This document shows positions 1 to 64,000 of a stretch of 64,000 nt of DNA, piece by piece; position 1 is the first letter of the stretch, and each line of letters begins with the position of its first letter. Source of the stretch: Nigrospora sphaerica (Eukaryota > Ascomycota > Sordariomycetes > Amphisphaeriales > Apiosporaceae); the NCBI GenBank assembly GCA_018287875.1, contig JAGVVL010000021.1, positions 806,001 to 870,000 on the forward strand, written 5' to 3'. Both the position numbers and the translations under genes were made by a program. Under the pieces are notes generated by a model. It was not told where the DNA came from. It was given only the letters and a program-made list of their open reading frames with translations, and ran no database searches.

Positions 1-2354
1 TGCGCATACTACGAACCGACCTTTTCTGAGTCGGCGACGTACAAGGTATCGAGGAATTCAGATGAAACATGGCAGGAGTTCGTGGGTACTGCGGCCCAAG
101 GATCTAAGAACCGGCTTAGAATCACCAGAGAATTGGGAAAGGTGGCAGGCCGTTGGGGGAAGGACTTGATCCAATACTATTCCGTTGGAGAACGGGGAGT
201 CAATTTCGCTATTCAATTCGCCCTGACGGCAAAACAACACTCGAACTGGAGTCAAATTCTGCCTAGGTTTCAACAACTGGTATGGCGGCGTATCGGACTG
301 TCGGCGCACGGCAGGCACACGTTCTGCCACCCCTCGAATTGACGGATCTGACTAATGCGAGGTTGTGGACAACTGACGGCCCCTACGTGAAACAAAACGA
401 CCCCGAAGAAGTCTCACTTCCCTTTACAACGTTGAACGCAGAGCAATTGCCACATGGATACGGTTTCGACCGTTTTGGGCTTATCGTCCCCCAAAGGCTT
501 GCTCTCCAGAACGGCATCAATGGCACTCGCGTACGAAATTTGATGGTCCCAACGTCGGACATGAAGTCGGGCAAAACCACAAGTACAGCAGACGACAGGA
601 TCTGGAGTGCTACAGACACCAGCTGCTCCGAAGCCACAAGCGACACAACACCACAAGCTCGAGTTGACAGCCCTGCGCTATGCTGCACAAGCGCAGCATT
701 CCGCTCCATCATCAACGTGTCTTATGACGGTACGGATGACGGGACCGAAGAAGCGTTCATAGAGGAAGCAAACGGCCCTGACACCAACGGCATTTCTGTC
801 GGTGGCTCCATCGCCATCGATACGGCACCTACTAATGTTCCTTTGAGGCGAAGCCTTCGGAGTTCAGTGAAACATTACAGCAACAATAGCGACAGTGGTG
901 GTGACGGCGTCGGCGGCGAAGACTACGACGACGACAGCAGTGCTTATCAGCATAAGAAGGCAATCTTCAAATCGACATCTCGGCGCAAAGGGTGTGGCGG
1001 AGCTAGGAATAACAGGAATACCCATCAGAACTTGGTCCGAGGGAAAAAGAAGGCTGCTCCACGCTCGGAAAAGTACGGATCGAATATGGGACGACTGAAG
1101 ACTCTTGCCGCCAAGTTGTCACATATTCCAGCGAGTGGTTCTACGGCGCCAATGAATATCACTCCAGTTTCTTCAAAACGGAAGCGGGCGACATCGTTGC
1201 CTCCGGATATCCCACGAAGTCATCCGTCCAAAAGACAAAAGCCAGATGGACGAGCATTTGGCGTGGCTCCTGAGCTTGCACAGAGCCATGACTCTGGTTT
1301 ACATCCCGCCTGCGACTCGGTAACGGACGAGGAGTACCTGGCTCAGGCCATTTCTGAAGTATGGCAAAGATCGAAGGACGGATCGAGCAGCCGGGGCTCT
1401 CAAACCGCCCTTTGCTTGCTTCCAGTTTTACAAGCTTGCAAACACCCTTGTACGGACGAAGGGATTGGAATGGTGGATGCACAAGTCTTGAGTGGACACC
1501 AAGCCAAGATTTTACTTGACTCGACAACCCCAGACGTCCCCATTATTATGGAGCACCAGCAGCACTTTCGATGGAAATCTCCGGGTAGGCCAATCCTGGA
1601 GTTTTTTGAATGGATAGGGGACCACAGCCGGACAGTCTCTGTTCAGGTACCTTCTCTGGACGCGAGCAAATGTTCCTACGAGTCGCACAGTGTACAAGAA
1701 GTCTACCAACGATTTCTCCCTGGCGAAGAAACGGACAATCCTTGGAATTTGCTCGACTGCAGCTGCCCCGTGCCCTCCACACTGCCCGACTGTTTGACAG
1801 GTAGAAACTGCCAGCTTCTAGCCCAGGTTCGGGACACAGTACTCAATGGAGGCAGTGCGGAAAGGGCCGTGGCTAACAGGGAAGAGTGGGCCAAATGGAG
1901 AAATCTGGAGAGCTGGGCACTTCTATCCGAAGGGGGTCATTGCACAGCGCCGCATACGGACAGCCACGGTCTCGGCACGTGGATCACTATTCAGGATGGT
2001 CTATTTGGCTTCCTGTGGCTGTCACGACCATCTGAGGACCAGCGCACACGGTGGATGGAAAAGCCCAACCATTACGACAAGGAACAACGATGGCGCTACT
2101 GGGTCCTCAAACCCGGGCAGACAGTCTTCTTTCCTTCGGGAATTATCCACGGCGTCTTCCGGATTCGCCGGTCACAGACTTTAGGCCTTGGTGGACATAT
2201 TCTTCAGTGGTCTGGCATTGATCAATGGACGGATGTGGTTCGACAGCAAGTCAGGTTTCCGGACAGCACCAACGAGGATATGACAGACGCCTGGAAGTGG
2301 GTTCCTGTCATCGAGGATCTTGTCCAAAAAGGACTGGATCGTGCTAGCCTATAG
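1..2354 (+). CDS. JmjC-like 2-oxoglutarate oxygenase domain protein, copy 1 (5' end cut by window)
   Basis: The long frame at 282-2354 (690 codons) ends in a cupin/JmjC-like block: H558-x-D560 followed by a second histidine at 623 (motif FPSGIIHGVF) gives the usual H-x-D...H Fe(II) ligand set of 2-oxoglutarate oxygenases. The first ~450 residues are low-complexity, Ser/Lys/Asp rich and probably disordered. An upstream frame from base 1 to about 342 encodes a second conserved piece, whose start codon is seen only in copy 2 (58349). A phase-compatible intron 267-361 (branch-like TGAC/CTAAT, acceptor GCGAG) would join the two, but its donor GTTTCA is weak, so this is inference; ATG 282 could also be the start. 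About 97% identical in protein to the minus-strand copy at 55814-58349. Family fact: fungal JmjC proteins act in chromatin, as histone demethylases or as heterochromatin-boundary factors; no substrate can be assigned here. Confidence 0.65.
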
Positions 2355-2669
2355 CTTGGAAAGACGGCCGCTTGTACTGTTCAATACGTGATTTATTGAG
2401 GCCCGGACGAAGGGGCCGATGGTTAGCTGTCGTTACTCCTGTACACTTCTTGCGCTGACTCTTGTCGCCCCAAATCTCTGCGCGTTTCTGTTTCGGTCTG
2501 TCATTCCTTTTTGTCCTTTCATCGATAATGTTGGCACGGTCAGCCTTATCTCTTCTTATATGTACCATCATTTTCTCTGAGGCACTTAACAATTCCGTCT
2601 TTTGTCACAGTTGCCTTGACGGTATGCCAAAATCAAACAAGTCTCTTGTTCCTCGTAGTTAGGATCATA

Positions 2670-2732
2670 AGCTCGTGTACCCCTTCGCGCGCCAGGGGCT
2701 TCACGCGCCACCGGTTTCAGCCATGCCTCATG
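2670..2732 (+). repeat. Left terminal inverted repeat of pogo A
   Basis: 63 bp, matches the reverse complement of 4537-4599 with a single C/T difference; preceded by the TA target site. Confidence 0.95.
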
Positions 2733-2780
2733 ATGCCGCTTGGGCCGTCACTCGCGAATATTTAGCCTCACACTTGGCGT

Positions 2781-4469
2781 ATGGCCATGGGACTTAGTTC
2801 TGGAGATTCGTCTGCTTCTGCTTATCCTTTTGAAGTTATATATATGGACCCAGCTCAATTGGAGCAGGCTTTGACTGAGGTGACCGCTGGCCGGTCCATC
2901 AGATCAACCGCTAAGCAATACCACGTCTCAAAGGACTATCTACGCCGCCGTATCGAAGGCACGATAACTCGAAGGGAGTTCAACGCAGAGAGACAAGCCT
3001 TGGCTCCATCCTAGAAGCAACACTTAGTTAATTGGGTGTTGCTGCAGGCCAGGCTGGGCTGGGCACCACCGCATAGCCGTTTTCGCCTATTCGCTATACG
3101 CATATATCGTCACTCTGGAGGTCAGAAACACTTTGGAAAGCATTGGCACCTAAGTTTTTTCCGGCGCCATCCAGAAGTCAAGACCATCCGGTCTACTGGC
3201 ATCGATTTTCTGCGCATCAATGACGCGTCACGCGCTAATATCCAGGAGTTTTTCGATCGCCTTGACGATCCTCAGCTTGCAGAGGTGTTGCTCGAAGACA
3301 CATATAATGTGGATGAGATTGGCACCATGATTGGGCTTGGGGACAACGCCTTGGTCATAGGCCCATCCTCTGTGCGAGGAATCTACACCATGGATCCTGG
3401 AAATCGTGAGTGGGTGACCATATTGGAGTGTGTAAGCGCAGATGGTCGCGTTTTGCCACCCCTGGTCATCTTTAAAGGGGTCAACGTCCAACAACAATGG
3501 TTTACAGGCCAAGTGGATGACGAGGACTTCATCGACTGGCAATTCCGTACCTCTGGAACCGGCTGGACCAACAATGCCATTGCTCTGCGTTGGCTGACGG
3601 ACATATTTCTGCCGCATACGAAGCCTTCGCATGGCGGTTGGAGACACCTCATTCTGGATGGCCATGGGAGTCACGTCGATGAGCCCTTCATGCTGGCCTG
3701 CGTGGAGGCTAAGGTCTGGCTGGATTTTCTGCCAGCGCATACCTCACAGGTCCTTCAGCCCTTGGATTTGGGGTCCTTCTCGGTGTTGAAGAGGGCATAC
3801 CGGAACAAACTCCGTGAGGCATGCGCCTTAAGCCTCAACATGAATCCAAAGAAGCCTGAGTTTCTGGAGGCATGGAACAGAGCTAGGAAGGTGGCCTTCA
3901 CCCCTGCCAATATAGCCTCAGGCTGGCTGGCGACCGGCATCTTCCCTAGGGACCGCTCCAAACCGCTCAATAGCAGGCTGGCGCGGCAGAGGGACCAGGA
4001 CCTTGGAGAGCGCCCCAGAACACCAGAAATGAGGCCTCAAGAGGTCGATTCTCTGGCTGCGATATCGCCCATAGTGTTCCAGACCCCAAAAAGCTCACGC
4101 CAATTAGTGGACATCACCAGAGATATGCGTGGTTTGGAGCCTGCGTATGACAGGCCAATATTCCGGTTTCTCACGCGGAAGCTCCACAAGGCCCTTGACG
4201 ATAAATCCGCTCAGATCGCGACCCTCACACACGAAAGGGACCAATTAGCGGCTGCATTAGAACGTCAGAAGTCTCAGAAACGTCGCAAAGTGAAGCCGAG
4301 CTCTCAACAACGCTTCGTTAACATAAGGGAGGTCAGACAAGTTAAAAGGGAGTTAGGAATAGGGGCATCGGACCTTGCTGCAGAATCTGACGCAGATGAC
4401 TGGGTCGACCTGTTGGATTCGGATGAAGAAGAGGTCAGTGAGGCAGAGGAGTGCATTTTGATTTCTTGA
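2781..4469 (+). pseudogene. pogo/Fot1 transposase of element A with one amber codon
   Basis: The frame encodes an N-terminal helix-turn-helix (RSIRSTAKQYHVSKDYL), a Tc5-type DNA-binding region, and a DDE_1 catalytic core with D in YNVDEIG, D in LILDGHGSH and the conserved block LPAHTSQVLQPLD. The C-terminus is a charged coiled coil. A single TAG at 3012-3014 interrupts an otherwise open 563-codon frame. The related element at 49682-51600 has a glutamine codon (CAG) at this position, so the change is a C-to-T transition in a CpA context, which fits RIP-like or spontaneous mutation. Without readthrough only a 77-residue peptide or an internally initiated product starting near 3036 would form. 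ATG 2844 (MDPAQLEQ) matches the start of related transposases better than ATG 2781. Confidence 0.9.
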
Positions 4470-4536
4470 GGCCAATTCGTAAGGTCATAGCTATCGTGGC
4501 GGTTGAGATATTCAATTATTTGCATTCAGGGGTCAC

Positions 4537-4599
4537 CATGAGGCATGGCTGAAACCGGTGGCGCGTGAAGCCCCTGACGCGCGAAGGGGTACACGAGCT
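4537..4599 (-). repeat. Right terminal inverted repeat of pogo A
   Basis: Mirror of 2670-2732; followed by the TA duplication at 4600-4601. Confidence 0.95.
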
Positions 4600-4601
4600 T
4601 A

Positions 4602-5110
4602 CATGTTGGCCTTAAGGGCTTTCAATACACTCCGATGCCTCAATAAACACCTTTGCGTCCGAAACAATATGGTATTCCCAGTCCTTTACGTCAGTGCCAA
4701 CTCCAGTTTCATCCGGAAGCAGGCCCATGGACCTGTTCACTCTGCAAACGAATCAACGGAACGTTGGCCTTCGATGGGCTGGTTCCAGCAGACACAGGAT
4801 GGCCATGATATCCGTCGATTGATGTGCGCTCTTTAGTGTGCTAAATTCACCGTGCGAGGGGCGTGTCTCCGGCAGGAACATCTCCTTCTACCACCGTAAC
4901 GCAATTAAATTATTCGTCCAGCCTATAGTGGAGCAACGCAATTATCAAACTTCCGAAGTCTTACTCATCGAGGTAGTTGAACCATTGATACTGGACGTCA
5001 ATGCCCTTGAAGATGAACAGGTGTGGCAAGACGCGGCCAGACGCGCTCACGCACTCCAGAATCGACACTTACTCTCTGATGCCTGGTTCCATGGTGCAGA
5101 CCTTCTTTAA
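4602..5110 (-). pseudogene. Decayed pogo transposase remnant D, left-arm copy
   Basis: On the minus strand this stretch translates in broken frames to pogo transposase pieces; the antisense reading is the tell-tale 'VEPLILDVNALED' shadow. It aligns with 54500-55488 (plus) but lacks an internal segment. It is older and far more diverged than element A. No intact open frame remains. Confidence 0.75.
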
Positions 5111-5634
5111 GAGGCCGAGGTAGTCACGCTAACTAAATCATGATGACCTTATACAAGGCAGTTCAGATTGGCCTATGCGCTGGTTCCCAAAATTGACACA
5201 CCGAAGCTAAAGCATGCATCATTTAGATTTCACCGACGCCAGACTAGCGTCTCTGATGACTAGGGATAGCCATATCTGTACCACTGGTTATTATCGAGGT
5301 GAAACAAAGCGAGGAACGACGTACTCGCCTCTTGGCTCAGACCTCACAGCGACCAAACTAGAGGCACGATAGACACTCGACGTACGAGCAGCCAGAACAT
5401 ACCGTGCTTATTACTAGTATGCCAACACACTTGCAGCATTGTTTGGCGTAGAAAGCCATTATTTTGTTAGTAATCGTAATGATGACGATGTAACTGATCT
5501 TCTTATGGATGGCCCGGATGGAGCAGAGCAAGGTATTTCTCGCGGACAAATTCCGGGTAAGGGGGTAGGAAGACAAAATAATTTGATGTTGTGATATTTT
5601 CGATGGCGAATCAAGAAAGATTGGATTGACAAGG
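5111..5634. other. Intergenic, nothing recognised
   Basis: No coherent open frame, repeat or transposon end seen. Short frames are interrupted and show no protein-family character. Confidence 0.5.
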
Positions 5635-5824
5635 TGTCGCGAGACGAGCCTATTGTCACTAACAAGCCTACCAGGTCACGTGACTTTATGTAAGCTCAAG
5701 AGCCTAGCCTGTCAGGCGGGCTACGGAGCTACTATATCTACGTCTGGATCCTCAGATAGTTTTCCTTTGTTTTTCCTAATAGAACAACTAGAACCTCGTT
5801 CCTCACGTCCCCTGAAGTGCGACA
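5635..5824 (+). mobile_element. Solo LTR of the Copia family
   Basis: 190 bp beginning TGTCGCGAGACG and ending GTGCGACA, with a 6-bp inverted terminus (TGTCGC/GCGACA). It is the same sequence as the LTRs of the complete element at 6745-14108, but in plus orientation. A perfect 5-bp target duplication CAAGG flanks it (5630-5634 and 5825-5829), so it arose by LTR-LTR recombination of a formerly complete insertion. Confidence 0.95.
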
Positions 5825-6744
5825 CAAGGTGAAAAGGCAGACTCGGCTGTCTTTATGGGCGCACCCACCCCCGAGGCGCAAGGCACTTCATGCCCCCTAA
5901 TTAATAGTAGCCCTCCCACAGTTTATAATAGTGTCTGTTTCTGGGTTGCTCATGAGGGTCTATTGTACTTTTGTAGTAATTAAGAGCGTGCGAAGAACGT
6001 TAGACGAGGATAGTACTAATACACGTACCTAGTGGTATTTATTGGTGCCTAATAGATATTACAGGATGACTGATATAACTTCGAAACTGGGACAAAATCC
6101 AATTGTCTTATAAAAGGGTTGTGCGGAGTCTTTCCATCTATATTTTTGGGCTTCGTAGGATTTGTACTTTAGAGCGGAAGCGCACTATAGGTAGTCAAGA
6201 CTGAGTGACACACTCCGATGACTATTGTCTATCTTTACAAGAAGAGATCTCTGTAGAGGCTATTCCCTTCTGTCAATCGTCTGGAGGTGTTGTTCTATAT
6301 ACACGCTTCTTGCTGTCCGTCTTGCGTTAGTGGCGGTGCTAGAGTGTTCTTTAAATCCTTTAAGTCATACGAAGGGTACTTTCTGCGTCCTTCCTAGAAG
6401 GTGCTCAACCCATTACATGTACTTTATACTTTCACAACGTAAGTTTCCACGTCACTTCCAGGTGCCTAGCTATCTAAGCCAGTAAGTCATTGTGCCGCAC
6501 CTCAAAGCTTAATTTATTAATGACCCAACCTCAACGCCTTAAATCAACCAAACCAACTAGTCAACGATAACACCTAGCCACTAGACTCCTTCACAAAAGC
6601 CTCTAGCACTTTGGGTTCAACCTGGTATTGGTGAGTCGCATCGGAAGTCGCCTCAACACTCGTACATCGTCAATATAGCACTAAATTCTCATGATCTCGA
6701 TGAAGACACCTTCAATGTCATATATTGCTCATAGTTATGGAATG
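5825..6744. other. Intergenic, AT-rich, nothing recognised
   Basis: No gene supported; scattered short frames only. It separates the solo LTR from the inverted complete Copia element. Confidence 0.5.
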
Positions 6745-6934
6745 TGTCGCACTGCAGGGGACGTGAGGAACGAGGTTCTGGTTGTTCTATTAGGAAAAAC
6801 AAAGGAAAACTATCTGAGGATCCAGACGTAGATATAGTAGCTCCGTAGCCCGCCTGACAGGCTAGGCTCTTGAGCTTACATAAGGTCACGTGACCTGGTA
6901 GGCTTGTTAGTGACAATAGGCTCGTCTCGCGACA
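6745..6934 (-). repeat. 3' LTR of the Copia element
   Basis: 190 bp, TG..CA ends; differs from 13919-14108 at one base (near 6852). A purine tract GAGGGGGTG lies directly inside it on the minus strand. Confidence 0.95.
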
Positions 6935-6944
6935 CACCCCCTCA
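6935..6944 (-). promoter_or_regulatory. Polypurine tract of the Copia element
   Basis: Minus-strand reading is CTGAGGGGGTG next to the LTR, the expected plus-strand DNA priming site for reverse transcription. Confidence 0.6.
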
Positions 6945-7341
6945 GCCGAACCGATCCGCTCGGTGTGGCTGAAAATCGCTTGGTAAGGGTCCTGTGAAGC
7001 GATCCGTCCGAACTTCGCTTGTGAGCTGCAGTGACGACCGAGATCAGACGATGAGTTGTTGTGCCCACTCGCATGTTAAACCATCTCGAAGCCGTGACCT
7101 GTGCTGAGTCACAGCTGATCACTGCGATTGAATTGAACCCTCGTCTGAACTCCTTACGCCTGTGGGAGTAGCTGTGCCGCTTCAACCTTGCGTTGTTCAT
7201 CGGCATCTCTTGTCATCGCGTTTCGCACGCTATGGGTGAATGAGTCACCTGTCATTTGAGCGCTCTCCAGGTGAATCGATCGTGAGTCTGGCTGCTTCGG
7301 TCAGTAAGTTCGGACGAGGCGGGACCCCAGAGGCTTAAGGA

Positions 7342-7348
7342 TATAAAA
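7342..7348 (+). promoter_or_regulatory. TATA box of the antisense gene
   Basis: TATAAAA lies about 145 bp upstream of the ATG at 7489 and is followed by a pyrimidine-rich stretch (7355-7480), the usual layout of fungal core promoters. It is oriented for the plus strand, opposite to the retroelement transcript, and lies inside the element. Confidence 0.55.
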
Positions 7349-7488
7349 GAAGCCTTTCCCTCCGACTTCTCCATCCTCTCACATCTATCTCCTCCGTCTG
7401 CAAGATTGCCACAGCCTTCAACATTCTCTTCTCGCTTCTCAGATCATCCATCCAAACTCTTCTCGTCTTTTTTCCGCCATCATCAGCA

Positions 7489-8419
7489 ATGTCTGCCGGT
7501 TTGTTCGCTCCTTGCCTGTTCTCTGGTGCTCATTTTGCTAACTTTTTTCTTCATAGCGGTTGGCCAAGGCAGTGGCGGGCGTGCGCCTGTCCAGGGCAGC
7601 GGCAAGCCTGGCCGCGATCACGAGGACAGCGAGTCCGACATAGACCCCGAGGAGCTCAAGCGTGCCAGAGAGCTCATTAAGCGCGCCAGGGCCAAGGACA
7701 AGGCTCGCAAGGCCGCTAGCCCGTCTCGCGCTGAGATGGCTATTCTGCGGCGCCAGAAAGGTGACTTGCGCTTCACACCCTGTCTCCCTTGTTTGCGTGG
7801 TGCCGAGCGTCATTCTCGTGGCCATTGCCACGATACTCGCTTGCCAGGTGCCTTGAAGTGCTACGAGTGCACTTTAAACAACCATCAGTGCGAGGAGGTG
7901 CCCGAGTGGCTTGCCCTGGCTGCTCGTTCCTTGTTGCGTGAGCTGAACCGCCCGGTCCAGAACGTTGTGAGTACCCTTTTGCTGCTGATTCTCCTGATGA
8001 CTGTCCTGACAGGCTTGCAGCCTCAGATTCGTCGCATGAGAGCGACCGTGAAGGGCTTGCGCGATCTGCATGGCCTTCCCGACGACCACACGCTTCTTGG
8101 AGGCGACGTGGGCTCTCCTGAGCCTCGCAGCGCTCCGGCGTCCGACAGCTCTTCGCCGCTCTCTTCCCCCCCGCCTTCTGAGTCTTCTCCAGCGCCAGAG
8201 ACGCCTACGCCTGGTCCTAGTGCGCGTACCAAGCTGCCTGAGAGGCGTGGCGAGCGGAGAAAGTAGGACTTAAGCTCGAGCTTTAGTTCCTCCAATGTTT
8301 CCGGCGACAATCCTGCGGATCTTGGCCCTATCGTGGAGCTCAGGGAGCGCGCTCCTCGCGTGCAGTACCACACGAAGGAGGCTCGGAGGAAGGGAAAGCA
8401 AGGTCCTAGCTGGGGTTAA
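7489..8419 (+). CDS. Antisense accessory gene of the Copia element, cysteine-motif protein
   Basis: Predicted exons are 7489-7498, 7557-7966 and 8021 onward. Intron 1 (7499-7556) has a TGCTAAC branch and TTCATAG acceptor; intron 2 (7967-8020) has donor GTGAGT, branch CTGAC and acceptor TTGCAG. Both preserve the frame and remove implausible hydrophobic stretches. The product begins MSAAVGQGSGG, has a charged helix (PEELKRARELIKRARAKDK), then a cysteine cluster with PCLPC, a lone HC and KCYECTLNNHQCEEVPE, then a Ser/Pro-rich tail. TAG at 8264-8266 ends it at ~250 residues, but the same frame stays open and protein-like to TAA 8417-8419. That TAA overlaps the pol TAA (8416-8418) in one TTAA. The gene runs opposite to pol, has its own TATA box and shares its cysteine signature with the Gypsy antisense gene at 29486-32541. 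Function unknown; the motif could bind zinc and nucleic acid. Confidence 0.7.
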
Positions 8420-11400
8420 CGGTGGCGTTTTTTCTTCTTGGTAGCTTGTGGGATGCTTTGCGGTGCGTTTATAGATACTAAAGCCCTGCTCTTAGCAGCA
8501 GGGAGTATCTCGTCTGCGATGCTTTGAGATTCTTCAATCCATATGCGTTGTTTTCCATTCTCTGCTTCCTCGATCGCTTGTCGGATGTCCTGAAGGTTAA
8601 GAGTCGCTCTGAATTGTTCAAATTTCGCCCGTGGTAGATTCTTCGTTAGTCCGTCGGCTGGCATATCCTTTGTGGCGAGATAGATCAATTGAAATGAGCC
8701 CCTGGAGTATTCTTGGCGGAGCCAGAGGTTATGTATATCAACGTGCCTTAGCTTCGTAGATACCCTCTCCTGATTGCCGATGACAAGGCGTATCGTCTGC
8801 TGGTTATCACAGGAGATGCTGAAAGGCGCGTCTAAGACGAGCTGGATGTCTCTAAATAGCCTCTGAAGTGCCATGGTCTCCTTGGCTGTCTCGCTGAGCG
8901 CCAGAAGCTCTGCCTCCGTGGTGGAAGTGGTAACTGTCGCTTGTCGGCTGGCCTTCCAGGCTACTGGTCCTCCGAATAGCTGGATGAGGTATCCCTGGGA
9001 AGAACGACGCGTCTCCGGATCGTCTGCAAATGAAGCATCCGTTGAGATAACTAGCGCCTGTGGGATAGACTGCACTGCTTTCTTCATTCCGTAGCGTATC
9101 GACACGTATCTAGTGCTAAACGCGTACCGTATGCACCAGTCAGCTGCCTCGAGATGCTCTTGACTTGGATTCGTGAGGAAGCGAGATAGCTGTGAGCAGG
9201 CGAAGGAAAGGTCCGGCCTGATCATAATAGCGCTGTAGAGGATGCTCCCAACTCGTTCCTGGTAAGCTTTAACTCGGTGAGCTGGAGCAGTGTTTTGATG
9301 AGCTTCTAAGGCTGTGGACGGGAGTGGTGTCGCTGGTGACTTGTCGTCCTGGAGGTCAAAACGCCTCGCTATCTTCTCAAGATAGCTGTCATGCGAGAGC
9401 CAGAGTAATCCCTCGTTTCTCTTACGAGTGACCCTGACCCCTAGGTAGTAGCCCACAGATCCTTGGTCCTTTAGCTCATAGATCCCCTTGAGAGCTTCGA
9501 TTAAGGCGAGTGCCTCCTCTTTAGCTTGTGGGCTGTAACAGACTAGGAAATCGTCCACATAGAACACAACGAAGATCGTGCGTTTCTCGTTGTAGAACAG
9601 GCAGGGTTCCTCAGGTGTGCTGACAAGCCCAAGTCTTCGAAGTGAGCTCGAGAAGTCTCGGAACCATAGTTGAGGTGATTCCTTAAGTCCATAAAGTGCT
9701 CTGTTCAGCTTGAGACAGTATCCTGGCCTTTCGTAGCCCGGTGGATGTTCCACGAAGATTGGTTCGGAGTTTTCTGCGAAAAGTGCGTTCAGGAATGCGT
9801 TGACAACGTCGAACTGTCTGACTTCCCAGTCGAAGTAGGCTGCTAAGGCCATGATAATCCTGAAGGACTTCGAGGCTAGCGTGGCAGCATACGTGCTGGC
9901 TAATGAAGTGACAATCTGCTTGTCTCCTCGCACGCAGATCCTTGCTTTGCAGCGAAGGTGTTTGTTGTTCTCATCGAATTTATCGGTGAAAACCCATTTT
10001 AAGGGCAGCTTGAAGAGCGAGGGAGCGTCTGGAACCTCCTCCCAGGCTTCCATAGCTATTGCCTTGTCGATCTCGAGCTTAGTAGCTTGTCTGAACTGCT
10101 CTCCTCTGGGGTGAGTAGCTAATTCACGCCAGGACTTGGGTGGAGGAGCGAAGCCCTGCGGTCCGCTCGGTTCGTCTAGCTCCTCGAGTGCTCTTTGAGA
10201 TCGTGTTGACGCGAATATTCGCGCATAAATAGTTCTCAGGAGGTCCTCATCTTGGCTTGTGGCCTCCTTAGCGAGACAGGTACTTAAGAGTGCATCGAGA
10301 TGATCAGTCTCTTGCTGGGTTATCTCCTTGAGCCCGAATAGCAGCGAAAGGAACGACTGCTGATCCGTTTCCTGTCCTCTTTGGAGTCTCGAGCTCCTCC
10401 TCGCCGGTTGCGTCGGCTGTGAGGCTCGGGATCTCCTACCCCTAGTTGCTCTGCGGCTCTCAGGCGGTCTCTGGTCCGTCTCTTCGTCAAGAGGTCGAAC
10501 AATAATTTCGTCATGGATCTCTTCTTGTAGATCCGTCTCTGGAGTCTGACCTTGCAGTCTCTGAGGAGCTATGCTCCGGTCTGGTGTCCCAGTTGAGCTC
10601 GTCGGCCTGCGTGCCGAGATGTCTGCTGGTTCTGACACTTCGGGTGAGCCTGAGAGTGGCCGCTCTGCTGCTCGTCCCGTATTTTCTGACCCTGACTCTC
10701 CAGCAGTTGCAACTGGCTGGTGATCACTGGATCTATGCCGTGGTTCGCTTATAAGGTGTTCCGTAGGGTAAAGCATGCTGTTTTCGCCCTCCGGCTCACT
10801 TAACTGGCGACCAGGCGTAAGAAGTCCTGTCTGTGCATCCGACATCCCAGGCCCATGAGCTCCTTGGATGTCTTCAGGTGCGCGTCTCACCCCCGAGTTC
10901 TTGTCGACTGGTCCCTCAGGTGTGTCCGGCACCCCCAAGTCCACGAGATGAGCCTCTCGAGTGGAGTCGGGACGTGTTTCAGGACTTATGGCGTCGTCTA
11001 GCTCCTCAAGGGCTTCCCAGAGCGGCATCGACTCATTCGTAAAGCCTGCTTCGCTCAATGGGATCTCTGAGGGCTGAACTTCCAGATATTCTATCGCCTC
11101 AGGCTCAAGACGTTGCGAGTCTCGGCTGGAATAGAACTGCGTCTCGTCGAAGGTGACGTCTCGCGTCTGGATGACTCTGCCGTGCTTGGGCAACCAGATC
11201 CTGTAGATGTTCCTAGCGGCGTAACCTACTAGATATCCGATCTGAGCCCTTGGTTGAACTTTGAACGCTCGTCGGTCCAGCCCAGCCGCTCGTCTCTGGT
11301 GTAACGCATACGCTTTGCAGCCGAACACGTATATCCCAGACCAGTCTGGCCGTAGGTCTGCGTGTATATCACGCACATGAGCTGGGCTGTACCGCTCTTC

Positions 11401-13737
11401 ATTCTGCACAAACCAGGAGTCTAGCGCCTCATCTGGGCTTCGGAAGCGTTGCGCCTGTGATGGGCACATGTTGATGAGCTTGGTTGCCGCTCTCGTTGCT
11501 TCCGGCCAGAGCGCCTCGGGTAGCTTGGCGTGTTCCCTTAGCTTCAGTGCCTTATTGATGACCTCCTGACCTGCTCTTTCTGAGCCCCCATTCGGCTCAT
11601 GGGTGTTCGGAGGGGATATCTCAAGTTCGATTCCTTCCTCCTCTGCCCAACGCTCATATTCGGTCATGCCCTGGATTGCTATCACTCCCTTCTCCCCGTC
11701 GTGCTTGAGGATTGCGATGTGAAGGTTGTAGCGCCTGAGGACATGCCTTTTGAAGCTTCGCAGTATTCGAAATAGCTGCGTGTGTGACTTGGTAGGCGAA
11801 GTGAACGACCAAAGCTTTCCGCTGTAATCGTCCTTCAGGACTATTAACCAGCGAGACCCATCATACCCACGTGGATAGTCAAATAGGTCCCAGAGCACCC
11901 TGAAGAACGGTCTTGGGGCTCTTTCTGCTGGAATTCGACTGATAAGTCGTCTGGCGTCCGTAAGTCTGCAAGTCTCACACTCCGTGAGCGTCTCGCCTTT
12001 GAAAGCGACATTCTGTCCTCTCTCAGCGAGCTTCCTGAGCGCATCTCGGCCTAGGTGTCCAGCCCTAGCATGCCAGAGTGCCTCAGAATCCATCCGTATC
12101 CTTGGTCTTGTTTTTTGAGCTTCACCTGTGGGTGCTTTTCGTATGGCGGGAAACGCTCTCACTGTCCCAGCCGGTGCGGAGATGACTTGAGAGGCGAAAG
12201 AGAAATAAGAGTAAAGAGGCTTGTATTCGAGGAACGTAAGGTTGCCTACTCTTTCCAACTTTCGCACTAGAACGCCTTCTCCGTGCTCACCATAGCGTAG
12301 AGCGCACTCTCTGCCATGGTACCAGATCCCTGCCTTCAGGAGTCTCGCCTCTGAGATGATGTTGGTGTGGAATCCTTCGACTAGTTGCACGTCATGTAGC
12401 ACCAGGTCTACCTTGCCACCCTTGGGACCGTTGAGTAAGCCCCTTAGGACCCTTGTGCCTGATCCCTTGATGGAGAAGGCCGACGACCCTGCCTCCACAA
12501 CTGATCCAGGACGCGAAGGAGTGAAACTTCCTTCCTCAAGTAGCTCCATGGAGTTGACAATGTGCGAGGAGCCGCAACTGTCAACGACAGTCGACTGTGA
12601 GAGGTTGTGAGGGCCGATTTGAGCGGTAACCGCCAGGTTGATGTTGGCAGGCGTGGGAAAGGCCTCAGGGATAATAGTAACTGCGACGAACGGCTCAGAG
12701 GTGGTCTGACCTGCTCCCTCTCCCGGCTTCTTCTCCTCGATGAGCTTGCGGAGTGAGTCCCAGTGTCTTGCCATGGCTCTTTCTCGTATTTCCTTTGCCT
12801 TAGTGTTGTTGAGTCCCCTAAACTTGGCTCCGTTAGGTAGGAGGTCCGCAGAGCTCGTTAGGGCAAACTGGAGACGTCTGCACTCCTTGGGTTCCCATTG
12901 GTGCTTTTCTCCGCGAGGCAGGCAAGGACAGGCGTGTAAAGTTCCGTAGTTCCGTTTTCTCGCCTGTGAGGTGGTCTGATGGGCTTCTCTTTGATCTCCG
13001 AGTGAGGCGAATGACTTGTGACGTTTGTCTAGCGTGCTAGAGGAAGTCACCTGCTCGAGAAAGATGGAGCTCAGCTGAGTTAGCGTGAGTAGTTCCTTTC
13101 CGGTCACTTCGTCCTTGAGCATCTCGTCCAATTGAATCTGAGCCCATTGTGGAGCCATGCGCTCGCGAACTGCCTTCAGAAACGCCTTAGTTGCAAGTGC
13201 GCTTTGCACTTCAGGGATCCCATGGGCTTCGGCGAGAGCGTGAATAGCGGTGAACTCGGCATGCCAGGCTTCTGGAGAGATTCCCCCCTTTGACGCGTTT
13301 GCCAGGACTCGCTGGTAGCGATCTTGAACTGCGTTGAGGACGGTGGACTCCGCCGGTTGATACTGCTTCCTAAGCTCCTTAAGCAGCTTCTGGAGCGTGT
13401 TGGTCTTGCTTCGCTCGATAGTCGTGGTCGTTCCGCTCTCGATAGCGGTGGTAGCTTCGGTGGCTATGCTGACTAGCTTGAGTTTCTTCTCCTCGGCCTC
13501 GATGCGCCCGTAAGCTGCCGTGAGGTACTCCTTCTTGACCGTCTGCCTGACCCATTCGGTCAGAAACAGATAATGGTTGTTGAGAGTATTCCAGATGCTT
13601 GTGTCGGCTGCAAAGGCTCTCAGCTCTCGTTGGAAACGCCTCTCTGCTGCGTCCAATGCAGCAGAAGACTCATTATTCGCTCCTTGAGGTTCCTGGTAGA
13701 CTGGTCTTTCAATCAGGCCAGTCGTACTTGCTGACAA
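8416..13737 (-). CDS. Copia Gag-Pol polyprotein, intact
   Basis: A single 1773-residue frame in Ty1/copia order. Gag is ~1-330, with a helical capsid-like region and an atypical C/H cluster at 270-286. Aspartic protease follows around 384 (VVDSCGSSH in place of the usual DSGAS). Integrase is ~553-800: H-H at 556-561 and C-x2-C at 587-590, then the D,D,E core in VLWDLFD, HDGEKG and NGGSERAGQE. Reverse transcriptase contains YVDD near residue 1393, and RNase H has TDASFADD near 1565 and TEAELLALSE near 1608. Integrase before RT is diagnostic for Copia. There is no frameshift or stop between gag and pol, so the products must come from one polyprotein. The protein looks functional. Confidence 0.95.
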   Translation of the reverse strand: MSASTTGLIERPVYQEPQGANNESSAALDAAERRFQRELRAFAADTSIWNTLNNHYLFLTEWVRQTVKKEYLTAAYGRIEAEEKKLKLVSIATEATTAIESGTTTTIERSKTNTLQKLLKELRKQYQPAESTVLNAVQDRYQRVLANASKGGISPEAWHAEFTAIHALAEAHGIPEVQSALATKAFLKAVRERMAPQWAQIQLDEMLKDEVTGKELLTLTQLSSIFLEQVTSSSTLDKRHKSFASLGDQREAHQTTSQARKRNYGTLHACPCLPRGEKHQWEPKECRRLQFALTSSADLLPNGAKFRGLNNTKAKEIRERAMARHWDSLRKLIEEKKPGEGAGQTTSEPFVAVTIIPEAFPTPANINLAVTAQIGPHNLSQSTVVDSCGSSHIVNSMELLEEGSFTPSRPGSVVEAGSSAFSIKGSGTRVLRGLLNGPKGGKVDLVLHDVQLVEGFHTNIISEARLLKAGIWYHGRECALRYGEHGEGVLVRKLERVGNLTFLEYKPLYSYFSFASQVISAPAGTVRAFPAIRKAPTGEAQKTRPRIRMDSEALWHARAGHLGRDALRKLAERGQNVAFKGETLTECETCRLTDARRLISRIPAERAPRPFFRVLWDLFDYPRGYDGSRWLIVLKDDYSGKLWSFTSPTKSHTQLFRILRSFKRHVLRRYNLHIAILKHDGEKGVIAIQGMTEYERWAEEEGIELEISPPNTHEPNGGSERAGQEVINKALKLREHAKLPEALWPEATRAATKLINMCPSQAQRFRSPDEALDSWFVQNEERYSPAHVRDIHADLRPDWSGIYVFGCKAYALHQRRAAGLDRRAFKVQPRAQIGYLVGYAARNIYRIWLPKHGRVIQTRDVTFDETQFYSSRDSQRLEPEAIEYLEVQPSEIPLSEAGFTNESMPLWEALEELDDAISPETRPDSTREAHLVDLGVPDTPEGPVDKNSGVRRAPEDIQGAHGPGMSDAQTGLLTPGRQLSEPEGENSMLYPTEHLISEPRHRSSDHQPVATAGESGSENTGRAAERPLSGSPEVSEPADISARRPTSSTGTPDRSIAPQRLQGQTPETDLQEEIHDEIIVRPLDEETDQRPPESRRATRGRRSRASQPTQPARRSSRLQRGQETDQQSFLSLLFGLKEITQQETDHLDALLSTCLAKEATSQDEDLLRTIYARIFASTRSQRALEELDEPSGPQGFAPPPKSWRELATHPRGEQFRQATKLEIDKAIAMEAWEEVPDAPSLFKLPLKWVFTDKFDENNKHLRCKARICVRGDKQIVTSLASTYAATLASKSFRIIMALAAYFDWEVRQFDVVNAFLNALFAENSEPIFVEHPPGYERPGYCLKLNRALYGLKESPQLWFRDFSSSLRRLGLVSTPEEPCLFYNEKRTIFVVFYVDDFLVCYSPQAKEEALALIEALKGIYELKDQGSVGYYLGVRVTRKRNEGLLWLSHDSYLEKIARRFDLQDDKSPATPLPSTALEAHQNTAPAHRVKAYQERVGSILYSAIMIRPDLSFACSQLSRFLTNPSQEHLEAADWCIRYAFSTRYVSIRYGMKKAVQSIPQALVISTDASFADDPETRRSSQGYLIQLFGGPVAWKASRQATVTTSTTEAELLALSETAKETMALQRLFRDIQLVLDAPFSISCDNQQTIRLVIGNQERVSTKLRHVDIHNLWLRQEYSRGSFQLIYLATKDMPADGLTKNLPRAKFEQFRATLNLQDIRQAIEEAENGKQRIWIEESQSIADEILPAAKSRALVSINAPQSIPQATKKKKRHR

Positions 13738-13903
13738 GCAGGACCTTCGAGAGCGTGTGATCGGACATGTTGAACGGGGTTCGCAGTGAGGCTGGTCTCA
13801 GCTGCGAATAAATGGATGGATGGATGGAAATGGGGTTTAAAGAGAGTCCTCACGATCCTGAGACTTGTGCAGCGTTTTAAGTGCGTTGAGAGACGCAAGT
13901 AAA

Positions 13904-13918
13904 GGCCGGGCTCATAAC
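13904..13918 (-). promoter_or_regulatory. Primer-binding site, initiator tRNA-Met half-molecule type
   Basis: Directly inside the 5' LTR the minus strand reads GTTATGAGCCCGGCC. This is complementary to the anticodon arm of initiator tRNA-Met (the plus strand reads CGGGCTCATAAC, including the CAT anticodon). Drosophila copia and yeast Ty5 are known to prime from an internally cut initiator tRNA; the same mechanism is inferred here. Confidence 0.75.
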
Positions 13919-14108
13919 TGTCGCACTGCAGGGGACGTGAGGAACGAGGTTCTGGTTGTTCTATTAGGAAAAACAAAGGAAAACTATCTGAGGATCCAGA
14001 CGTAGATATAGTAGCTCCGTAGCCAGCCTGACAGGCTAGGCTCTTGAGCTTACATAAGGTCACGTGACCTGGTAGGCTTGTTAGTGACAATAGGCTCGTC
14101 TCGCGACA
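13919..14108 (-). repeat. 5' LTR of the Copia element
   Basis: 190 bp; ends TGTCGC and GCGACA; one-base difference from the 3' LTR. Confidence 0.95.
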
Positions 14109-14300
14109 AAGGCAAAATAGTTGAAGCGTATAGTAGTAGTAGTAGTAGTAGTAGTAGTAGAAGTAGAAGATTCTAACACCTAGCGACCTATCGAGGCCAT
14201 GAGGACCCCCTACATGTCTAAGCCTAGGAAAACCGTGCCGGTCAAATGTCCGGCCGGATGAAAAACCCAGGTGCCGTCGCGTCGTGCCGCCTTCCCCTAC
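14109..14300 (-). mobile_element. 5'-truncated 3' end of the Tad-like LINE
   Basis: The minus strand repeats the 3' untranslated end of the LINE found at 38640-38779 (shared blocks GGTTTTTC, GGTTTTCCTAGGCT, GGGGGTCCTCATG, GGTCGCTAGGTGT). It ends in a (TAC)n microsatellite tail, 14131-14160 on the plus strand as (GTA)n. Short 3' fragments with simple-repeat tails are typical of aborted LINE insertion. The Copia element abuts its tail. Confidence 0.8.
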
Positions 14301-14843
14301 CATCCGTGTAAGTCCGTCGCTGTCTGAAGTCGAGCCACAGATGAGCAAGCATACCGGAATGCACACAAACGGGGATATTTGACTTCCATTAGTATGTACC
14401 ATGTAGTGCTTTGGTAGGCGAAACCCACCGTGGCTTTGCTCATTGAAGTGGTTGCCTTGGCGGATGAAGGGAATCGTTTACGGCTTGGCGAAGTTTTTAG
14501 TGGTTCTGGACTACGATTAGGGACTAGCATTATTAGACTCCCTGAGCCTAAAGTTCATCATGTCCGAAGTAGTTTGATGTTCGTGTTCCGGTATTGGATG
14601 CGACACTTCTGCCCCTACTGGTGTAAGTGGGTCTCTACTAAACCTGACACTCGTGATCGAGATCAAACCTGCGGCGGTTCGGAAGTTGCGTCCTGTATGT
14701 AAAGGAGGCTGGGGGAGTCTGGCTATAGGTCCACTTGTTCGTATATATATATGTAAGTTCTAATAGCCTCAGATCGAGGGAATATGGAATGCGAATTGCA
14801 AGCGATCGATATATTTGTACCCGAATGACAGCGTCTACCCATC
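14301..14843. other. Intergenic, nothing recognised
   Basis: No supported gene. A short TATATATA run is present near 14743. Confidence 0.4.
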
Positions 14844-15818
14844 ATGACAGGGATTGTAGCCCCTGATGCCGCCATGTCTCTACGGCGCATGCCCGACTTC
14901 TCATGGGATCGAGACCCTACCACTGTACGCGCTGTGCCACCGGTCTATGTCGGGCGGAGCCTGTATACCGACTATGTCCACCTGGGAAACAACAAGGCGG
15001 GGTGGCTTGGCATGCGCCGCCAGGGCGGCTATCAGGTCGTCCAAGTTCGCTATACTCCTCACCTGACCATTTCGGATTTCCGGACTCTTCTGGGGATCCG
15101 ACATCCGAACATCGCGCCTATGCTCGGAATCTACTCCAGTGGGCATACCACTGCTGTGGTGCATGAGCAGGTGGATCTCGACCTATTTGACATCGCACCC
15201 TTCCTGTCTGAGGTGGATATTGCGAGCGTTATAGTGCAGGTGCGATGGCCCGTCTCGATACTTGCCCCAGGGCTATAACGAGATCACAACCCCCGCACAT
15301 CCCCTATGAAGGCCGGCAGCTGAATGACGCTAGATACTTTCGGCCGTCACCTATCTGTTGTCCCAGCCTATTGACGTGCGTATCAGGACGGTTCGTGTCT
15401 TGCTGTACGGGGCAGTGAAACTAAGTAAGGCCCTCCCCAACGCACCAAAACTCCCGCTAAGTCGCTCTAACCTACAGTTCTTGATCTCAGCGAGAAGCCA
15501 TCGACCGACCTCTGTCGCCGAAAGGCCATGCATCGTTTCATGGTTTCGTACGTGGAGCAGGTCATGACAAATATGGCCGCTGATAACTCTACTTGGACGT
15601 ATGACGCCGCCGATTTCTTGGATGTTCTGTACTCTGGCCAGCTGCCTCCCATCAGTGTGAGTCCACAGCTAGGGAATGCCTTTCCGTGGTATTGACGACC
15701 GACAGCACCCTTTCCTGCATCAGTCGAAGCCCCCCATTTGCTTGCGCAGGTGGACTTTGTCGGCCGTATGCATAACTCTGGTCAAGGTGGAATGTGGCAA
15801 CCATGGAAGACGACATAG
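14844..15818 (+). pseudogene. Fungal protein-kinase-like gene, probably degenerate
   Basis: Exon 14844-15239 encodes an N-lobe-like segment (FRTLLGIRHPNIAPMLGIY, then VVHEQVDLDLFDIAPFL). A later exon ending at 15424 reads DVRIRTVRVLLYGAVKL, matching the strands around a kinase catalytic loop. Intron 15425-15477 (GTAAGG, CTAAC, TACAG) leads to 15478-15656, which reads like a C-lobe (YDAADFLDVLYSGQLPPIS); a last exon may run 15750-15818. The HRD catalytic segment between 15240 and 15360 cannot be recovered and no clean splice model joins that part, so this is either a pseudokinase or a decayed gene. Family placement rests on pattern reading only. Confidence 0.4.
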
Positions 15819-16553
15819 TGGATACGAAGCCTCGTGATATAGCTAGTGAGGACTTACACATATTTGACTGGCAAGCTCTTTTCTGTTGCCTCTAATGGGG
15901 CTGGGTATACCTGGGAGATGAATGGAAACCTCAAGACGTGCCTTGACGAAATATGATAATGACTAGCCAAGTACCAAATGAATGTATCGGGGAGCTCGTC
16001 TTACCCAAGCTAGTTACCCCTATACAATAGCAGCTAATTCGGCCTTAGAGTACATCCAGGCCTGCTATGAATCAGTCTTAGCCAATAGTTCGTGTGTGCC
16101 GCATCAACTTCGGATTTCCAAGGAAGCAACAGGCTTAAAATTCGTAATATTCAACCTAGTTGGATTCCTTTCTTGCTTGAGTGAGAAGCAGCCGCTTTTA
16201 CAGGCCCGAACAGGACAATGCTGGGGCTTCCTAATTACGGCAGCGAACGGGTGGCTGTCTAACGATGGGAGGAGATATTTACCGGCTGATCAAAGAAACG
16301 ATGCAAGCTAAGCAATGATCAGGCCTCAATGCATCGTCTCCGCCCCAGAGCAAGTGTGCCTGCAGCTTCTACCCTGGCTCGGTGTGCCATCGGACCTCTT
16401 CCATCCGTCGGACTTCAATCAGTCCGATACCGTCTTGTAGCGCTTTTGGGCTGTTCTTATAACCGACATAGCATTCGTGGTCCTTGTATTCAATGCGTAT
16501 CGTGATCTTCTAAGTCCAGTTTGATTTTCCCACCCCGAAAACACTATCGCAAC
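15819..16553. other. Intergenic, nothing firm
   Basis: A 109-codon frame at 15982-16311 has no recognisable features. The stretch probably includes the 5' region of the bZIP gene. Confidence 0.4.
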
Positions 16554-17275
16554 ATGACGGGGGAGTCTGCTTCAAGCAATTTTGAATCATCTAATTGTGA
16601 GCTACAACATTCACTCTATACCTACGACCGTTTTATGCTAACATCTCCAGGCAAAAAAAGGACAGTGTCTTCCTTGTCTCCCGCTCAGCTTGCTGAAAAG
16701 CGAGCAAAGGATCGCAAGGCCCAGCGTGCCTGTCAGAAACGCGAGAGAGAGGCAATTGAACGCTTGGAAAGAGACATCGAAGAGCTTCGTAGTGAGAATC
16801 AAACGCTCAAAAATGAGCTTGACATGCTGAAAACTAGCATCCGCCTCTCTGTTAATGAGCCGCCAAGCTCCATGCAGCCGGGTAATTCTTGCCCTTGTAT
16901 TGCGCATAGAGCCACACACTTAGCCGATAAACTGATGTTTTTACAGATCTCTATATTTACACGCCCCTCGTATCTTGGGAAGACCAGCGACTGGTTGGCC
17001 CTCTGATGCACGACGACACGCCCTACTCTGGGACTGGATGGCCCATACATTATCAGCCACTGGCACCACCACCTGCCCCAAGTCCTTTCCCCTTCCCTTG
17101 CTCTTCTACCCTTGAAGTTCAACCCCTTCATTCTGGCGCAATACGATCTTGGGGCTGGCAGGGTGTCTCATCAAATACAAGCGAACCAATTCCTAGTTTA
17201 GCGTCAAGGCGTGAGGTGTTAGGCCCCGGTAGGATACAGCCCCTTGACACACCCGGAAGCCAGGTCGATATCTAA
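16554..17275 (+). CDS. bZIP transcription factor (three exons, 200 aa)
   Basis: Exons 16554-16596, 16651-16881 and 16947-17275 join in phase (43+231+329 nt = 201 codons with stop). Intron 1 has GTGAGC, TGCTAAC and CCAG; intron 2 has GTAATT, CTGAT and ACAG. The product starts MTGESASSN. It has the fungal lead-in SLSPAQLAEKRAKDRKAQRA, a basic region rich in K/R with the R-K-x-A-Q-R-A pattern, and then a leucine-zipper coiled coil (ERLERDIEELRSENQTLKNE). A short Pro/Ser-rich tail follows. This layout fits the small Yap-like bZIPs common in filamentous ascomycetes. It would act in the nucleus as a dimer; target genes are unknown. The nearby secreted glucanase is not obviously co-regulated. Confidence 0.85.
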
Positions 17276-17546
17276 TGACAGACTAGGGGTTGGGCAGCCT
17301 GCAAGCAGAGTCGTACCTGATCCGCACACGTGCCAGGACGTGTCGTCGAACATGGATCCTGCATACTGTCCAGAACGATCGGCGCTATGAAAAGTCCAGT
17401 AAGCATGGCTTTATGACAGCTGTCTTGTCGTTCGTCTGACTGATCTTGATCCAGAGCACTTCCCGAGGCTCTTAGGTGCTGGGGGGTGGGGGTGGGGGTG
17501 GGCCGTCGAACTAGCTCGGCCTCTTGGGTGTTTTGATGGGGCGGGA

Positions 17547-17677
17547 TGTTGCAGTGCGTGTGGGCCAACTCACTGCGCCACGAAGCAAAAGCTTCAGTAA
17601 TGATACAGTGGGATCATTAGGCCCAATTCTGCACTATAAGCGCTAGATCACAGGGGACCAACCTGCAGGCCGTAACA
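17547..17677 (+). repeat. Short TG..CA repeat, copy 1 (131 bp)
   Basis: Aligns with 21086-21224 and 21551-21685. It starts TGTTGC and ends GCCGTAACA, matching the consensus inverted ends TGTTACGGC/GCCGTAACA. Flanks CGGGA and CAGGA match in 4 of 5 positions, consistent with a decayed 5-bp target duplication. Confidence 0.75.
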
Positions 17678-19331
17678 CAGGAGAGACTCCGGAGAGGTGA
17701 GCTGATATTATGGGCAAAAGGTGATGCGTTCCTCTACGTCTAAATCACTGCAAACGCTTCAGTTGTTTAAACGGAGCTTGAAATTGCGGATATTGACAAG
17801 CATCTCTTATTGGAACCTCAGGCGGGCGAGCGCACGCTCTACGCAGTAAGCCAGAGCATCCAGGATGCAAGCGACGAAGTACCTCTGGGAAAGAGCTGTA
17901 CGAGCAAAGTTAGAACAGTACGCTCTAGTGTAGTGACCCAAAGGATTCTACCACGAGCTTACAGTTACTCGGTCGAGCCAATATCATGCACCGACCTCCC
18001 TCCAAAAGTTTGAAGTCCTCGCATACCGGCCCATACGGCCGGTAGCATGGAAGTGAGTGGGAACACAGTTGGTGTTCTATAGTTATGAGGTATAACACTG
18101 GAATAGCGCCAAATACTAACCACCGTTGATCAAAAGGAGAGAGCGACCGGCTCCCCGGATTCGGGCGTTATAGGATGCAGAAAGACCCATCAAGCATGTA
18201 AGAAACTAAGCAACTGATGCCACGCACGTTCCAGGCCCTAGGGCCTAGCCAACGTGCCAACAGCTACTTGGCTTCCATTTCTATCTGGTCTGATAGCAAC
18301 ATCACCGACTTTTACAGCTGCCTTAGCGCCTGGGAGAGCTTCACAGCGCTTTTAGCATATGCGCGCGCTTGTAAGATGGCCCATTCTCCTCGCTGTCTTC
18401 ATCGTCGGTCGCAGGAGGACTTTGGCCGCTACTCGGTGCCATTGCCGCCATCGTTCAAAGCCGAATCAGAAAGGTCGAACTCGTCAAGGCTGCCTGGGCT
18501 ATCTGGCGTTTCACTCGAGCTGAGACAGTCGCTGGTCTCTATCCAAGAGACAAGTCAGCATATAACCAAGTCACGGTAAGGCCATGGCTTACCCTCATAG
18601 TCGTCGTCCGTCTCTGACTCGTCCACAGGCAACCTGTGACGGGCTCGCATGGCGATCTTTTCGAACTTTCCAGCAGGGGCCGATGCGTAGGAACGGATAA
18701 TTGTAGACAAACACTATATTTCTTCCATCTTCAATTAGCGGTGGATGACTTCAATCTTTATATCCATGGTCCAACGCTTGCCCAGGTTCACATCGTGGTA
18801 TGTAGTGTTGGGCTCTCTGCGGGCAGCCCTTATTGTGCAGGTCTAAGTCCAGATCTTGTCCGTCTTCGAAGGTGAGAAATTACCCAACTCATGTGGGACT
18901 CGGCCCCGTTGCGCCCTATTTGGTTCTCGATCTTCAGGACTCGGAAAGGAGCGAAACCGGAGAAAAGGCGCTCTATGTCATCGTTTCATTCCGCTGCGGC
19001 TACTGCAATTTCTGCCACCAGAAGCACAAAGTGGAAATGAGACGCTGCAACGGGTGCGCTTAATGTATGTACTGCGCCATTTTGAACATGGCAAGATGTA
19101 AGAGGAGCCGAAACGAACCGGATTGATCGCACGGTGCCGTTGGATTTGTTGATTCGCCACTTTCTAGTCTCTTCTGGCCAAGTCGCTCGAGCTGAATAGC
19201 GGCGCCCTACAGCTTCTTTTCCTCCTGCTACCTATGTATGTATCCACCGACTATTCAGCCCGCCGCACAATGTAGTAACACTGTGTCCTTCCTTCCCTCC
19301 CAACCTACCCAATCAGCCCTAAACCGTGCCG
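17678..19331. other. Mostly featureless; possible fragment of an intron-containing gene at 18390-18700
   Basis: At 18400-18573 one frame reads like real protein (a hydrophobic segment, then VELVKAAWAIWRFTRAETV). It is followed by a textbook intron 18574-18627 (GTAAGG, CTGAC, CCACAG) and a short terminal exon ending near 18695. No upstream exon joins it in frame, so it may be a gene relic. A 77-codon frame at 17783-18013 is also unassigned. Nothing else is recognised. Confidence 0.3.
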
Positions 19332-20633
19332 ATGATCTCTCGGTTTCTTCAGTTTCTTGCCCTCACCATCGCTGCCGCTCCTATCCCAGGTATAGGGGCT
19401 CTTGGCCATGGCACGGGCTTTCCACTACGAGAGTTTTCCATGTACAATACCAGCATGATTAAACAGCCTGCTGCTCTACGACCACTGAAACTCCAGATAA
19501 TTAACAATCTGAACGACAGCCAGGTGTTTGCTTATGTGACGGGTCGGGACCGCGCTGGCGCTACGAAATTTCTCATGGCCTCGGGGACCTGGTTTTATCC
19601 TGTTACCCCGGAGGGCCCCCATCCCGTAACGGTGGATCCTGCCTTAATATCCATCCCGCTTGGGAGCCATGGCGAGATTTCCGAGATCGTCGTTCCTGAC
19701 TATCTCGTCTCCGGTCGCGTCTGGGTTTCCCTCGGCGCCCTCCAATTTCACACCGTTGCCTTAAAGGGCGGGTCGGCCTCCCTTGTGGAACCATCCACCT
19801 TGGACATGAAAAACGCTTCGAGCAGTGTCACTTGGGGTTTTATGGAACTCTCCCACACGGAAGAGGACGGAATCTATGCCAATATATCCTTCGTGGACTT
19901 CGTCGGGCTCGTGCTGAGCCTGGTCCTGACGCTCGGTAGCGGGCAGGTCCAGACGGTTCTGGGGCTTCCGTGGGATGCTGCCAAACGGGTGTGCGCCGCC
20001 TTGCGCGAACAAAGCCATCTAGATGGCGGGCCGTGGGGCGAAATGTGTATTATGTCAGGGGATGGCCAACCACTTCGCATACTGTCTCCGAATCTGCACA
20101 AGACCACCCATCCCGGAGCGACCGAGGGCTACTACGACACGTACGTCAGCCAGGTGTGGACAAAGTATGCAAGCCAAGACCTGGCCATCGATACGCAATC
20201 GCGAGCGGGCGTGGTCCAATGCCGTATCGAGGATAACGATCAACTCTGCTGCGAGGGTGACAACCGTGGATATGCCCGCCCAAGTGCATCCGATATCTGG
20301 AGCTGTAGCACGGGACCGTTTGCCATTCGCGCAGAGGACAACGCGATTCACCGCGCAGTGGTGCCCCGACTATGCGCTACTTTTAGCCGGTCTACTTTGT
20401 TGATAGACGGTGGTGCCACCCAACCCTCGGTTCCGAGCGGACGATACTACCCTCCAGGTCCTGCGAACCACTATAGTCGTATTGTTCACCAATACCAGCT
20501 CGATGGCAAGGGCTACGCTTTCCCGTACGACGACGTAAGCCCTGAAAAAGACAGGGATGAAGTAGCGGGCGTGGTAGCGGGACGGAACCCTCGGCTTCTG
20601 CAAATTTTCGTCGGGGGACGAGGAACGGATTGA
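19332..20633 (+). CDS. Secreted glycoside hydrolase family 64 (endo-beta-1,3-glucanase)
   Basis: A 433-residue uninterrupted frame. ATG 19332 starts a signal peptide (MISRFLQFLALTIAAAPIPG). The mature protein follows the GH64 thaumatin-like plan: an N-terminal beta-barrel region (LQIINNLNDSQVFAYVTGRD), then WGFMELSHTEEDGIYANISF and FVDFVGL, which hold the glutamate and aspartate positions known to be catalytic in the family. Conserved later blocks are GYYDTYV, GDNRGYARPSASDIWSC, DNAIHRAVVPRLCA, NHYSRIVHQYQ and DGKGYAFPYDDV. Full family length with no stop or frameshift. It should cleave beta-1,3-glucan to short oligosaccharides outside the cell, in wall remodelling or attack on other fungi. 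Intact in a transposon-rich setting, so probably under selection. Confidence 0.9.
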   Translation: MISRFLQFLALTIAAAPIPGIGALGHGTGFPLREFSMYNTSMIKQPAALRPLKLQIINNLNDSQVFAYVTGRDRAGATKFLMASGTWFYPVTPEGPHPVTVDPALISIPLGSHGEISEIVVPDYLVSGRVWVSLGALQFHTVALKGGSASLVEPSTLDMKNASSSVTWGFMELSHTEEDGIYANISFVDFVGLVLSLVLTLGSGQVQTVLGLPWDAAKRVCAALREQSHLDGGPWGEMCIMSGDGQPLRILSPNLHKTTHPGATEGYYDTYVSQVWTKYASQDLAIDTQSRAGVVQCRIEDNDQLCCEGDNRGYARPSASDIWSCSTGPFAIRAEDNAIHRAVVPRLCATFSRSTLLIDGGATQPSVPSGRYYPPGPANHYSRIVHQYQLDGKGYAFPYDDVSPEKDRDEVAGVVAGRNPRLLQIFVGGRGTD

Positions 20634-21085
20634 TGTACCCGCCTCTCGAGGTCTCTGTACAGGCGTCTATTCAGTGGGGAGACTCAGTGATTCATAACAT
20701 AATGTGGAAGGGGCCGATAAATACAGGACTCGGGTATTTGAGCAGATTATAGACCTGCTGCTCGTCGCAATGGATGTGTCTTGCATCTTGAACGGGGAAT
20801 TTTGTTATTAGGACCTATACTCAAATAACCTGGACGGCCGATAGGCACAGAAACTCGCGTAACCCAAGCATAACCATCACGCAGCTCTTCTTCGTAGTGG
20901 GTGAATAGAAAGGGATAACTATAGATATAAGGCGTAAAAAGGGCCCAACTGCTAGAGGTGTTAGTGTCTGGGTTGATGTTCTGCGATCTAGATATTCACA
21001 AATCCTCCTTCGCCACATATCGGCGTTAAGATGCGGTAGTATCGACGGCGAAATATGAGCCAGGCGATAACTGTATGGATAACAG
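20634..21085. other. Intergenic downstream of the glucanase gene
   Basis: No supported gene; should hold the 3' end of the GH64 transcript. Confidence 0.4.
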
Positions 21086-21224
21086 TGGTATAGCGCGTCT
21101 GGACCAACTGCCCGCTGAGGCATAAAGCAAAAGCTTCGGGAATGATCCACTTCTTAAGATCATTGTGTCCAGTTCTGCACTATAAGTGCTACTCCTGCAG
21201 GGGACTAACTGCCAGGCCGTAACA
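21086..21224 (+). repeat. Short TG..CA repeat, copy 2 (139 bp)
   Basis: Same family as 17547-17677. Flanked by a perfect 5-bp duplication AACAG (21081-21085 and 21225-21229), which supports insertion by an integrase-type mechanism as for solo LTRs. Confidence 0.8.
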
Positions 21225-21550
21225 AACAGCTCTCCATACGGTCTCAGCAGCGTTAGAACGTACTATGATGTACCAGCAAAGGGCCCTGGTTCTGAGCTTA
21301 TTGGCAGCACCGGACGAATAAGCTCGATTTTCATTTCTAGGGTCCCTAGAGTGTGACTTGGTTTCTGTGGCACAAGCAAATTCAAAACACCTTCCAAGCG
21401 ATTAGGCACAACTTAAGAATCGTCAAGCACCGATCCGTGGCAGTTTCTTTGCTTTCCTTTCGATTCAAGTCACTCTCAGATGTTATACATAAAAAGTCGC
21501 CATGGCTTCACTTCTCTTAACACCTCGTTGTCTAGACCAGCTTGGTCTTC

Positions 21551-21685
21551 TGTTACGGCGCGTCTAGGCCAACAGCCCGCTGAAGCATAAATAGAAAGCT
21601 TCGGGAATGATCCATTTGGATCACTCTATCCAGTTCTATACTACAAGGGCTACTCCTACAGGGGATCAACTGCTAGGCCGTAATA
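21551..21685 (+). repeat. Short TG..CA repeat, copy 3 (135 bp)
   Basis: Starts TGTTACGGCGCG and ends GGCCGTAATA. Flanks TCTTC and CCTTC match in 4 of 5 positions. Confidence 0.75.
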
Positions 21686-21890
21686 CCTTCCTTCTAACTA
21701 ATGCATCGTTGAGGGCAGAAGAAAACAGCACGGTGCTCTATTCCATGTGGAAGACAGGTCTTTGCCAGTTTCTTTGTCGTTAGTCTAGTCGCGAAGTCTT
21801 GAGTGTATTCATTCACGCCGGAAGTCATCACATACCGGCGGGCTGTGGCAGCAGTAATCCGTATGCCACTCAATCCCGAGCTCCCTTATT

Positions 21891-21945
21891 TCCTTCCTGT
21901 TCGTTTCCTTCCTGTTCGTTTCCTTCCTGTTCGTTTCCTTCCAGA
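21891..21945. repeat. 15-bp minisatellite
   Basis: About 3.5 tandem units of TTCCTGTTCGTTTCC. On the minus strand it lies at the end of a 126-codon frame (21870-22250) and encodes repeats of GNEQE. The frame has no recognisable family, so coding is uncertain. Confidence 0.85.
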
Positions 21946-22756
21946 ATGGTTGCCATCGATTGAAAATTTACAGGTTCCATAGTCGAAACCCAGTCGCTGA
22001 TGACGTCTGTCATGTCCAGTGATGGTGCGGCCGAGCTTTTATTAGTACCTAAAGATCCCGACTCTTCTTCTGGTGCCCGATTGGAGGTTTGGCACTTCAA
22101 CGGGCTCTTTTTAGTCACGCCTGCCCAGTCCTGTACCGTTTCACCCGTTGCATGCCGATGCAGTTTTGGGATCTGTAGTCCGTTGCGTATTGGACGTCTA
22201 GAGGCGTAACGTTCTGTCTTGTGGTCGTGGCAATCCATCGAGACGGTCATGGAAGGAATCTGCCAGAGCGTGTTTCGGTCTTTAGATCACCTTGGTTGAA
22301 ATCTAGAGATTCGAGTACGCTAGGCCCTACAAGTGTCAGTGGTCCGTATATATATGAGTTGCCTCGTTATGCTGGCCGTTTCCCGACCGCAGGAGGTCAA
22401 AGCGCGGCATCCATACACAGAATCAACTAATAGACCCAGAAAGGGCCTCATTCGTTGCGGCACCGTCCTACAGAAATGGAAGAGGCATGTACCGTAAGGG
22501 AGTGCCGGTGTAGGCCTCACTGCAGAGACCGTTTGTGACGGACCTTGCGGCCAGATACAATACCAAAATCGGCTGTAGTCGCAAATTCCACACATGGCTG
22601 GGCCGCCATACTGCTGCTTATGGCAGCCGATAGTGCTGCTCTATAGACGAAAAACTTTTTCGAAACCGACCCCACACAGCGATAACTTCACAACCACGAC
22701 TCTATAAGCTACCGGATAGCCCGGAAACTGTTCCTAGGGCTTCATTTAGCCTAGAA
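21946..22756. other. Unassigned stretch up to the LINE
   Basis: Contains the minus-strand 126-codon frame noted with the minisatellite and, at an undetermined point (probably 22.6-22.7 kb), the 5' untranslated end of the LINE. Nothing else is recognised. Confidence 0.35.
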
Positions 22757-24115
22757 ATGGTCGATTTACCACCCTCGAGGCAAAGCGCGGGTGGTGGGAG
22801 CCGCCATAGGCCCGCCCCACCCCCCGAGCCGTCACCTCCGGACTCAAGAACACCATCGCCAGACAGCACTACAGCACCTGGACGCAGTCCAGAGGATATA
22901 CGCAGTACTATAGACGACTTCAAACGCTTCCTAGCTGGTGAAGTCAACATTGTGGCCTTAGCCGCAGCAGTTCAAGCCGCTATCCCGGTCCTTGAGACGG
23001 CGGCTAAGGAATCGGACAACCAGCCCAGCGTCGAAAGACGTATCAATGCTATCGAGAACACGCTGCAAGCTATCTATAAGGAAATTGAAGCTCCTAAGAC
23101 GTACGCTACAGCCGCTACTGCCCTTACCGCCGCCCCAGCGCCCAGGGCCCCCCAGGTAGCCAAGACTCTGCCTCCTCGACACGAACGGGAGGTAACAGTT
23201 ACGGCCGCAGGAACTGAAGGCCGCACTTACGAGGAGATCGTACGGAAAGTTAACGCAGCAACAGGCAGAGAAACAGCAATAGCCGCACGGAAGCTTCCTA
23301 GCGGAGACTATGCTATTACCTGCAAGACAGCAGAAGAGAAGCGACAGCTGGAAACTGACCGGGCCTGGACCACCGAGGCCTTCGGAGAGAACGCCTCTAT
23401 CCAGAAGAGAAAGATCCTAGTGGTGGCCCATGGCATCAACAAGGAGGCCATAGAGACGAACCAAGGGCAGCTAGAAGTCCAACTCCGGAACCAGCCCGGC
23501 GGCCCTATCGACGTCCTGGAGGCCAAGCTCCCTCGCAATGCTAAGACCTCGTCTAGGAAGGTCACGGCCCTATATATTGCAGTATCCACCGTTCAACAAG
23601 CGGAACAGCTATGTCGAGACGGCCTTATCTGGCAGTATGGCTACTATCCATGCGAGCCCTTCGCCGAAGGAGCACAGCTCAAGCAATGCTACCACTGCTA
23701 CCGGTATGGACACATCGCCCGTGTCTGCCGCCACGCACGCAGGTGCGGGCTCTGCTCTTCAACAAAGCATGACGATAAAGAATGCCCAGAAGCCGAGAAT
23801 AAGAGCCGGTACTGCTGCCCAGCATGCCGAGGACCACACACTGCGTGGTCTAAGGAGTGTCCAGTCCGCCAAGAGCAGGTCCAGATCGCCAAGGCTACTT
23901 ATGTCACGAGACCGAAAGGATTCGCACTGCCCTCGCAAGAACCCCCTAAGTCAACAGCCGAGGACTGGCAGACAGTACAGCCGCGAAAGCGTCGAGCAAC
24001 TAGCTGCCGTACTAGAAGCACTGGCAGAGCCCGCAGCAGAACCCACGAAGAGACAGACGACATGGACATCGAAACACCGGAGTCAACACTAAACAGCATC
24101 CACGCTCGACCATGA
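22757..24115 (+). CDS. LINE ORF1, gag-like nucleic-acid-binding protein
   Basis: 452 residues, uninterrupted. The N-terminus is Pro/Ser rich, followed by helical segments. The C-terminal third carries tandem CCHC-type zinc knuckles: CYHCYRYGHIARVC, then CGLCSSTKHDDKEC, then CPACRGPHTAWSKEC. A basic tail rich in R/T/S follows. This is the ORF1 architecture of Tad/I-group LINEs, which binds element RNA in a ribonucleoprotein particle. Its stop codon TGA overlaps the ORF2 start codon in ATGA (24112-24115). Confidence 0.9.
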   Translation: MVDLPPSRQSAGGGSRHRPAPPPEPSPPDSRTPSPDSTTAPGRSPEDIRSTIDDFKRFLAGEVNIVALAAAVQAAIPVLETAAKESDNQPSVERRINAIENTLQAIYKEIEAPKTYATAATALTAAPAPRAPQVAKTLPPRHEREVTVTAAGTEGRTYEEIVRKVNAATGRETAIAARKLPSGDYAITCKTAEEKRQLETDRAWTTEAFGENASIQKRKILVVAHGINKEAIETNQGQLEVQLRNQPGGPIDVLEAKLPRNAKTSSRKVTALYIAVSTVQQAEQLCRDGLIWQYGYYPCEPFAEGAQLKQCYHCYRYGHIARVCRHARRCGLCSSTKHDDKECPEAENKSRYCCPACRGPHTAWSKECPVRQEQVQIAKATYVTRPKGFALPSQEPPKSTAEDWQTVQPRKRRATSCRTRSTGRARSRTHEETDDMDIETPESTLNSIHARP

Positions 24116-27100
24116 CAGCGCTAAGGATCCTACACTGGAACACGCAGAAAAGCAAGAAAGCACAGATCCCGGTAGTCGATGCCATCTCCGAAGAGTACGA
24201 CGTCCTAGCTATCCAAGAGCCCTGGCGAAACCCAAGCATGCGGACCACCTACTGCCCGAGATCCTCTCCATACTACCTACTTTACGCGACCGAGGGAGGC
24301 AGGGCATGCATCTATATTAATAAGAAGTACACCCCAGCGCAGTGGACATACGAGGCGCAGCCAAATAAGTGTCGTATCACAATCCAACTACCAGACGGTC
24401 CTATAACGGTTGTCTGCATATACTCGCCTCCCCCTGGGTCCACCAGCAGATCGGACCTACCCGCTATCGAAGCCCTCTATGCCGAACCCCAGCCAAGACG
24501 AACAGTCCTCGTGGGAGACTTCAACGTCCACCACCCCGTCTAGGGAGGATACAATGTCCGACCCTATAATGCAGCTAACAAGCTGCTCCAGCTAGCAGAA
24601 TCCTGGAGGCTCCAGCTGATCACCCCCCCTGGAACACCGACATGGACTCGAAGAGGGTGCATGGACTCCACGATCGACTTAGCGTGGGCCACGGACGATC
24701 TCCGAGCTGCCTACGACGGGTATGCCCTATTTGCTGGATCCGATCACCTCCCCCAAGTGATACGCGTGGCTGGACCCTGTATAGACCGCCAAGACAGGCT
24801 ACGACGCAGCTGGAAAACAGCTGACTATGACCAGGCGAAGGCAAAGGCAGCACACCTACCACAGCCAGGGCAACTCGAGACACCAGAAGAAATCGATAGC
24901 TACACCGAGACGTTAACTAAGGAGCTAACTCGGATAGCCGACCTGGTTGCCCCCCTCCGCCACTTTAAGGGGAGAGGCAAGGCCTGGTGGGACCACGATA
25001 CAAAAAGAGCTATAGAGGAGGAGAGACGAGCCCAGCGAGCATGGCTATCCGACAGGACAGACGCAGCCTGGCGAGCCCTTCGGCAAGCATCCCTTGCGAA
25101 AAAGAAAACGATCCGCACCGCAAAGACAGCAACCTGGAGAGGCATGCTTCACGAGGCCTCTAGCCAGCCAGCTGGCGTCTGGAACATCGCGAGATGGGCC
25201 AGAACCGAAGGAGCCGCACCGCCGCTACCTCCAGCTGTCCCCACGCTTCACACACCGCGAGGCGAAGCAATGACCCATAAGGAGAAAACGGAGGCCTTCC
25301 GAGAGAGGTTTTACCCTCTCCCTAAGGCCATGTATACCGGCTTCCGTATAACAAACCGGCTCGCAGCGCCTCTCGACATCGACGACGAGGTGACAGCGGA
25401 GCAGGTCCAAGACGTCTTAAGCAAGGCAGGCCAGTGGAAAGCACCTGGACCAGACCAGCTTCCGAACGGATTCCTTAAGCGCTTAGGAAAGCCCCTCTCC
25501 CAGGCCTTAGCCTCCCTAGCGGAAGCATGCTGGCGTATAGGATACTACCCAACAGCGTTCCGCAAAGCAGTGACCGTTATCCTCCGAAAACCAGGAAAGC
25601 AGCCAAACGAGTACCGTCAAGCCGGCGGATGGAGACCTATCGCGCTGCTTAACACCATGGGGAAGGTGATCGAGAGCCTGCTGGCGCAACGGCTAGCCAG
25701 CTTTGCGGAAGAAAACGGGCTGCTCCCGGACGAACAGATGGGGAACCGAAAGGGCCGCTCCACGGAAACGGCCTTACGGCTGCTAACGGACCTAATCCGA
25801 ACAGCCTGGAAGCATGGAGGTGCAGCAACCCTTCTATCGCTGGATATCTCAGGCGCTTTCGACTCCGTTGACCATAGAAGGCTCCTTGCCAACTTACGCG
25901 CGTTACGGGTCCCTATATGGACCATCAACTGGATCCGAAGCTTCCTATCTAACCGGTCCACGACGCTATTCTTCGACGGCCAGGAATCGGACGAGATCCC
26001 AGTCCCGGCAGGCGTCCCACAGGGCTCACCCCTATCGCCTATCCTCTTCTGCCTCTATACAGCCGGTCTCTATAAGGCTCTCCGCGCCGTACCAGGGATA
26101 GCTACTATAGCCTTCGCAGACGACACGAACCTCGTGGGCTTCGGCCTAGACCCCGAGCAGACCTGCGAGCGGCTGGAAGCCGCTCACAGGATCTGTAAAG
26201 AATGGGCAGTCAGCCACGGCATGACCTTCGCAGTCCAGAAATATCACCTAGTCCACTTCTCTCGAAGACGGAAAGGTCCGGACACGAAGATAGCCTTAGA
26301 AGGTCACGAAATCGAACCAGAAGACTCCTGCCGCGTCCTTGGCATCCAGGTGGATAGACGTCTCCGCTGGGACGTCCATATCCAGTCGATATCGAAGAAG
26401 ATGGCGACGCAGGTCTATGCCTTAGACCGGATAGCCGGCTCGACATGGGGCGCGTCTCTCCAGCGAGCCCGCCAAGTCTATACAGCCGCCGTACGGTCTG
26501 CGATAGACTATGGAGCTTCAGAGTGGCACCGCCAGATCTCGAAAAATAGAGCTAAGGCACTCAACGACGTCCAGACAGAGTGCCTCCGAAAGGTCACAGG
26601 AGCTTTCAAAGCCACGGCCACTGCAGTACTAGAAACGGAAGCTTACGTGTCCCCCTTAGACACGTGGCTCAACAGAAGGGTGGCGGCGTCGGAAGAGAGG
26701 CTCCAACAGCCGCGTATCGCATCACTTATCCAAGCTAGATGCGACATGGCAGCTAGGTGGATCCTAACAAGGCCGACTCAACGACGTAGACCGACTGGTC
26801 CGGAAGTCCCCGACCGCAAGAGATGGCTAGACATGTGGCTAGCCGGAGAGTCGGCAAGCAAGGCCGAGGAGAGAGACTGGCTCCAGAAATGGCAGCAAAG
26901 CCAGACACTGCGGCAAAACCAGATATCGCGAGCTCCAGTAACAACAAAAAAGCCTCCGGAAAAGCATGTCCTTAAGCTCCATAAGGGGCTCCATAAGGCG
27001 GAAAGCTCGATCCTCGTCCAGGCAAGGACTGGCAAGATTGGGCTGCGGGACTTCCTCTTTAAGCGCAGGGTTCCTGGCTTCGACAGCCCATGGTGTGATT

Positions 27101-27309
27101 GTGGCCAAGGAAGGGAGACCGTCCGGCATATCCTTGTTTTCTGCCCAAGGGAGAGAGAAAGACGAGAATACCTTGTCCAGGCGCTAGGGGAACCGATAGA
27201 CACGGACAGGATGCTCGATACCCCAGGGAAAGCAGGAACTATAGCGAGATGGCTGCTCCGCTCAGGTAGGCTGGGCATGTTCCAGCTGGCAAACCAACTC
27301 ATCAACTAA
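24112..27309 (+). pseudogene. LINE ORF2 (endonuclease, reverse transcriptase) with one amber codon
   Basis: A single frame of about 1065 codons starts at 24112 by stop-start overlap with ORF1. The apurinic-type endonuclease begins LRILHWNTQKSK and includes IQEPW and VGDFNVHH. A TAG at 24541-24543 then interrupts, where WG is expected in the endonuclease; the same frame continues (SDHLPQVI) into a reverse transcriptase with GPDQLPNGF, LLSLDISGAFDSV, GVPQGSPLSP and the catalytic FADD near 26116. The C-terminus has a CDCGQGRETVRHILVFC cysteine/histidine motif. No RNase H block is evident. TGG-to-TAG is a G-to-A transition. The original stop was TAG across the insertion point 27307-27308/38580; the inserted pogo now supplies TAA. 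Confidence 0.9.
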
Positions 27310-27350
27310 GTTCAAGTACCCACTTTCGGGCACCCCCCACTTTCGGGCAC
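27309..27350 (+). repeat. Left terminal inverted repeat of pogo B
   Basis: 42 bp, perfect match to the reverse complement of 38536-38577, with an internal tandem duplication that may be paired transposase binding sites. Confidence 0.9.
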
Positions 27351-28780
27351 CCCAAAAACCAGCCACCTGATTTTGTACTCTCCTACGTCTTTCCCCCTTT
27401 TCTCTCCCGTGTTCGCTCCAATCTATCCTAAATTTCGCATAGAGCCTCTGTTTATTACAATGAAGCAGTATTCCGAAGAAGACCTTCAACAAGCGCTTCA
27501 AGCTATATTAAGCGGCCAAACAATTAAGCGTGCCGCGATCGAACATGGGATTCCAAGGTCAACACTTCAAAACCGAATTAAGGGTCAACAACCAAGATCA
27601 GAAGCCTTCTCCGACTTCCAGAGGCTTAGACCGGTCCAGGAAGATTTACTTACAACCTGGATCCTAACCCAAGCTGCCCTAGGGCTTCCGCCTTCACACG
27701 CCCAAGTTAAGGAGTTCGCCGAACGCATCCTTCGGGCTCAAGGCGACAGCGAGCCACTCGGAAAGAGGTGGCTGCAGGCCTTCCTACGCAAGAACCCAGC
27801 TGTACGGGTCCAGAAAAGCCGGTCTATCGACTCGCAGCGTGTCAATGGCGCCTCAGTCGAGGTAATTCGCCCATGGTTCCGATATCTTCAGCTGCCGGAG
27901 ATCCAGAGGGTGAAGCCGGCTAACCGCCACAACATGGATGAAGCAGGACTCCTAGAGGGTGCTGGATCAAACGGTCTAGTACTTGGAGGTTCGGAAAAAC
28001 GCTCAGTCCGAAAGAAACAGCCTGGATCTCGTGCTTGGACGTCCTTCATTGAGTGCATCTCCGCTCAAGGACATGTCCTACCCCCCTTAGTCATTTTTAA
28101 GGGCAAGACGGTTCAACAGCAATGGTTCCCGCTTAATTTAAGCCAATTCAAAGGCTGGCAGTTCACTGCAACCGAAAACGGATGGATCACAGACCAAACA
28201 GCGCTCGAGTGGCTCGAGAAGGTCTTTATCCCGAATACCACCCCCGAGGACCCTTCCGAGTACCGCCTACTCGTTATGGACGGCCATGGTAGCCATACAA
28301 CAACTGATTTTATGTTTCAATGCTTCTCTCATCGGATTTACCTTCTCTTTTTGCCCCCTCATACCTCTCATGTCCTCCAACCTCTCGATTTAGCCGTTTT
28401 CAGTTCTTTAAAATCGGCGTACCGGAAGGAGCTCGGATTTCTGACTCAATTAACGGACTCAACGGTAGTTGGCAAGCGAAATTTTCTTGCCTGCTACCAG
28501 AAGGCTCGCTTAGCTAGTCTTACCGGTCAGAATATCCGGAATGGGTGGAAAGCCGCCGGTCTCTGGCCGGTGAGTATAGCTAAGCCGCTTCTCAGTCGGA
28601 ATTTAGTTCAAAATGCACACCAAACAACACCCAGCACAACAGAATCGAAGCAATCCCACTTGAATGGAGTTTTCTTAACACCTAAAAAGAGATCCGGTAC
28701 CTCTATAATGGTTTGGTCTACTCCAAAGAAGACGTCGGACTTCAAGGACCAAGTACAGCTTTCGAACCAGCTAGCGAAAC

Positions 28781-29013
28781 TGTAACGGAATGATACGAAT
28801 CGAACGAGGTGACTATGTGCACGCAATTCCAATGACTGGCTGGCTGTATTGACTTCAATCTGGCCGTCCCTCCGTTTGCGGGCGCGGCCAGATTCTGCAT
28901 AAGGGCGCCCCGGATTAACGTGGCGCCGCTCCGCCGTTTCGGCGACCGCCCTGGCGCTTGCTTCCCGCCGGCGCGCCGACGCACCGCCGATCCGCCCGCC
29001 CGGCCCCTTTACA
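28781..29013 (-). repeat. 3' LTR of the Gypsy element
   Basis: 233 bp, TGTAAC..TTTACA on the plus strand; identical by eye to 37951-38183. A run of seven G (minus strand) sits just inside, as expected for a polypurine tract. Confidence 0.95.
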
Positions 29014-29485
29014 ATGCCCCCCCAATTCCTGGGCCCGGTCTCCGGCGCCCGTGGAATTCCTATCGGTGGAGCGGTCTCGGGTGCGCCGCGCCGCGTGGGT
29101 CCTTGGCCCGCCACCTTGTGGTCGCCGCCCTTCGTGGGGTTGTCCTATGCGCTCGTTATGTCTGCTGGCCCGCCCGTCGGCGGCCGGTCGTTGCCTGGGC
29201 GGCGCTGCCCCGCGCTGCGTGTTTGTCTCCAGTCGCGCTCTCTGTCGCGGCGGCCTCGCCGCCTCGCCGCCTCGCTGCCTCGCTGCCCGTGTTGCTGCCT
29301 GGGGCGCCGAGGGCTCGGCTTTGTTTGTAGCTCCGTACTCCATACCAACTCCTGGGTCGGCGCCTGGTTGCAGCTTTCCTTTGTTCCCGTTCCTTGTGGC
29401 AGGCGACCTCTCCATTCCCCGTACGTCTCGTGTTTCGTGACGCTCTCTGTTCCTCATCCATTCGTTCTTCGACTGTTCGCCGACA

Positions 29486-32400
29486 ATGCTGTACCCGATC
29501 TACTCGCGCGAGGACGCGCTTAACCGCATTCGCGAGTGGGAGGTCCTCCCCGCCTGTCACTCTGTCTTTCGTTTTGGACACTCCGGCGGCCCTTTGTCCC
29601 GGAACGCCGACGACGATCTTGTCGTTTCCTTGTGCGTCCCGCATCCTGGTCGGCGCTCTATCGGGCCTCGCTCGGCTGCCTCGGGCGTTGCTAACCCTCC
29701 CCTCTAGCCCCAATGCCTTTTGTTGCAACAGTGTCACGACCGGCGCTGTTGATCCCTCTCTGAACTGTGAGGGTGCCGGCAAGTGCGGGATCTGCGCCAT
29801 TGATCATCGCAAATGTGTCGCCGTTTGTGTTGCCCTTTGCCCGCGACTGTGTTGCGATGGCTGACGCGTTTAGATTCCCGAGGAATTGGTCGGTGCCGGC
29901 CGCGTCCTCACCGCTGGCATCGCCCATCTTCGCGTCCTTCAATACCGCGGTACCCACATGGGCCAGGTGGGCAGTTCCAATTGGAACTGGCGATACGTCC
30001 AAGCCTATGGGTCGCTCAAGACGGTCTACCACGAGGCGGCGATGGCTTTCCGCCTATGCTGCAATGAGGAGGACATTGCCGTCTTCCAGGAGCGCAAGGA
30101 ACAGAAAAAGCGCGAAGCCGCCAACTCCCTCGCCGTTGTTGAGGCGCAGAGCCAGCGCCGGTTCGTCCAATTACAAACGGACATCCTCGCCGTGAGTTTC
30201 CCCTCCTTTCGCCGCCGCGTCGGCGTACTGGTTCTAATCGTGTTCCGGTAGGGCGCCCATGGCCAACGGGAGCCTGTCAGTGCTGAGGAGTACCAGCGGC
30301 GATACACCCTCGCCCTTCCTGTCGGCGATCGCAGTGCCGATAGCCTGTCCCGCCTTATCGCGCACTGCGAGGAACTTTATCGCCTAACCGTCGACAACTA
30401 CGACGACAAGCTGTACCGCTGGGCGCCTGGATACCATTTTCTCGCGGGCGAGGCCACATCGGATATCGATTGGCAGCGTCGGTTCAAACGATCGCAGAAA
30501 AAGGTGCTGCGAGGGTTGATTCGTGGTTTGGTGTCAACCACGCCCGGCGGGAGAAACATGGTAAGAGCCGCGTTGCTCGAGCAGGTCCCGCCGCCCCTGG
30601 TCGCCGTACCCCGGTGAGTCCTCCCCGTCTTCGTTTTGACGCGACCGGTCCTTAGTTAACACTTCCGGTAGGGTAGCAAGGCGTCTGTCCGCCGATCCCA
30701 TTCCGACGCACGAGTCGACTCCGCCGGGCCTTCGTCGCCCTTCACGCCAGTCCCCGCCGCGATGCCTGGCGATGAATCGCCTTCCGACGACGAGGACTCT
30801 GACGACGACGCCTCGAGCCTGGGTGCGGACACTGACGACGATGGCGAGTACGTCCAGTCGCCGTCCGGTCGCAGCTCTCCTTCCGGCTCCAGTGCCCGTC
30901 CTGGCCCCTCCGGCCGGGGTGGCTCGGGCGCGCCTGCGCTAGAGGATCGCGACCTGCTGTCCTCTGCTGCGTCCCTGTCGGACGCGCCGATGTCCTCTGC
31001 GCCGGCCTCTCGGGTCCAGCGCTCCACTCGTGCTGCGACACCCTGGCCCTCCAGCCCTGCCTCCGGCGTCCGCTCTGCTAGCGGTGCTCCCTCCGCTAGC
31101 GGCGCCTCCTCGATGGTGGAGTGGCGGGCCGAGCGGCGGATCCATCTCACGATGATCTCCAATACCTGTCCTCTGCCTGAGAAGCCTTGGTCCGCGGAGG
31201 AGTATCGCGACTGCGTCGCCGCGCGCTTGGAACTGTGGCATAAGTTCGACCAGGTCCCCACGACCGTCGCCGAGCCACCTCATTCGTCCGCTCGTGACCA
31301 GAAACTCATTGAGTTTCGCGATTTGGTTCCCCCCGCCCTTCCGAGGTTGGAGGCCACCATAATCCTGTCGCAATGTACGACGTTTACCATACTGCCCGAC
31401 GCGGTTTCGAGACCTGGCTTCGACGTCTACACCCTTGCCTTCGTCCGGCGGCTCGCTGCCGTCCCCTCTCGTCGCCGGCGAACGGCCAGCGTACTTACAG
31501 CGCCTCTCCGGGCTATGGCAAGGCGAGTACGACCCGTTCGCTTCGCCTAAGCGGGTAAACTTCAGCATGCCCGGCGACGGCGGTCGCGACGTTTCCTCGC
31601 TGGACAGTAGCCGCTCTGGTTCCGATGTCGTGGACGGTCTGGACTCGTGCGGCCCTTCCTCTCCCTTGAGCGCGGTCGCCGACCCAGATGCGTCCGACGG
31701 CGGCAACGCCCTGTCCGTTGGCTCCGACACCGGCGGTGACCGCTCCCCTAGCCCTGATGGCGATGTTGACATGGTCTCGGGGGCACTGACGCGTCGGCGC
31801 AAATGCCGCCACCCGCGCAAGCTCTTGCCCCGACCGGCCCGTCCGTGGACCCACACTGGACTGCCGAGCAATGGGCGCTCGCCCGCCGACGGGCCATGAA
31901 CCGCATCCTCGAGCTGTATCCTGACCCCGCTCCCCCTGTCAGCGTTACCGCCTTCCGGGACGTCCTTTGGGCCCGGCACTTCAGTCTCCACTCGGCGAAC
32001 CGCGAGATAGACACGGCTATGCGCTGGGATTCCCATCCCGCGCCGCCTAGTGTTCAGCACACGCGAGACACTGAGAACCTCGACGTGGCCACCATCACGC
32101 TCTCGGCGACGGCTGACGTCCTTGGTTGTGCTCCCCGAGCTGGCCATCTCTCTCTGGCTCGGCTTGCCCAGGCCGGCGGACGATCGCATGTCCTGCGCCG
32201 CTTCCCGATCGACGCTACCCGCCCCGATCCCATTGGAGCCGGGTACACACCCCGGTACGTCTCCGAGATCGTGACTAGCCTTCCGGCGGCGGCTCCTCCC
32301 CCTGCCGTTTAAGGACTGGTCCCCGGCCGCAATGGAGGAGTACTACAACAGCGCCTTCTCGTCACTCGGCTTGCGACGGATCAACGTCCTCGGTGGCATC

Positions 32401-32541
32401 GCTCCGCCCGCCGTCTCGCCGTCCTCGTCGACCCGAGGTGCCAAACGTCGCCGCTCTGCCGCCGACGACGCGGCTCACGGTCCCTCGGCTGGACCCCTCC
32501 TTCGCGACGCCTTCGCCCGTCTCGCCGCTAGGTCGCCCTGA
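29486..32541 (+). CDS. Antisense accessory gene of the Gypsy element, cysteine-motif protein of roughly 930 aa
   Basis: Predicted exons 29486-29631, 29708-29822, 29874-30191, 30252-30613 and 30672-32541. The introns have good signals: GTGCGT..GCTAAC..CTAG; GTTTGT..CTGAC..TTTAG; GTGAGT..GGTAG; GTGAGT..GTTAAC..GGTAG. The product begins MLYPIYSREDALNRIREWEV. It carries KCGICAIDHRKCVAIPE, spaced exactly like the Copia antisense protein, then a helical region (VYHEAAMAFRLCC, IAVFQERKEQKKREAA), an acidic Ser-rich segment and a C-terminal part (MEEYYNSAFSSLG). The frame slips at 30498-30502, 31329-31334, 31432-31434, 31779-31783 and 32298-32302. Every slip is what loss of one base (two at the last) from a homopolymer would give, so the gene may be intact. 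It converges on pol, whose stop is at 32711. Function unknown. Confidence 0.6.
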
Positions 32542-32710
32542 CGCGTCACCTAGTTTGCCGTCCCCTCATCCGCTGCGTCCTGCGCTTTGGCGGATCCTCG
32601 TCGCCCGTACGCCGCCTAGCGGACCTCCTGCGTCCTACTCTGCATGCCGCGTGCGACCTTCCACAGCAATTGCATGGCTTAGCTCCGTGTACTTCTAGGC
32701 CCTGGCCTCG

Positions 32711-35700
32711 TTAATTGATCTGCTGCGCTTCGCGCCCCGCCACTCCGTGATTTCCTGTGCTCGGAGGGCGATCGTCGTCCCATTTACGGTGGGACCGCCG
32801 CTTACGATAGCGTGCCACGATCTTCGGCGCGTTCTCCAGGTTCGCCTCTGGCTCCCAGGTGTTATATTCCACCGGCCAGCCCATCCATTTCACGAGGTAC
32901 TCCGCCCCTCGGGCGGTCGTCCTGTGTCGGAGGATATCCTCGACCTCCCACTCCTCTTGGTCCTCCACCAGTCCTGGGAGTGCCTCATGGTCCCCGGAGG
33001 CCTTGCCAGTCCATGGCTCCAACGATGACACTGGGAACACGTCGTGTATCCGTTCGTACTGCGAGGGCAGGGCGACCCTGTAGGCCACCTTACCAATCCT
33101 CTCCGTGACCTTTACCCGAATGTACGTCGGGGCGAGCTTCGCACCGCACTTAAATCGGAACCGCTTCGTCGAGAGGCCTACCCACTGACCTGGTTGGAAC
33201 TCTTGGTCCTGGTGCCTTCGGTCGTAGCCCTTTTGTTGGGCTTTCACTGCGACGTCCCAGTGTTCTCTCATACGCGCGCGGACCTCTCGGCTCTTCTGTA
33301 GCCGTTCTAACACGCCCGCGCTCCGAAAGCGTTCTGCTTGGGGGCGAACTCCGTCATCCTCGGGTGAAATCCATACAGCGCCTCAAACGGTGACACCCCG
33401 ATGGAGTCGTGGCGGCGGTTATTATAGGCGAACTCGGCTTCGTGTAGCCCGGATGCCCATGTCGCCTCGTCGCAACACGTGCGTAACCACTTCTCTAGTG
33501 TTTGGTGCGTTCTCTCTGTCTGCCCGTCCGTTTGGGGATGGTACGCCGTGCTCAGCCGGCGTTTCGTTGCCCTTGCCTCGCACCACTCTTGCCAGAACCG
33601 GCTCGTGAGTAGGGAGTCCCTATCGCTCACAATCCCGAGGGGCGTCCCGTACCGGCATTCCACTTCCTTATACAGGATATGGGCTAACTCTGCCGCAGTT
33701 AGGGTTTTCCTCGTGGGTAGGAACAGTGCCATCTTCGTGAATCGGTCCACGATGACTAACACGGCGTCGCAGGCGTCGCCCTCGGGTCGGCAGCTGATCG
33801 GCAGCCCAGTGATGAAGTCCATGCTAATCTCTTGCCAGGGTCCCTCGGGTAGCGGTAGGGATTGGAGTAGGCCGTACGGTTTGTGCCTTGGTCTCCTTGC
33901 TCCCTGGCACTCCTGGCATGACTCTGCGTACTGTCGCACCTCCTCGGCGATCGCGGGCCAGTGGAACTTCCTCGTGAGCAGCTCTAAGGTCTTATTCGCG
34001 CCTAGGTGTCCCGCCCTGGGGTCATCGTGGTGTTGGTGGAGTAGTTGGGCCCTTAACGCTCCCTCATTAGGGATGACTAGCCTTCCTTTAAATCGGAGGG
34101 CTCCTTCCTCGTCTAGGTGGTACCCCGCAGCTTGGCCTTGCCGCGCCTTCTCCATTCGTTCCGCGATGTCCCGGTCCTGGGGTTGTAGCCCCCGAATGAG
34201 CTGGTAGAACGCCTCAGTGGGCTTATCCGCCCAAGTGGTCTCGTTTCTTGCCACGCTTCGAGCCACTGCTCTCGGGAGCACCTGTCCCCCCACCGGCCTC
34301 GTCGATCACTGCTCGGCGCCTCGTCGTGGGTGGCCCTCCTGGCCTTGTGCCCGGGTTACCGGGGCAAGGACCGCGTCCCCCTGGCCACCCGCCGACCTTT
34401 TGTCTGTGTGCGTCACCATCGCCCGCACCGCCCCCACGTACGTCGCGGTCCCGACGTTTCTCGTGGTGCTGATCCTTGCCACCTGGTGTCGGACCTCGGC
34501 CGGCAGCTGGTCGACGAGTGCCAGTTTCATTGCTAGTGACGGAATCACGTCGTGGTAGCTGATCTCCCCAGCCATGTAGTCTGGTCGCCGCGATAGCGGA
34601 TCCGCCGGGTTCGTGGCCCCCTTCCGATATTCCATATCGAAGTCAAAATGCGAGAGCCTGTACACCCATCTTGCGAGGCGGCCTCGTAAGTCTCTCGCCG
34701 GTGCTTCCACGACCCCTTTCAGTGCCTGGTGGTCGGTCCAGACCGTGAACTTGGCGCTCAGCCCCTCAAGGTAGTGTCTCCAATGCTCGAGTGATTCGAC
34801 AATCGCTAGCAGTTCCTTTTGGCCCGTGGCCCAGTTCAGCTCGGGCGCCGTGAGTTTCCGCGACCAGTAGGCGACTGGCCTCCACTCGCCACCTCCTTGT
34901 TTCTGTGATAGGATGCCTGAGACTGCCCTATCACTCGCGTCTGTCTCGACCCTGCTAGTTTTCTCCGGGTCCCAGTGTCGGAGCACCGTCGCCGAAGTGA
35001 ACGCGTGCTTTAGCTCTTCGAACGCCTTCTGTGCGTCCAGGGGCCACTGGAACGGGCCCTTCTTCCGGCCGGCCTCCATGCCTTTCAGTAGCGCCGTAAT
35101 CGGTGCCGTGATATGCGAGTACTTCGCAATGAACTTCCTATAGAAGTTGGTGAACCCTAGGAACACTTGGATGTCCCGGTACGACTCAGGAGGCTGCCAT
35201 TCCTGCACGGCTATCACTCGTTTCGGGTCCATCTTTAAGCCTACTCGGCCGACCACGAATCCTAGGAACTCGATTTCCTCTTTAAAGAATTCGCACTTCG
35301 AGATCTTCGCAAATAGCTCGTGCTCCTTCAGCCGTTCGCACACCATTCGGAGATGCGTCGCGTGTTCCTTCGCGTCCTGCGAGTAGATGACGATGTCGTC
35401 GAGGTAAACCACGCAAATGGTGTCAATGAGCCCTGCTAATGCCTTCTGCATATAGGCCTGAAACGTGGCGGGCGCGTTCGTGAGCCCCATGGCCATCACG
35501 TTATACTCGAAGTGGCCGTACTTCGTTCGGAACGCGGTCTTCCAGCGGTCGCCCTCTGCGATTGCGAGGCGAAAATAGGCGTCTCGTAAATCCATCTTCG
35601 AGAACACCTTCGCCGACCCCAGCTGATCCATCAGCTCGCTAATTAGCGGAAGCGGATATCGGTTCTTTACCGTGACCTTATTTAGGCCCCGGTAATCGAC

Positions 35701-36512
35701 GCATAGTCGTAGACTGCCGTCCTTTTTGGCACGAATAGCACGGGTGCCCCCGCCGGGCTCGTGGAGTGCCTAATGCGACCGGTTTCCAACGCCTTCGCGA
35801 GGTACTCCTCGAGCTCCTTTCGTTGCGGTTCTGAGAGGGGATAGATAGGTCCGTGTGGAGGCTGTGCGCCGGGGATGAGGTCGATCGTGTGCGGTGTCTC
35901 TCCTAAAATAGGCGGCTCCGCGGCTGCGGACTCACTAAACACGACCTCGTACTCCTTTAAACAGGCTGGTAGCGCGACGGTCCCTATGGGCGGTTCGTCG
36001 TCAAGCCCCGGTATCGCCGACGCGTCACCTAACTCTAGCCTCGCTAGCTGGGCGATTAGCACCGGTTCGCCTTCGGTCGCTTCGCGGGCGAACTCCTCTG
36101 GCCCCACGAACTGCATCACTCTAAACGTGAACGTGTCTGGCTTTCGTGTGTCTAAGGTAATTCCCTCCCGCCCCATGCCCGGGCGGGACAGTAGCACCTG
36201 GGCCGCGTGCTTATCTCGGCGCACGACGAAGAACACCTGCGTGAACCTCCGTACCTGCCCTTGCACGTCTTGCATCTCTATCGCCGCTTCCACGGCGCCA
36301 TAGCACCGTAGCGGCTGCCCGTCGACCCCTAAAAGTCGCGGCAGAGTTATGGGGACTTTCGTAACCCAACCCCTCGTGACGGCTCGATCCGCCGTCCGCT
36401 TTGCGATCACGTTGACCTCGGCCCCCGAATCCAGGTCGATCCGAATCGGCTTCTTCGCTCGGCCGAGTTCGTCGCATAACTGGCCCGTGGTGCGCATGGC
36501 CGCGCCTAGCAC
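32711..36512 (-). pseudogene. Gypsy Pol (protease, RT, RNase H, integrase, chromodomain) in four frame segments
   Basis: Segment 35682-36512 has the protease (DLDSGAEVNVIAKR) and the start of RT. 34306-35631 has RT with VVYLDDIVIYS (YLDD at 35395-35406) and RNase H. 33307-34293 has integrase with an HHCC zinc finger (GHLGANKTL, CQECQG) and the catalytic blocks MDFITGLP, VSDRDSLLTS and TDGQTERTHQT. 32711-33313 has the integrase end and a chromodomain (EYLVKWMGWPVEYNTWEPE). Breaks: a five-A run where six are expected (35723-35727), a TGA at 34306-34308 in the same frame as the integrase, and an AAA/TTT run (33326-33328) one base short. The chromodomain indicates integration targeted to modified histones. 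RT before integrase fixes the Gypsy class. Confidence 0.9.
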
Positions 36513-36565
36513 CCCTGTCGCGCGGTGTGTGTCCGCTGAGTCGTCTTGCGCTCCGTCCGGCTCAG

Positions 36566-37914
36566 CTACACATTTCCCGCCTCGCTCGCGCTCCAGTCGG
36601 AGTCGGATCGGTACTGGGGCGTCTCTTGCTTCACCTCTGCCGCCTGGATCCGCGCGCCGGCCGCTCGTGTAGCGCCGGTGTGCGCCGCCGGGATTGCCTG
36701 CCCGGCGGCTTGGCCGTACAATCCCGCTGGATATGGCCCCCTCGCCGCATTTATAGCAACGGACGTACTTCGGGCGGGGTCTCCTCTCGGTGGCGCCTGG
36801 GCCGAACCCCCTCGACGAACCTTCGACGCTGGTTGCACCACCGCCTGGTTCACATACCCCTGTCGGGTCCCGCTAAACTCGTGCTCGGCCCGGGGTCGCT
36901 TCCTTCCTCCCGGAGTCCCGTCGCGTGTCCCTTCGCGATCCCTTCGCTGATAAGGGGAGAGGATCTGCCATCGACGCTCCGCCTCGTGGGCGACCGCTTG
37001 GGCGTCGGTGATAGCAACGTTATCCCGAATGATGTCCATCCGTAGCCACGGTCGCAGCTTGAGTAGGAACTCGTGTGCGATGAGGGGCTGGCCTGCGATG
37101 CTCTCTCGAACCCGTCGCTGCCACGCGGACCACTCGTTATAGAACTGTGTCGGCGATTGGTCGGCCGTTTGCCGGATCCGTTGTAGCGCCGCCATTGACC
37201 TCTGCATATTCTGAGCCGGGTCGATGTGTTCCCGTCGAATGAACTTTAAGAAGTCTGCCCACTTGGCCTGCTCGCTGTATTTCCCTTGCGGGTATAGATC
37301 TTCGGCGTGGGTGCGCCACTCGCTTTGCAAGGCGTAGTCCACGTTGGTGAGGGCCCATTCGATATAGCGAGCATCCGTCTGGTCGGGTCGGCTCTCGTTT
37401 TGTTGTTCCACCGCCACGATCCAGCTTCGGATCTCCACGTGGGTCGAGGCCTCCTCTAGCTTCTTGCATGCGTAAGTCGGTGGCTTCTCGTACGTGCGCG
37501 GTTCTCCGCTCGTGCTCCGACTGGGCGGCGTTAGTCCTTGACCCCGTTGGCGGTCGGCTCGGTCCGCCGTCATCATCTCGATCATCTTCTGCTGTGTCTT
37601 CAGCAGCGCGCGGAGAAGGTCGTTCTCCCGCGTGGCGACCCGGAACAGATCGGACTCCGAGGGGTTGACATGTCGGGTCCCGGCGTTGGGCTTGGATCCG
37701 TTTCGCCGGATGGTCGCGGTTCGTCCGCGCCCGTGGGCCCTTCGTCCATTGGGAACGGGCGCCCCTCCACCGTGCCCGCTCCGGTAGTCAGGGCGCCGGG
37801 GATCGCCGCGTTGCTCGGCGCGGCTGGCTCGTTGGCTCCTAACCCTAAGTTGGGGTGAGAGCTTGCTTGACCGGGCGTCGAGCTGTCGGGGCGCGATCGG
37901 GTAGCGGGTGCCAT
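36566..37914 (-). pseudogene. Gypsy Gag, frame slips in N-terminus and zinc knuckle
   Basis: ATG at 37914 (MAPATRSRPDSSTPGQ) begins a Pro/Ser-rich N-terminus. The frame then slips near 37679-37681 (three C on the plus strand) into a long open frame with a capsid-like helical core (HVEIRSWIVAVEQQNESR, FYNEWSAWQRRVRE). Near the end a CCHC knuckle is visible but split over frames: YVRCYKCGEG in one and GHIQRDC in the next, separated by runs at 36776-36779 and 36737-36741 that are each one base short. Gag ends at TAG 36566-36568. Pol lies in the -1 frame; see the slippery-site entry. Confidence 0.75.
36572..36578 (-). promoter_or_regulatory. Candidate -1 ribosomal frameshift site between gag and pol
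   Basis: The minus strand reads G GGA AAT in gag phase (an X XXY YYZ heptamer), two codons before the gag stop. Five nucleotides further a 6-bp stem GCTGAG/CTCAGC can form. The protease frame is -1 relative to gag. Alternatively one A is missing from the run and gag-pol is a single frame. Confidence 0.4.
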
Positions 37915-37938
37915 AGCCGGCTCGTTCTCGTGGTGTAG

Positions 37939-37947
37939 AGATTGAAG
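37939..37947 (-). promoter_or_regulatory. Candidate self-priming primer-binding site
   Basis: Three bases inside the 5' LTR the minus strand reads CTTCAATCT, complementary to AGATTGAAG within the LTR (38023-38031). Tf1/sushi-type chromoviruses prime reverse transcription from the 5' end of their own RNA by such complementarity. No tRNA 3'-end complement is visible here. Confidence 0.4.
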
Positions 37948-37950
37948 AAT

Positions 37951-38183
37951 TGTAACGGAATGATACGAATCGAACGAGGTGACTATGTGCACGCAATTCC
38001 AATGACTGGCTGGCTGTATTGACTTCAATCTGGCCGTCCCTCCGTTTGCGGGCGCGGCCAGATTCTGCATAAGGGCGCCCCGGATTAACGTGGCGCCGCT
38101 CCGCCGTTTCGGCGACCGCCCTGGCGCTTGCTTCCCGCCGGCGCGCCGACGCACCGCCGATCCGCCCGCCCGGCCCCTTTACA
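37951..38183 (-). repeat. 5' LTR of the Gypsy element
   Basis: 233 bp, identical by eye to 28781-29013; followed by target duplication GAAAC. Confidence 0.95.
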
Positions 38184-38535
38184 GAAACACTCAACCACTC
38201 AACGGCTACTATTCCGGAAGATTCAAAAGGCCTTTGATGAGAAGAATGTCCAATTAGCTACTGTGCAAAGGCAAATTCAAGCTCTCGAAGCTAGGATTGA
38301 GACTATCAAACCAAGAAAAAGGAAGAAGGTGGATTTAAGCCCTAATTCGAAGTTCGCGAACATCGAAGACATCCAACGAGCTCAATTGGTGGTTAGGGAG
38401 GTTGAAAGTGGTCTCAGTGAAGAGAGCGATAGCGAAAGCCTAAGTGAGGCTGGTTCTTGTATTCTAGTTAAAATTAATTGAGGTTATATGTGGTCTTACA
38501 GTAAAGGTGTTGTTTTTTAGAGAGGTTGAATTGCT

Positions 38536-38577
38536 GTGCCCGAAAGTGGGGGGTGCCCGAAAGTGGGTACTTGAACT
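38536..38577 (-). repeat. Right terminal inverted repeat of pogo B
   Basis: 42 bp; perfect partner of 27309-27350; followed by TA 38578-38579. Confidence 0.9.
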
Positions 38578-38779
38578 TAGCTAGGAAGCGGGCATGCTGA
38601 GCCCGATCTCGGTATGGCAGGTCAGACAGCGGAAGGAAGCGGTGCGACGCAGAGGAACCTAGGTTTTTCAACCGGCCGGACGTCAGCCCGGAACGGTTTT
38701 CCTAGGCTAAGATGCGCAGGGGGTCCTCATGACCTAGACAGGTCGCTAGGTGTAAGAATAATAATAATAATAATAATAT
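38578..38779 (+). mobile_element. LINE 3' untranslated end with (AAT)n tail
   Basis: Continuation of the LINE after the pogo B insertion: the first bases TAG complete the original ORF2 stop. Ends in a trinucleotide tail at about 38755-38779. The same 3' sequence occurs at 14109-14300. Confidence 0.85.
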
Positions 38780-40150
38780 CCAAAACTTGACGTAGCGCAA
38801 CCATCTCCTTTGCGTTCGTCCCGAGGACTACGACATGATACCGCACGTTCTCCGCGATGCTTTTACCAATAGCCCATCATCAATACTTGCACTTTGATTG
38901 ATGGCAATTGGTATTCCCATGACAGAGCGCAGGGCGATACCAACAAGCGCCAGCGTGCCGAACTCGATCGGCCGAAACAGGACTGCCGCACTCCGGCAAC
39001 CAGCAGGGCCAGAAAAACCAAAGAGGACCATCATTCTTCAGAAGACAACGTCCGTCAAATACAAAAAGATGGCCGTCGGCATCGATAGCCTCGAGCATGT
39101 CCATGGCCTCTAGAGGTAGCGAGAAAAAGCCCTTGCGCCCGTCTTGTTGTGATTGAATCCACGCTTGCCACCTCTTTTCCGACCTAGACACTGGTTCTGG
39201 CATCACTTCAACGCCCAAAACCCAACCGCCCTGCGCGCCAATGTAATGGGGCCCTTGTCAGTCACCAGGTTGGACTTCAACAGCGGGCTATCTATTGGGG
39301 TCGTTCGTGCTCGGCGGGGCGTCGAGGAAGTGGTGTCGTGACGATGTTTCACTAAGACGCAACACGGATTCGTCGTCTGGCAGTCGCAGACAGCCGGAGG
39401 AGCCGCACGACAAGAGCCCGGCGGCCTACCCTGCCCAAGCGCGGGCGCGGTGTGTGGACGAGGTCGACCGACAAGGGCAGGGCGGTGCAGCGCGCGGTCG
39501 AGGCGACGCGCAGGGTAGCGATACCACGCGCGTTCGCCTTCGCACGGTGGGACGGCACGTCGGGCGCGTGTGGTGCGGGCGAGGGTTCGCTCGAGTGGGG
39601 GCATGCGCAAGAACGCGACGTGGAGGGGATGGATCGCAGGCCACGGCGGGGTGGACCAGCGCGCCCACGAGGCACGGCCCGCGTCGGACCAGCCCACGCA
39701 CAGCCTTGTGAGCAAGCTACCCCGCGCTTCGCCTGTCTACGACCCGCTCGGTAGCTTCCTACTAGCCATCAAAGCCTCGCGGCAGGGTGTCGCGAAGTGC
39801 GAACGGCGTGGAGGTCACCGGCGTCCAACCTCTTCGCACTAAGTCATATATGCAGTCATTTGTGTATTCAAGAACGTTATCCGACGAATAGAAATCTACC
39901 TTTCACGCTCCTACAGAATCCAATCTGGGAGCGACCACCGAACGAACCAAGGCTAAGCTGAAACGACCCGCAAACCCAACTATCCTACCCAGCGACCCGA
40001 CTGTCCTCTGCGCGCTGCCCGCAGCCGCTCGGCACATCGACGGCCCCAACCGTACAAACCCTCTCGTCACTCAATTGCCTTCTTCACCGTCTTGCTCTTC
40101 GGAGCCCAGCCCATCGCTATGGCCTTGCGGGGGTGCGGGGTGCCGACGCA
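38780..40150. other. No gene supported; GC-rich block 39300-39800
   Basis: Several overlapping open frames at 39200-39840 on both strands reflect high GC content rather than coding. 39338-39915 has TGT..ACA-type ends and could be an LTR, but no partner copy or target duplication is present. Confidence 0.4.
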
Positions 40151-41838
40151 TTAGCGGTGGTGCGTCAACAGCCTCTCGACCGCCTCTTCGCCGAACACGA
40201 AAACCAAAGTCGATCGTATAAAGTGCGAGGTGTATTCTTCCGACCCAAACCGCCCGAGGATGTGGGTTTCCGGGTAGCGGTCCGTCTCCGACTTGGTCTC
40301 TTGCGCGCTGGCGAGAAGGAACAGTTCGAAATCGTCCAGGCTGAGGCCTTCAAAGGTGCCGGCCTCTCGGTTCACCGACGTCGGGCCCTGGCTTGCGATG
40401 AAATCCTTCTTGGCCTGTCTATACTCGGATCCTTTGGTGACTGCGCCGGCTCGTAAGCCGGGATAGGCCGGGTTTCGTGAGGGGAAGCTGACGAGCAGTC
40501 CGCCGCGCGGGACGACGCAGTGAATCGTGGCGTTCACTGAAGTCCCAGTGACACGATCATGGTACGAAAATCGATCAGGCGTTTTGGAGACGACGGCGTG
40601 TTGGGGGATTTCGAGTGGGTTTTCTTCGAGTAGCTGGGCAATGTCGGTATCCTTTCGGGGAAACTTGTGGGTCGCTTCTGCCGCTCGTCCGCGGCCGGCC
40701 CCTCCCTCGTCCTCTTGGTCCTCCTCCTCCTCTTCCTCTTCCTCGTCCTCGCCTTCATCCTCTTCCTCATCCTCGTCCTCGTCCTCATCCGTAGCCTCTG
40801 CCGACGCTCGGCTCGCAGTACTACGAGCCCGTACCGTATCAGCCCTCGCGTCCGCGCTTCCTTCGTCGTTCTCGGTATCCACCTCCATCTCGTCGTCGTC
40901 CATGTCGGGGATTTCCCTTGTTGTCGCCTTCACCGCGGCGGGCTGTTCTCGTGGGGACCGGGAGTGGTACCCACGCGCGTCAGCCCAATCTTGAGTGTCC
41001 TTCGTCGTCGGTTCGCCTTTTCGAGAGCGTGGGGGCTTCGTCTTGGTCACGACCCGGCGGCTTGTCTCGAGCAAAGACTTGGGGGCGTTCTTGCCACCAG
41101 CTCTCTTGCTGACTTTGGATACCCTGGCTTTTCTAGCTGCTTCTTGAAGCTTTCCAACTTCTTGATCTCCTTGGGTGACAAGTCCAGCCTGTCTGCCTCG
41201 AGGAGCCGCCCCTTCACCTGGGCAAGCAGCCCTAGAATATCAGGCGTCTCTGTGTTCATCGCTTGCACCAGGGGCTCTTGTTGCTTCTGCCCTTGATTTC
41301 GCATCTTCCTGTCGGCCATGTCTGCGTCACTTTCCTCCTGGTCGGAAGAGTCTGATCTGTCTCGGGCTGGCACATCTTTGTCGGCTGCTGCCACTACAGG
41401 GACCGCCGGCTGCGATGGGGCGAACAACGACTTCAGTAAGCCGCCCCGCGTAGCCCCTTTATTACGGCCCTCGTCGGCTGGCTCCGGCTTCGGCACCACG
41501 GGCTTTCGTAGCTTTCCGCCGGGCCTCCCCGTGGCACTTGTCGTCTCGGCGTCTGTCTGGGGAGCTGTGCTGTCCGTCGGCTGCGATGCGGGGGTCTTGC
41601 CTTTGTTCTTGTTCTTCGCTTTCAAAGGAAGCCCCTCGATCCATGCTCTCAACGCATCTAGAGAAGACTCCTGCAAGTTGTCATGTCCTCCGGCCTCCTC
41701 AATGGTTTGGTCCAGCTTATTCTGAAACTCCCTAGTCGTGATGTCGTGACGCTTGATTTCGGTTTCCGCCCAGCCTAGAAACTTGGCCAAATCGGCCACG
41801 CCGCCAGTCGCGCGAGTGCGCCCGCGCGTGGATGACAT
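40151..41838 (-). CDS. Unknown acidic protein, ~560 aa, one frame slip
   Basis: ATG 41838 (MSSTRGRTRATGG) starts a frame with a helical N-terminal part (VADLAKFLGWAETEIKRHD) and Lys/Pro/Ala-rich middle. Near 41129-41132 (four T on the plus strand) the frame slips. With one more base it would continue smoothly into the downstream frame ending at 40151. That part has a very acidic run (D/E tract of ~30 residues around 40720-40790) and a C-terminal globular segment (SLDDFELFLLASAQETKSE, SHFIRSTLVFVFGEEAVERL). No family recognised. The acidic tract and basic segments suggest a nuclear or nucleic-acid-associated role, but this is guesswork. It could also be a retroelement gag-like gene. Confidence 0.5.
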
Positions 41839-43314
41839 GATGAAGGGATAGCCTCGATATCGCCGCCAACCATGATCTAACGTGCGCCCGATGCTCTTCT
41901 TATAAGACATGGACATGATCGTAATACGGCAAACGGTCTTGGAATGTGATTTAAGCTCTATTCTGTCTGGCCGTCTCCACGGATCAAACCGAAATCGGTA
42001 GTTGAGAATGGAGCGTAGGCGCGTGGTCGTACCAGGCACGGCTCCGGATCAGACAGTTGTATCGCGCGTGGTACCGAACAGTCCTTACTACAGGTAGGGG
42101 CCATACAGAAAACGGTCCCTCGTATGAGCCACGACAAGGATGCGGGGTGGGGCAGTGAAGAGGTGGCGTGTGTCTTCCGTTTTCCGTTTTCGGCAGCGAT
42201 TCCACGGCGCGAGCGCTGTGCTATGCCTGGCGTCCGACTCCCATGACAGTCCGCTGGCGGTACCGATCAAAGGGGTAAGGCTGGAAGCCATGTATTGCCA
42301 GTGGCATTCGCCTCATATTCCGGACCGAGGAAGAGCATTGGGTGGACTATCCTCGACAAAATTGTATGGCTTCTATACACTCAGAGCAGAGGTAGGGCGG
42401 CAAGCGGACGAACTGAACAGTGCAATGCCGTGGCCCGTGTGCCGTCTCACTAGGGGACCCAGCACTTAACGTCACCATAGCTTACAGGGCGTGCAGCGAC
42501 GCATCGCACACCACGATACAAACAGTGACACGCTGGAGCCAATATCATATGACATGATCATATAAGAAGACACGTTCAAGTATAGAAAACAACTACATGA
42601 TGCCACTCTAACCACCGAAACCCGAAGCCAGCTTCGAGACGAACCAGGCCGCGACTCTTCACGCCTGCCCCTCCGCGCGACGCCTGGCGCGGCCCCTCCT
42701 GGCCCCACCACAACGTCGCCGGCGGCGTCTTCCTCGACCGCGCTGTTGCGTGCTGTCCGGATTTTTGCCCTCCTTGGCGCCGGCGTCTTCCCACGGCGGG
42801 CCCGACTGTTGGTTGCAGGTGCGGCCTCTGCGCAGTGGCCGATGCGTGAACTGAACGTCCTCCATGGGGGACGGAGCAGGCGACCGCAACGTCCCGAGGA
42901 AGGCTGTTCGGCCTGTTGTTCTTTGCGGTCCACGTTCAGCATCCGTAAGATAGGGCCCACACGGGAACCGGCCATAGTCCCCTGTATCTTGGAACGGTGG
43001 TCCGGACACCAAGCCTCCAGGCGCACGTGGTGGGCAAGGTGGGACGATTGTGGTGCCGACCCGGTAGCCGAGCGAATCGCAGGAGAGGACCACAACGTGC
43101 TGGCGCTGGAGGTTCATCTCGACGTGCACGGCGGGCCAGGGAGCGGACCGTCGAGACGCTCCGCTACGTCGAAAGTAAGGCGGCAGAGGCTGAATTTCCC
43201 TGCGTCGACAACGGCAGGCCCGTGCTGCGGAGGGGCCGTGAACGCCATCCAGCGGTTGATCAGGCCGCTGTAGGAGGTGAACGCCTGGAAAAGGATGGGG
43301 ACTCCGGGCACGCC
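41839..43314. other. No supported gene
   Basis: GC-rich frames at 42472-43336 on both strands overlap one another and lack any recognisable protein character. Confidence 0.4.
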
Positions 43315-45110
43315 AACGTGACGCGCATGCCGGCAATCGGCTCTTGGGAGCTGTTAAGCACCTGGCAGGTTATTGGAGCCATCGTTATATAGAGTTTTTG
43401 TCGCATATAAGTCGCAGTTACTGCAGGGCAATTAACGGGTCCGTTTTTTTGTGCCACAGGTTTCAATGTGCGTAAACCTAAAGGAATAGGCTATAAGACT
43501 TTTGCTGATCAACTTCGGCATACCAAAGCCTAAATAAGTCTCGCTATCACAAAGTTGGGTTCGGGCAAGCGGGTTTGCGAGCCATGTTCAGAAACGAAAA
43601 GCTGTTTGCCGTCGCAGAACCACATCGTGTTCCGTTGCAGGATGGAGAGAAGTCTAGATAGTAGGGTTTGAGCAGCAGCCAGAGACGGCAGTCAGGTAAC
43701 GGGAAGCGAACTGACCTGTTGGCGCAGGGCGACAGTAAGGTGGTGCGCTCCGCCCAACCTCCTAGGCCCGGCGCCGCACTTGGCGCCTCCCTGGATACAG
43801 TAATATGTACCGCCTATACTACCCCTCCACAGCTAACTCACTCCCTGGGCCGTCGCCCACGCAGTCAGTAGTTATCTGTGCTCAACAATTCACTGCATGA
43901 CAACCAGCTATTGATTGCCCCGCCTCTAGTGGCACATGCTTATGACCGGTACCCACCACAATCGTCGATTCATGGCTGATGATGTAACATTGACCATTAG
44001 AAGACTCATGTCATGCATGTATGGGGGATCGTATCCAAATTCTTAATAAGAGAGGGTTAGCGGTCCGATTGGAAGCTCAGATGGATAAGTTCGACAATCA
44101 ACACAACCTGTACTGGCTTTGCAGTCAGTCCTAAATCATCTGGTCAACTCAACACTACCAAAATTCACGCCTGATCTTCTGAACATCGTAGGGATGTCTC
44201 GGCAGACTTTGAAAACGCGATTGGCGAGTAGAATACGCCGTTGCCGTCACCCGAGGTAAAATTTCTATGCTAACTTCGAAGACGGACGACTGATTATCGA
44301 GGCAAGAACTATTTTCCGGAAACCCGTATGCTTCAGGAGAGACTCTTTGATGAAACTGCGTCTTAGGGTGAGAATGGGTACTATGAACAAGTCGCTGTGG
44401 GAACGTTATGTGGATTACCTCGCAAAAGAGGCCTGCACGTTGAAAGGGCTTCTAGCAGCTCACCAGAGTCAGGCATGCAATCACAGTTGCGTTTAGTCAT
44501 TTGGCCACCCACTACAAATCGCTTTTGTTCAATTGGCGAAGACTGTTCTATGAAGATGGAGTTACATACGTATACGGGCCGAACCGCAATAGAAACTCTA
44601 TGCTGATTTCGCGAGTCTGTGAATGCGAACCGGCCGTTGGTCAAAGTAGCGGAGGCAATGTGCATGCTGGCAATCGGCTCTTGGGACCTGTTAAGCGCCT
44701 GGCAGATTATTGGAGCCATGGTGGGATAAATACACGAAGTGCATAGTATACGAGTAATAAAACATGGGACGCGTGCGGATTAACGCCACCACACCCGGGC
44801 TTTGTAGCTTTATGCGAAGCTCATCAAGCAATAACCCGTTCATAGATCAGGTTGGAGGCCGGATGCAGAGACAAGAAGCTGTTTCCCGTCGAAAGACTGC
44901 TTCATATTCGACTGCTGAAGAGGAAATAGGCGGAGGGCCCTAGCCTACAGGCGTCAGAAAACAGGAAGTGAACGGCCCTATCGGTACACAATAGCAGCAA
45001 GGCGGGGTCTGGCTGTGCACGTAGCCCATTCCTGGGTGCAGTAAACCTGCCTCTCCACTCGAGTGCTAACCCATCGCCTAAGCTGCATTCCGCCTTAGCC
45101 ACCTGTGTCT
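43315..45110 (+). repeat. Degenerate direct repeat, period about 1.3 kb
   Basis: Blocks in 43315-43395 (GGCAATCGGCTCTTGGGA.. TTATTGGAGCCAT) recur at about 44655-44725. Blocks in 43595-43880 recur at about 44870-45100 (AGCTGTTT.CCGTCG, later CCTCTCCACTCGAG-like). An old tandem duplication or two decayed transposon copies; no coding content seen. Confidence 0.55.
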
Positions 45111-46280
45111 ACCACGGACATTCAAGTCCTCATGTTAGCTGCGTGATTGGTCTTTAAGTGGCCTCTTGTGGTGGACAAACAAAGTACCGCCGTCAGTCTT
45201 GTGCCTACTTGGAGTGCTGCAAACAGCTTGTCGGTGCTGCATGCAGGGAAGTTGCATTGTCCGTGGAGAAGCCTTAGCCACAGTCAGCGCCGGTGGTGGC
45301 GGCACATCTTCTTTATTCTCATCACCTTCGATAAATATACCAGGCTTGAGAGTTTTCTGTGCAGATTGAATCTCATTGGTAGGACAAGCGGCACATACCT
45401 TCGTATGCGCGCGTCTAATATGATATTTTAATGGCCAGCCGTGGCAGGGTTGCAGGGTTGCAGGGTTGCTAGTGCCTGTCTATCGCGGCAAGCACCGTCT
45501 TAGCTCTGGTGAACCAGACAGAAGGCATATCTGGAGGACAGGTTCATACGTAGACCAGAACTCAAAGTTCATAGTCGGGACGTCATCTAGTAACACAGGG
45601 GCTAACTTTCAGTGTACATGGCTTGTTTTTACACACCCCGGCCAGACGAGGCGCCCCATAGCATTGGGCCTAGGGAATGTGCCAGATGAAGGCCAGTACT
45701 GTAGGGCGTCTGGCCCGGACGGTCGGCAGATAAGAGAAGAATGGAGCACTGCGCCATCAATTCAGTGGTATCGTGAACAATGCCCTTCCCAGGGAATCGT
45801 TCGGGGATTACCCCTAGAAGGGACACCATAGTATCGTAAGCAACTTTGCCCAATAGCCGTCGTATAGATCCAGGGTGTTAAGGCCAGGGCGCCGATGATA
45901 ACTAGGGAGTCGTGTACAGGATGCGCCGCGGCCAGTTGCTACCGCCAGCCCTGATATGTACCCATCGTCCAAGGCTGCCGTGGCCAGCCTTTCCATGATA
46001 TAACATCTGAGAACACTTGAAAGCAGAATGGTACTTAAGACGGATGCTGGGATCTCAAGCTGGCTGGAATTCATGGCCATATCTTTTCACCGCCCATGGG
46101 GGCAACAGTAGACAGACAACAAGCAGCTAGGACAGTCTGGACCCCGGAGGCCAATTGTCAGCCTTCGGGCGACTAGGCGAGACTAGCGGCGCCGAAGGGC
46201 GTAGTGACGATACCAATGCCAATTGCTGTTGCAACAGAGAGCGGGTATCTTGGTTACCCCGCCCTTCGTCGCAACCGAGA
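45111..46280. other. No supported gene; short GGTTGCA tandem at 45446-45470
   Basis: Only short unassigned frames, including 45466-45831. Confidence 0.4.
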
Positions 46281-47900
46281 ATGATGATGCGTCCTCTCCG
46301 TCGATCAATACGGGCCCTTATTCTCTGGGCGTTCACAGCAACCTGCACGATGCTATCCAAAACCGACACCGCCATCGTTAATGCGTATCCGCGCAATTCG
46401 GCGCCGGCGACGCCGAGCAGGGCTCCCACGGCCTGTGGCATCGTAGCGGGCCGCGATCCCCCGCCGGCACGGGCTCATTCACGACGGTTCCGCCAGCGCT
46501 ACGAGGGTGCTCTGGCTGTCAACCTCGTCACCTTCCTGCTTCCAGCATTGTGTGGGACACTCTCTAAACTCTGGGTCGCTCGTATCGACGCCACGCTAGT
46601 GGTAACCACGGACGTGTATACGTACATTGGGACGTTCGCCGAGATGCTTAACGAAGGCCTGCCCCGCGCTACGTGGGTCACCATAGCGGACCGGGACGCC
46701 CGCACGCTACGCGAACGGCTCCAGCTTGCGCACACGCTGGTTGCCGCGCAGGCCTTGCTCGGGCTGGCTATGAGCGTGGTCTTCGCGGGTGCGGCGGAGG
46801 CCTTCGCGGCGCGCTTTGTGCCCGTGGAGGTGCGCGCCTCCAGTATAACCTATGTGCGCATTGGGGCCTTTTCAGCCATGACCTCAGCCATCGAAACAGC
46901 GGTGGCTGCTGCAGCGCGCGCGCTCGACAAGCCTGACGTCCCGCTTGTCATTAGTGCCGCCAAGTTTCTCGTCAACATCGTCTTAGACCTCCTTCTCCTC
47001 TCGCCCTTCCATGTTGGCTCTCTCCAACCCTCGATCAATATGCATGCTGGGGTCCAGCTTGCCTGCGGTTTCGCGGCCGCCATGGCCGGCGTAGTCTATC
47101 TTCTCTGGACGCAGAGCCGGCCGTTAGTACGGCGAGAGGGCTCGCGCCGTGTTACCCCCAGCTGGCGGGGCCTCCTCATCCTCGCCCGGCCCGGTCTGCT
47201 GACCCTGGCCGAGTCGCTGGTCCGTAACGCACTCTACCTCTGGCTCGTGAGCACGGTCGTGGACCTCGGCGCCACCTATGCGACTGCCTGGGGCGTTTTC
47301 AACACAATCCGCTGGGGACTTGTCATGGTTCCGGTGCAGGCGCTGGAGGCCACGGCGTTGGCCTTCACGGGGCACGCGTGGGGGCGCTGGCGGCAACAGA
47401 TCGGCGTGGATCAACGGCGGCCTCGGGCCACCCGGGCGGATCTTCTGTGCATCGTGCGGCCTTCTCTAGTGTCTCTGGCATTGGCGCTCGCCGTCGAGGT
47501 CCCCATGGCTATCTTTCTGTCTCTCTTCGGCACCCGGCCCTTCGCTCTATATCTCAGCGGCTCGGTCGATGTGGCCGACATCACAGCCTACATGTGGCGC
47601 TCGATCGACTGGTGTTACGTATTCTATGCTGTCTCGACGCAACTGGCCGCTATACTACTTGCGACCCGGCCGAAATGGTACCTCTACCAGAGCCTGGCCA
47701 GCAACCTGCTGTATGTCCTACCATGGGCTGCGGTGTGTCAGGCCATGTCGCTGCGGCCCGAGAGCGCTTGGACCTATCATAGCCTCGTCTTCGGCGGTAG
47801 TCTCGTGTTTACCTTTGTGGACGTATTGGTCGTCGACGCTCTCTGGGCCTGGACCTTGCTGACCGGCCGGGCACGCTTGGAAGTATGGCATAGCACGTAG
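46281..47900 (+). CDS. MATE/flippase-like integral membrane transporter
   Basis: First in-frame ATG is 46281, giving 539 residues; the frame is open further upstream but without an ATG. The protein is built from many hydrophobic segments separated by short charged loops. Blocks such as [40 protein letters not shown] and [20 protein letters not shown] read like the fungal branch of the MATE/MVF transporter superfamily. That family uses two six-helix bundles to export solutes or flip lipid-linked compounds. The repeat-like alanine-rich segment [18 protein letters not shown] in the middle is also typical. No stop or frameshift inside. Substrate unknown; plasma or vacuolar membrane likely. Confidence 0.7.
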
Positions 47901-48170
47901 TGACTCGTGGCACGTGGCGCCTCGGGTTGGAAAGCAGGTTCTATTGGATGACACTGACCGTGCCCGACAGATGTTTACGATCTAAAATCCAATGAGGGGC
48001 AATGGGCTGGTGCACAATCGACCTGAAGAGCCTTGGAGATTCGTTCCATCTTCCTCTTGGCCTTCAGGACCACTCAAATGAAAGCGAATGGGCGAGGCAC
48101 TGTGGCATCCCACGGCAGGGTTCGGTGATGCCTACGGCAAACGGTACGCCTGAGAGCCGCGTGTGATGTA

Positions 48171-49070
48171 AGTTCGAGGACCCCCATTTGGGCCCCCCCA
48201 CATTTGGGCCCCCAGCAACACCACGCTTAAAACCAACCCTTTCAATAGAACTTCAGATGCAGCCTCAATTAATGACAACTCTAATACAAGAACCAGCCTC
48301 ACTTAGGCTTTCGCTATCGCTCTCTTCATCTAGACCACTTTCAATTTCCCCAACTGCTAATTGAGCCCGGTGGATGTCTTCGATATTCGCGAACTTCGAA
48401 TTAGGGCTTAAATCTACCTTCTTCCTCTTCCTTGGTTTGATAGTCTCAATCCTAGCTTCAAGAGCCTGAATTTGCCTTTGCGCGGTAGCCAATTGGACAT
48501 TCTTCTCATCAAAGGCCTTTTGAATCTTCCGGAAAAGTAGCCGTTGTGTGGTTGAGTGTTCCGCTAGCTGGTTCGAAAGCTGTACTTGTCAAGGAGCGGG
48601 CAGGCAGGCGGATAACAGAGTCGATTCAGGTTCTATACTACAGGTCCAGGTTCCTATTCTGTCGGTACAGGTCAGGCTTGGTGGACAGGACGTAGCTTGA
48701 AGAGCTACAACTGAAGTCTTCTCGGTCGCAGACTTCTTATTTAAATCCCCAACGGAGGTCCGTACCGAGCGGTCTTGACAGAACTCCATCGCGGGACGAC
48801 TAATCCGTAGCTAGTTTAGGATGTCTCAGAGGCTTCCCTGTGCCGGTACGGCCTGTCACGGTCCACCCCGTGACAGTACTTGGTCTTTAAAGTCCGACGT
48901 CTTCTTTGGAGTCGACCAAACCACTGTAGAAGTATGGGATCTCTTTTGGGGTGTTAAGAAGGCTCTGTTAGAGTGGGATTGCTTCGATTTTGCTGTATCG
49001 GGTGTTGTTTGGTGTGTATTTTGAACCAGATTCCGGCTTAGAAGCGGTTTAGCTATACTCACTGGCCAAA
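48171..49070 (-). pseudogene. Truncated pogo element E (relative of pogo B), interrupted by a solo LTR
   Basis: The left end begins after TA (48169-48170) with AGTTCGAGGACCCCCATTTG and carries a doubled ATTTGGGCCCCC motif, the same design as the pogo B ends. On the minus strand it encodes the C-terminal part of a pogo B-like transposase: 48856-49062 (SIAKPLLSRNLVQNTHQ..TPKKTSDFKDQV) and 48265-48581 (RLLFRKIQKAFDEKN..KPRKRKK). They are contiguous once the 289-bp insertion is removed. The N-terminal half and right end are missing beyond 49070. Confidence 0.85.
48587..48875 (+). mobile_element. Solo LTR of an otherwise absent retrotransposon (289 bp)
   Basis: Starts TGTCAAGGAGC and ends CCCCGTGACA (TG..CA with TGTCA/TGACA inverted ends). 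Flanked by a perfect 5-bp duplication GTACT (48582-48586 and 48876-48880). A TATTTAAAT promoter-like element lies near 48749. Its removal restores the pogo transposase frame. Confidence 0.9.
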
Positions 49071-49258
49071 GACAGGCTTGCCCTGGGCAAGGCGTTAAAC
49101 TGCATCCACTATAACTAAGTCGTCTTGGCGGACTTAGTTACAATGGTCGGCACCGACCTCGACTTCGAGCACAAAGCCCACACGACACGACCCACCTGGT
49201 CACTACTGACCCGACAAACCCACCGAGTCTCACGACCTCGACGTACCGTGCTTAAGCA
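49060..49258 (+). repeat. Direct repeat R, copy 1, with 10-bp hairpin
   Basis: About 190 bp that recurs at 49488-49678. Contains the perfect hairpin TAACTAAGTC / GACTTAGTTA (49112-49121 and 49131-49140, 9-nt loop). Both copies begin with CTGGCCAAAGAC, which in copy 1 belongs to the pogo E transposase sequence. Confidence 0.75.
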
Positions 49259-49290
49259 CGTACAACCCACCTACCACGGCTAAGACTAGC

Positions 49291-49487
49291 CTCGACACTT
49301 TCACCGAGAACGGGCTCGCACGGAGGAGCCACGGATGCGGTTCGAACATTAAGTTGCCACTGGGCTAGATATGCGGGACATCACAATGCAATCTTTGTAT
49401 ATAGATGGACTCTCGCACGCCACATGCCCCTCGGGAGGCGGGACACAGTCCCAATACGGCGATAATAATACATACATACATACATAC
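49291..49487 (+). mobile_element. 3' fragment of a second LINE family
   Basis: Matches the minus strand of 60001-60178 (shared CCTCGACACTTTCACCGAG, then TATATAGAT.GACTCTCGCAC). Ends in a simple-repeat tail (AATA then CATA units, 49463-49487), as LINE insertions do. No coding sequence remains. Confidence 0.7.
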
Positions 49488-49678
49488 TGGCCAAAGACAT
49501 CGCCCTGGGCAAGGCGTTAAACTGCATCCACCATAACTAAGTCGTCTTGGCAGACTTAGTTACAATGGTCGGCACCGACCTCGACTTCGAGCACAAGCTC
49601 ACACGACACGACCTACCTGGTCACTATTGACCCCGACAAACCCACCGAGTCTCACGACCTCGACGTACCGTGCTTAAG
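49488..49678 (+). repeat. Direct repeat R, copy 2
   Basis: Repeats 49060-49258, including the hairpin (49534-49543 and 49553-49562). Copy 2 runs up to the TA target of pogo C. Confidence 0.75.
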
Positions 49679-49681
49679 CTA

Positions 49682-51600
49682 GGGGGTCGATCAAGGGACA
49701 GGCCCATCAAACCGCCACGCGTTTTAAGACATCGCCATGTAACATTAAAGCAAACAAAACCAATTATCTTAACAACCACAATAGATACAGACAAACCGAT
49801 TAGCTCAAAGAGACTGTTATCTCCTCCTCTATGTCAGAAATGCTTTTGTAACCGAACTTCCCGACGCGATCGATGGCGACTGCGCAGTGACCGCACCAGC
49901 CTCCCCACCAGGTGTCGCCAAGTCCTCCTTGACTTTGCGAACGTCTAGCATGGTCACGAATCGCTCTTGAGCAGTTTTCTGGACCTTGCGACGTTTTTGG
50001 GGCTTCTGGAGATCCAGCGCAGCAGCCAATTGGTCGCGTTCATGCTTAAGGCTGGAGATCTCGGCGCTTGCAAGGTCTAAGGCCTTGCCGGTCTTCCTGA
50101 AGACCTGGCGTAAGGTGGCATTGCTGTACACTGAGTTAACCACACGCAATTCGCGATGGATGTGCTGTATCTGCCTTGAAGACCTTGGGGTCTTAACGTC
50201 CATAGCGGACATCTCCGACAGCAGGGGTCCTCTGGCAGCTGCAGAACGCTCCAAGTTGACCCCTCCGGCCTGTCCTGGTCCCTTTGCCTTGTCAGTCGGC
50301 TGTTAATGGCCTTGAGGGGTCCCTTGGATAGATACCGGTCGCTTTCCAGCCTGTGGCAATGTGCTCTGGAGTCAGGGCTTCCTTCCGAGCCTTGTTCCAG
50401 GCCTCCAGGAACTCCGGTTTCTTTGGCGTCATCGTCAGACTAGACACGCAGGCCTGGCGAAGGTGTTTCCGGTACGCGCGCTTCAACACCGAAAAGGGGC
50501 CAAGGTCTAGAGGCTGGAGGACCTGCGAGGTGTGTGCCGGAAGGAAGTTCAGCCAGACCTTAGCCTCAAAACACTCCAACATGAACTCCTCGTTACAGTG
50601 GCTGGCATGGCCGTCGAGTATAAGGTGGCGCCACTGCTTAGGGTCGTCTGGAGTAGTCTGTGGCAAGAACACCTGTCTCAGCCAGCGTAGGGCAATTGAA
50701 TTGGAGGTCCAGCCGGCCTCTGAGGCTTCAAATTGCCAGTCTGCGAAGTCCTCGTCGTCTGATTGCGTGGTAAACCATTGCTGCTGGACCTGCCTCCCCT
50801 TAAAGATGACCAGGGGAGATAGGGCTCGGCCAGCTGCAGAGACAGACTCCAGAGACGTCGTCCACTCGCCTCTCGTGGTGTCTAAAGTGAAGACCTTCGT
50901 GAGAGCAGACGGTCCGATAACAAAAGGGCAGTCTCCAAGGCCAATCTGAGCTCCAACCTCGTCAAAGTTCCATGTGTGCTCCTTAGGGATGTCGCGGATG
51001 CGCTCCTCGTTCAGCCTCGAGAAGAACTCCTCGATGTTTTCGCGTGTGGCGCCGTTGACGCGCTGGAAATCCATTCCCCTTGAGAGCATGGTCTTCAGCT
51101 GCGGCCAGCGCCTAAAAAAACGGCGATGCCACCTATCTCCGATGGTGTGGCTGCTGCCGGACTGACAGATAATTGACTGCGCGAAGAGCTTGAAGCGGTT
51201 GTGCTGAGGAGCCCAGCCAAGTCTGGCCTGGAGCAACACCCACTGGACCAGCCAGTGCTCCTGGACCTCACTGAGGGCTTGATGATGCCTTTGAGCAGTA
51301 CGTTTGAGAGGCTTGCACTCGAAACGAGAAGTGAGGTAGTGTCTGGAGACTCTGTATTGCTTAGCGACAGACCGGATGGAATCTCCTTGGCAGACTTGGA
51401 GGAGAGCGGCAGCCAGCTGCAGTTCATCCATAATAATAGATATCAAACGAAAGAACAGAATGTGACAATTCGAATGGTATGACTTTTAAATAAATGTAAC
51501 CGTAGGTGGTTGATATATTCGGTGTTGAAGCAAAAAGAAACACCTTAAACTGTCGCCAGACGTGTGGCGGTTTGATGGGCCTGTCCCTTGATCGACCCCC
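49682..51600 (-). mobile_element. pogo-type DNA transposon C
   Basis: 1919 bp, 37-bp terminal inverted repeats (49682-49718, 51564-51600; begin GGGGGTCGATCAAGGGACAG), TA target duplications 49680-49681 and 51601-51602. The transposase lies on the minus strand and is related to that of pogo A. Confidence 0.95.
49829..51446 (-). pseudogene. pogo C transposase with two frame slips
   Basis: 50292-51446 encodes the N-terminal HTH (IRSVAKQYRVSRHYL), the Tc5-like DNA-binding region and the DDE core (FDEVGAQIGLG, LILDGHASHCNEEF, LPAHTSQVLQPLD). 49829-50254 encodes the coiled-coil C-terminus (LASAEISSLKHERDQLAAAL, QKRRKVQ). Between them the frame slips at 50316-50319 and at 50260-50263. In both places one more base in a run of four would restore continuity with the pogo A protein (INSRLTRQRDQD). 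It may be intact in the real genome. Confidence 0.85.
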
Positions 51601-51604
51601 TAGC

Positions 51605-52047
51605 TTAGCGGCGGTGCGGCCCCTTCGGTTCTGGCCCATCTCGCGATGTTCCAGACACCAGCTGGCTGACTAGAAGCTTCGTGTAGCATGTTTCTCCAGG
51701 CCGCTGTTTTTGCTTCACGGATCGCTTTCTTCTTTAAGAGTGATGCTTGCCGGAGGGCTCTCCAGGCTGAGTCCGTCCTGTCTGAGAGCCATGTCCGCTG
51801 GGCCCTTCTTTCTTCCTCCATGACTTCTTTTATATCTCGGTTCCACCAGGCCCTGCCTCTCCTATTGGAATGGTGGAGGGGGGAAACTAGGTCGGCTATC
51901 CGGATAAGCTCTTTCGTTAACGTTTCGGCGTATCTGTCGATCTCTTCTGGTGCCTCAAGTAGACCTGGCTGTGGTAGGTGTGCCGCCTCTGCCTTCGCTT
52001 GGTTATAGTCGGCTGTTTTCCAGCTGCGCCGTAGTCTGTCCTGAGGG
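51605..52047 (-). mobile_element. Internal fragment of the Tad-like LINE ORF2
   Basis: The minus strand matches LINE ORF2 around 24790-25225 (WLSDRTDSAWRALRQAS, NMLHEASSQPAGVWNIARW) with scattered differences. Both ends are truncated; pogo C lies directly beside it. Confidence 0.85.
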
Positions 52048-53581
52048 TCCTACTGAACTAGTAGAAAGTGAAGCTCTTTCAACCATATGTCCCCCTGGGA
52101 GGCTGGATATGACTACTGGATGACGATAATGCATTTATGTGTCTGCCTGCGCGGAACAATAACGCAACGATGGCGCCCCGCTGTAACTTCGTGCAGAATT
52201 TGTCCCTAGATTTGTTCGACCTGGTTCAATAAAACAATAAAGATTTCCAGCCGCCGCCGTGTGGAGGCTGTGAAGTCCGACCTGGCCAGTCAGGCAGGGA
52301 GTGTGTAAGCTGTAGGTCGGAGGCAGCGAAGTGCTCGGAGTCTGGACCGCCCCAGTGGGTCTTGCTTCATACAAACTAACAGGGATTTTTCCATTGACAC
52401 TTCCCTGAGCGGACCTGTTCCGGACTGGGAAATGCTCGCTGATTCGTTAGGACTTAGACGGGCTAGCAGACTAGAGCGAAGTCTTTAAAGTGTCTAACTG
52501 GCTACTGCTTCCCGAGAGTTTGCGGCTAAGGATTATGGGCCCTTTTAAGGTAAGCCACGCGTTATTCTAGACCGCTGGTTCCCGATCTCTGGAACCCAAA
52601 CCTTTCTCCCATGCTTAAACCTTCGGTTCATGTGCCATGTCCACGAACTCTATACCTCTTTAGGTGTTGCTTCCCCGGCCAACATCATTCCATCTTAAAA
52701 GTTTTCAGTTGATTGCCGGTTTTCAGCAAGTCGCGATAGGAAGCATGACGTATGTGTGACATCTCTAAACCTGGAGGATCGTCTGCCCATTTGTCAAATC
52801 CTTCTAGTATTGACTACAGCAGTCATATCTTTCGATTCGTAAGTAAAGGAGTTGCACCAGTGATCGGCCCAGTACGATTCAACTATTTATTTCCGGGAAA
52901 GTTCTGTTGCTAATATTATATCTAACATTTGTCTGATGCTGCATCGCTGTGTATTATGAGCCAGCCTTCAGATACAAAGCCATCAATAGGCACGCTGGTG
53001 TAAGCTAGCGGAACAACTGATGGGATAGCCAGGAACTCTTGTTTAAATTATGTCCTGGTGCCGGCCTTCTGAACTGGAGTGGAGGGTACAATGGCCAATC
53101 TCATGAGTCGAGAGGCCTTTATGGAACGAAACAATTACATCATGCATTGCTCTATGGAGGGGCTCCCGTCCCTACTTGTTTTCCAAATAGCTACTTCTCC
53201 TATGCTAGATACGCCTGCTAGCCTCTGACTCGAAACACTGGTTGTAGAGGCTTTGCCACCCCTCGGGTTAATAGTTTCAACCACCTCCCCTATTAACTGG
53301 GTAAGAGATTGAAGAACTCAGCGTTCAATGAATCAAAGGCTTACAGTGTTTGTTCCTACAAAAAGTGGCATCCTCACAAGGATCCTCTCATCTTACATTG
53401 CCATGAATCAGTGCAAAGTTAATTTCCAATTAGTACAAGGTAAGCATAACTGATTCGGTCAAGTGGGTTTCGGCGGCATGGGCTTTTCTCATATGGTATA
53501 AAATCAATTGTGCCCAATTCATGACGTTAATAATCGACTACATTCTACTATCAGTCGAGGTTTTTTTCTTCGACTTTTTAC
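52048..53581. other. Intergenic, AT-rich toward 53.5 kb, nothing recognised
   Basis: No supported gene; the last ~100 bp probably hold the promoter of the RGS-domain gene (AT-rich, pyrimidine tract at 53560-53580). Confidence 0.45.
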
Positions 53582-54091
53582 ATGGCTTTTATCATGAGTG
53601 GCCTTCCATCTCCAGATTTGAATGAGATCCTTCTTGGCAAGTCTTTGCCACCATGGACTGAGAATGCATTTGTAAACTTCCTTATCCATCACCACTGTGC
53701 TGAGAACTTGGAGTTCATAAAAGATTACAACTCCTATTTCTCTCTATACAGCCAAACAGCTGCTCCACGTCCTGAACAACAAAGCGAAAACTGCCTCGCA
53801 GGATTACACTGGGAGTGGCTGATGAGACTTTACGTGGTCGTAGGGGCACCCCGAGAACTCAATATCCCTGGTCCCGTGCGAGAGCGTCTGCTCAATCTCT
53901 CACATCAAAACTCGCCACCAAACCCTTCCGAGCTTGACGAGACTCGCCAAATCTGTTTTGACCTTTTGGAAGAATCCCTCGCATCATTTTCGCAATCTGT
54001 CGACTCATCCAGAAATGAAGACACTAGGACAACTTCATACTCATTGTTCAAATATCTACGTATACTCCTATGTTACAACCGAGGCCTATAA
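53582..54091 (+). CDS. Short RGS-domain protein (regulator of G-protein signalling)
   Basis: 169 residues, start ATG 53582 (53596 is an alternative). The sequence follows the fungal RGS fold: LNEILLGKSLPPWTENAFVN, then FLIHHHCAENLEFIKDYNSY, the WEWLMRLYVV helix with basic/acidic partners, then ELNIPGPVRERLLN and LDETRQICFDLLEESLASF. Known RGS proteins speed GTP hydrolysis on G-alpha subunits. The family in ascomycetes is usually longer, with C-terminal membrane segments; here the frame ends soon after the domain (SLFKYLRILLCYNRGL), so the protein is short or C-terminally truncated. It sits 26 bp upstream of a decayed pogo copy, which may have replaced its 3' end. Confidence 0.75.
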   Translation: MAFIMSGLPSPDLNEILLGKSLPPWTENAFVNFLIHHHCAENLEFIKDYNSYFSLYSQTAAPRPEQQSENCLAGLHWEWLMRLYVVVGAPRELNIPGPVRERLLNLSHQNSPPNPSELDETRQICFDLLEESLASFSQSVDSSRNEDTRTTSYSLFKYLRILLCYNRGL

Positions 54092-54117
54092 GAATGAATC
54101 TGTCACCGTAATAGTAG

Positions 54118-55488
54118 ATGAATAAACCCAGTGAAGCAAGCCTAGTGACCGTCGCCGCCGCCGTAAAAACCGTCTTTCTTGGCCAGGTCATCAGAGAGAC
54201 TGCCAAGCAGTGCCATATCAACAAGGACTATCTCTACCGCCGTATTCAAGGTACACGCAGTGAAAGTAACGCGGTGAGGATCTTTGCCACCAAGCTAAAA
54301 GAAAATTTTTAATCGACTAGGTGTTTTGCAAGCAAACTTGGCTGGGCACCACTGCAGAGTCGTTCTCGCCTATTCGCGCAATCTATCTATCACCAATCTG
54401 GAGGCGGAAATCGGCTTGGCAAGCACTGGCTTCTCGCATTACTATCGATGAGTTCTTCGATCGCCTTGAAAACCAACAGGTTGTTGAGGTTCTGTAGAAG
54501 GATACGTACAACGTGGATGAGATTGACAACATGGCTGAGCTTGGAGACAACCCTCTGGTCATCGGTCCAGCTGCTGCGAAGAAGGTTCACACCATAGAAC
54601 CCGGAACCAGAGAGTGGGTGACAATTCTGGAGTGCGTGAGCGCGTCTGAGCGCGTCTTGCCGCCTCTGGTCATCTTCAAGGGCATTGACGTCCAGTATCA
54701 ATGGTTCAACTGCCTCAATGATAAACAGGACTTCCGAACTGGACCATTGTGCTGCTCCGCCACAGGCCGGAAGAACAATATAATTTCGTTGCGGTGGCAG
54801 AAGGAGATATTCTTGCCGAAGACACCCCGCTCGCACGGTGAATGGCGTCACCTGATTTTGGACTGGCATGGGACCCACGCTTACGAGGAAAAGTCCCGAT
54901 TGGACTTCTTTCCAGCGCACACGTCACAGGTAGTGCAACCATCGGATTTGGGTCCATTCTCAGTGTTGAAGCGCGCGTACCGCGCCTATCTTCGCGATGA
55001 CTGCTTTTCCAGCTTCATACAGGACCTAAGAAGACCGAGTTCCTGGAGGCATGGAACAAGCCGCGGAAAAAGGCCTCCACTCATCAGAACATCGCTTCTA
55101 GTTGGTACGCCACCAGGTTATTCCCAAGGGACCGTTCCAAGACGCTCAACCGTCGACCGGGGAAGCAGCGTGACCAAGATTGTTCAGATGTCACTTCAAG
55201 ACCGGTTCTAGTGGTCCCGCCGCCGAGTCTAACAGCAATGATGTCTGAAGCCGTTTTCAGCACACCAAAGAGCGCACGTCAATCGACAGATATTATGGCT
55301 AACCGGTGTCGGCTGGAACTAGCCTATGGAAGGCCAAGGTTCCCTTAATTCGTGCGTAAAGTGAACAGGTCCATAGGCCAGCTTCTGGGAGAAACTGAAG
55401 TTGGCGCTGACGGAAACGACTGTGAATATCAGATTATTTCGGACGAAAAGGTGATCATTGAGGGGCAGGAGTCTATGAAGATCTCCTG
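54118..55488 (+). pseudogene. Decayed pogo transposase D, right-arm copy
   Basis: 54118-54312 encodes the N-terminal HTH (IRETAKQCHINKDYLYRRI). 54513-55211 encodes a broken DDE core (VDEIDNMAELGDN, LILDWHGTH, FPAHTSQVVQPSD), and a C-terminal part to 55488 is recognisable. Multiple stops and indels. It is the better-preserved partner of 4602-5110 and belongs to the inverted duplication. Confidence 0.85.
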
Positions 55489-58349
55489 AGGCCAAACGGT
55501 ATGATGCTACCTACAAGGAACAAGAGACTTGTTTGATTTTGGCATACCATCGAGGCAACTGAAACAAACGACGGAAATGTTAAGTACCTCAGAGAAAATG
55601 TTGGTATGATAAAAGGAGATAAGGCTGACCCTGCCAAAATTATCGATGGAAGGACGAAACGAGATGGCAGACCGAAATAGAAACGCGCAAAGATTTTGGG
55701 CGACAAGAGCCAGCGCAAGAAGTGTACAGGAGTAACGACAGCTATCCATCGGCCCTTCCGTCCGGTCGTCAATAAATTACGTATTGAACAGTACAAGCGG
55801 CCGTCTTTCCAAGCTATGCGCTAGCACGCTCCAGTCCTGTTTGGACGAGATCCTCAATGACAGGAATCCATTTCCAGGCGTCTGTCATATCCTCGTTGGT
55901 GCTGTCCGGAAATCTGACCTGCTGTCGAACCACATCCGTCCACTGATCAATGCCCGACCACTGAAGAATATGTCCACCAAGACCTAAAGTCTGTGACTGG
56001 CGAATCCGGAAGACGCCGTGGATAATTCCCGAAGGAAAGAAGATTGTCTGTCCGGGTTTGAGAACCCAGTAGCGCCATCGTTGTTCCTTGTCGTAATGGT
56101 CGGGCTTTTCCATCCACCGTATGCGCTGGTCCTCAGATGGTCGTGACAACCACAGGAAACCAAATAGACCATCCTGAATAGTGATCCACGTGCCGAGACC
56201 GTGGCTGTCCGTATGCGGCGCTGTGCAATGCCCTCCTTCGGATAGAAGTGCCCAGCTCTCCAGATTTCTCCATTCGGCCCACTCTTCCCTGTTAGCCACG
56301 GCCCTTTCCGCACTGCCTCCATTGAGTACTGTGTCCCGAACCTGGGCTAGAAGCTGGCAGTTTTTACCTGTCAAACAGTCGGGCAGTGTGGAGGGCACGG
56401 GGCAGCTGCAGTCGAGCAAATTCCAAGGATTGTCCGTTTCTTCGCCAGGGAGAAATCGTTGGTAGACTTCTTGTACACTGTGCAACTCGTAGGAACATTT
56501 GCTCGCGTCCAGAGAAGGTACCTGAACAGAGACTGTCCGGCTGTGGTCCCCTATCCATTCAAAAAACTCCAGGATTGGCCTACCCGGAGATTTCCATCGA
56601 AAGTGCTGCTGGTGCTCCATAATAATGGGGACGTCTGGGGTTGTCGAGTCAAGTAAAATCTTGGCTTGGTGTCCACTCAAGACTTGTGCATCCACCATTC
56701 CAATCCCTTCGTCCGTACAAGGGTGTTTGCAAGCTTGTAAAACTGGAAGCAAGCAAAGGGCGGTTTGAGAGCCCCGGCTGCTCGATCCGTCCTTCGATCT
56801 TTGCCATACTTCAGAAATGGCCTGAGCCAGGTACTCCTCGTCCGTTACCGAGTCGCAGGCGGGATGTAAACCAGAGTCATGGCTCTGTGCAAGCTCAGGA
56901 GCCACGCCAAATGCTCGTCCATCTGGCTTTTGTCTTTTGGACGGATGACTTCGTGGGATATCCGGAGGCAACGATGTCGCCCGCTTCCGTTTTGAAGAAA
57001 CTGGAGTGATATCCATTGGCGCCGTAGAACCACTCGCTGGGATATGTGACAACTTGGCGGCAAGAGTCTTCAGTCGTCCCATATTCAATCCGTACTTTTC
57101 CAAGCGTGGAGCAGCCTTCCTTTTCCCTCGGGCCAAGTTCTGATGGGTATTCCTATTATTCCTAGCTCCGCCACACCCTTTGCGCCGAGATGTCGATTTG
57201 AAGCTTGCCTTCTTATGCTGATAAGCACTGCTGTCGTCGTCGTAGTCTTCGCCGCCAACGCCGTCACCACCACTGTCGCTATTGTTGCTGTAATGTTTCA
57301 CTGAACTCCGAAGGCTTCGCCTCAAAGGAACATTGGTAGGTGCCGTATCGATGGCGATGGAGCCACCGACAGAAATGCCGTTGGTGTCAGGGCCGTTCGC
57401 TTCCTCTATGACCGCTTCTTCGGTCCCGTCATCCGTACCGTCATGAGACACGTTGATGATGGAGCGGAATGCTGCGCTTGTGCAGCATAGAGCAGGGCTG
57501 TCAACTCGAGCTTGTGGTGTTGTGTCGCTTGTGGCTTCGGAGCAGCTTGTGTCTGTAGCACTCCAGATCCTGTCGTCTGCTGTACTTGTGGTTTTGCCCG
57601 ACTTCATGTCCGACGTTGGGACCATCAAATTTCGTACGCGAGTGCCATTGATGCCGTTCTGGAGAGCAAGCCTTTGGGGGACGATAAGCCCAAAACGGTC
57701 GAAACCGTATCCATGTGGCAATTGCTCTGCGTTCAACGTTGTAAAGGGAAGTGAGACTTCTTCGGGGTCGTTTTGTTTCACGTAGGGGCCGTCAGTTGTC
57801 CACAACCTCGCATTAGTCAGATCCGTCAATTCGAGGGGTGGCAGAACGTGTGCCTGCCGTGCGCCGACAGTCCGATACGCCGCCATACCAGTTGTTGAAA
57901 CCTAGGCAGAATTTGACTCCAGTTCGAGTGTTGTTTTGCCGTCAGGGCGAATTGAATAGCGAAATTGACTCCCCGTTCTCCAACGGAATAGTATTGGATC
58001 AAGTCCTTCCCCAACGGCCTGCCACCTTTCCCAATTCTCTGGTGATTCTAAGCCGGTTCTTAGATCCTTGGGCCGCAGTACCCACGAACTCCTGCCATGT
58101 TTCATCTGAATTCCTCGATACCTTGTACGTCGCCGACTCAGAAAAGGTCGGTTCGTAGTATGCGCACTCGATCTCCAAGCCGTTCTTCGTCTTCAGCAGC
58201 TCGTCGCGTTTGCTTAGACATAGCTCGTACTTCTTCGCCTCAGACGGGCAAGAACGGATGTCTTTCTGGAACTGCTTGACCTGGCTCGCTTTGAGCGCAC
58301 CTAGCATCAGCAGACTTTCTTCGACCGTGATTTCCTTGGAGCTGTCCAT
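54500..58349 (-). repeat. Right arm of the inverted duplication
   Basis: Partner of 1-5110. Holds the JmjC-like gene copy 2, its 3' flank (55510-55813) and pogo remnant D. Extends 5' of the sequence available at the left window edge. Confidence 0.8.
55814..58349 (-). pseudogene. JmjC-like protein gene, copy 2, with a G-run frame slip near its 5' end
   Basis: ATG 58349 (MDSSKEITVEESLLMLGALK) opens the 5' frame, which would be exon 1 if the intron proposed for copy 1 is real. The run at 58009-58012 has four G on the coding strand where copy 1 has five, so the frame ends after GRWGRT. The main frame (55814-57886, 690 codons) is open and keeps H558, D560 and H623. About 19 amino-acid differences from copy 1 are visible. 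Either copy 2 is a young pseudogene, it starts at the internal ATG 57886, or the G-run is an assembly error. Confidence 0.65.
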
Positions 58350-59969
58350 TGCGCAGCATTTTCACCGTTGGGTTTGGGAGTAAAGAAAAAATGCTGGAAC
58401 GACTCGTAGCGAAGAGAAGGCCGGCGGCAGAGGAATGTTAATGACACTAAGCCCGTTGTGGCAGTCATACACTTGAATGAGTGTTCCACAGTAATAATGC
58501 TACTGGGGGTCAGCTAGCCGCCATGATTCCGTGGGGGTTTGTTACCATCATTCCTACACCTGGAGACTGATCTGGGCCATGGTGATCCCTACGTGTCTGG
58601 ATCCAGGAAAGCCGTCCCAGGCTCATGTCCGGCCGGATACAAAAACTTGTTGCTACCACGTCATCCCAATTTGCCTGCGATCTCACCTGCCTACCGAGAT
58701 CAGCGGTACGAATCCACCGATGCCTGGAGGCCGTGTCGCTATCTAAGGCCTATTTTACTTGGTAAACATGACTCAAACCAGCCATTGATGTCGGCCGATC
58801 ACGCGCCGATTCATAGTTTCTGTCCGGGCTATCAGACTTCCTGTGGGTGCCTCCTACGACATTAAAGCACTAAATGAGCACCCCGGGACTGGTTGGAAAC
58901 GCTAGTGGCTGCTTCTCCACCTGTATTGGCGCTACACTAAATGTCAGATTCACGCTGGTGACAGAACGCCGGAGCACTTCCGAGGTTGAAGTCGCCCTAG
59001 GGAGCTGATCAGGCGACCCCATTACGTTCTCCATTGCGGTGGAGTGATCTCCTGCCGTCGCGTGCGCCTACTGGTTAGTGAAACTGGACCAACTCAACCC
59101 CCGCGTCCCTCCTACCAATCTATGGAAATGGAGAAGCTGTTAGGCGTCTCTGGTTCTGAGTGGATTGCCCATAGCCCTCCCAGCTGATAAAAAAACCTTC
59201 GTGGAAGGTTGTACCATGGGGGAGCAGGTCCGATTGGGCCGACACAAGCTTCCAGGTCAACGCGTGATTTTTCATGTGCAAAACTTGATCTCTACTGTTC
59301 TCAATCTCCCAACGGTAAAGAAGAAGGAGGTTTTTTTTTTAGTTCCAAGGATGTTTTTCCTCCCATGGAGGTTTGTGTCTTGGGTCGGCTTTGGAGGCGG
59401 TCCTGCCTGGCCGTCACCCAGTTCTGGCAAAGCTCGTTAGCGAAGTCTTAGATACATGAATGCAATGGAGAGGGCAGTGTGTCATGGCGACTAAATTAAT
59501 TGCCAGTTAATGAAGATAAGGGGCAAGCGACCAGCGATAAGCACAGGTGATAAAGACGATGACGAACGACAAACGACGAACGATACTGGTTGGTCAATTC
59601 ATTTTGACTCACATTAATCCCCGATACAGCCACAGCCACCATCTTCACTCTCTCAGTATACGGTTGGCCGAGGAACTGTCGGAAGCTGCCCTGGTTGAAC
59701 CACAAGAAGTCCACCGAGCTGCCCTGGCGCTCGCGGCTCCTCGACTACATAAATACCCGTCAGATCATGCGTTACTGACCATCTTCCAGCATCATATCAA
59801 CCGACTGTCAGCCAGCCTTTCAGCGGCGATTCGAGCGATACGATGAACAATGCGGTGCAGTCTGTGCCGGCAAGAGACCATGCTCCCGGCAACAGGAGCG
59901 GACGTTTGCGGGTAGGCATAAATGAAAAACACCGGCGACAGCTGGGACGGCAAGCGCCGTTGCTCGCTG

Positions 59970-59970
<1 letters not shown>
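58350..59970. other. Upstream region of JmjC copy 2; otherwise nothing recognised
   Basis: 58350-58500 should contain the promoter of the minus-strand gene. The remaining frames are short and patternless. Confidence 0.4.
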
Positions 59971-60000
<30 letters not shown>

Positions 60001-60190
60001 TCGCCGTGTTGGGACTGTGTCCCGCCTCCCAGGGGGCATCTGGCGTGCGAGAGTCTATCTATATACAAGGATTGCACTGTGATGTACCGCATATCTAGCC
60101 TAGTGGCAACCTGATGTTCGAACCACATCCGTGGCTCCTCCGTGCGAGCCCGTTCTCGGTGAAAGTGTCGAGGCCCCGCGTCTGCTGAAG
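59971..60190 (-). mobile_element. 3' fragment of the second LINE family with (AAG)n tail
   Basis: Minus strand matches 49291-49487 and ends in about ten AAG units (59971-60000). Classic truncated LINE copy. Confidence 0.7.
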
Positions 60191-61589
60191 GCGTGAGGCC
60201 CAGGCACAAGATGTCGCGAAACAGCCCGGCAAAGAAGGTTCTAGGCTTGTTGGACGTACTGAGCGCAGGCTTAAAAGCATTCAGCGTTGGTAGGGGCAAT
60301 CTTCAACTAGAAGCCACCGTATCCTTCAAACATTCATCTCTATCCCGGCAAGATCTTGGTGGCGGCTGCAGCGACACGACGACGACCAACGCACTGGGCG
60401 GCCTCGGCTGCATCGTAGCCCTCCTTTCTGCAAGTATACTATCGTTGGCCGAAACTGAAGTGTCTCGTTTACAAGAGCCGGAGATGGGACCACTGCGGCC
60501 TACTGTTGAACCCACGGACTGTCGTCCTGGATATCCTCTTCGCCCCGTGGTGCTAACCCCCGCTCGAATACCGCCTTGACCTGCGACAACCAGCCCATGA
60601 GCCGCTGCATCTGTTGTTGCAACCTGGTCGCACCGCGTGAAAAAGAAGGGACGATAAGAGGGGCGATGACAGGGGCCATCAAGAACCTACATGCACTCTA
60701 TCTTTTGCGTGCTATGGGACACAGGACGGTCAGCTGGACCCCTCCCTAGGGTTCGGGCAACTTACAAATTCTGAATCCTGCGAGAGCCGCCGACGGTGCT
60801 TAGCAGGAGTGGTCAACGAGTGCAGGTCGACTTACGCCTGGCCGCAACGGTCCAGTCCAGCTTCTTGGCTACCGAACCAATGCGAAAGTTCGTGGAGCTC
60901 GTGCAAGACTGTATCGAGTTTTCGAGACAGGTCGGTGGCTCCATGGAGTGATCTACATCTCCATCAGCACAACCTCCGCGTGGGGCCCAGAGGAGGGAAG
61001 GCTCATACGTGGGCGACGGGCCGAAGGGGTCGTCCTCGAACCCCTCCTCGTACCTATCCTTCTCGCCATCGTATAGGCTAGGGACGGCTAGTAGGGATAA
61101 GTGAGGCTGGGAGGGGGGTGTTGGCACGGGGCGAGACTAGGCGGATAGGGGTGCAGGCGCAGCGGTCGGGAAAGCTATACCATCACCCTTGGTGCCGTAG
61201 CCGGTCGACCTACGAACGTGTCGCGGAGGGGCCTGGCGCTGGCCACTGTACTGCTGGGAGCTCATATTGCCTGTGGAAGGGGCTCGGGCAGAGAAGGAAC
61301 AAGAATATGGTCCGAAAGTCCGAGCCAAGGGTGACAAAAAGTGGCCTGACGGATGTCTACTCTATGCTTGATGTAGGAACCGATTCAATACATACGCTCA
61401 TCCTGTGGAACTAGATATAGATCAGGCCAGAAAAGATGTTCCATAGGTCCTTCCTGAACAGCTGCCCCCTCGGGTATGTTACGTTGCCCATAGCCGAACA
61501 GGTATATCGCGCCTACAAGAGGAGTGACGGGTGGAATACAATAGAACAGCAAGAACGAGCTGAGGACGACAGGACAGAAACTACGGCGG
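60191..61589. other. No supported gene
   Basis: Part of 60190-60300 may extend the LINE fragment. Frames such as 60193-60579 lack recognisable features. Confidence 0.35.
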
Positions 61590-61800
61590 TGTGGATGCTG
61601 CCACGGTTAGAAGCTGCTACGGAAGAAGCGGCTACAAAAGAAGCTGCGACGAACAGAAACTGCGAAGGGCAGAAGCTGCTACAAACAAAAGCTACTACAG
61701 ACAGAAGCTACTACAGATAGAAGCTACTACAGACAGAAGCTACTACAGACAGAAGCTACTACAGACAGAAGCTACTACAGACAGAAGCTGCACGGGTCGA
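61590..61800 (+). repeat. 16-bp minisatellite, unit near GAAGCTACTACAGACA
   Basis: Six almost perfect units at 61691-61790, with degenerate units on both sides (GCTACGG/GCTACAA variants). Confidence 0.85.
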
Positions 61801-61869
61801 TGCTGCGACGGACAGAAGCATCGCCAGAAAACAGCATCTTATAAACCATTAAGCGCAAACAGGACGGGC

Positions 61870-63760
61870 GTCCAGCCAGTTCCGGCCTAAATTTCGCCCA
61901 TCGCGTGCCGGGCGAAAGGGCCTTTCGGCGCGAGCGAAGCAGGCGGACGAAGCAGGAAGCAGGAACCGTACGGGGCAGGGAGTAGAAACAAGACGGAGAA
62001 AGAAGCAAAAGTAGGAAGCGGATGTAGCAGGACGTGGACGGGGTAAGGCGAGTCGAGTACGCAAGATCCGGTCGGCGCCCTATGAAACGAAGCACGGCCC
62101 GAAGTAGCACCAGGCCATATCCGCCAACACACAACCACAAATAGCCAAGGAGCACGCGTCACAACCAACCCGATCTGGAACGGCCACGGCCCAGCCGGAA
62201 GGGTCGTTCTGGCGTCGGGCACGGCGCCGCAGCCAAGCAGAATGCGAGCAGCAAACTAAGTTGTGCATAGGCCCCCATACGCGGCACCATGTCAACAATG
62301 GCACTTGGTTGGTTAAGGCTGCGACGGAGATACTACTATGGAAAGAAACTGCGAAGGACAGGAGCGACGACAAACAGAAGCCTCGAAGCAGAGAAGCTGT
62401 TACAGAGGAAAGCTACTAGTGAAGCGACTGCCATGGGTGAATTGTGCCGCGGATAGAAATTTCTACGGATAGAAGTCGAAACCGACGAAAGCTGTGATAG
62501 GTGAATGCTGCGATGGGGTGAATGTTGGCACGGATCGAAGTTGCGACGAACAGAAACTGCGAGGGGTTGATGGTGTTACCGACAGAAGCCAGTACGGACA
62601 AAAGCTTCCACAGAAAGAAGCTCCTATAAAGGGACAGTACTATGTACTGAAACTGCCACGGGTAGACGTTGCCAAAGATAGAAGTTGCTGCGGACAGAAG
62701 CTGTGACAAGCAGAAGCTGCCACGAGAAGAAGCGGCTACTGATGAAAGCAGCTGTAACAGGGTGGATGTTGGCACGGATAGAAGCTGGTACGGATAGAGG
62801 CTACGACTGGAGAAGCTGCCACAAGCACGCAGAGCCGCGGAAGGAAGTATGGTGCGAATCGCAGAGCTGATCGAGAGTACGTGCGCCCAGCCGGTTCAAT
62901 ACCAGCGCCTTGCCCATCGCGTGCGGGGCGAAAGGATCTTTTGGATCCGAGTGACGGAAAGCTCCCACAGCGTCGACACTGCAGCAAGGCACAAGGGACG
63001 AAACAGGCAAAGTAAGAAAAGGAGGAGTCGACAACGGAGCTTCTACAGGGAGAGGCTACGGCAGACAGAAGCTACGATTAAAAGGCGCTGCTATAGACAG
63101 AAGCCGCTCCTTTCCTGGCCCGTCGAGGGAAGGATGTTACGGCCTGAGCCAAGTATCCGGAAACGGATACTAGCACATATAGAAGGAACTAAGATGGAGC
63201 AGGAAGCGGGCAAAGCAGGCAGTGAACGAAGTAGAGAGCGGAAGAAGCAGTAAGCAGTCGAAGCAGGAAGTGGGCGAAACAGGAAGAGCCGAGTACGCAA
63301 GATCCGGTCGACGTCCTAGAAAAACGCAACACGCCCAGAAGTGACACGAGATTCCATCGGCGGCACTGCCCTAAAAGCTCCGAACACAGCTAGAGACAGC
63401 CAAGATCACGCGTCGCAACAGATCCGATCCAGAACGGTTGCAAAGGGCCGTACATGGGGCAGTATCGGAACCTGGGGTCAGACACGGCGCGGTGCAAAAG
63501 CAGCATGTCAGCAGGAACCAGGCGAAGTAGGAAGCAGGAACTAGTCGAAGCAGGAAGCGGACGAGGTAGGAACCAGACGAAGCAGAAGAGTCGAATACAC
63601 CGGAGCTGACCAACGCCCCTAAGAAAAGGAGCAGACCAAGAAGTAGCACCAGCTCATATCTGTCGCTGTCCCAAGAGCGCCAAACACACGCATCACAATA
63701 GACCCGACCCAGAACGGCTACGATCAATCCGGCAGGGGCGTACGCAGGGCGCAGATCGCG
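61870..63760 (+). repeat. Large degenerate tandem repeat containing the GAAGCT motif family
   Basis: A block near 61880-61940 (GCCCATCGCGTGC.GGGCGAAAGG) recurs at 62910-62960. A block at 62050-62200 (GAGTACGCAAGATCCGGTCG) recurs at 63290-63450 and, more diverged, at 63585-63725. Degenerate GAAGCTGC-type units fill 62330-62830 and 63030-63110. Frames across it on both strands are by-products of the repeat. Confidence 0.65.
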
Positions 63761-64000
63761 AGGTGGCTCCGGACATGGCGCACAAGCAGTATCACGGTTA
63801 CGTAAGGCGCATAGGAGGCGCCCTCGAGGTCGGATATATCGCCCAGGTCGAGGAAGCCCGATGCTTCCAGCGTCATCTTCTGACGGCCCCTGCGATGATG
63901 GGTCCCGAAGGCGCTGGCCACAGCCTTATTGAGCTTGACTGCATTCCCAGCGAGCCGCACCGTTCTTCCGCTTTCTAGCTGCTGGCACTACTTGGCACAA

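Follow-up and report, generated by a model that had tools for sequence, protein, structure and literature searches.

Recurrence of antisense, intron-bearing, cysteine-rich accessory genes in LTR retrotransposons of the fungus Nigrospora sphaerica

The window analyzed here is a 64,000-nt stretch of the Nigrospora sphaerica genome (GCA_018287875.1, contig JAGVVL010000021.1, 806,001-870,000, forward strand), within which nested insertions are present. It contains a Copia element and a Gypsy chromovirus, each with a predicted gene on the strand opposite to pol, as listed below by window position.

6745..14108 (-), Copia LTR retrotransposon, delimited by a direct repeat of 190 nt (189/190 identical)
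6745-6934 and 13919-14108 (-), 3' and 5' Copia LTRs, respectively (direct repeat)
7489..8266 (+), Copia antisense accessory gene, predicted exons 7489-7498, 7557-7966 and 8021-8266
7775..7906 (+), Copia six-cysteine region of the gene model, C-x2-C-x11-C-x10-C-x2-C-x6-C, with Pro at +4
8416..13797 (-), Copia gag-pol frame, with RVT_2 and SH3_retrovirus above the Pfam cut-off
28781..38183 (-), Gypsy chromovirus, identical LTRs at 28781-29013 and 37951-38183, target-site duplication GAAAC
29486..31374 (+), Gypsy antisense accessory gene, predicted exons 29486-29631, 29708-29822, 29874-30191, 30252-30613 and 30677-31374
29721..29882 (+), Gypsy cysteine region, C-C-x13-C-x5-C-x2-C-x6-C-x2-IPE, spliced across intron 29823-29873
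32711..33382 (-), C-terminus of Gypsy pol with chromodomain (Pfam PF00385, E value 8.4e-19)
34306..35769 (-), Gypsy RT/RNase H (Pfam)

The original prediction placed both genes antisense to and convergent with pol, directly before the 3' LTR, and this arrangement was borne out in both elements by the LTR pairs and gene coordinates. The Copia gene stops 149 nt before the pol frame, without overlap. When the flanks were compared by eye, the outer ends of the Copia element lacked a matching target-site duplication, and gag_pre-integrs and Pol_BBD fell under the Pfam cut-off in its gag-pol frame. The Copia antisense protein is 221 aa long with a predicted pI of about 9.6, and the motif-bearing segment GALKCYECTLNNHQCEEVPE is indeed encoded at 7847-7906 (+). 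One outside relative, P0001, is near-identical to this protein and was found with both Copia A and the Copia alignment A1 as query. A helical region, predicted earlier to follow the motif in both proteins, obtained low-confidence support in the Copia model (helix 99-112, mean pLDDT 61).

The Gypsy counterpart GAGKCGICAIDHRKCVAIPE is encoded at 29772-29882 (+), but only with a 51-nt GT-AG intron, predicted at 29823-29873, spliced out. This intron is credible because three chromo-Gypsy cousins (L089, L090 and L091), whose antisense gene contains six cysteines, have an intron predicted at precisely this site; in all four it lies two codons past the third cysteine of C-x2-C-x6-C, in phase 0. An in-frame TAG at codon 29, common to L089 and L090, is not explained by the gene model and counts against reading these genes as coding. 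Exons of the window Gypsy gene were predicted to 31374, and coding-like frames continue to about 32310. The modelled protein has a pI of 6.3 and, unlike the Copia protein, is not basic. A protein search with a 314-aa query returned no outside relatives of the Gypsy protein. Four other loci related to the Gypsy gene (L070, L075, L076 and L077) are degraded or incomplete; in L070 an acceptor before an IPD exon persists, but no cysteine region could be read. A further candidate, L088, was dropped as low-complexity sequence near a contig end.

The antisense gene is also present in two further Copia families (B and C). The six cysteines are invariant across the models of families A, B and C, and the intron after MSA and the last intron occupy corresponding sites in all three; in B and C, the third cysteine of C-x2-C-x6-C is created by predicted splicing. 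Genome-wide, 57 Copia-type matches gave 38 gene places, the other 19 being further pieces of the same copies. At 30 of these 38 places, RVT_2 lies 1.3-1.6 kb away on the opposite strand, in convergent orientation. RVT_2 was absent nearby at the remaining eight, and 36 of 66 RVT_2 loci had no detectable antisense gene nearby; both counts weigh against the accessory-gene reading. Sequence flanking L086 and L087, two more Copia RVT_2 loci whose LTRs were not located, showed no antisense frame with the cysteine pattern.

All 20 Gypsy gene places at ≥85% identity have a convergent RT; 19 of them were convergent in the main RT comparison, and the 20th, C5:129652, whose nearest RT there belongs to a neighbour, in the RVT_1 comparison given below. 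Over the whole of the main comparison, in which 35 of 90 RT rows were used, 19 of 25 Gypsy gene places were convergent, as were 5 of 15 places (from 41 rows) in a second set. The comparison using 64 of 150 RVT_1 rows found 13 of 20 Gypsy gene places convergent.

A third lineage (L079), with a Gypsy-type integrase, carries an antisense protein that is a member of the Pfam family DUF3716 (PF12511; 29.7 bits against a cut-off of 22). Of 52 rows of this type, 30 gene places were used, 29 of which are convergent with their integrase in a comparison that used 60 of 63 integrase rows. Four of the 30 places lie near an RVT_1 match. Such matches, near DUF3716 genes on contigs C7 and C8, are 759 nt long, as is the LINE match in the window; they were dropped as candidate RTs of these genes, and the integrase was used instead. 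Counting against the accessory-gene reading, 22 of 51 integrase loci had no detectable antisense gene nearby. Coordinates place 17 of the 23 DUF3716 matches in the genome (11 of the 14 above the cut-off) within these antisense genes. At E ≤ 10, neither Copia A, B or C nor the window Gypsy protein matched DUF3716, and the L089-type members gave no match either.

Antisense cysteine genes are thus carried by three Copia families, by chromo-Gypsy elements (the window family and the L089 type) and by the DUF3716 lineage. The recurrence of antisense, intron-bearing, cysteine-rich accessory genes across kinds of LTR element in one fungus is well supported, the computed basis being position, repeated copies, gene models with common intron sites, purifying selection, the six-cysteine pattern in Copia and the chromo-Gypsy cousins, and DUF3716 membership of the third lineage's protein. 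As for position, LTR pairs were found for the two window elements, the 3' LTR of L089 was inferred and the L079 gene was placed relative to its integrase.

Purifying selection on the antisense genes was demonstrated by codon comparisons: dN was 0.52-0.83 vs dS 1.05-1.76 among Copia A, B and C, and Gypsy exon 4 compared with L077 gave pN 0.037 and pS 0.468 over 83 codons. A comparison of copies within the family retrieved the window copy alone and is uninformative. The exon 1 comparison with L068 (pN 0.009 and pS 0.000 over 49 codons) contained no synonymous change and counts against this. On balance, we lean towards regarding both window genes as real protein-coding accessory genes that LTR retrotransposons carry in antisense, convergent with pol and immediately internal to the 3' LTR, with cysteine-rich, probably zinc-binding products. 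It appears improbable that the products are instead antisense or double-stranded RNA regulating the element, with the frames as by-products. Convergent genes could yield overlapping transcripts, some copies contain stops, and the TAG of L089 and L090 would fit such a role; against it stand the codon-position bias and purifying selection, the conserved intron sites and cysteines made by splicing, and the separation of the Copia gene from the pol frame. That the frames arose by chance, or represent a separate insertion unconnected with the elements, has a next to negligible probability: nested insertions do occur in the window, but the copy survey contradicts this explanation, with distance and orientation to pol near-fixed in dozens of copies.

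Whether the genes share an origin is a different matter. The pattern C-x2-C-x(9-20)-C-x(8-10)-C-x2-C-x(6-8)-C occurs in 10 of 11 listed sequences, the miss being the window Gypsy protein; the six-cysteine order of DUF3716 is present in Copia A/B/C and L089/L090/L091. The four listed DUF3716 members read C-x2-C-x(9-20)-C-x(8-10)-C-x2-C-x8-C, so that the last spacing is x8 there and x6 in the Copia, window Gypsy and L089-type proteins, which do not score. Among 20000 shuffles each, C-x2-C-x6-C was present in 54 for the Copia protein and in 86 for the modelled Gypsy one, but the motif pair was noticed after the fact. Comparisons by hhalign gave P=0.0013 (probability 18.8%) for Copia vs window Gypsy, P=0.008 (4.8%) for Copia vs DUF3716, P=0.49 for DUF3716 vs window Gypsy and P=0.12-0.29 for the L089-type profile vs the other groups. 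Pairwise scores against the window Gypsy protein were equalled by 17/1000 (window Copia), 199/1000 (Copia B) and 474/1000 (Copia C) shuffles. By these profile and shuffle comparisons, no significant similarity connects the Copia, chromo-Gypsy and DUF3716 groups, which counts against common descent. Antisense cysteine genes recur beyond the two window elements, more widely than the original prediction described, but its single family for Copia and Gypsy was not established, given the weak profile comparisons, the 17/1000 shuffles and the window Gypsy protein, where the six-cysteine pattern is reduced to its second half and the first C-x2-C pair is missing.

We give appreciable weight, somewhat short of even, to convergence, by which the Copia and Gypsy lineages each took up a different cysteine-rich gene. 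The common string would then be uninformative on descent, because C-x2-C-x6-C, which makes up half of the Zn2Cys6 cluster, is a spacing common among fungal zinc domains; at least 148 Zn_clus matches are listed in this genome (150 of 250 candidates scored). The non-significant profiles, the shuffle results for Copia B and C, the missing pair in the window Gypsy protein and the different positions of introns near the third cysteine in Copia B/C and Gypsy are all consistent with it. On the other hand, the Copia and L089-type genes both have [PA]-C-x2-C, a lone cysteine between, [KR] before the fourth cysteine and Pro four residues past the sixth (in L089-L091 after splicing), and they occupy an identical element position. 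The Copia proteins also have no Zn_clus match. The Zn2Cys6 spacing is C-x2-C-x6-C-x(5-16)-C-x2-C-x(6-8)-C; the proteins described here resemble it (Zn_clus, PF00172) in the C-x2-C-x6-C half, but their first half is C-x2-C-x11/19-C and no Pfam Zn_clus match was found, which places them outside that family. Whether the Copia and Gypsy genes go back to a single ancestor is about an even call. Only tentatively do we entertain the broader proposal that one host-derived, DUF3716-like zinc-domain family was captured in antisense by Copia and at least two fungal Gypsy lineages and works in all of them in a similar way, as a trans-acting regulator or an anti-silencing factor. Capture in this orientation would then be a survival route for intron-bearing host genes, and DUF3716 here chiefly a transposon protein.

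The cysteine spacing suggests that the antisense proteins probably bind zinc. Structure models were poor (pLDDT 61 for Copia exon 2 and 33 for the L079 protein), and the best matches of PDB profile searches had E values of 0.54 and worse. Host DUF3716-like genes may have been the source of the antisense genes. In antisense orientation, a gene would be able to retain its spliceosomal introns during retrotransposition, since in the sense genomic RNA they run backwards and would not be spliced out; each gene would be transcribed into a separate spliced mRNA. In the mechanism preferred here, the product might be a nuclear protein, bound to nucleic acid or chromatin, that regulates transcription or silencing of its own element. 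Antisense regulators of complex retroviruses and anti-silencing proteins of plant transposons offer parallels; confidence in this mechanism is low, the more so because the window Gypsy protein is not basic. More generally, the antisense accessory gene is poorly known and may have a role in the element's control of its own expression.

To our knowledge, descriptions of fungal LTR elements usually include gag-pol only; an m6A demethylase of an orchid Gypsy element has reportedly been studied. If several lineages keep selected, intron-bearing antisense genes, part of the biology of these elements escapes standard annotation, a Pfam family without assigned function acquires a context open to testing, and the retention of intron-bearing host genes by retroelements becomes a directly testable question. 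Searches of the open-access literature found no account of LTR elements with antisense genes in fungi and no paper on DUF3716, and the word "antisense" occurs 0 times in the accessible portions of PMC5445492 and PMC3248453. In plants, the Ty3/Gypsy lineage Retand, as described in the available part of PMC11963269, has antisense ORFs with a TRP28 domain between pol and the 3' LTR, which are conserved in recently active elements and for which a regulatory DNA-binding role was proposed. The same arrangement was found here: the genes sit on the strand opposite to pol, converge with it, precede the 3' LTR and recur across copies. The antisense cysteine genes appear to be a fungal variant comparable to Retand/TRP28. 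Retand represents one Gypsy lineage of plants, described in that text as non-chromovirus, whereas the present genes occur in Copia and Gypsy lineages of a fungus, encode a cysteine domain and have predicted introns, and the window Gypsy element has a chromodomain. A spliceosomal intron also interrupts the antisense gene described in PMC9548176 and shown there to be expressed; the mobile element in that case is a group I intron in myxomycete rDNA, and the gene product is a homing endonuclease.

Computation on the genome of the window, a 51.6-Mb assembly of 33 contigs whose short introns and stop-rich, RIP-like repeat copies suggest a filamentous ascomycete, revealed antisense genes that recur in LTR elements, hold a common position, are under selection on the protein, and have predicted introns at common sites. 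The two elements of the window have the following features.

6745–6934 and 13919–14108, LTRs of the Copia element, 189/190 identical
8416–13797, minus strand, Copia pol (Pfam RVT_2, 8.3e-34)
ATG 7489, Copia antisense gene model, introns 7499–7556 and 7967–8020, stop 8264–8266
28781–38183, Gypsy element, identical LTRs of 233 nt, target duplication GAAAC
ATG 29486, Gypsy antisense gene model, introns 29632–29707, 29823–29873, 30192–30251, and 30614–30676, modelled as far as 31374

The stop of the Copia antisense gene model lies 149 nt away from the pol frame, without overlap, and the Gypsy pol ends with a chromodomain (Pfam). A Pfam search with both antisense proteins gave no match above the cut-off. 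The original prediction that they have the string K-C-x2-C-x6-C-x2-[IV]-P-E in common was borne out for Copia, where it lies in one exon (7847–7906), but in Gypsy it exists only once a predicted 51-nt intron (29823–29873, GTTTGT...GTTTAG) is spliced out. The preceding GA is present in both, each string reading GA-x-K-C.

The Copia gene has near-identical copies and relatives at 36–49% identity in its own genome. Besides the window family A, these form families B (including the genomic stretches L027–L030, L032, L069, and L072) and C (including L031, L033, and L074). Among the matches listed, the opposite strand carries Copia RT-RNase H frames in L028, L030–L033, L069, L072, and L073. Six cysteines, a GHCH stretch, and NH are invariant among the A, B, and C models, and in the L030 and L033 models a predicted intron creates the third cysteine of C-x2-C-x6-C (HTY unspliced, HTC-x2-[VL]-P spliced). 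The dN/dS pairs among A, B, and C were 0.70/1.76, 0.83/1.46, and 0.52/1.05. An RVT_2 match was convergent at 1.3–1.6 kb in 30 of 38 Copia-type gene places, with none within 6 kb in eight. The gene was found at 30 of 66 RVT_2 loci; in the stretches inspected beside two others (L086 and L087), no antisense frame of this kind was seen. Downstream of the RVT_2 match in L086 lies a 140-aa sense frame (1732–1313, minus strand) of MADS-like appearance, a reading for which Pfam gave no match.

For the window Gypsy gene, a convergent RT was present in all 20 places of at least 85% identity, one of which (C5:129652) came from a comparison separate from the other 19; five diverged gene fragments had no convergent RT nearby. 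Exon 4 compared with fragment L077 gave pN 0.037 and pS 0.468 over 83 codons, with 2, 5, and 28 differences by codon position. The pN/pS values were 0.097/0.544 in a second L077 stretch (38 codons), 0.244/0.344 in a frame-disturbed one (49 codons), 0.059/0.144, 0.030/0.104, 0.009/0.000, and 0.031/0.080 in four stretches of L068, and 0.436/0.640 in L070.

Chromo-Gypsy cousins (L089–L091) carry a comparable gene; the element of L089 has 54% RT identity and a Pfam chromodomain.

L089, 1801 down to about 812, antisense gene between chromodomain and 3' LTR (LTR inferred), starting MPRAPHLSS

Its cysteines read C-x2-C-x19-C-x9-C-x2-C-x6-C, and its predicted phase 0 intron, two codons past the last cysteine, occupies the exact place of the window Gypsy intron; L090 and L091 match in both respects. 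Once spliced, all three have a proline four residues past the last cysteine, as do Copia and window Gypsy. A tblastn search of L089 with the window Gypsy protein gave no match. Convergent RT was found at 5 of 15 L089-type places when 35 of the 90 RT rows were compared. The donor of this predicted intron, past the third cysteine of C-x2-C-x6-C, is GC (GCGAGT) in L089 (1591–1545) and L090, and GT in L091 and L092. L089 (1801–1715, minus strand) and L090 also have an in-frame TAG at codon 29, where L092 and L093 have TAG, L094 TAA, and L091 ATT. Purifying selection acts on either side of it in L089/L090 (pN 0.135, pS 0.452 before; 0.170, 0.633 after); the stop may be read through, or may be a lesion of old date that the copies have in common.

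In a third lineage (L079), after an integrase frame (rve 7.3e-5, under the Pfam cut-off) comes an antisense frame of ~290 aa, convergent with it, whose protein belongs to DUF3716 (29.7 bits, E 6.3e-7). We take the integrase to be Gypsy-type; in the relative L080, SH3_Tf2-1 and Integrase_p58_C match weakly. The element boundary was placed where similarity among copies ends, not from an LTR pair. The antisense protein as query returned 52 rows, or 30 places, with a convergent integrase at 185–1025 nt in 29, and the gene is present at 29 of 51 integrase loci. Across the genome, 23 DUF3716 matches have E≤1, and 14 of them exceed the cut-off. By coordinate comparison, 17 of the 23 are L079-type antisense genes; others, for instance L082 and L083, resemble host genes.

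Place and cysteine signature recur in Copia and Gypsy as proposed, but profile comparisons do not prove the homology of one putatively zinc-binding family. The pattern C-x2-C-x(9-20)-C-x(8-10)-C-x2-C-x(6-8)-C is present in 10 of 11 sequences compared, window Gypsy being the exception. It arose in 0 of 20000 shuffles each of Copia A, window Gypsy, and L089; the half motif arose in 54, 86, and 144 per 20000, respectively. With profiles of 3–6 sequences each, Copia against DUF3716 gave P 0.008, and the L089-type profile 0.29 against DUF3716 and 0.12 against Copia; against the single-sequence window Gypsy profile, P was 0.0013 (Copia), 0.49 (DUF3716), and 0.25 (L089-type). Shuffles at least equalled the pairwise scores of Copia A, B, and C in 17, 199, and 474 of 1000 cases against window Gypsy, and in 756, 113, and 101 against the L079 protein. 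Zn_clus, which includes C-x2-C-x6-C, is plentiful in this genome, in favor of convergence of cysteine-rich antisense genes of separate descent. Because of the weak P values, the shuffle counts, and this abundance, common descent and convergence are kept as close rivals.

Transcription of the antisense gene would start from a promoter within or close to the 3' LTR, and its introns may outlast retrotransposition because the genomic RNA would carry them reversed. The Copia protein has a predicted pI of about 9.6 (10.1 for the core of A, 10.5 for that of B) and, with its putative zinc domain, may act on nucleic acid or chromatin; structure models of Copia exon 2 and the L079 protein were poor, with mean pLDDT of 61 and 33. 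The modelled window Gypsy protein has a pI of 6.3, which argues against its being a simple basic binder of nucleic acid. Retroviral and plant cases are analogues for a regulatory or anti-silencing role. Such a role for the antisense protein is our best guess, though a doubtful one, made because of those examples and a likeness to the plant Retand proposal (PMC11963269). That paper places antisense accessory ORFs of Retand between pol and the 3' LTR, and another describes a mobile group I intron with an expressed antisense gene containing a spliceosomal intron (PMC9548176). The arrangement is thus known in plants; fungal LTR elements with such genes appear to be new, as our open-access literature search found no report of them, and term searches of two fungal LTR surveys (PMC5445492, PMC3248453) returned none.

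Transposons are nested in one another within the window. A transposase frame (27310–28785 and 38184 on; DDE_1 2.2e-42, HTH_psq, HTH_Tnp_Tc5) has the Gypsy element at its end, with the TSD GAAAC. A LINE-like element (22634–27309) has a first frame that matches nothing in Pfam and another of 921 aa that matches RVT_1 and, weakly, Exo_endo_phos_2. An inverted repeat of 2404 nt (arms 156–2559 and 55609–58012, 97% complementary, 53 kb apart) holds in each arm a 695-aa frame, without a Pfam match at E≤0.01. A solo Copia LTR-like copy lies at 5635–5824 in inverted orientation.
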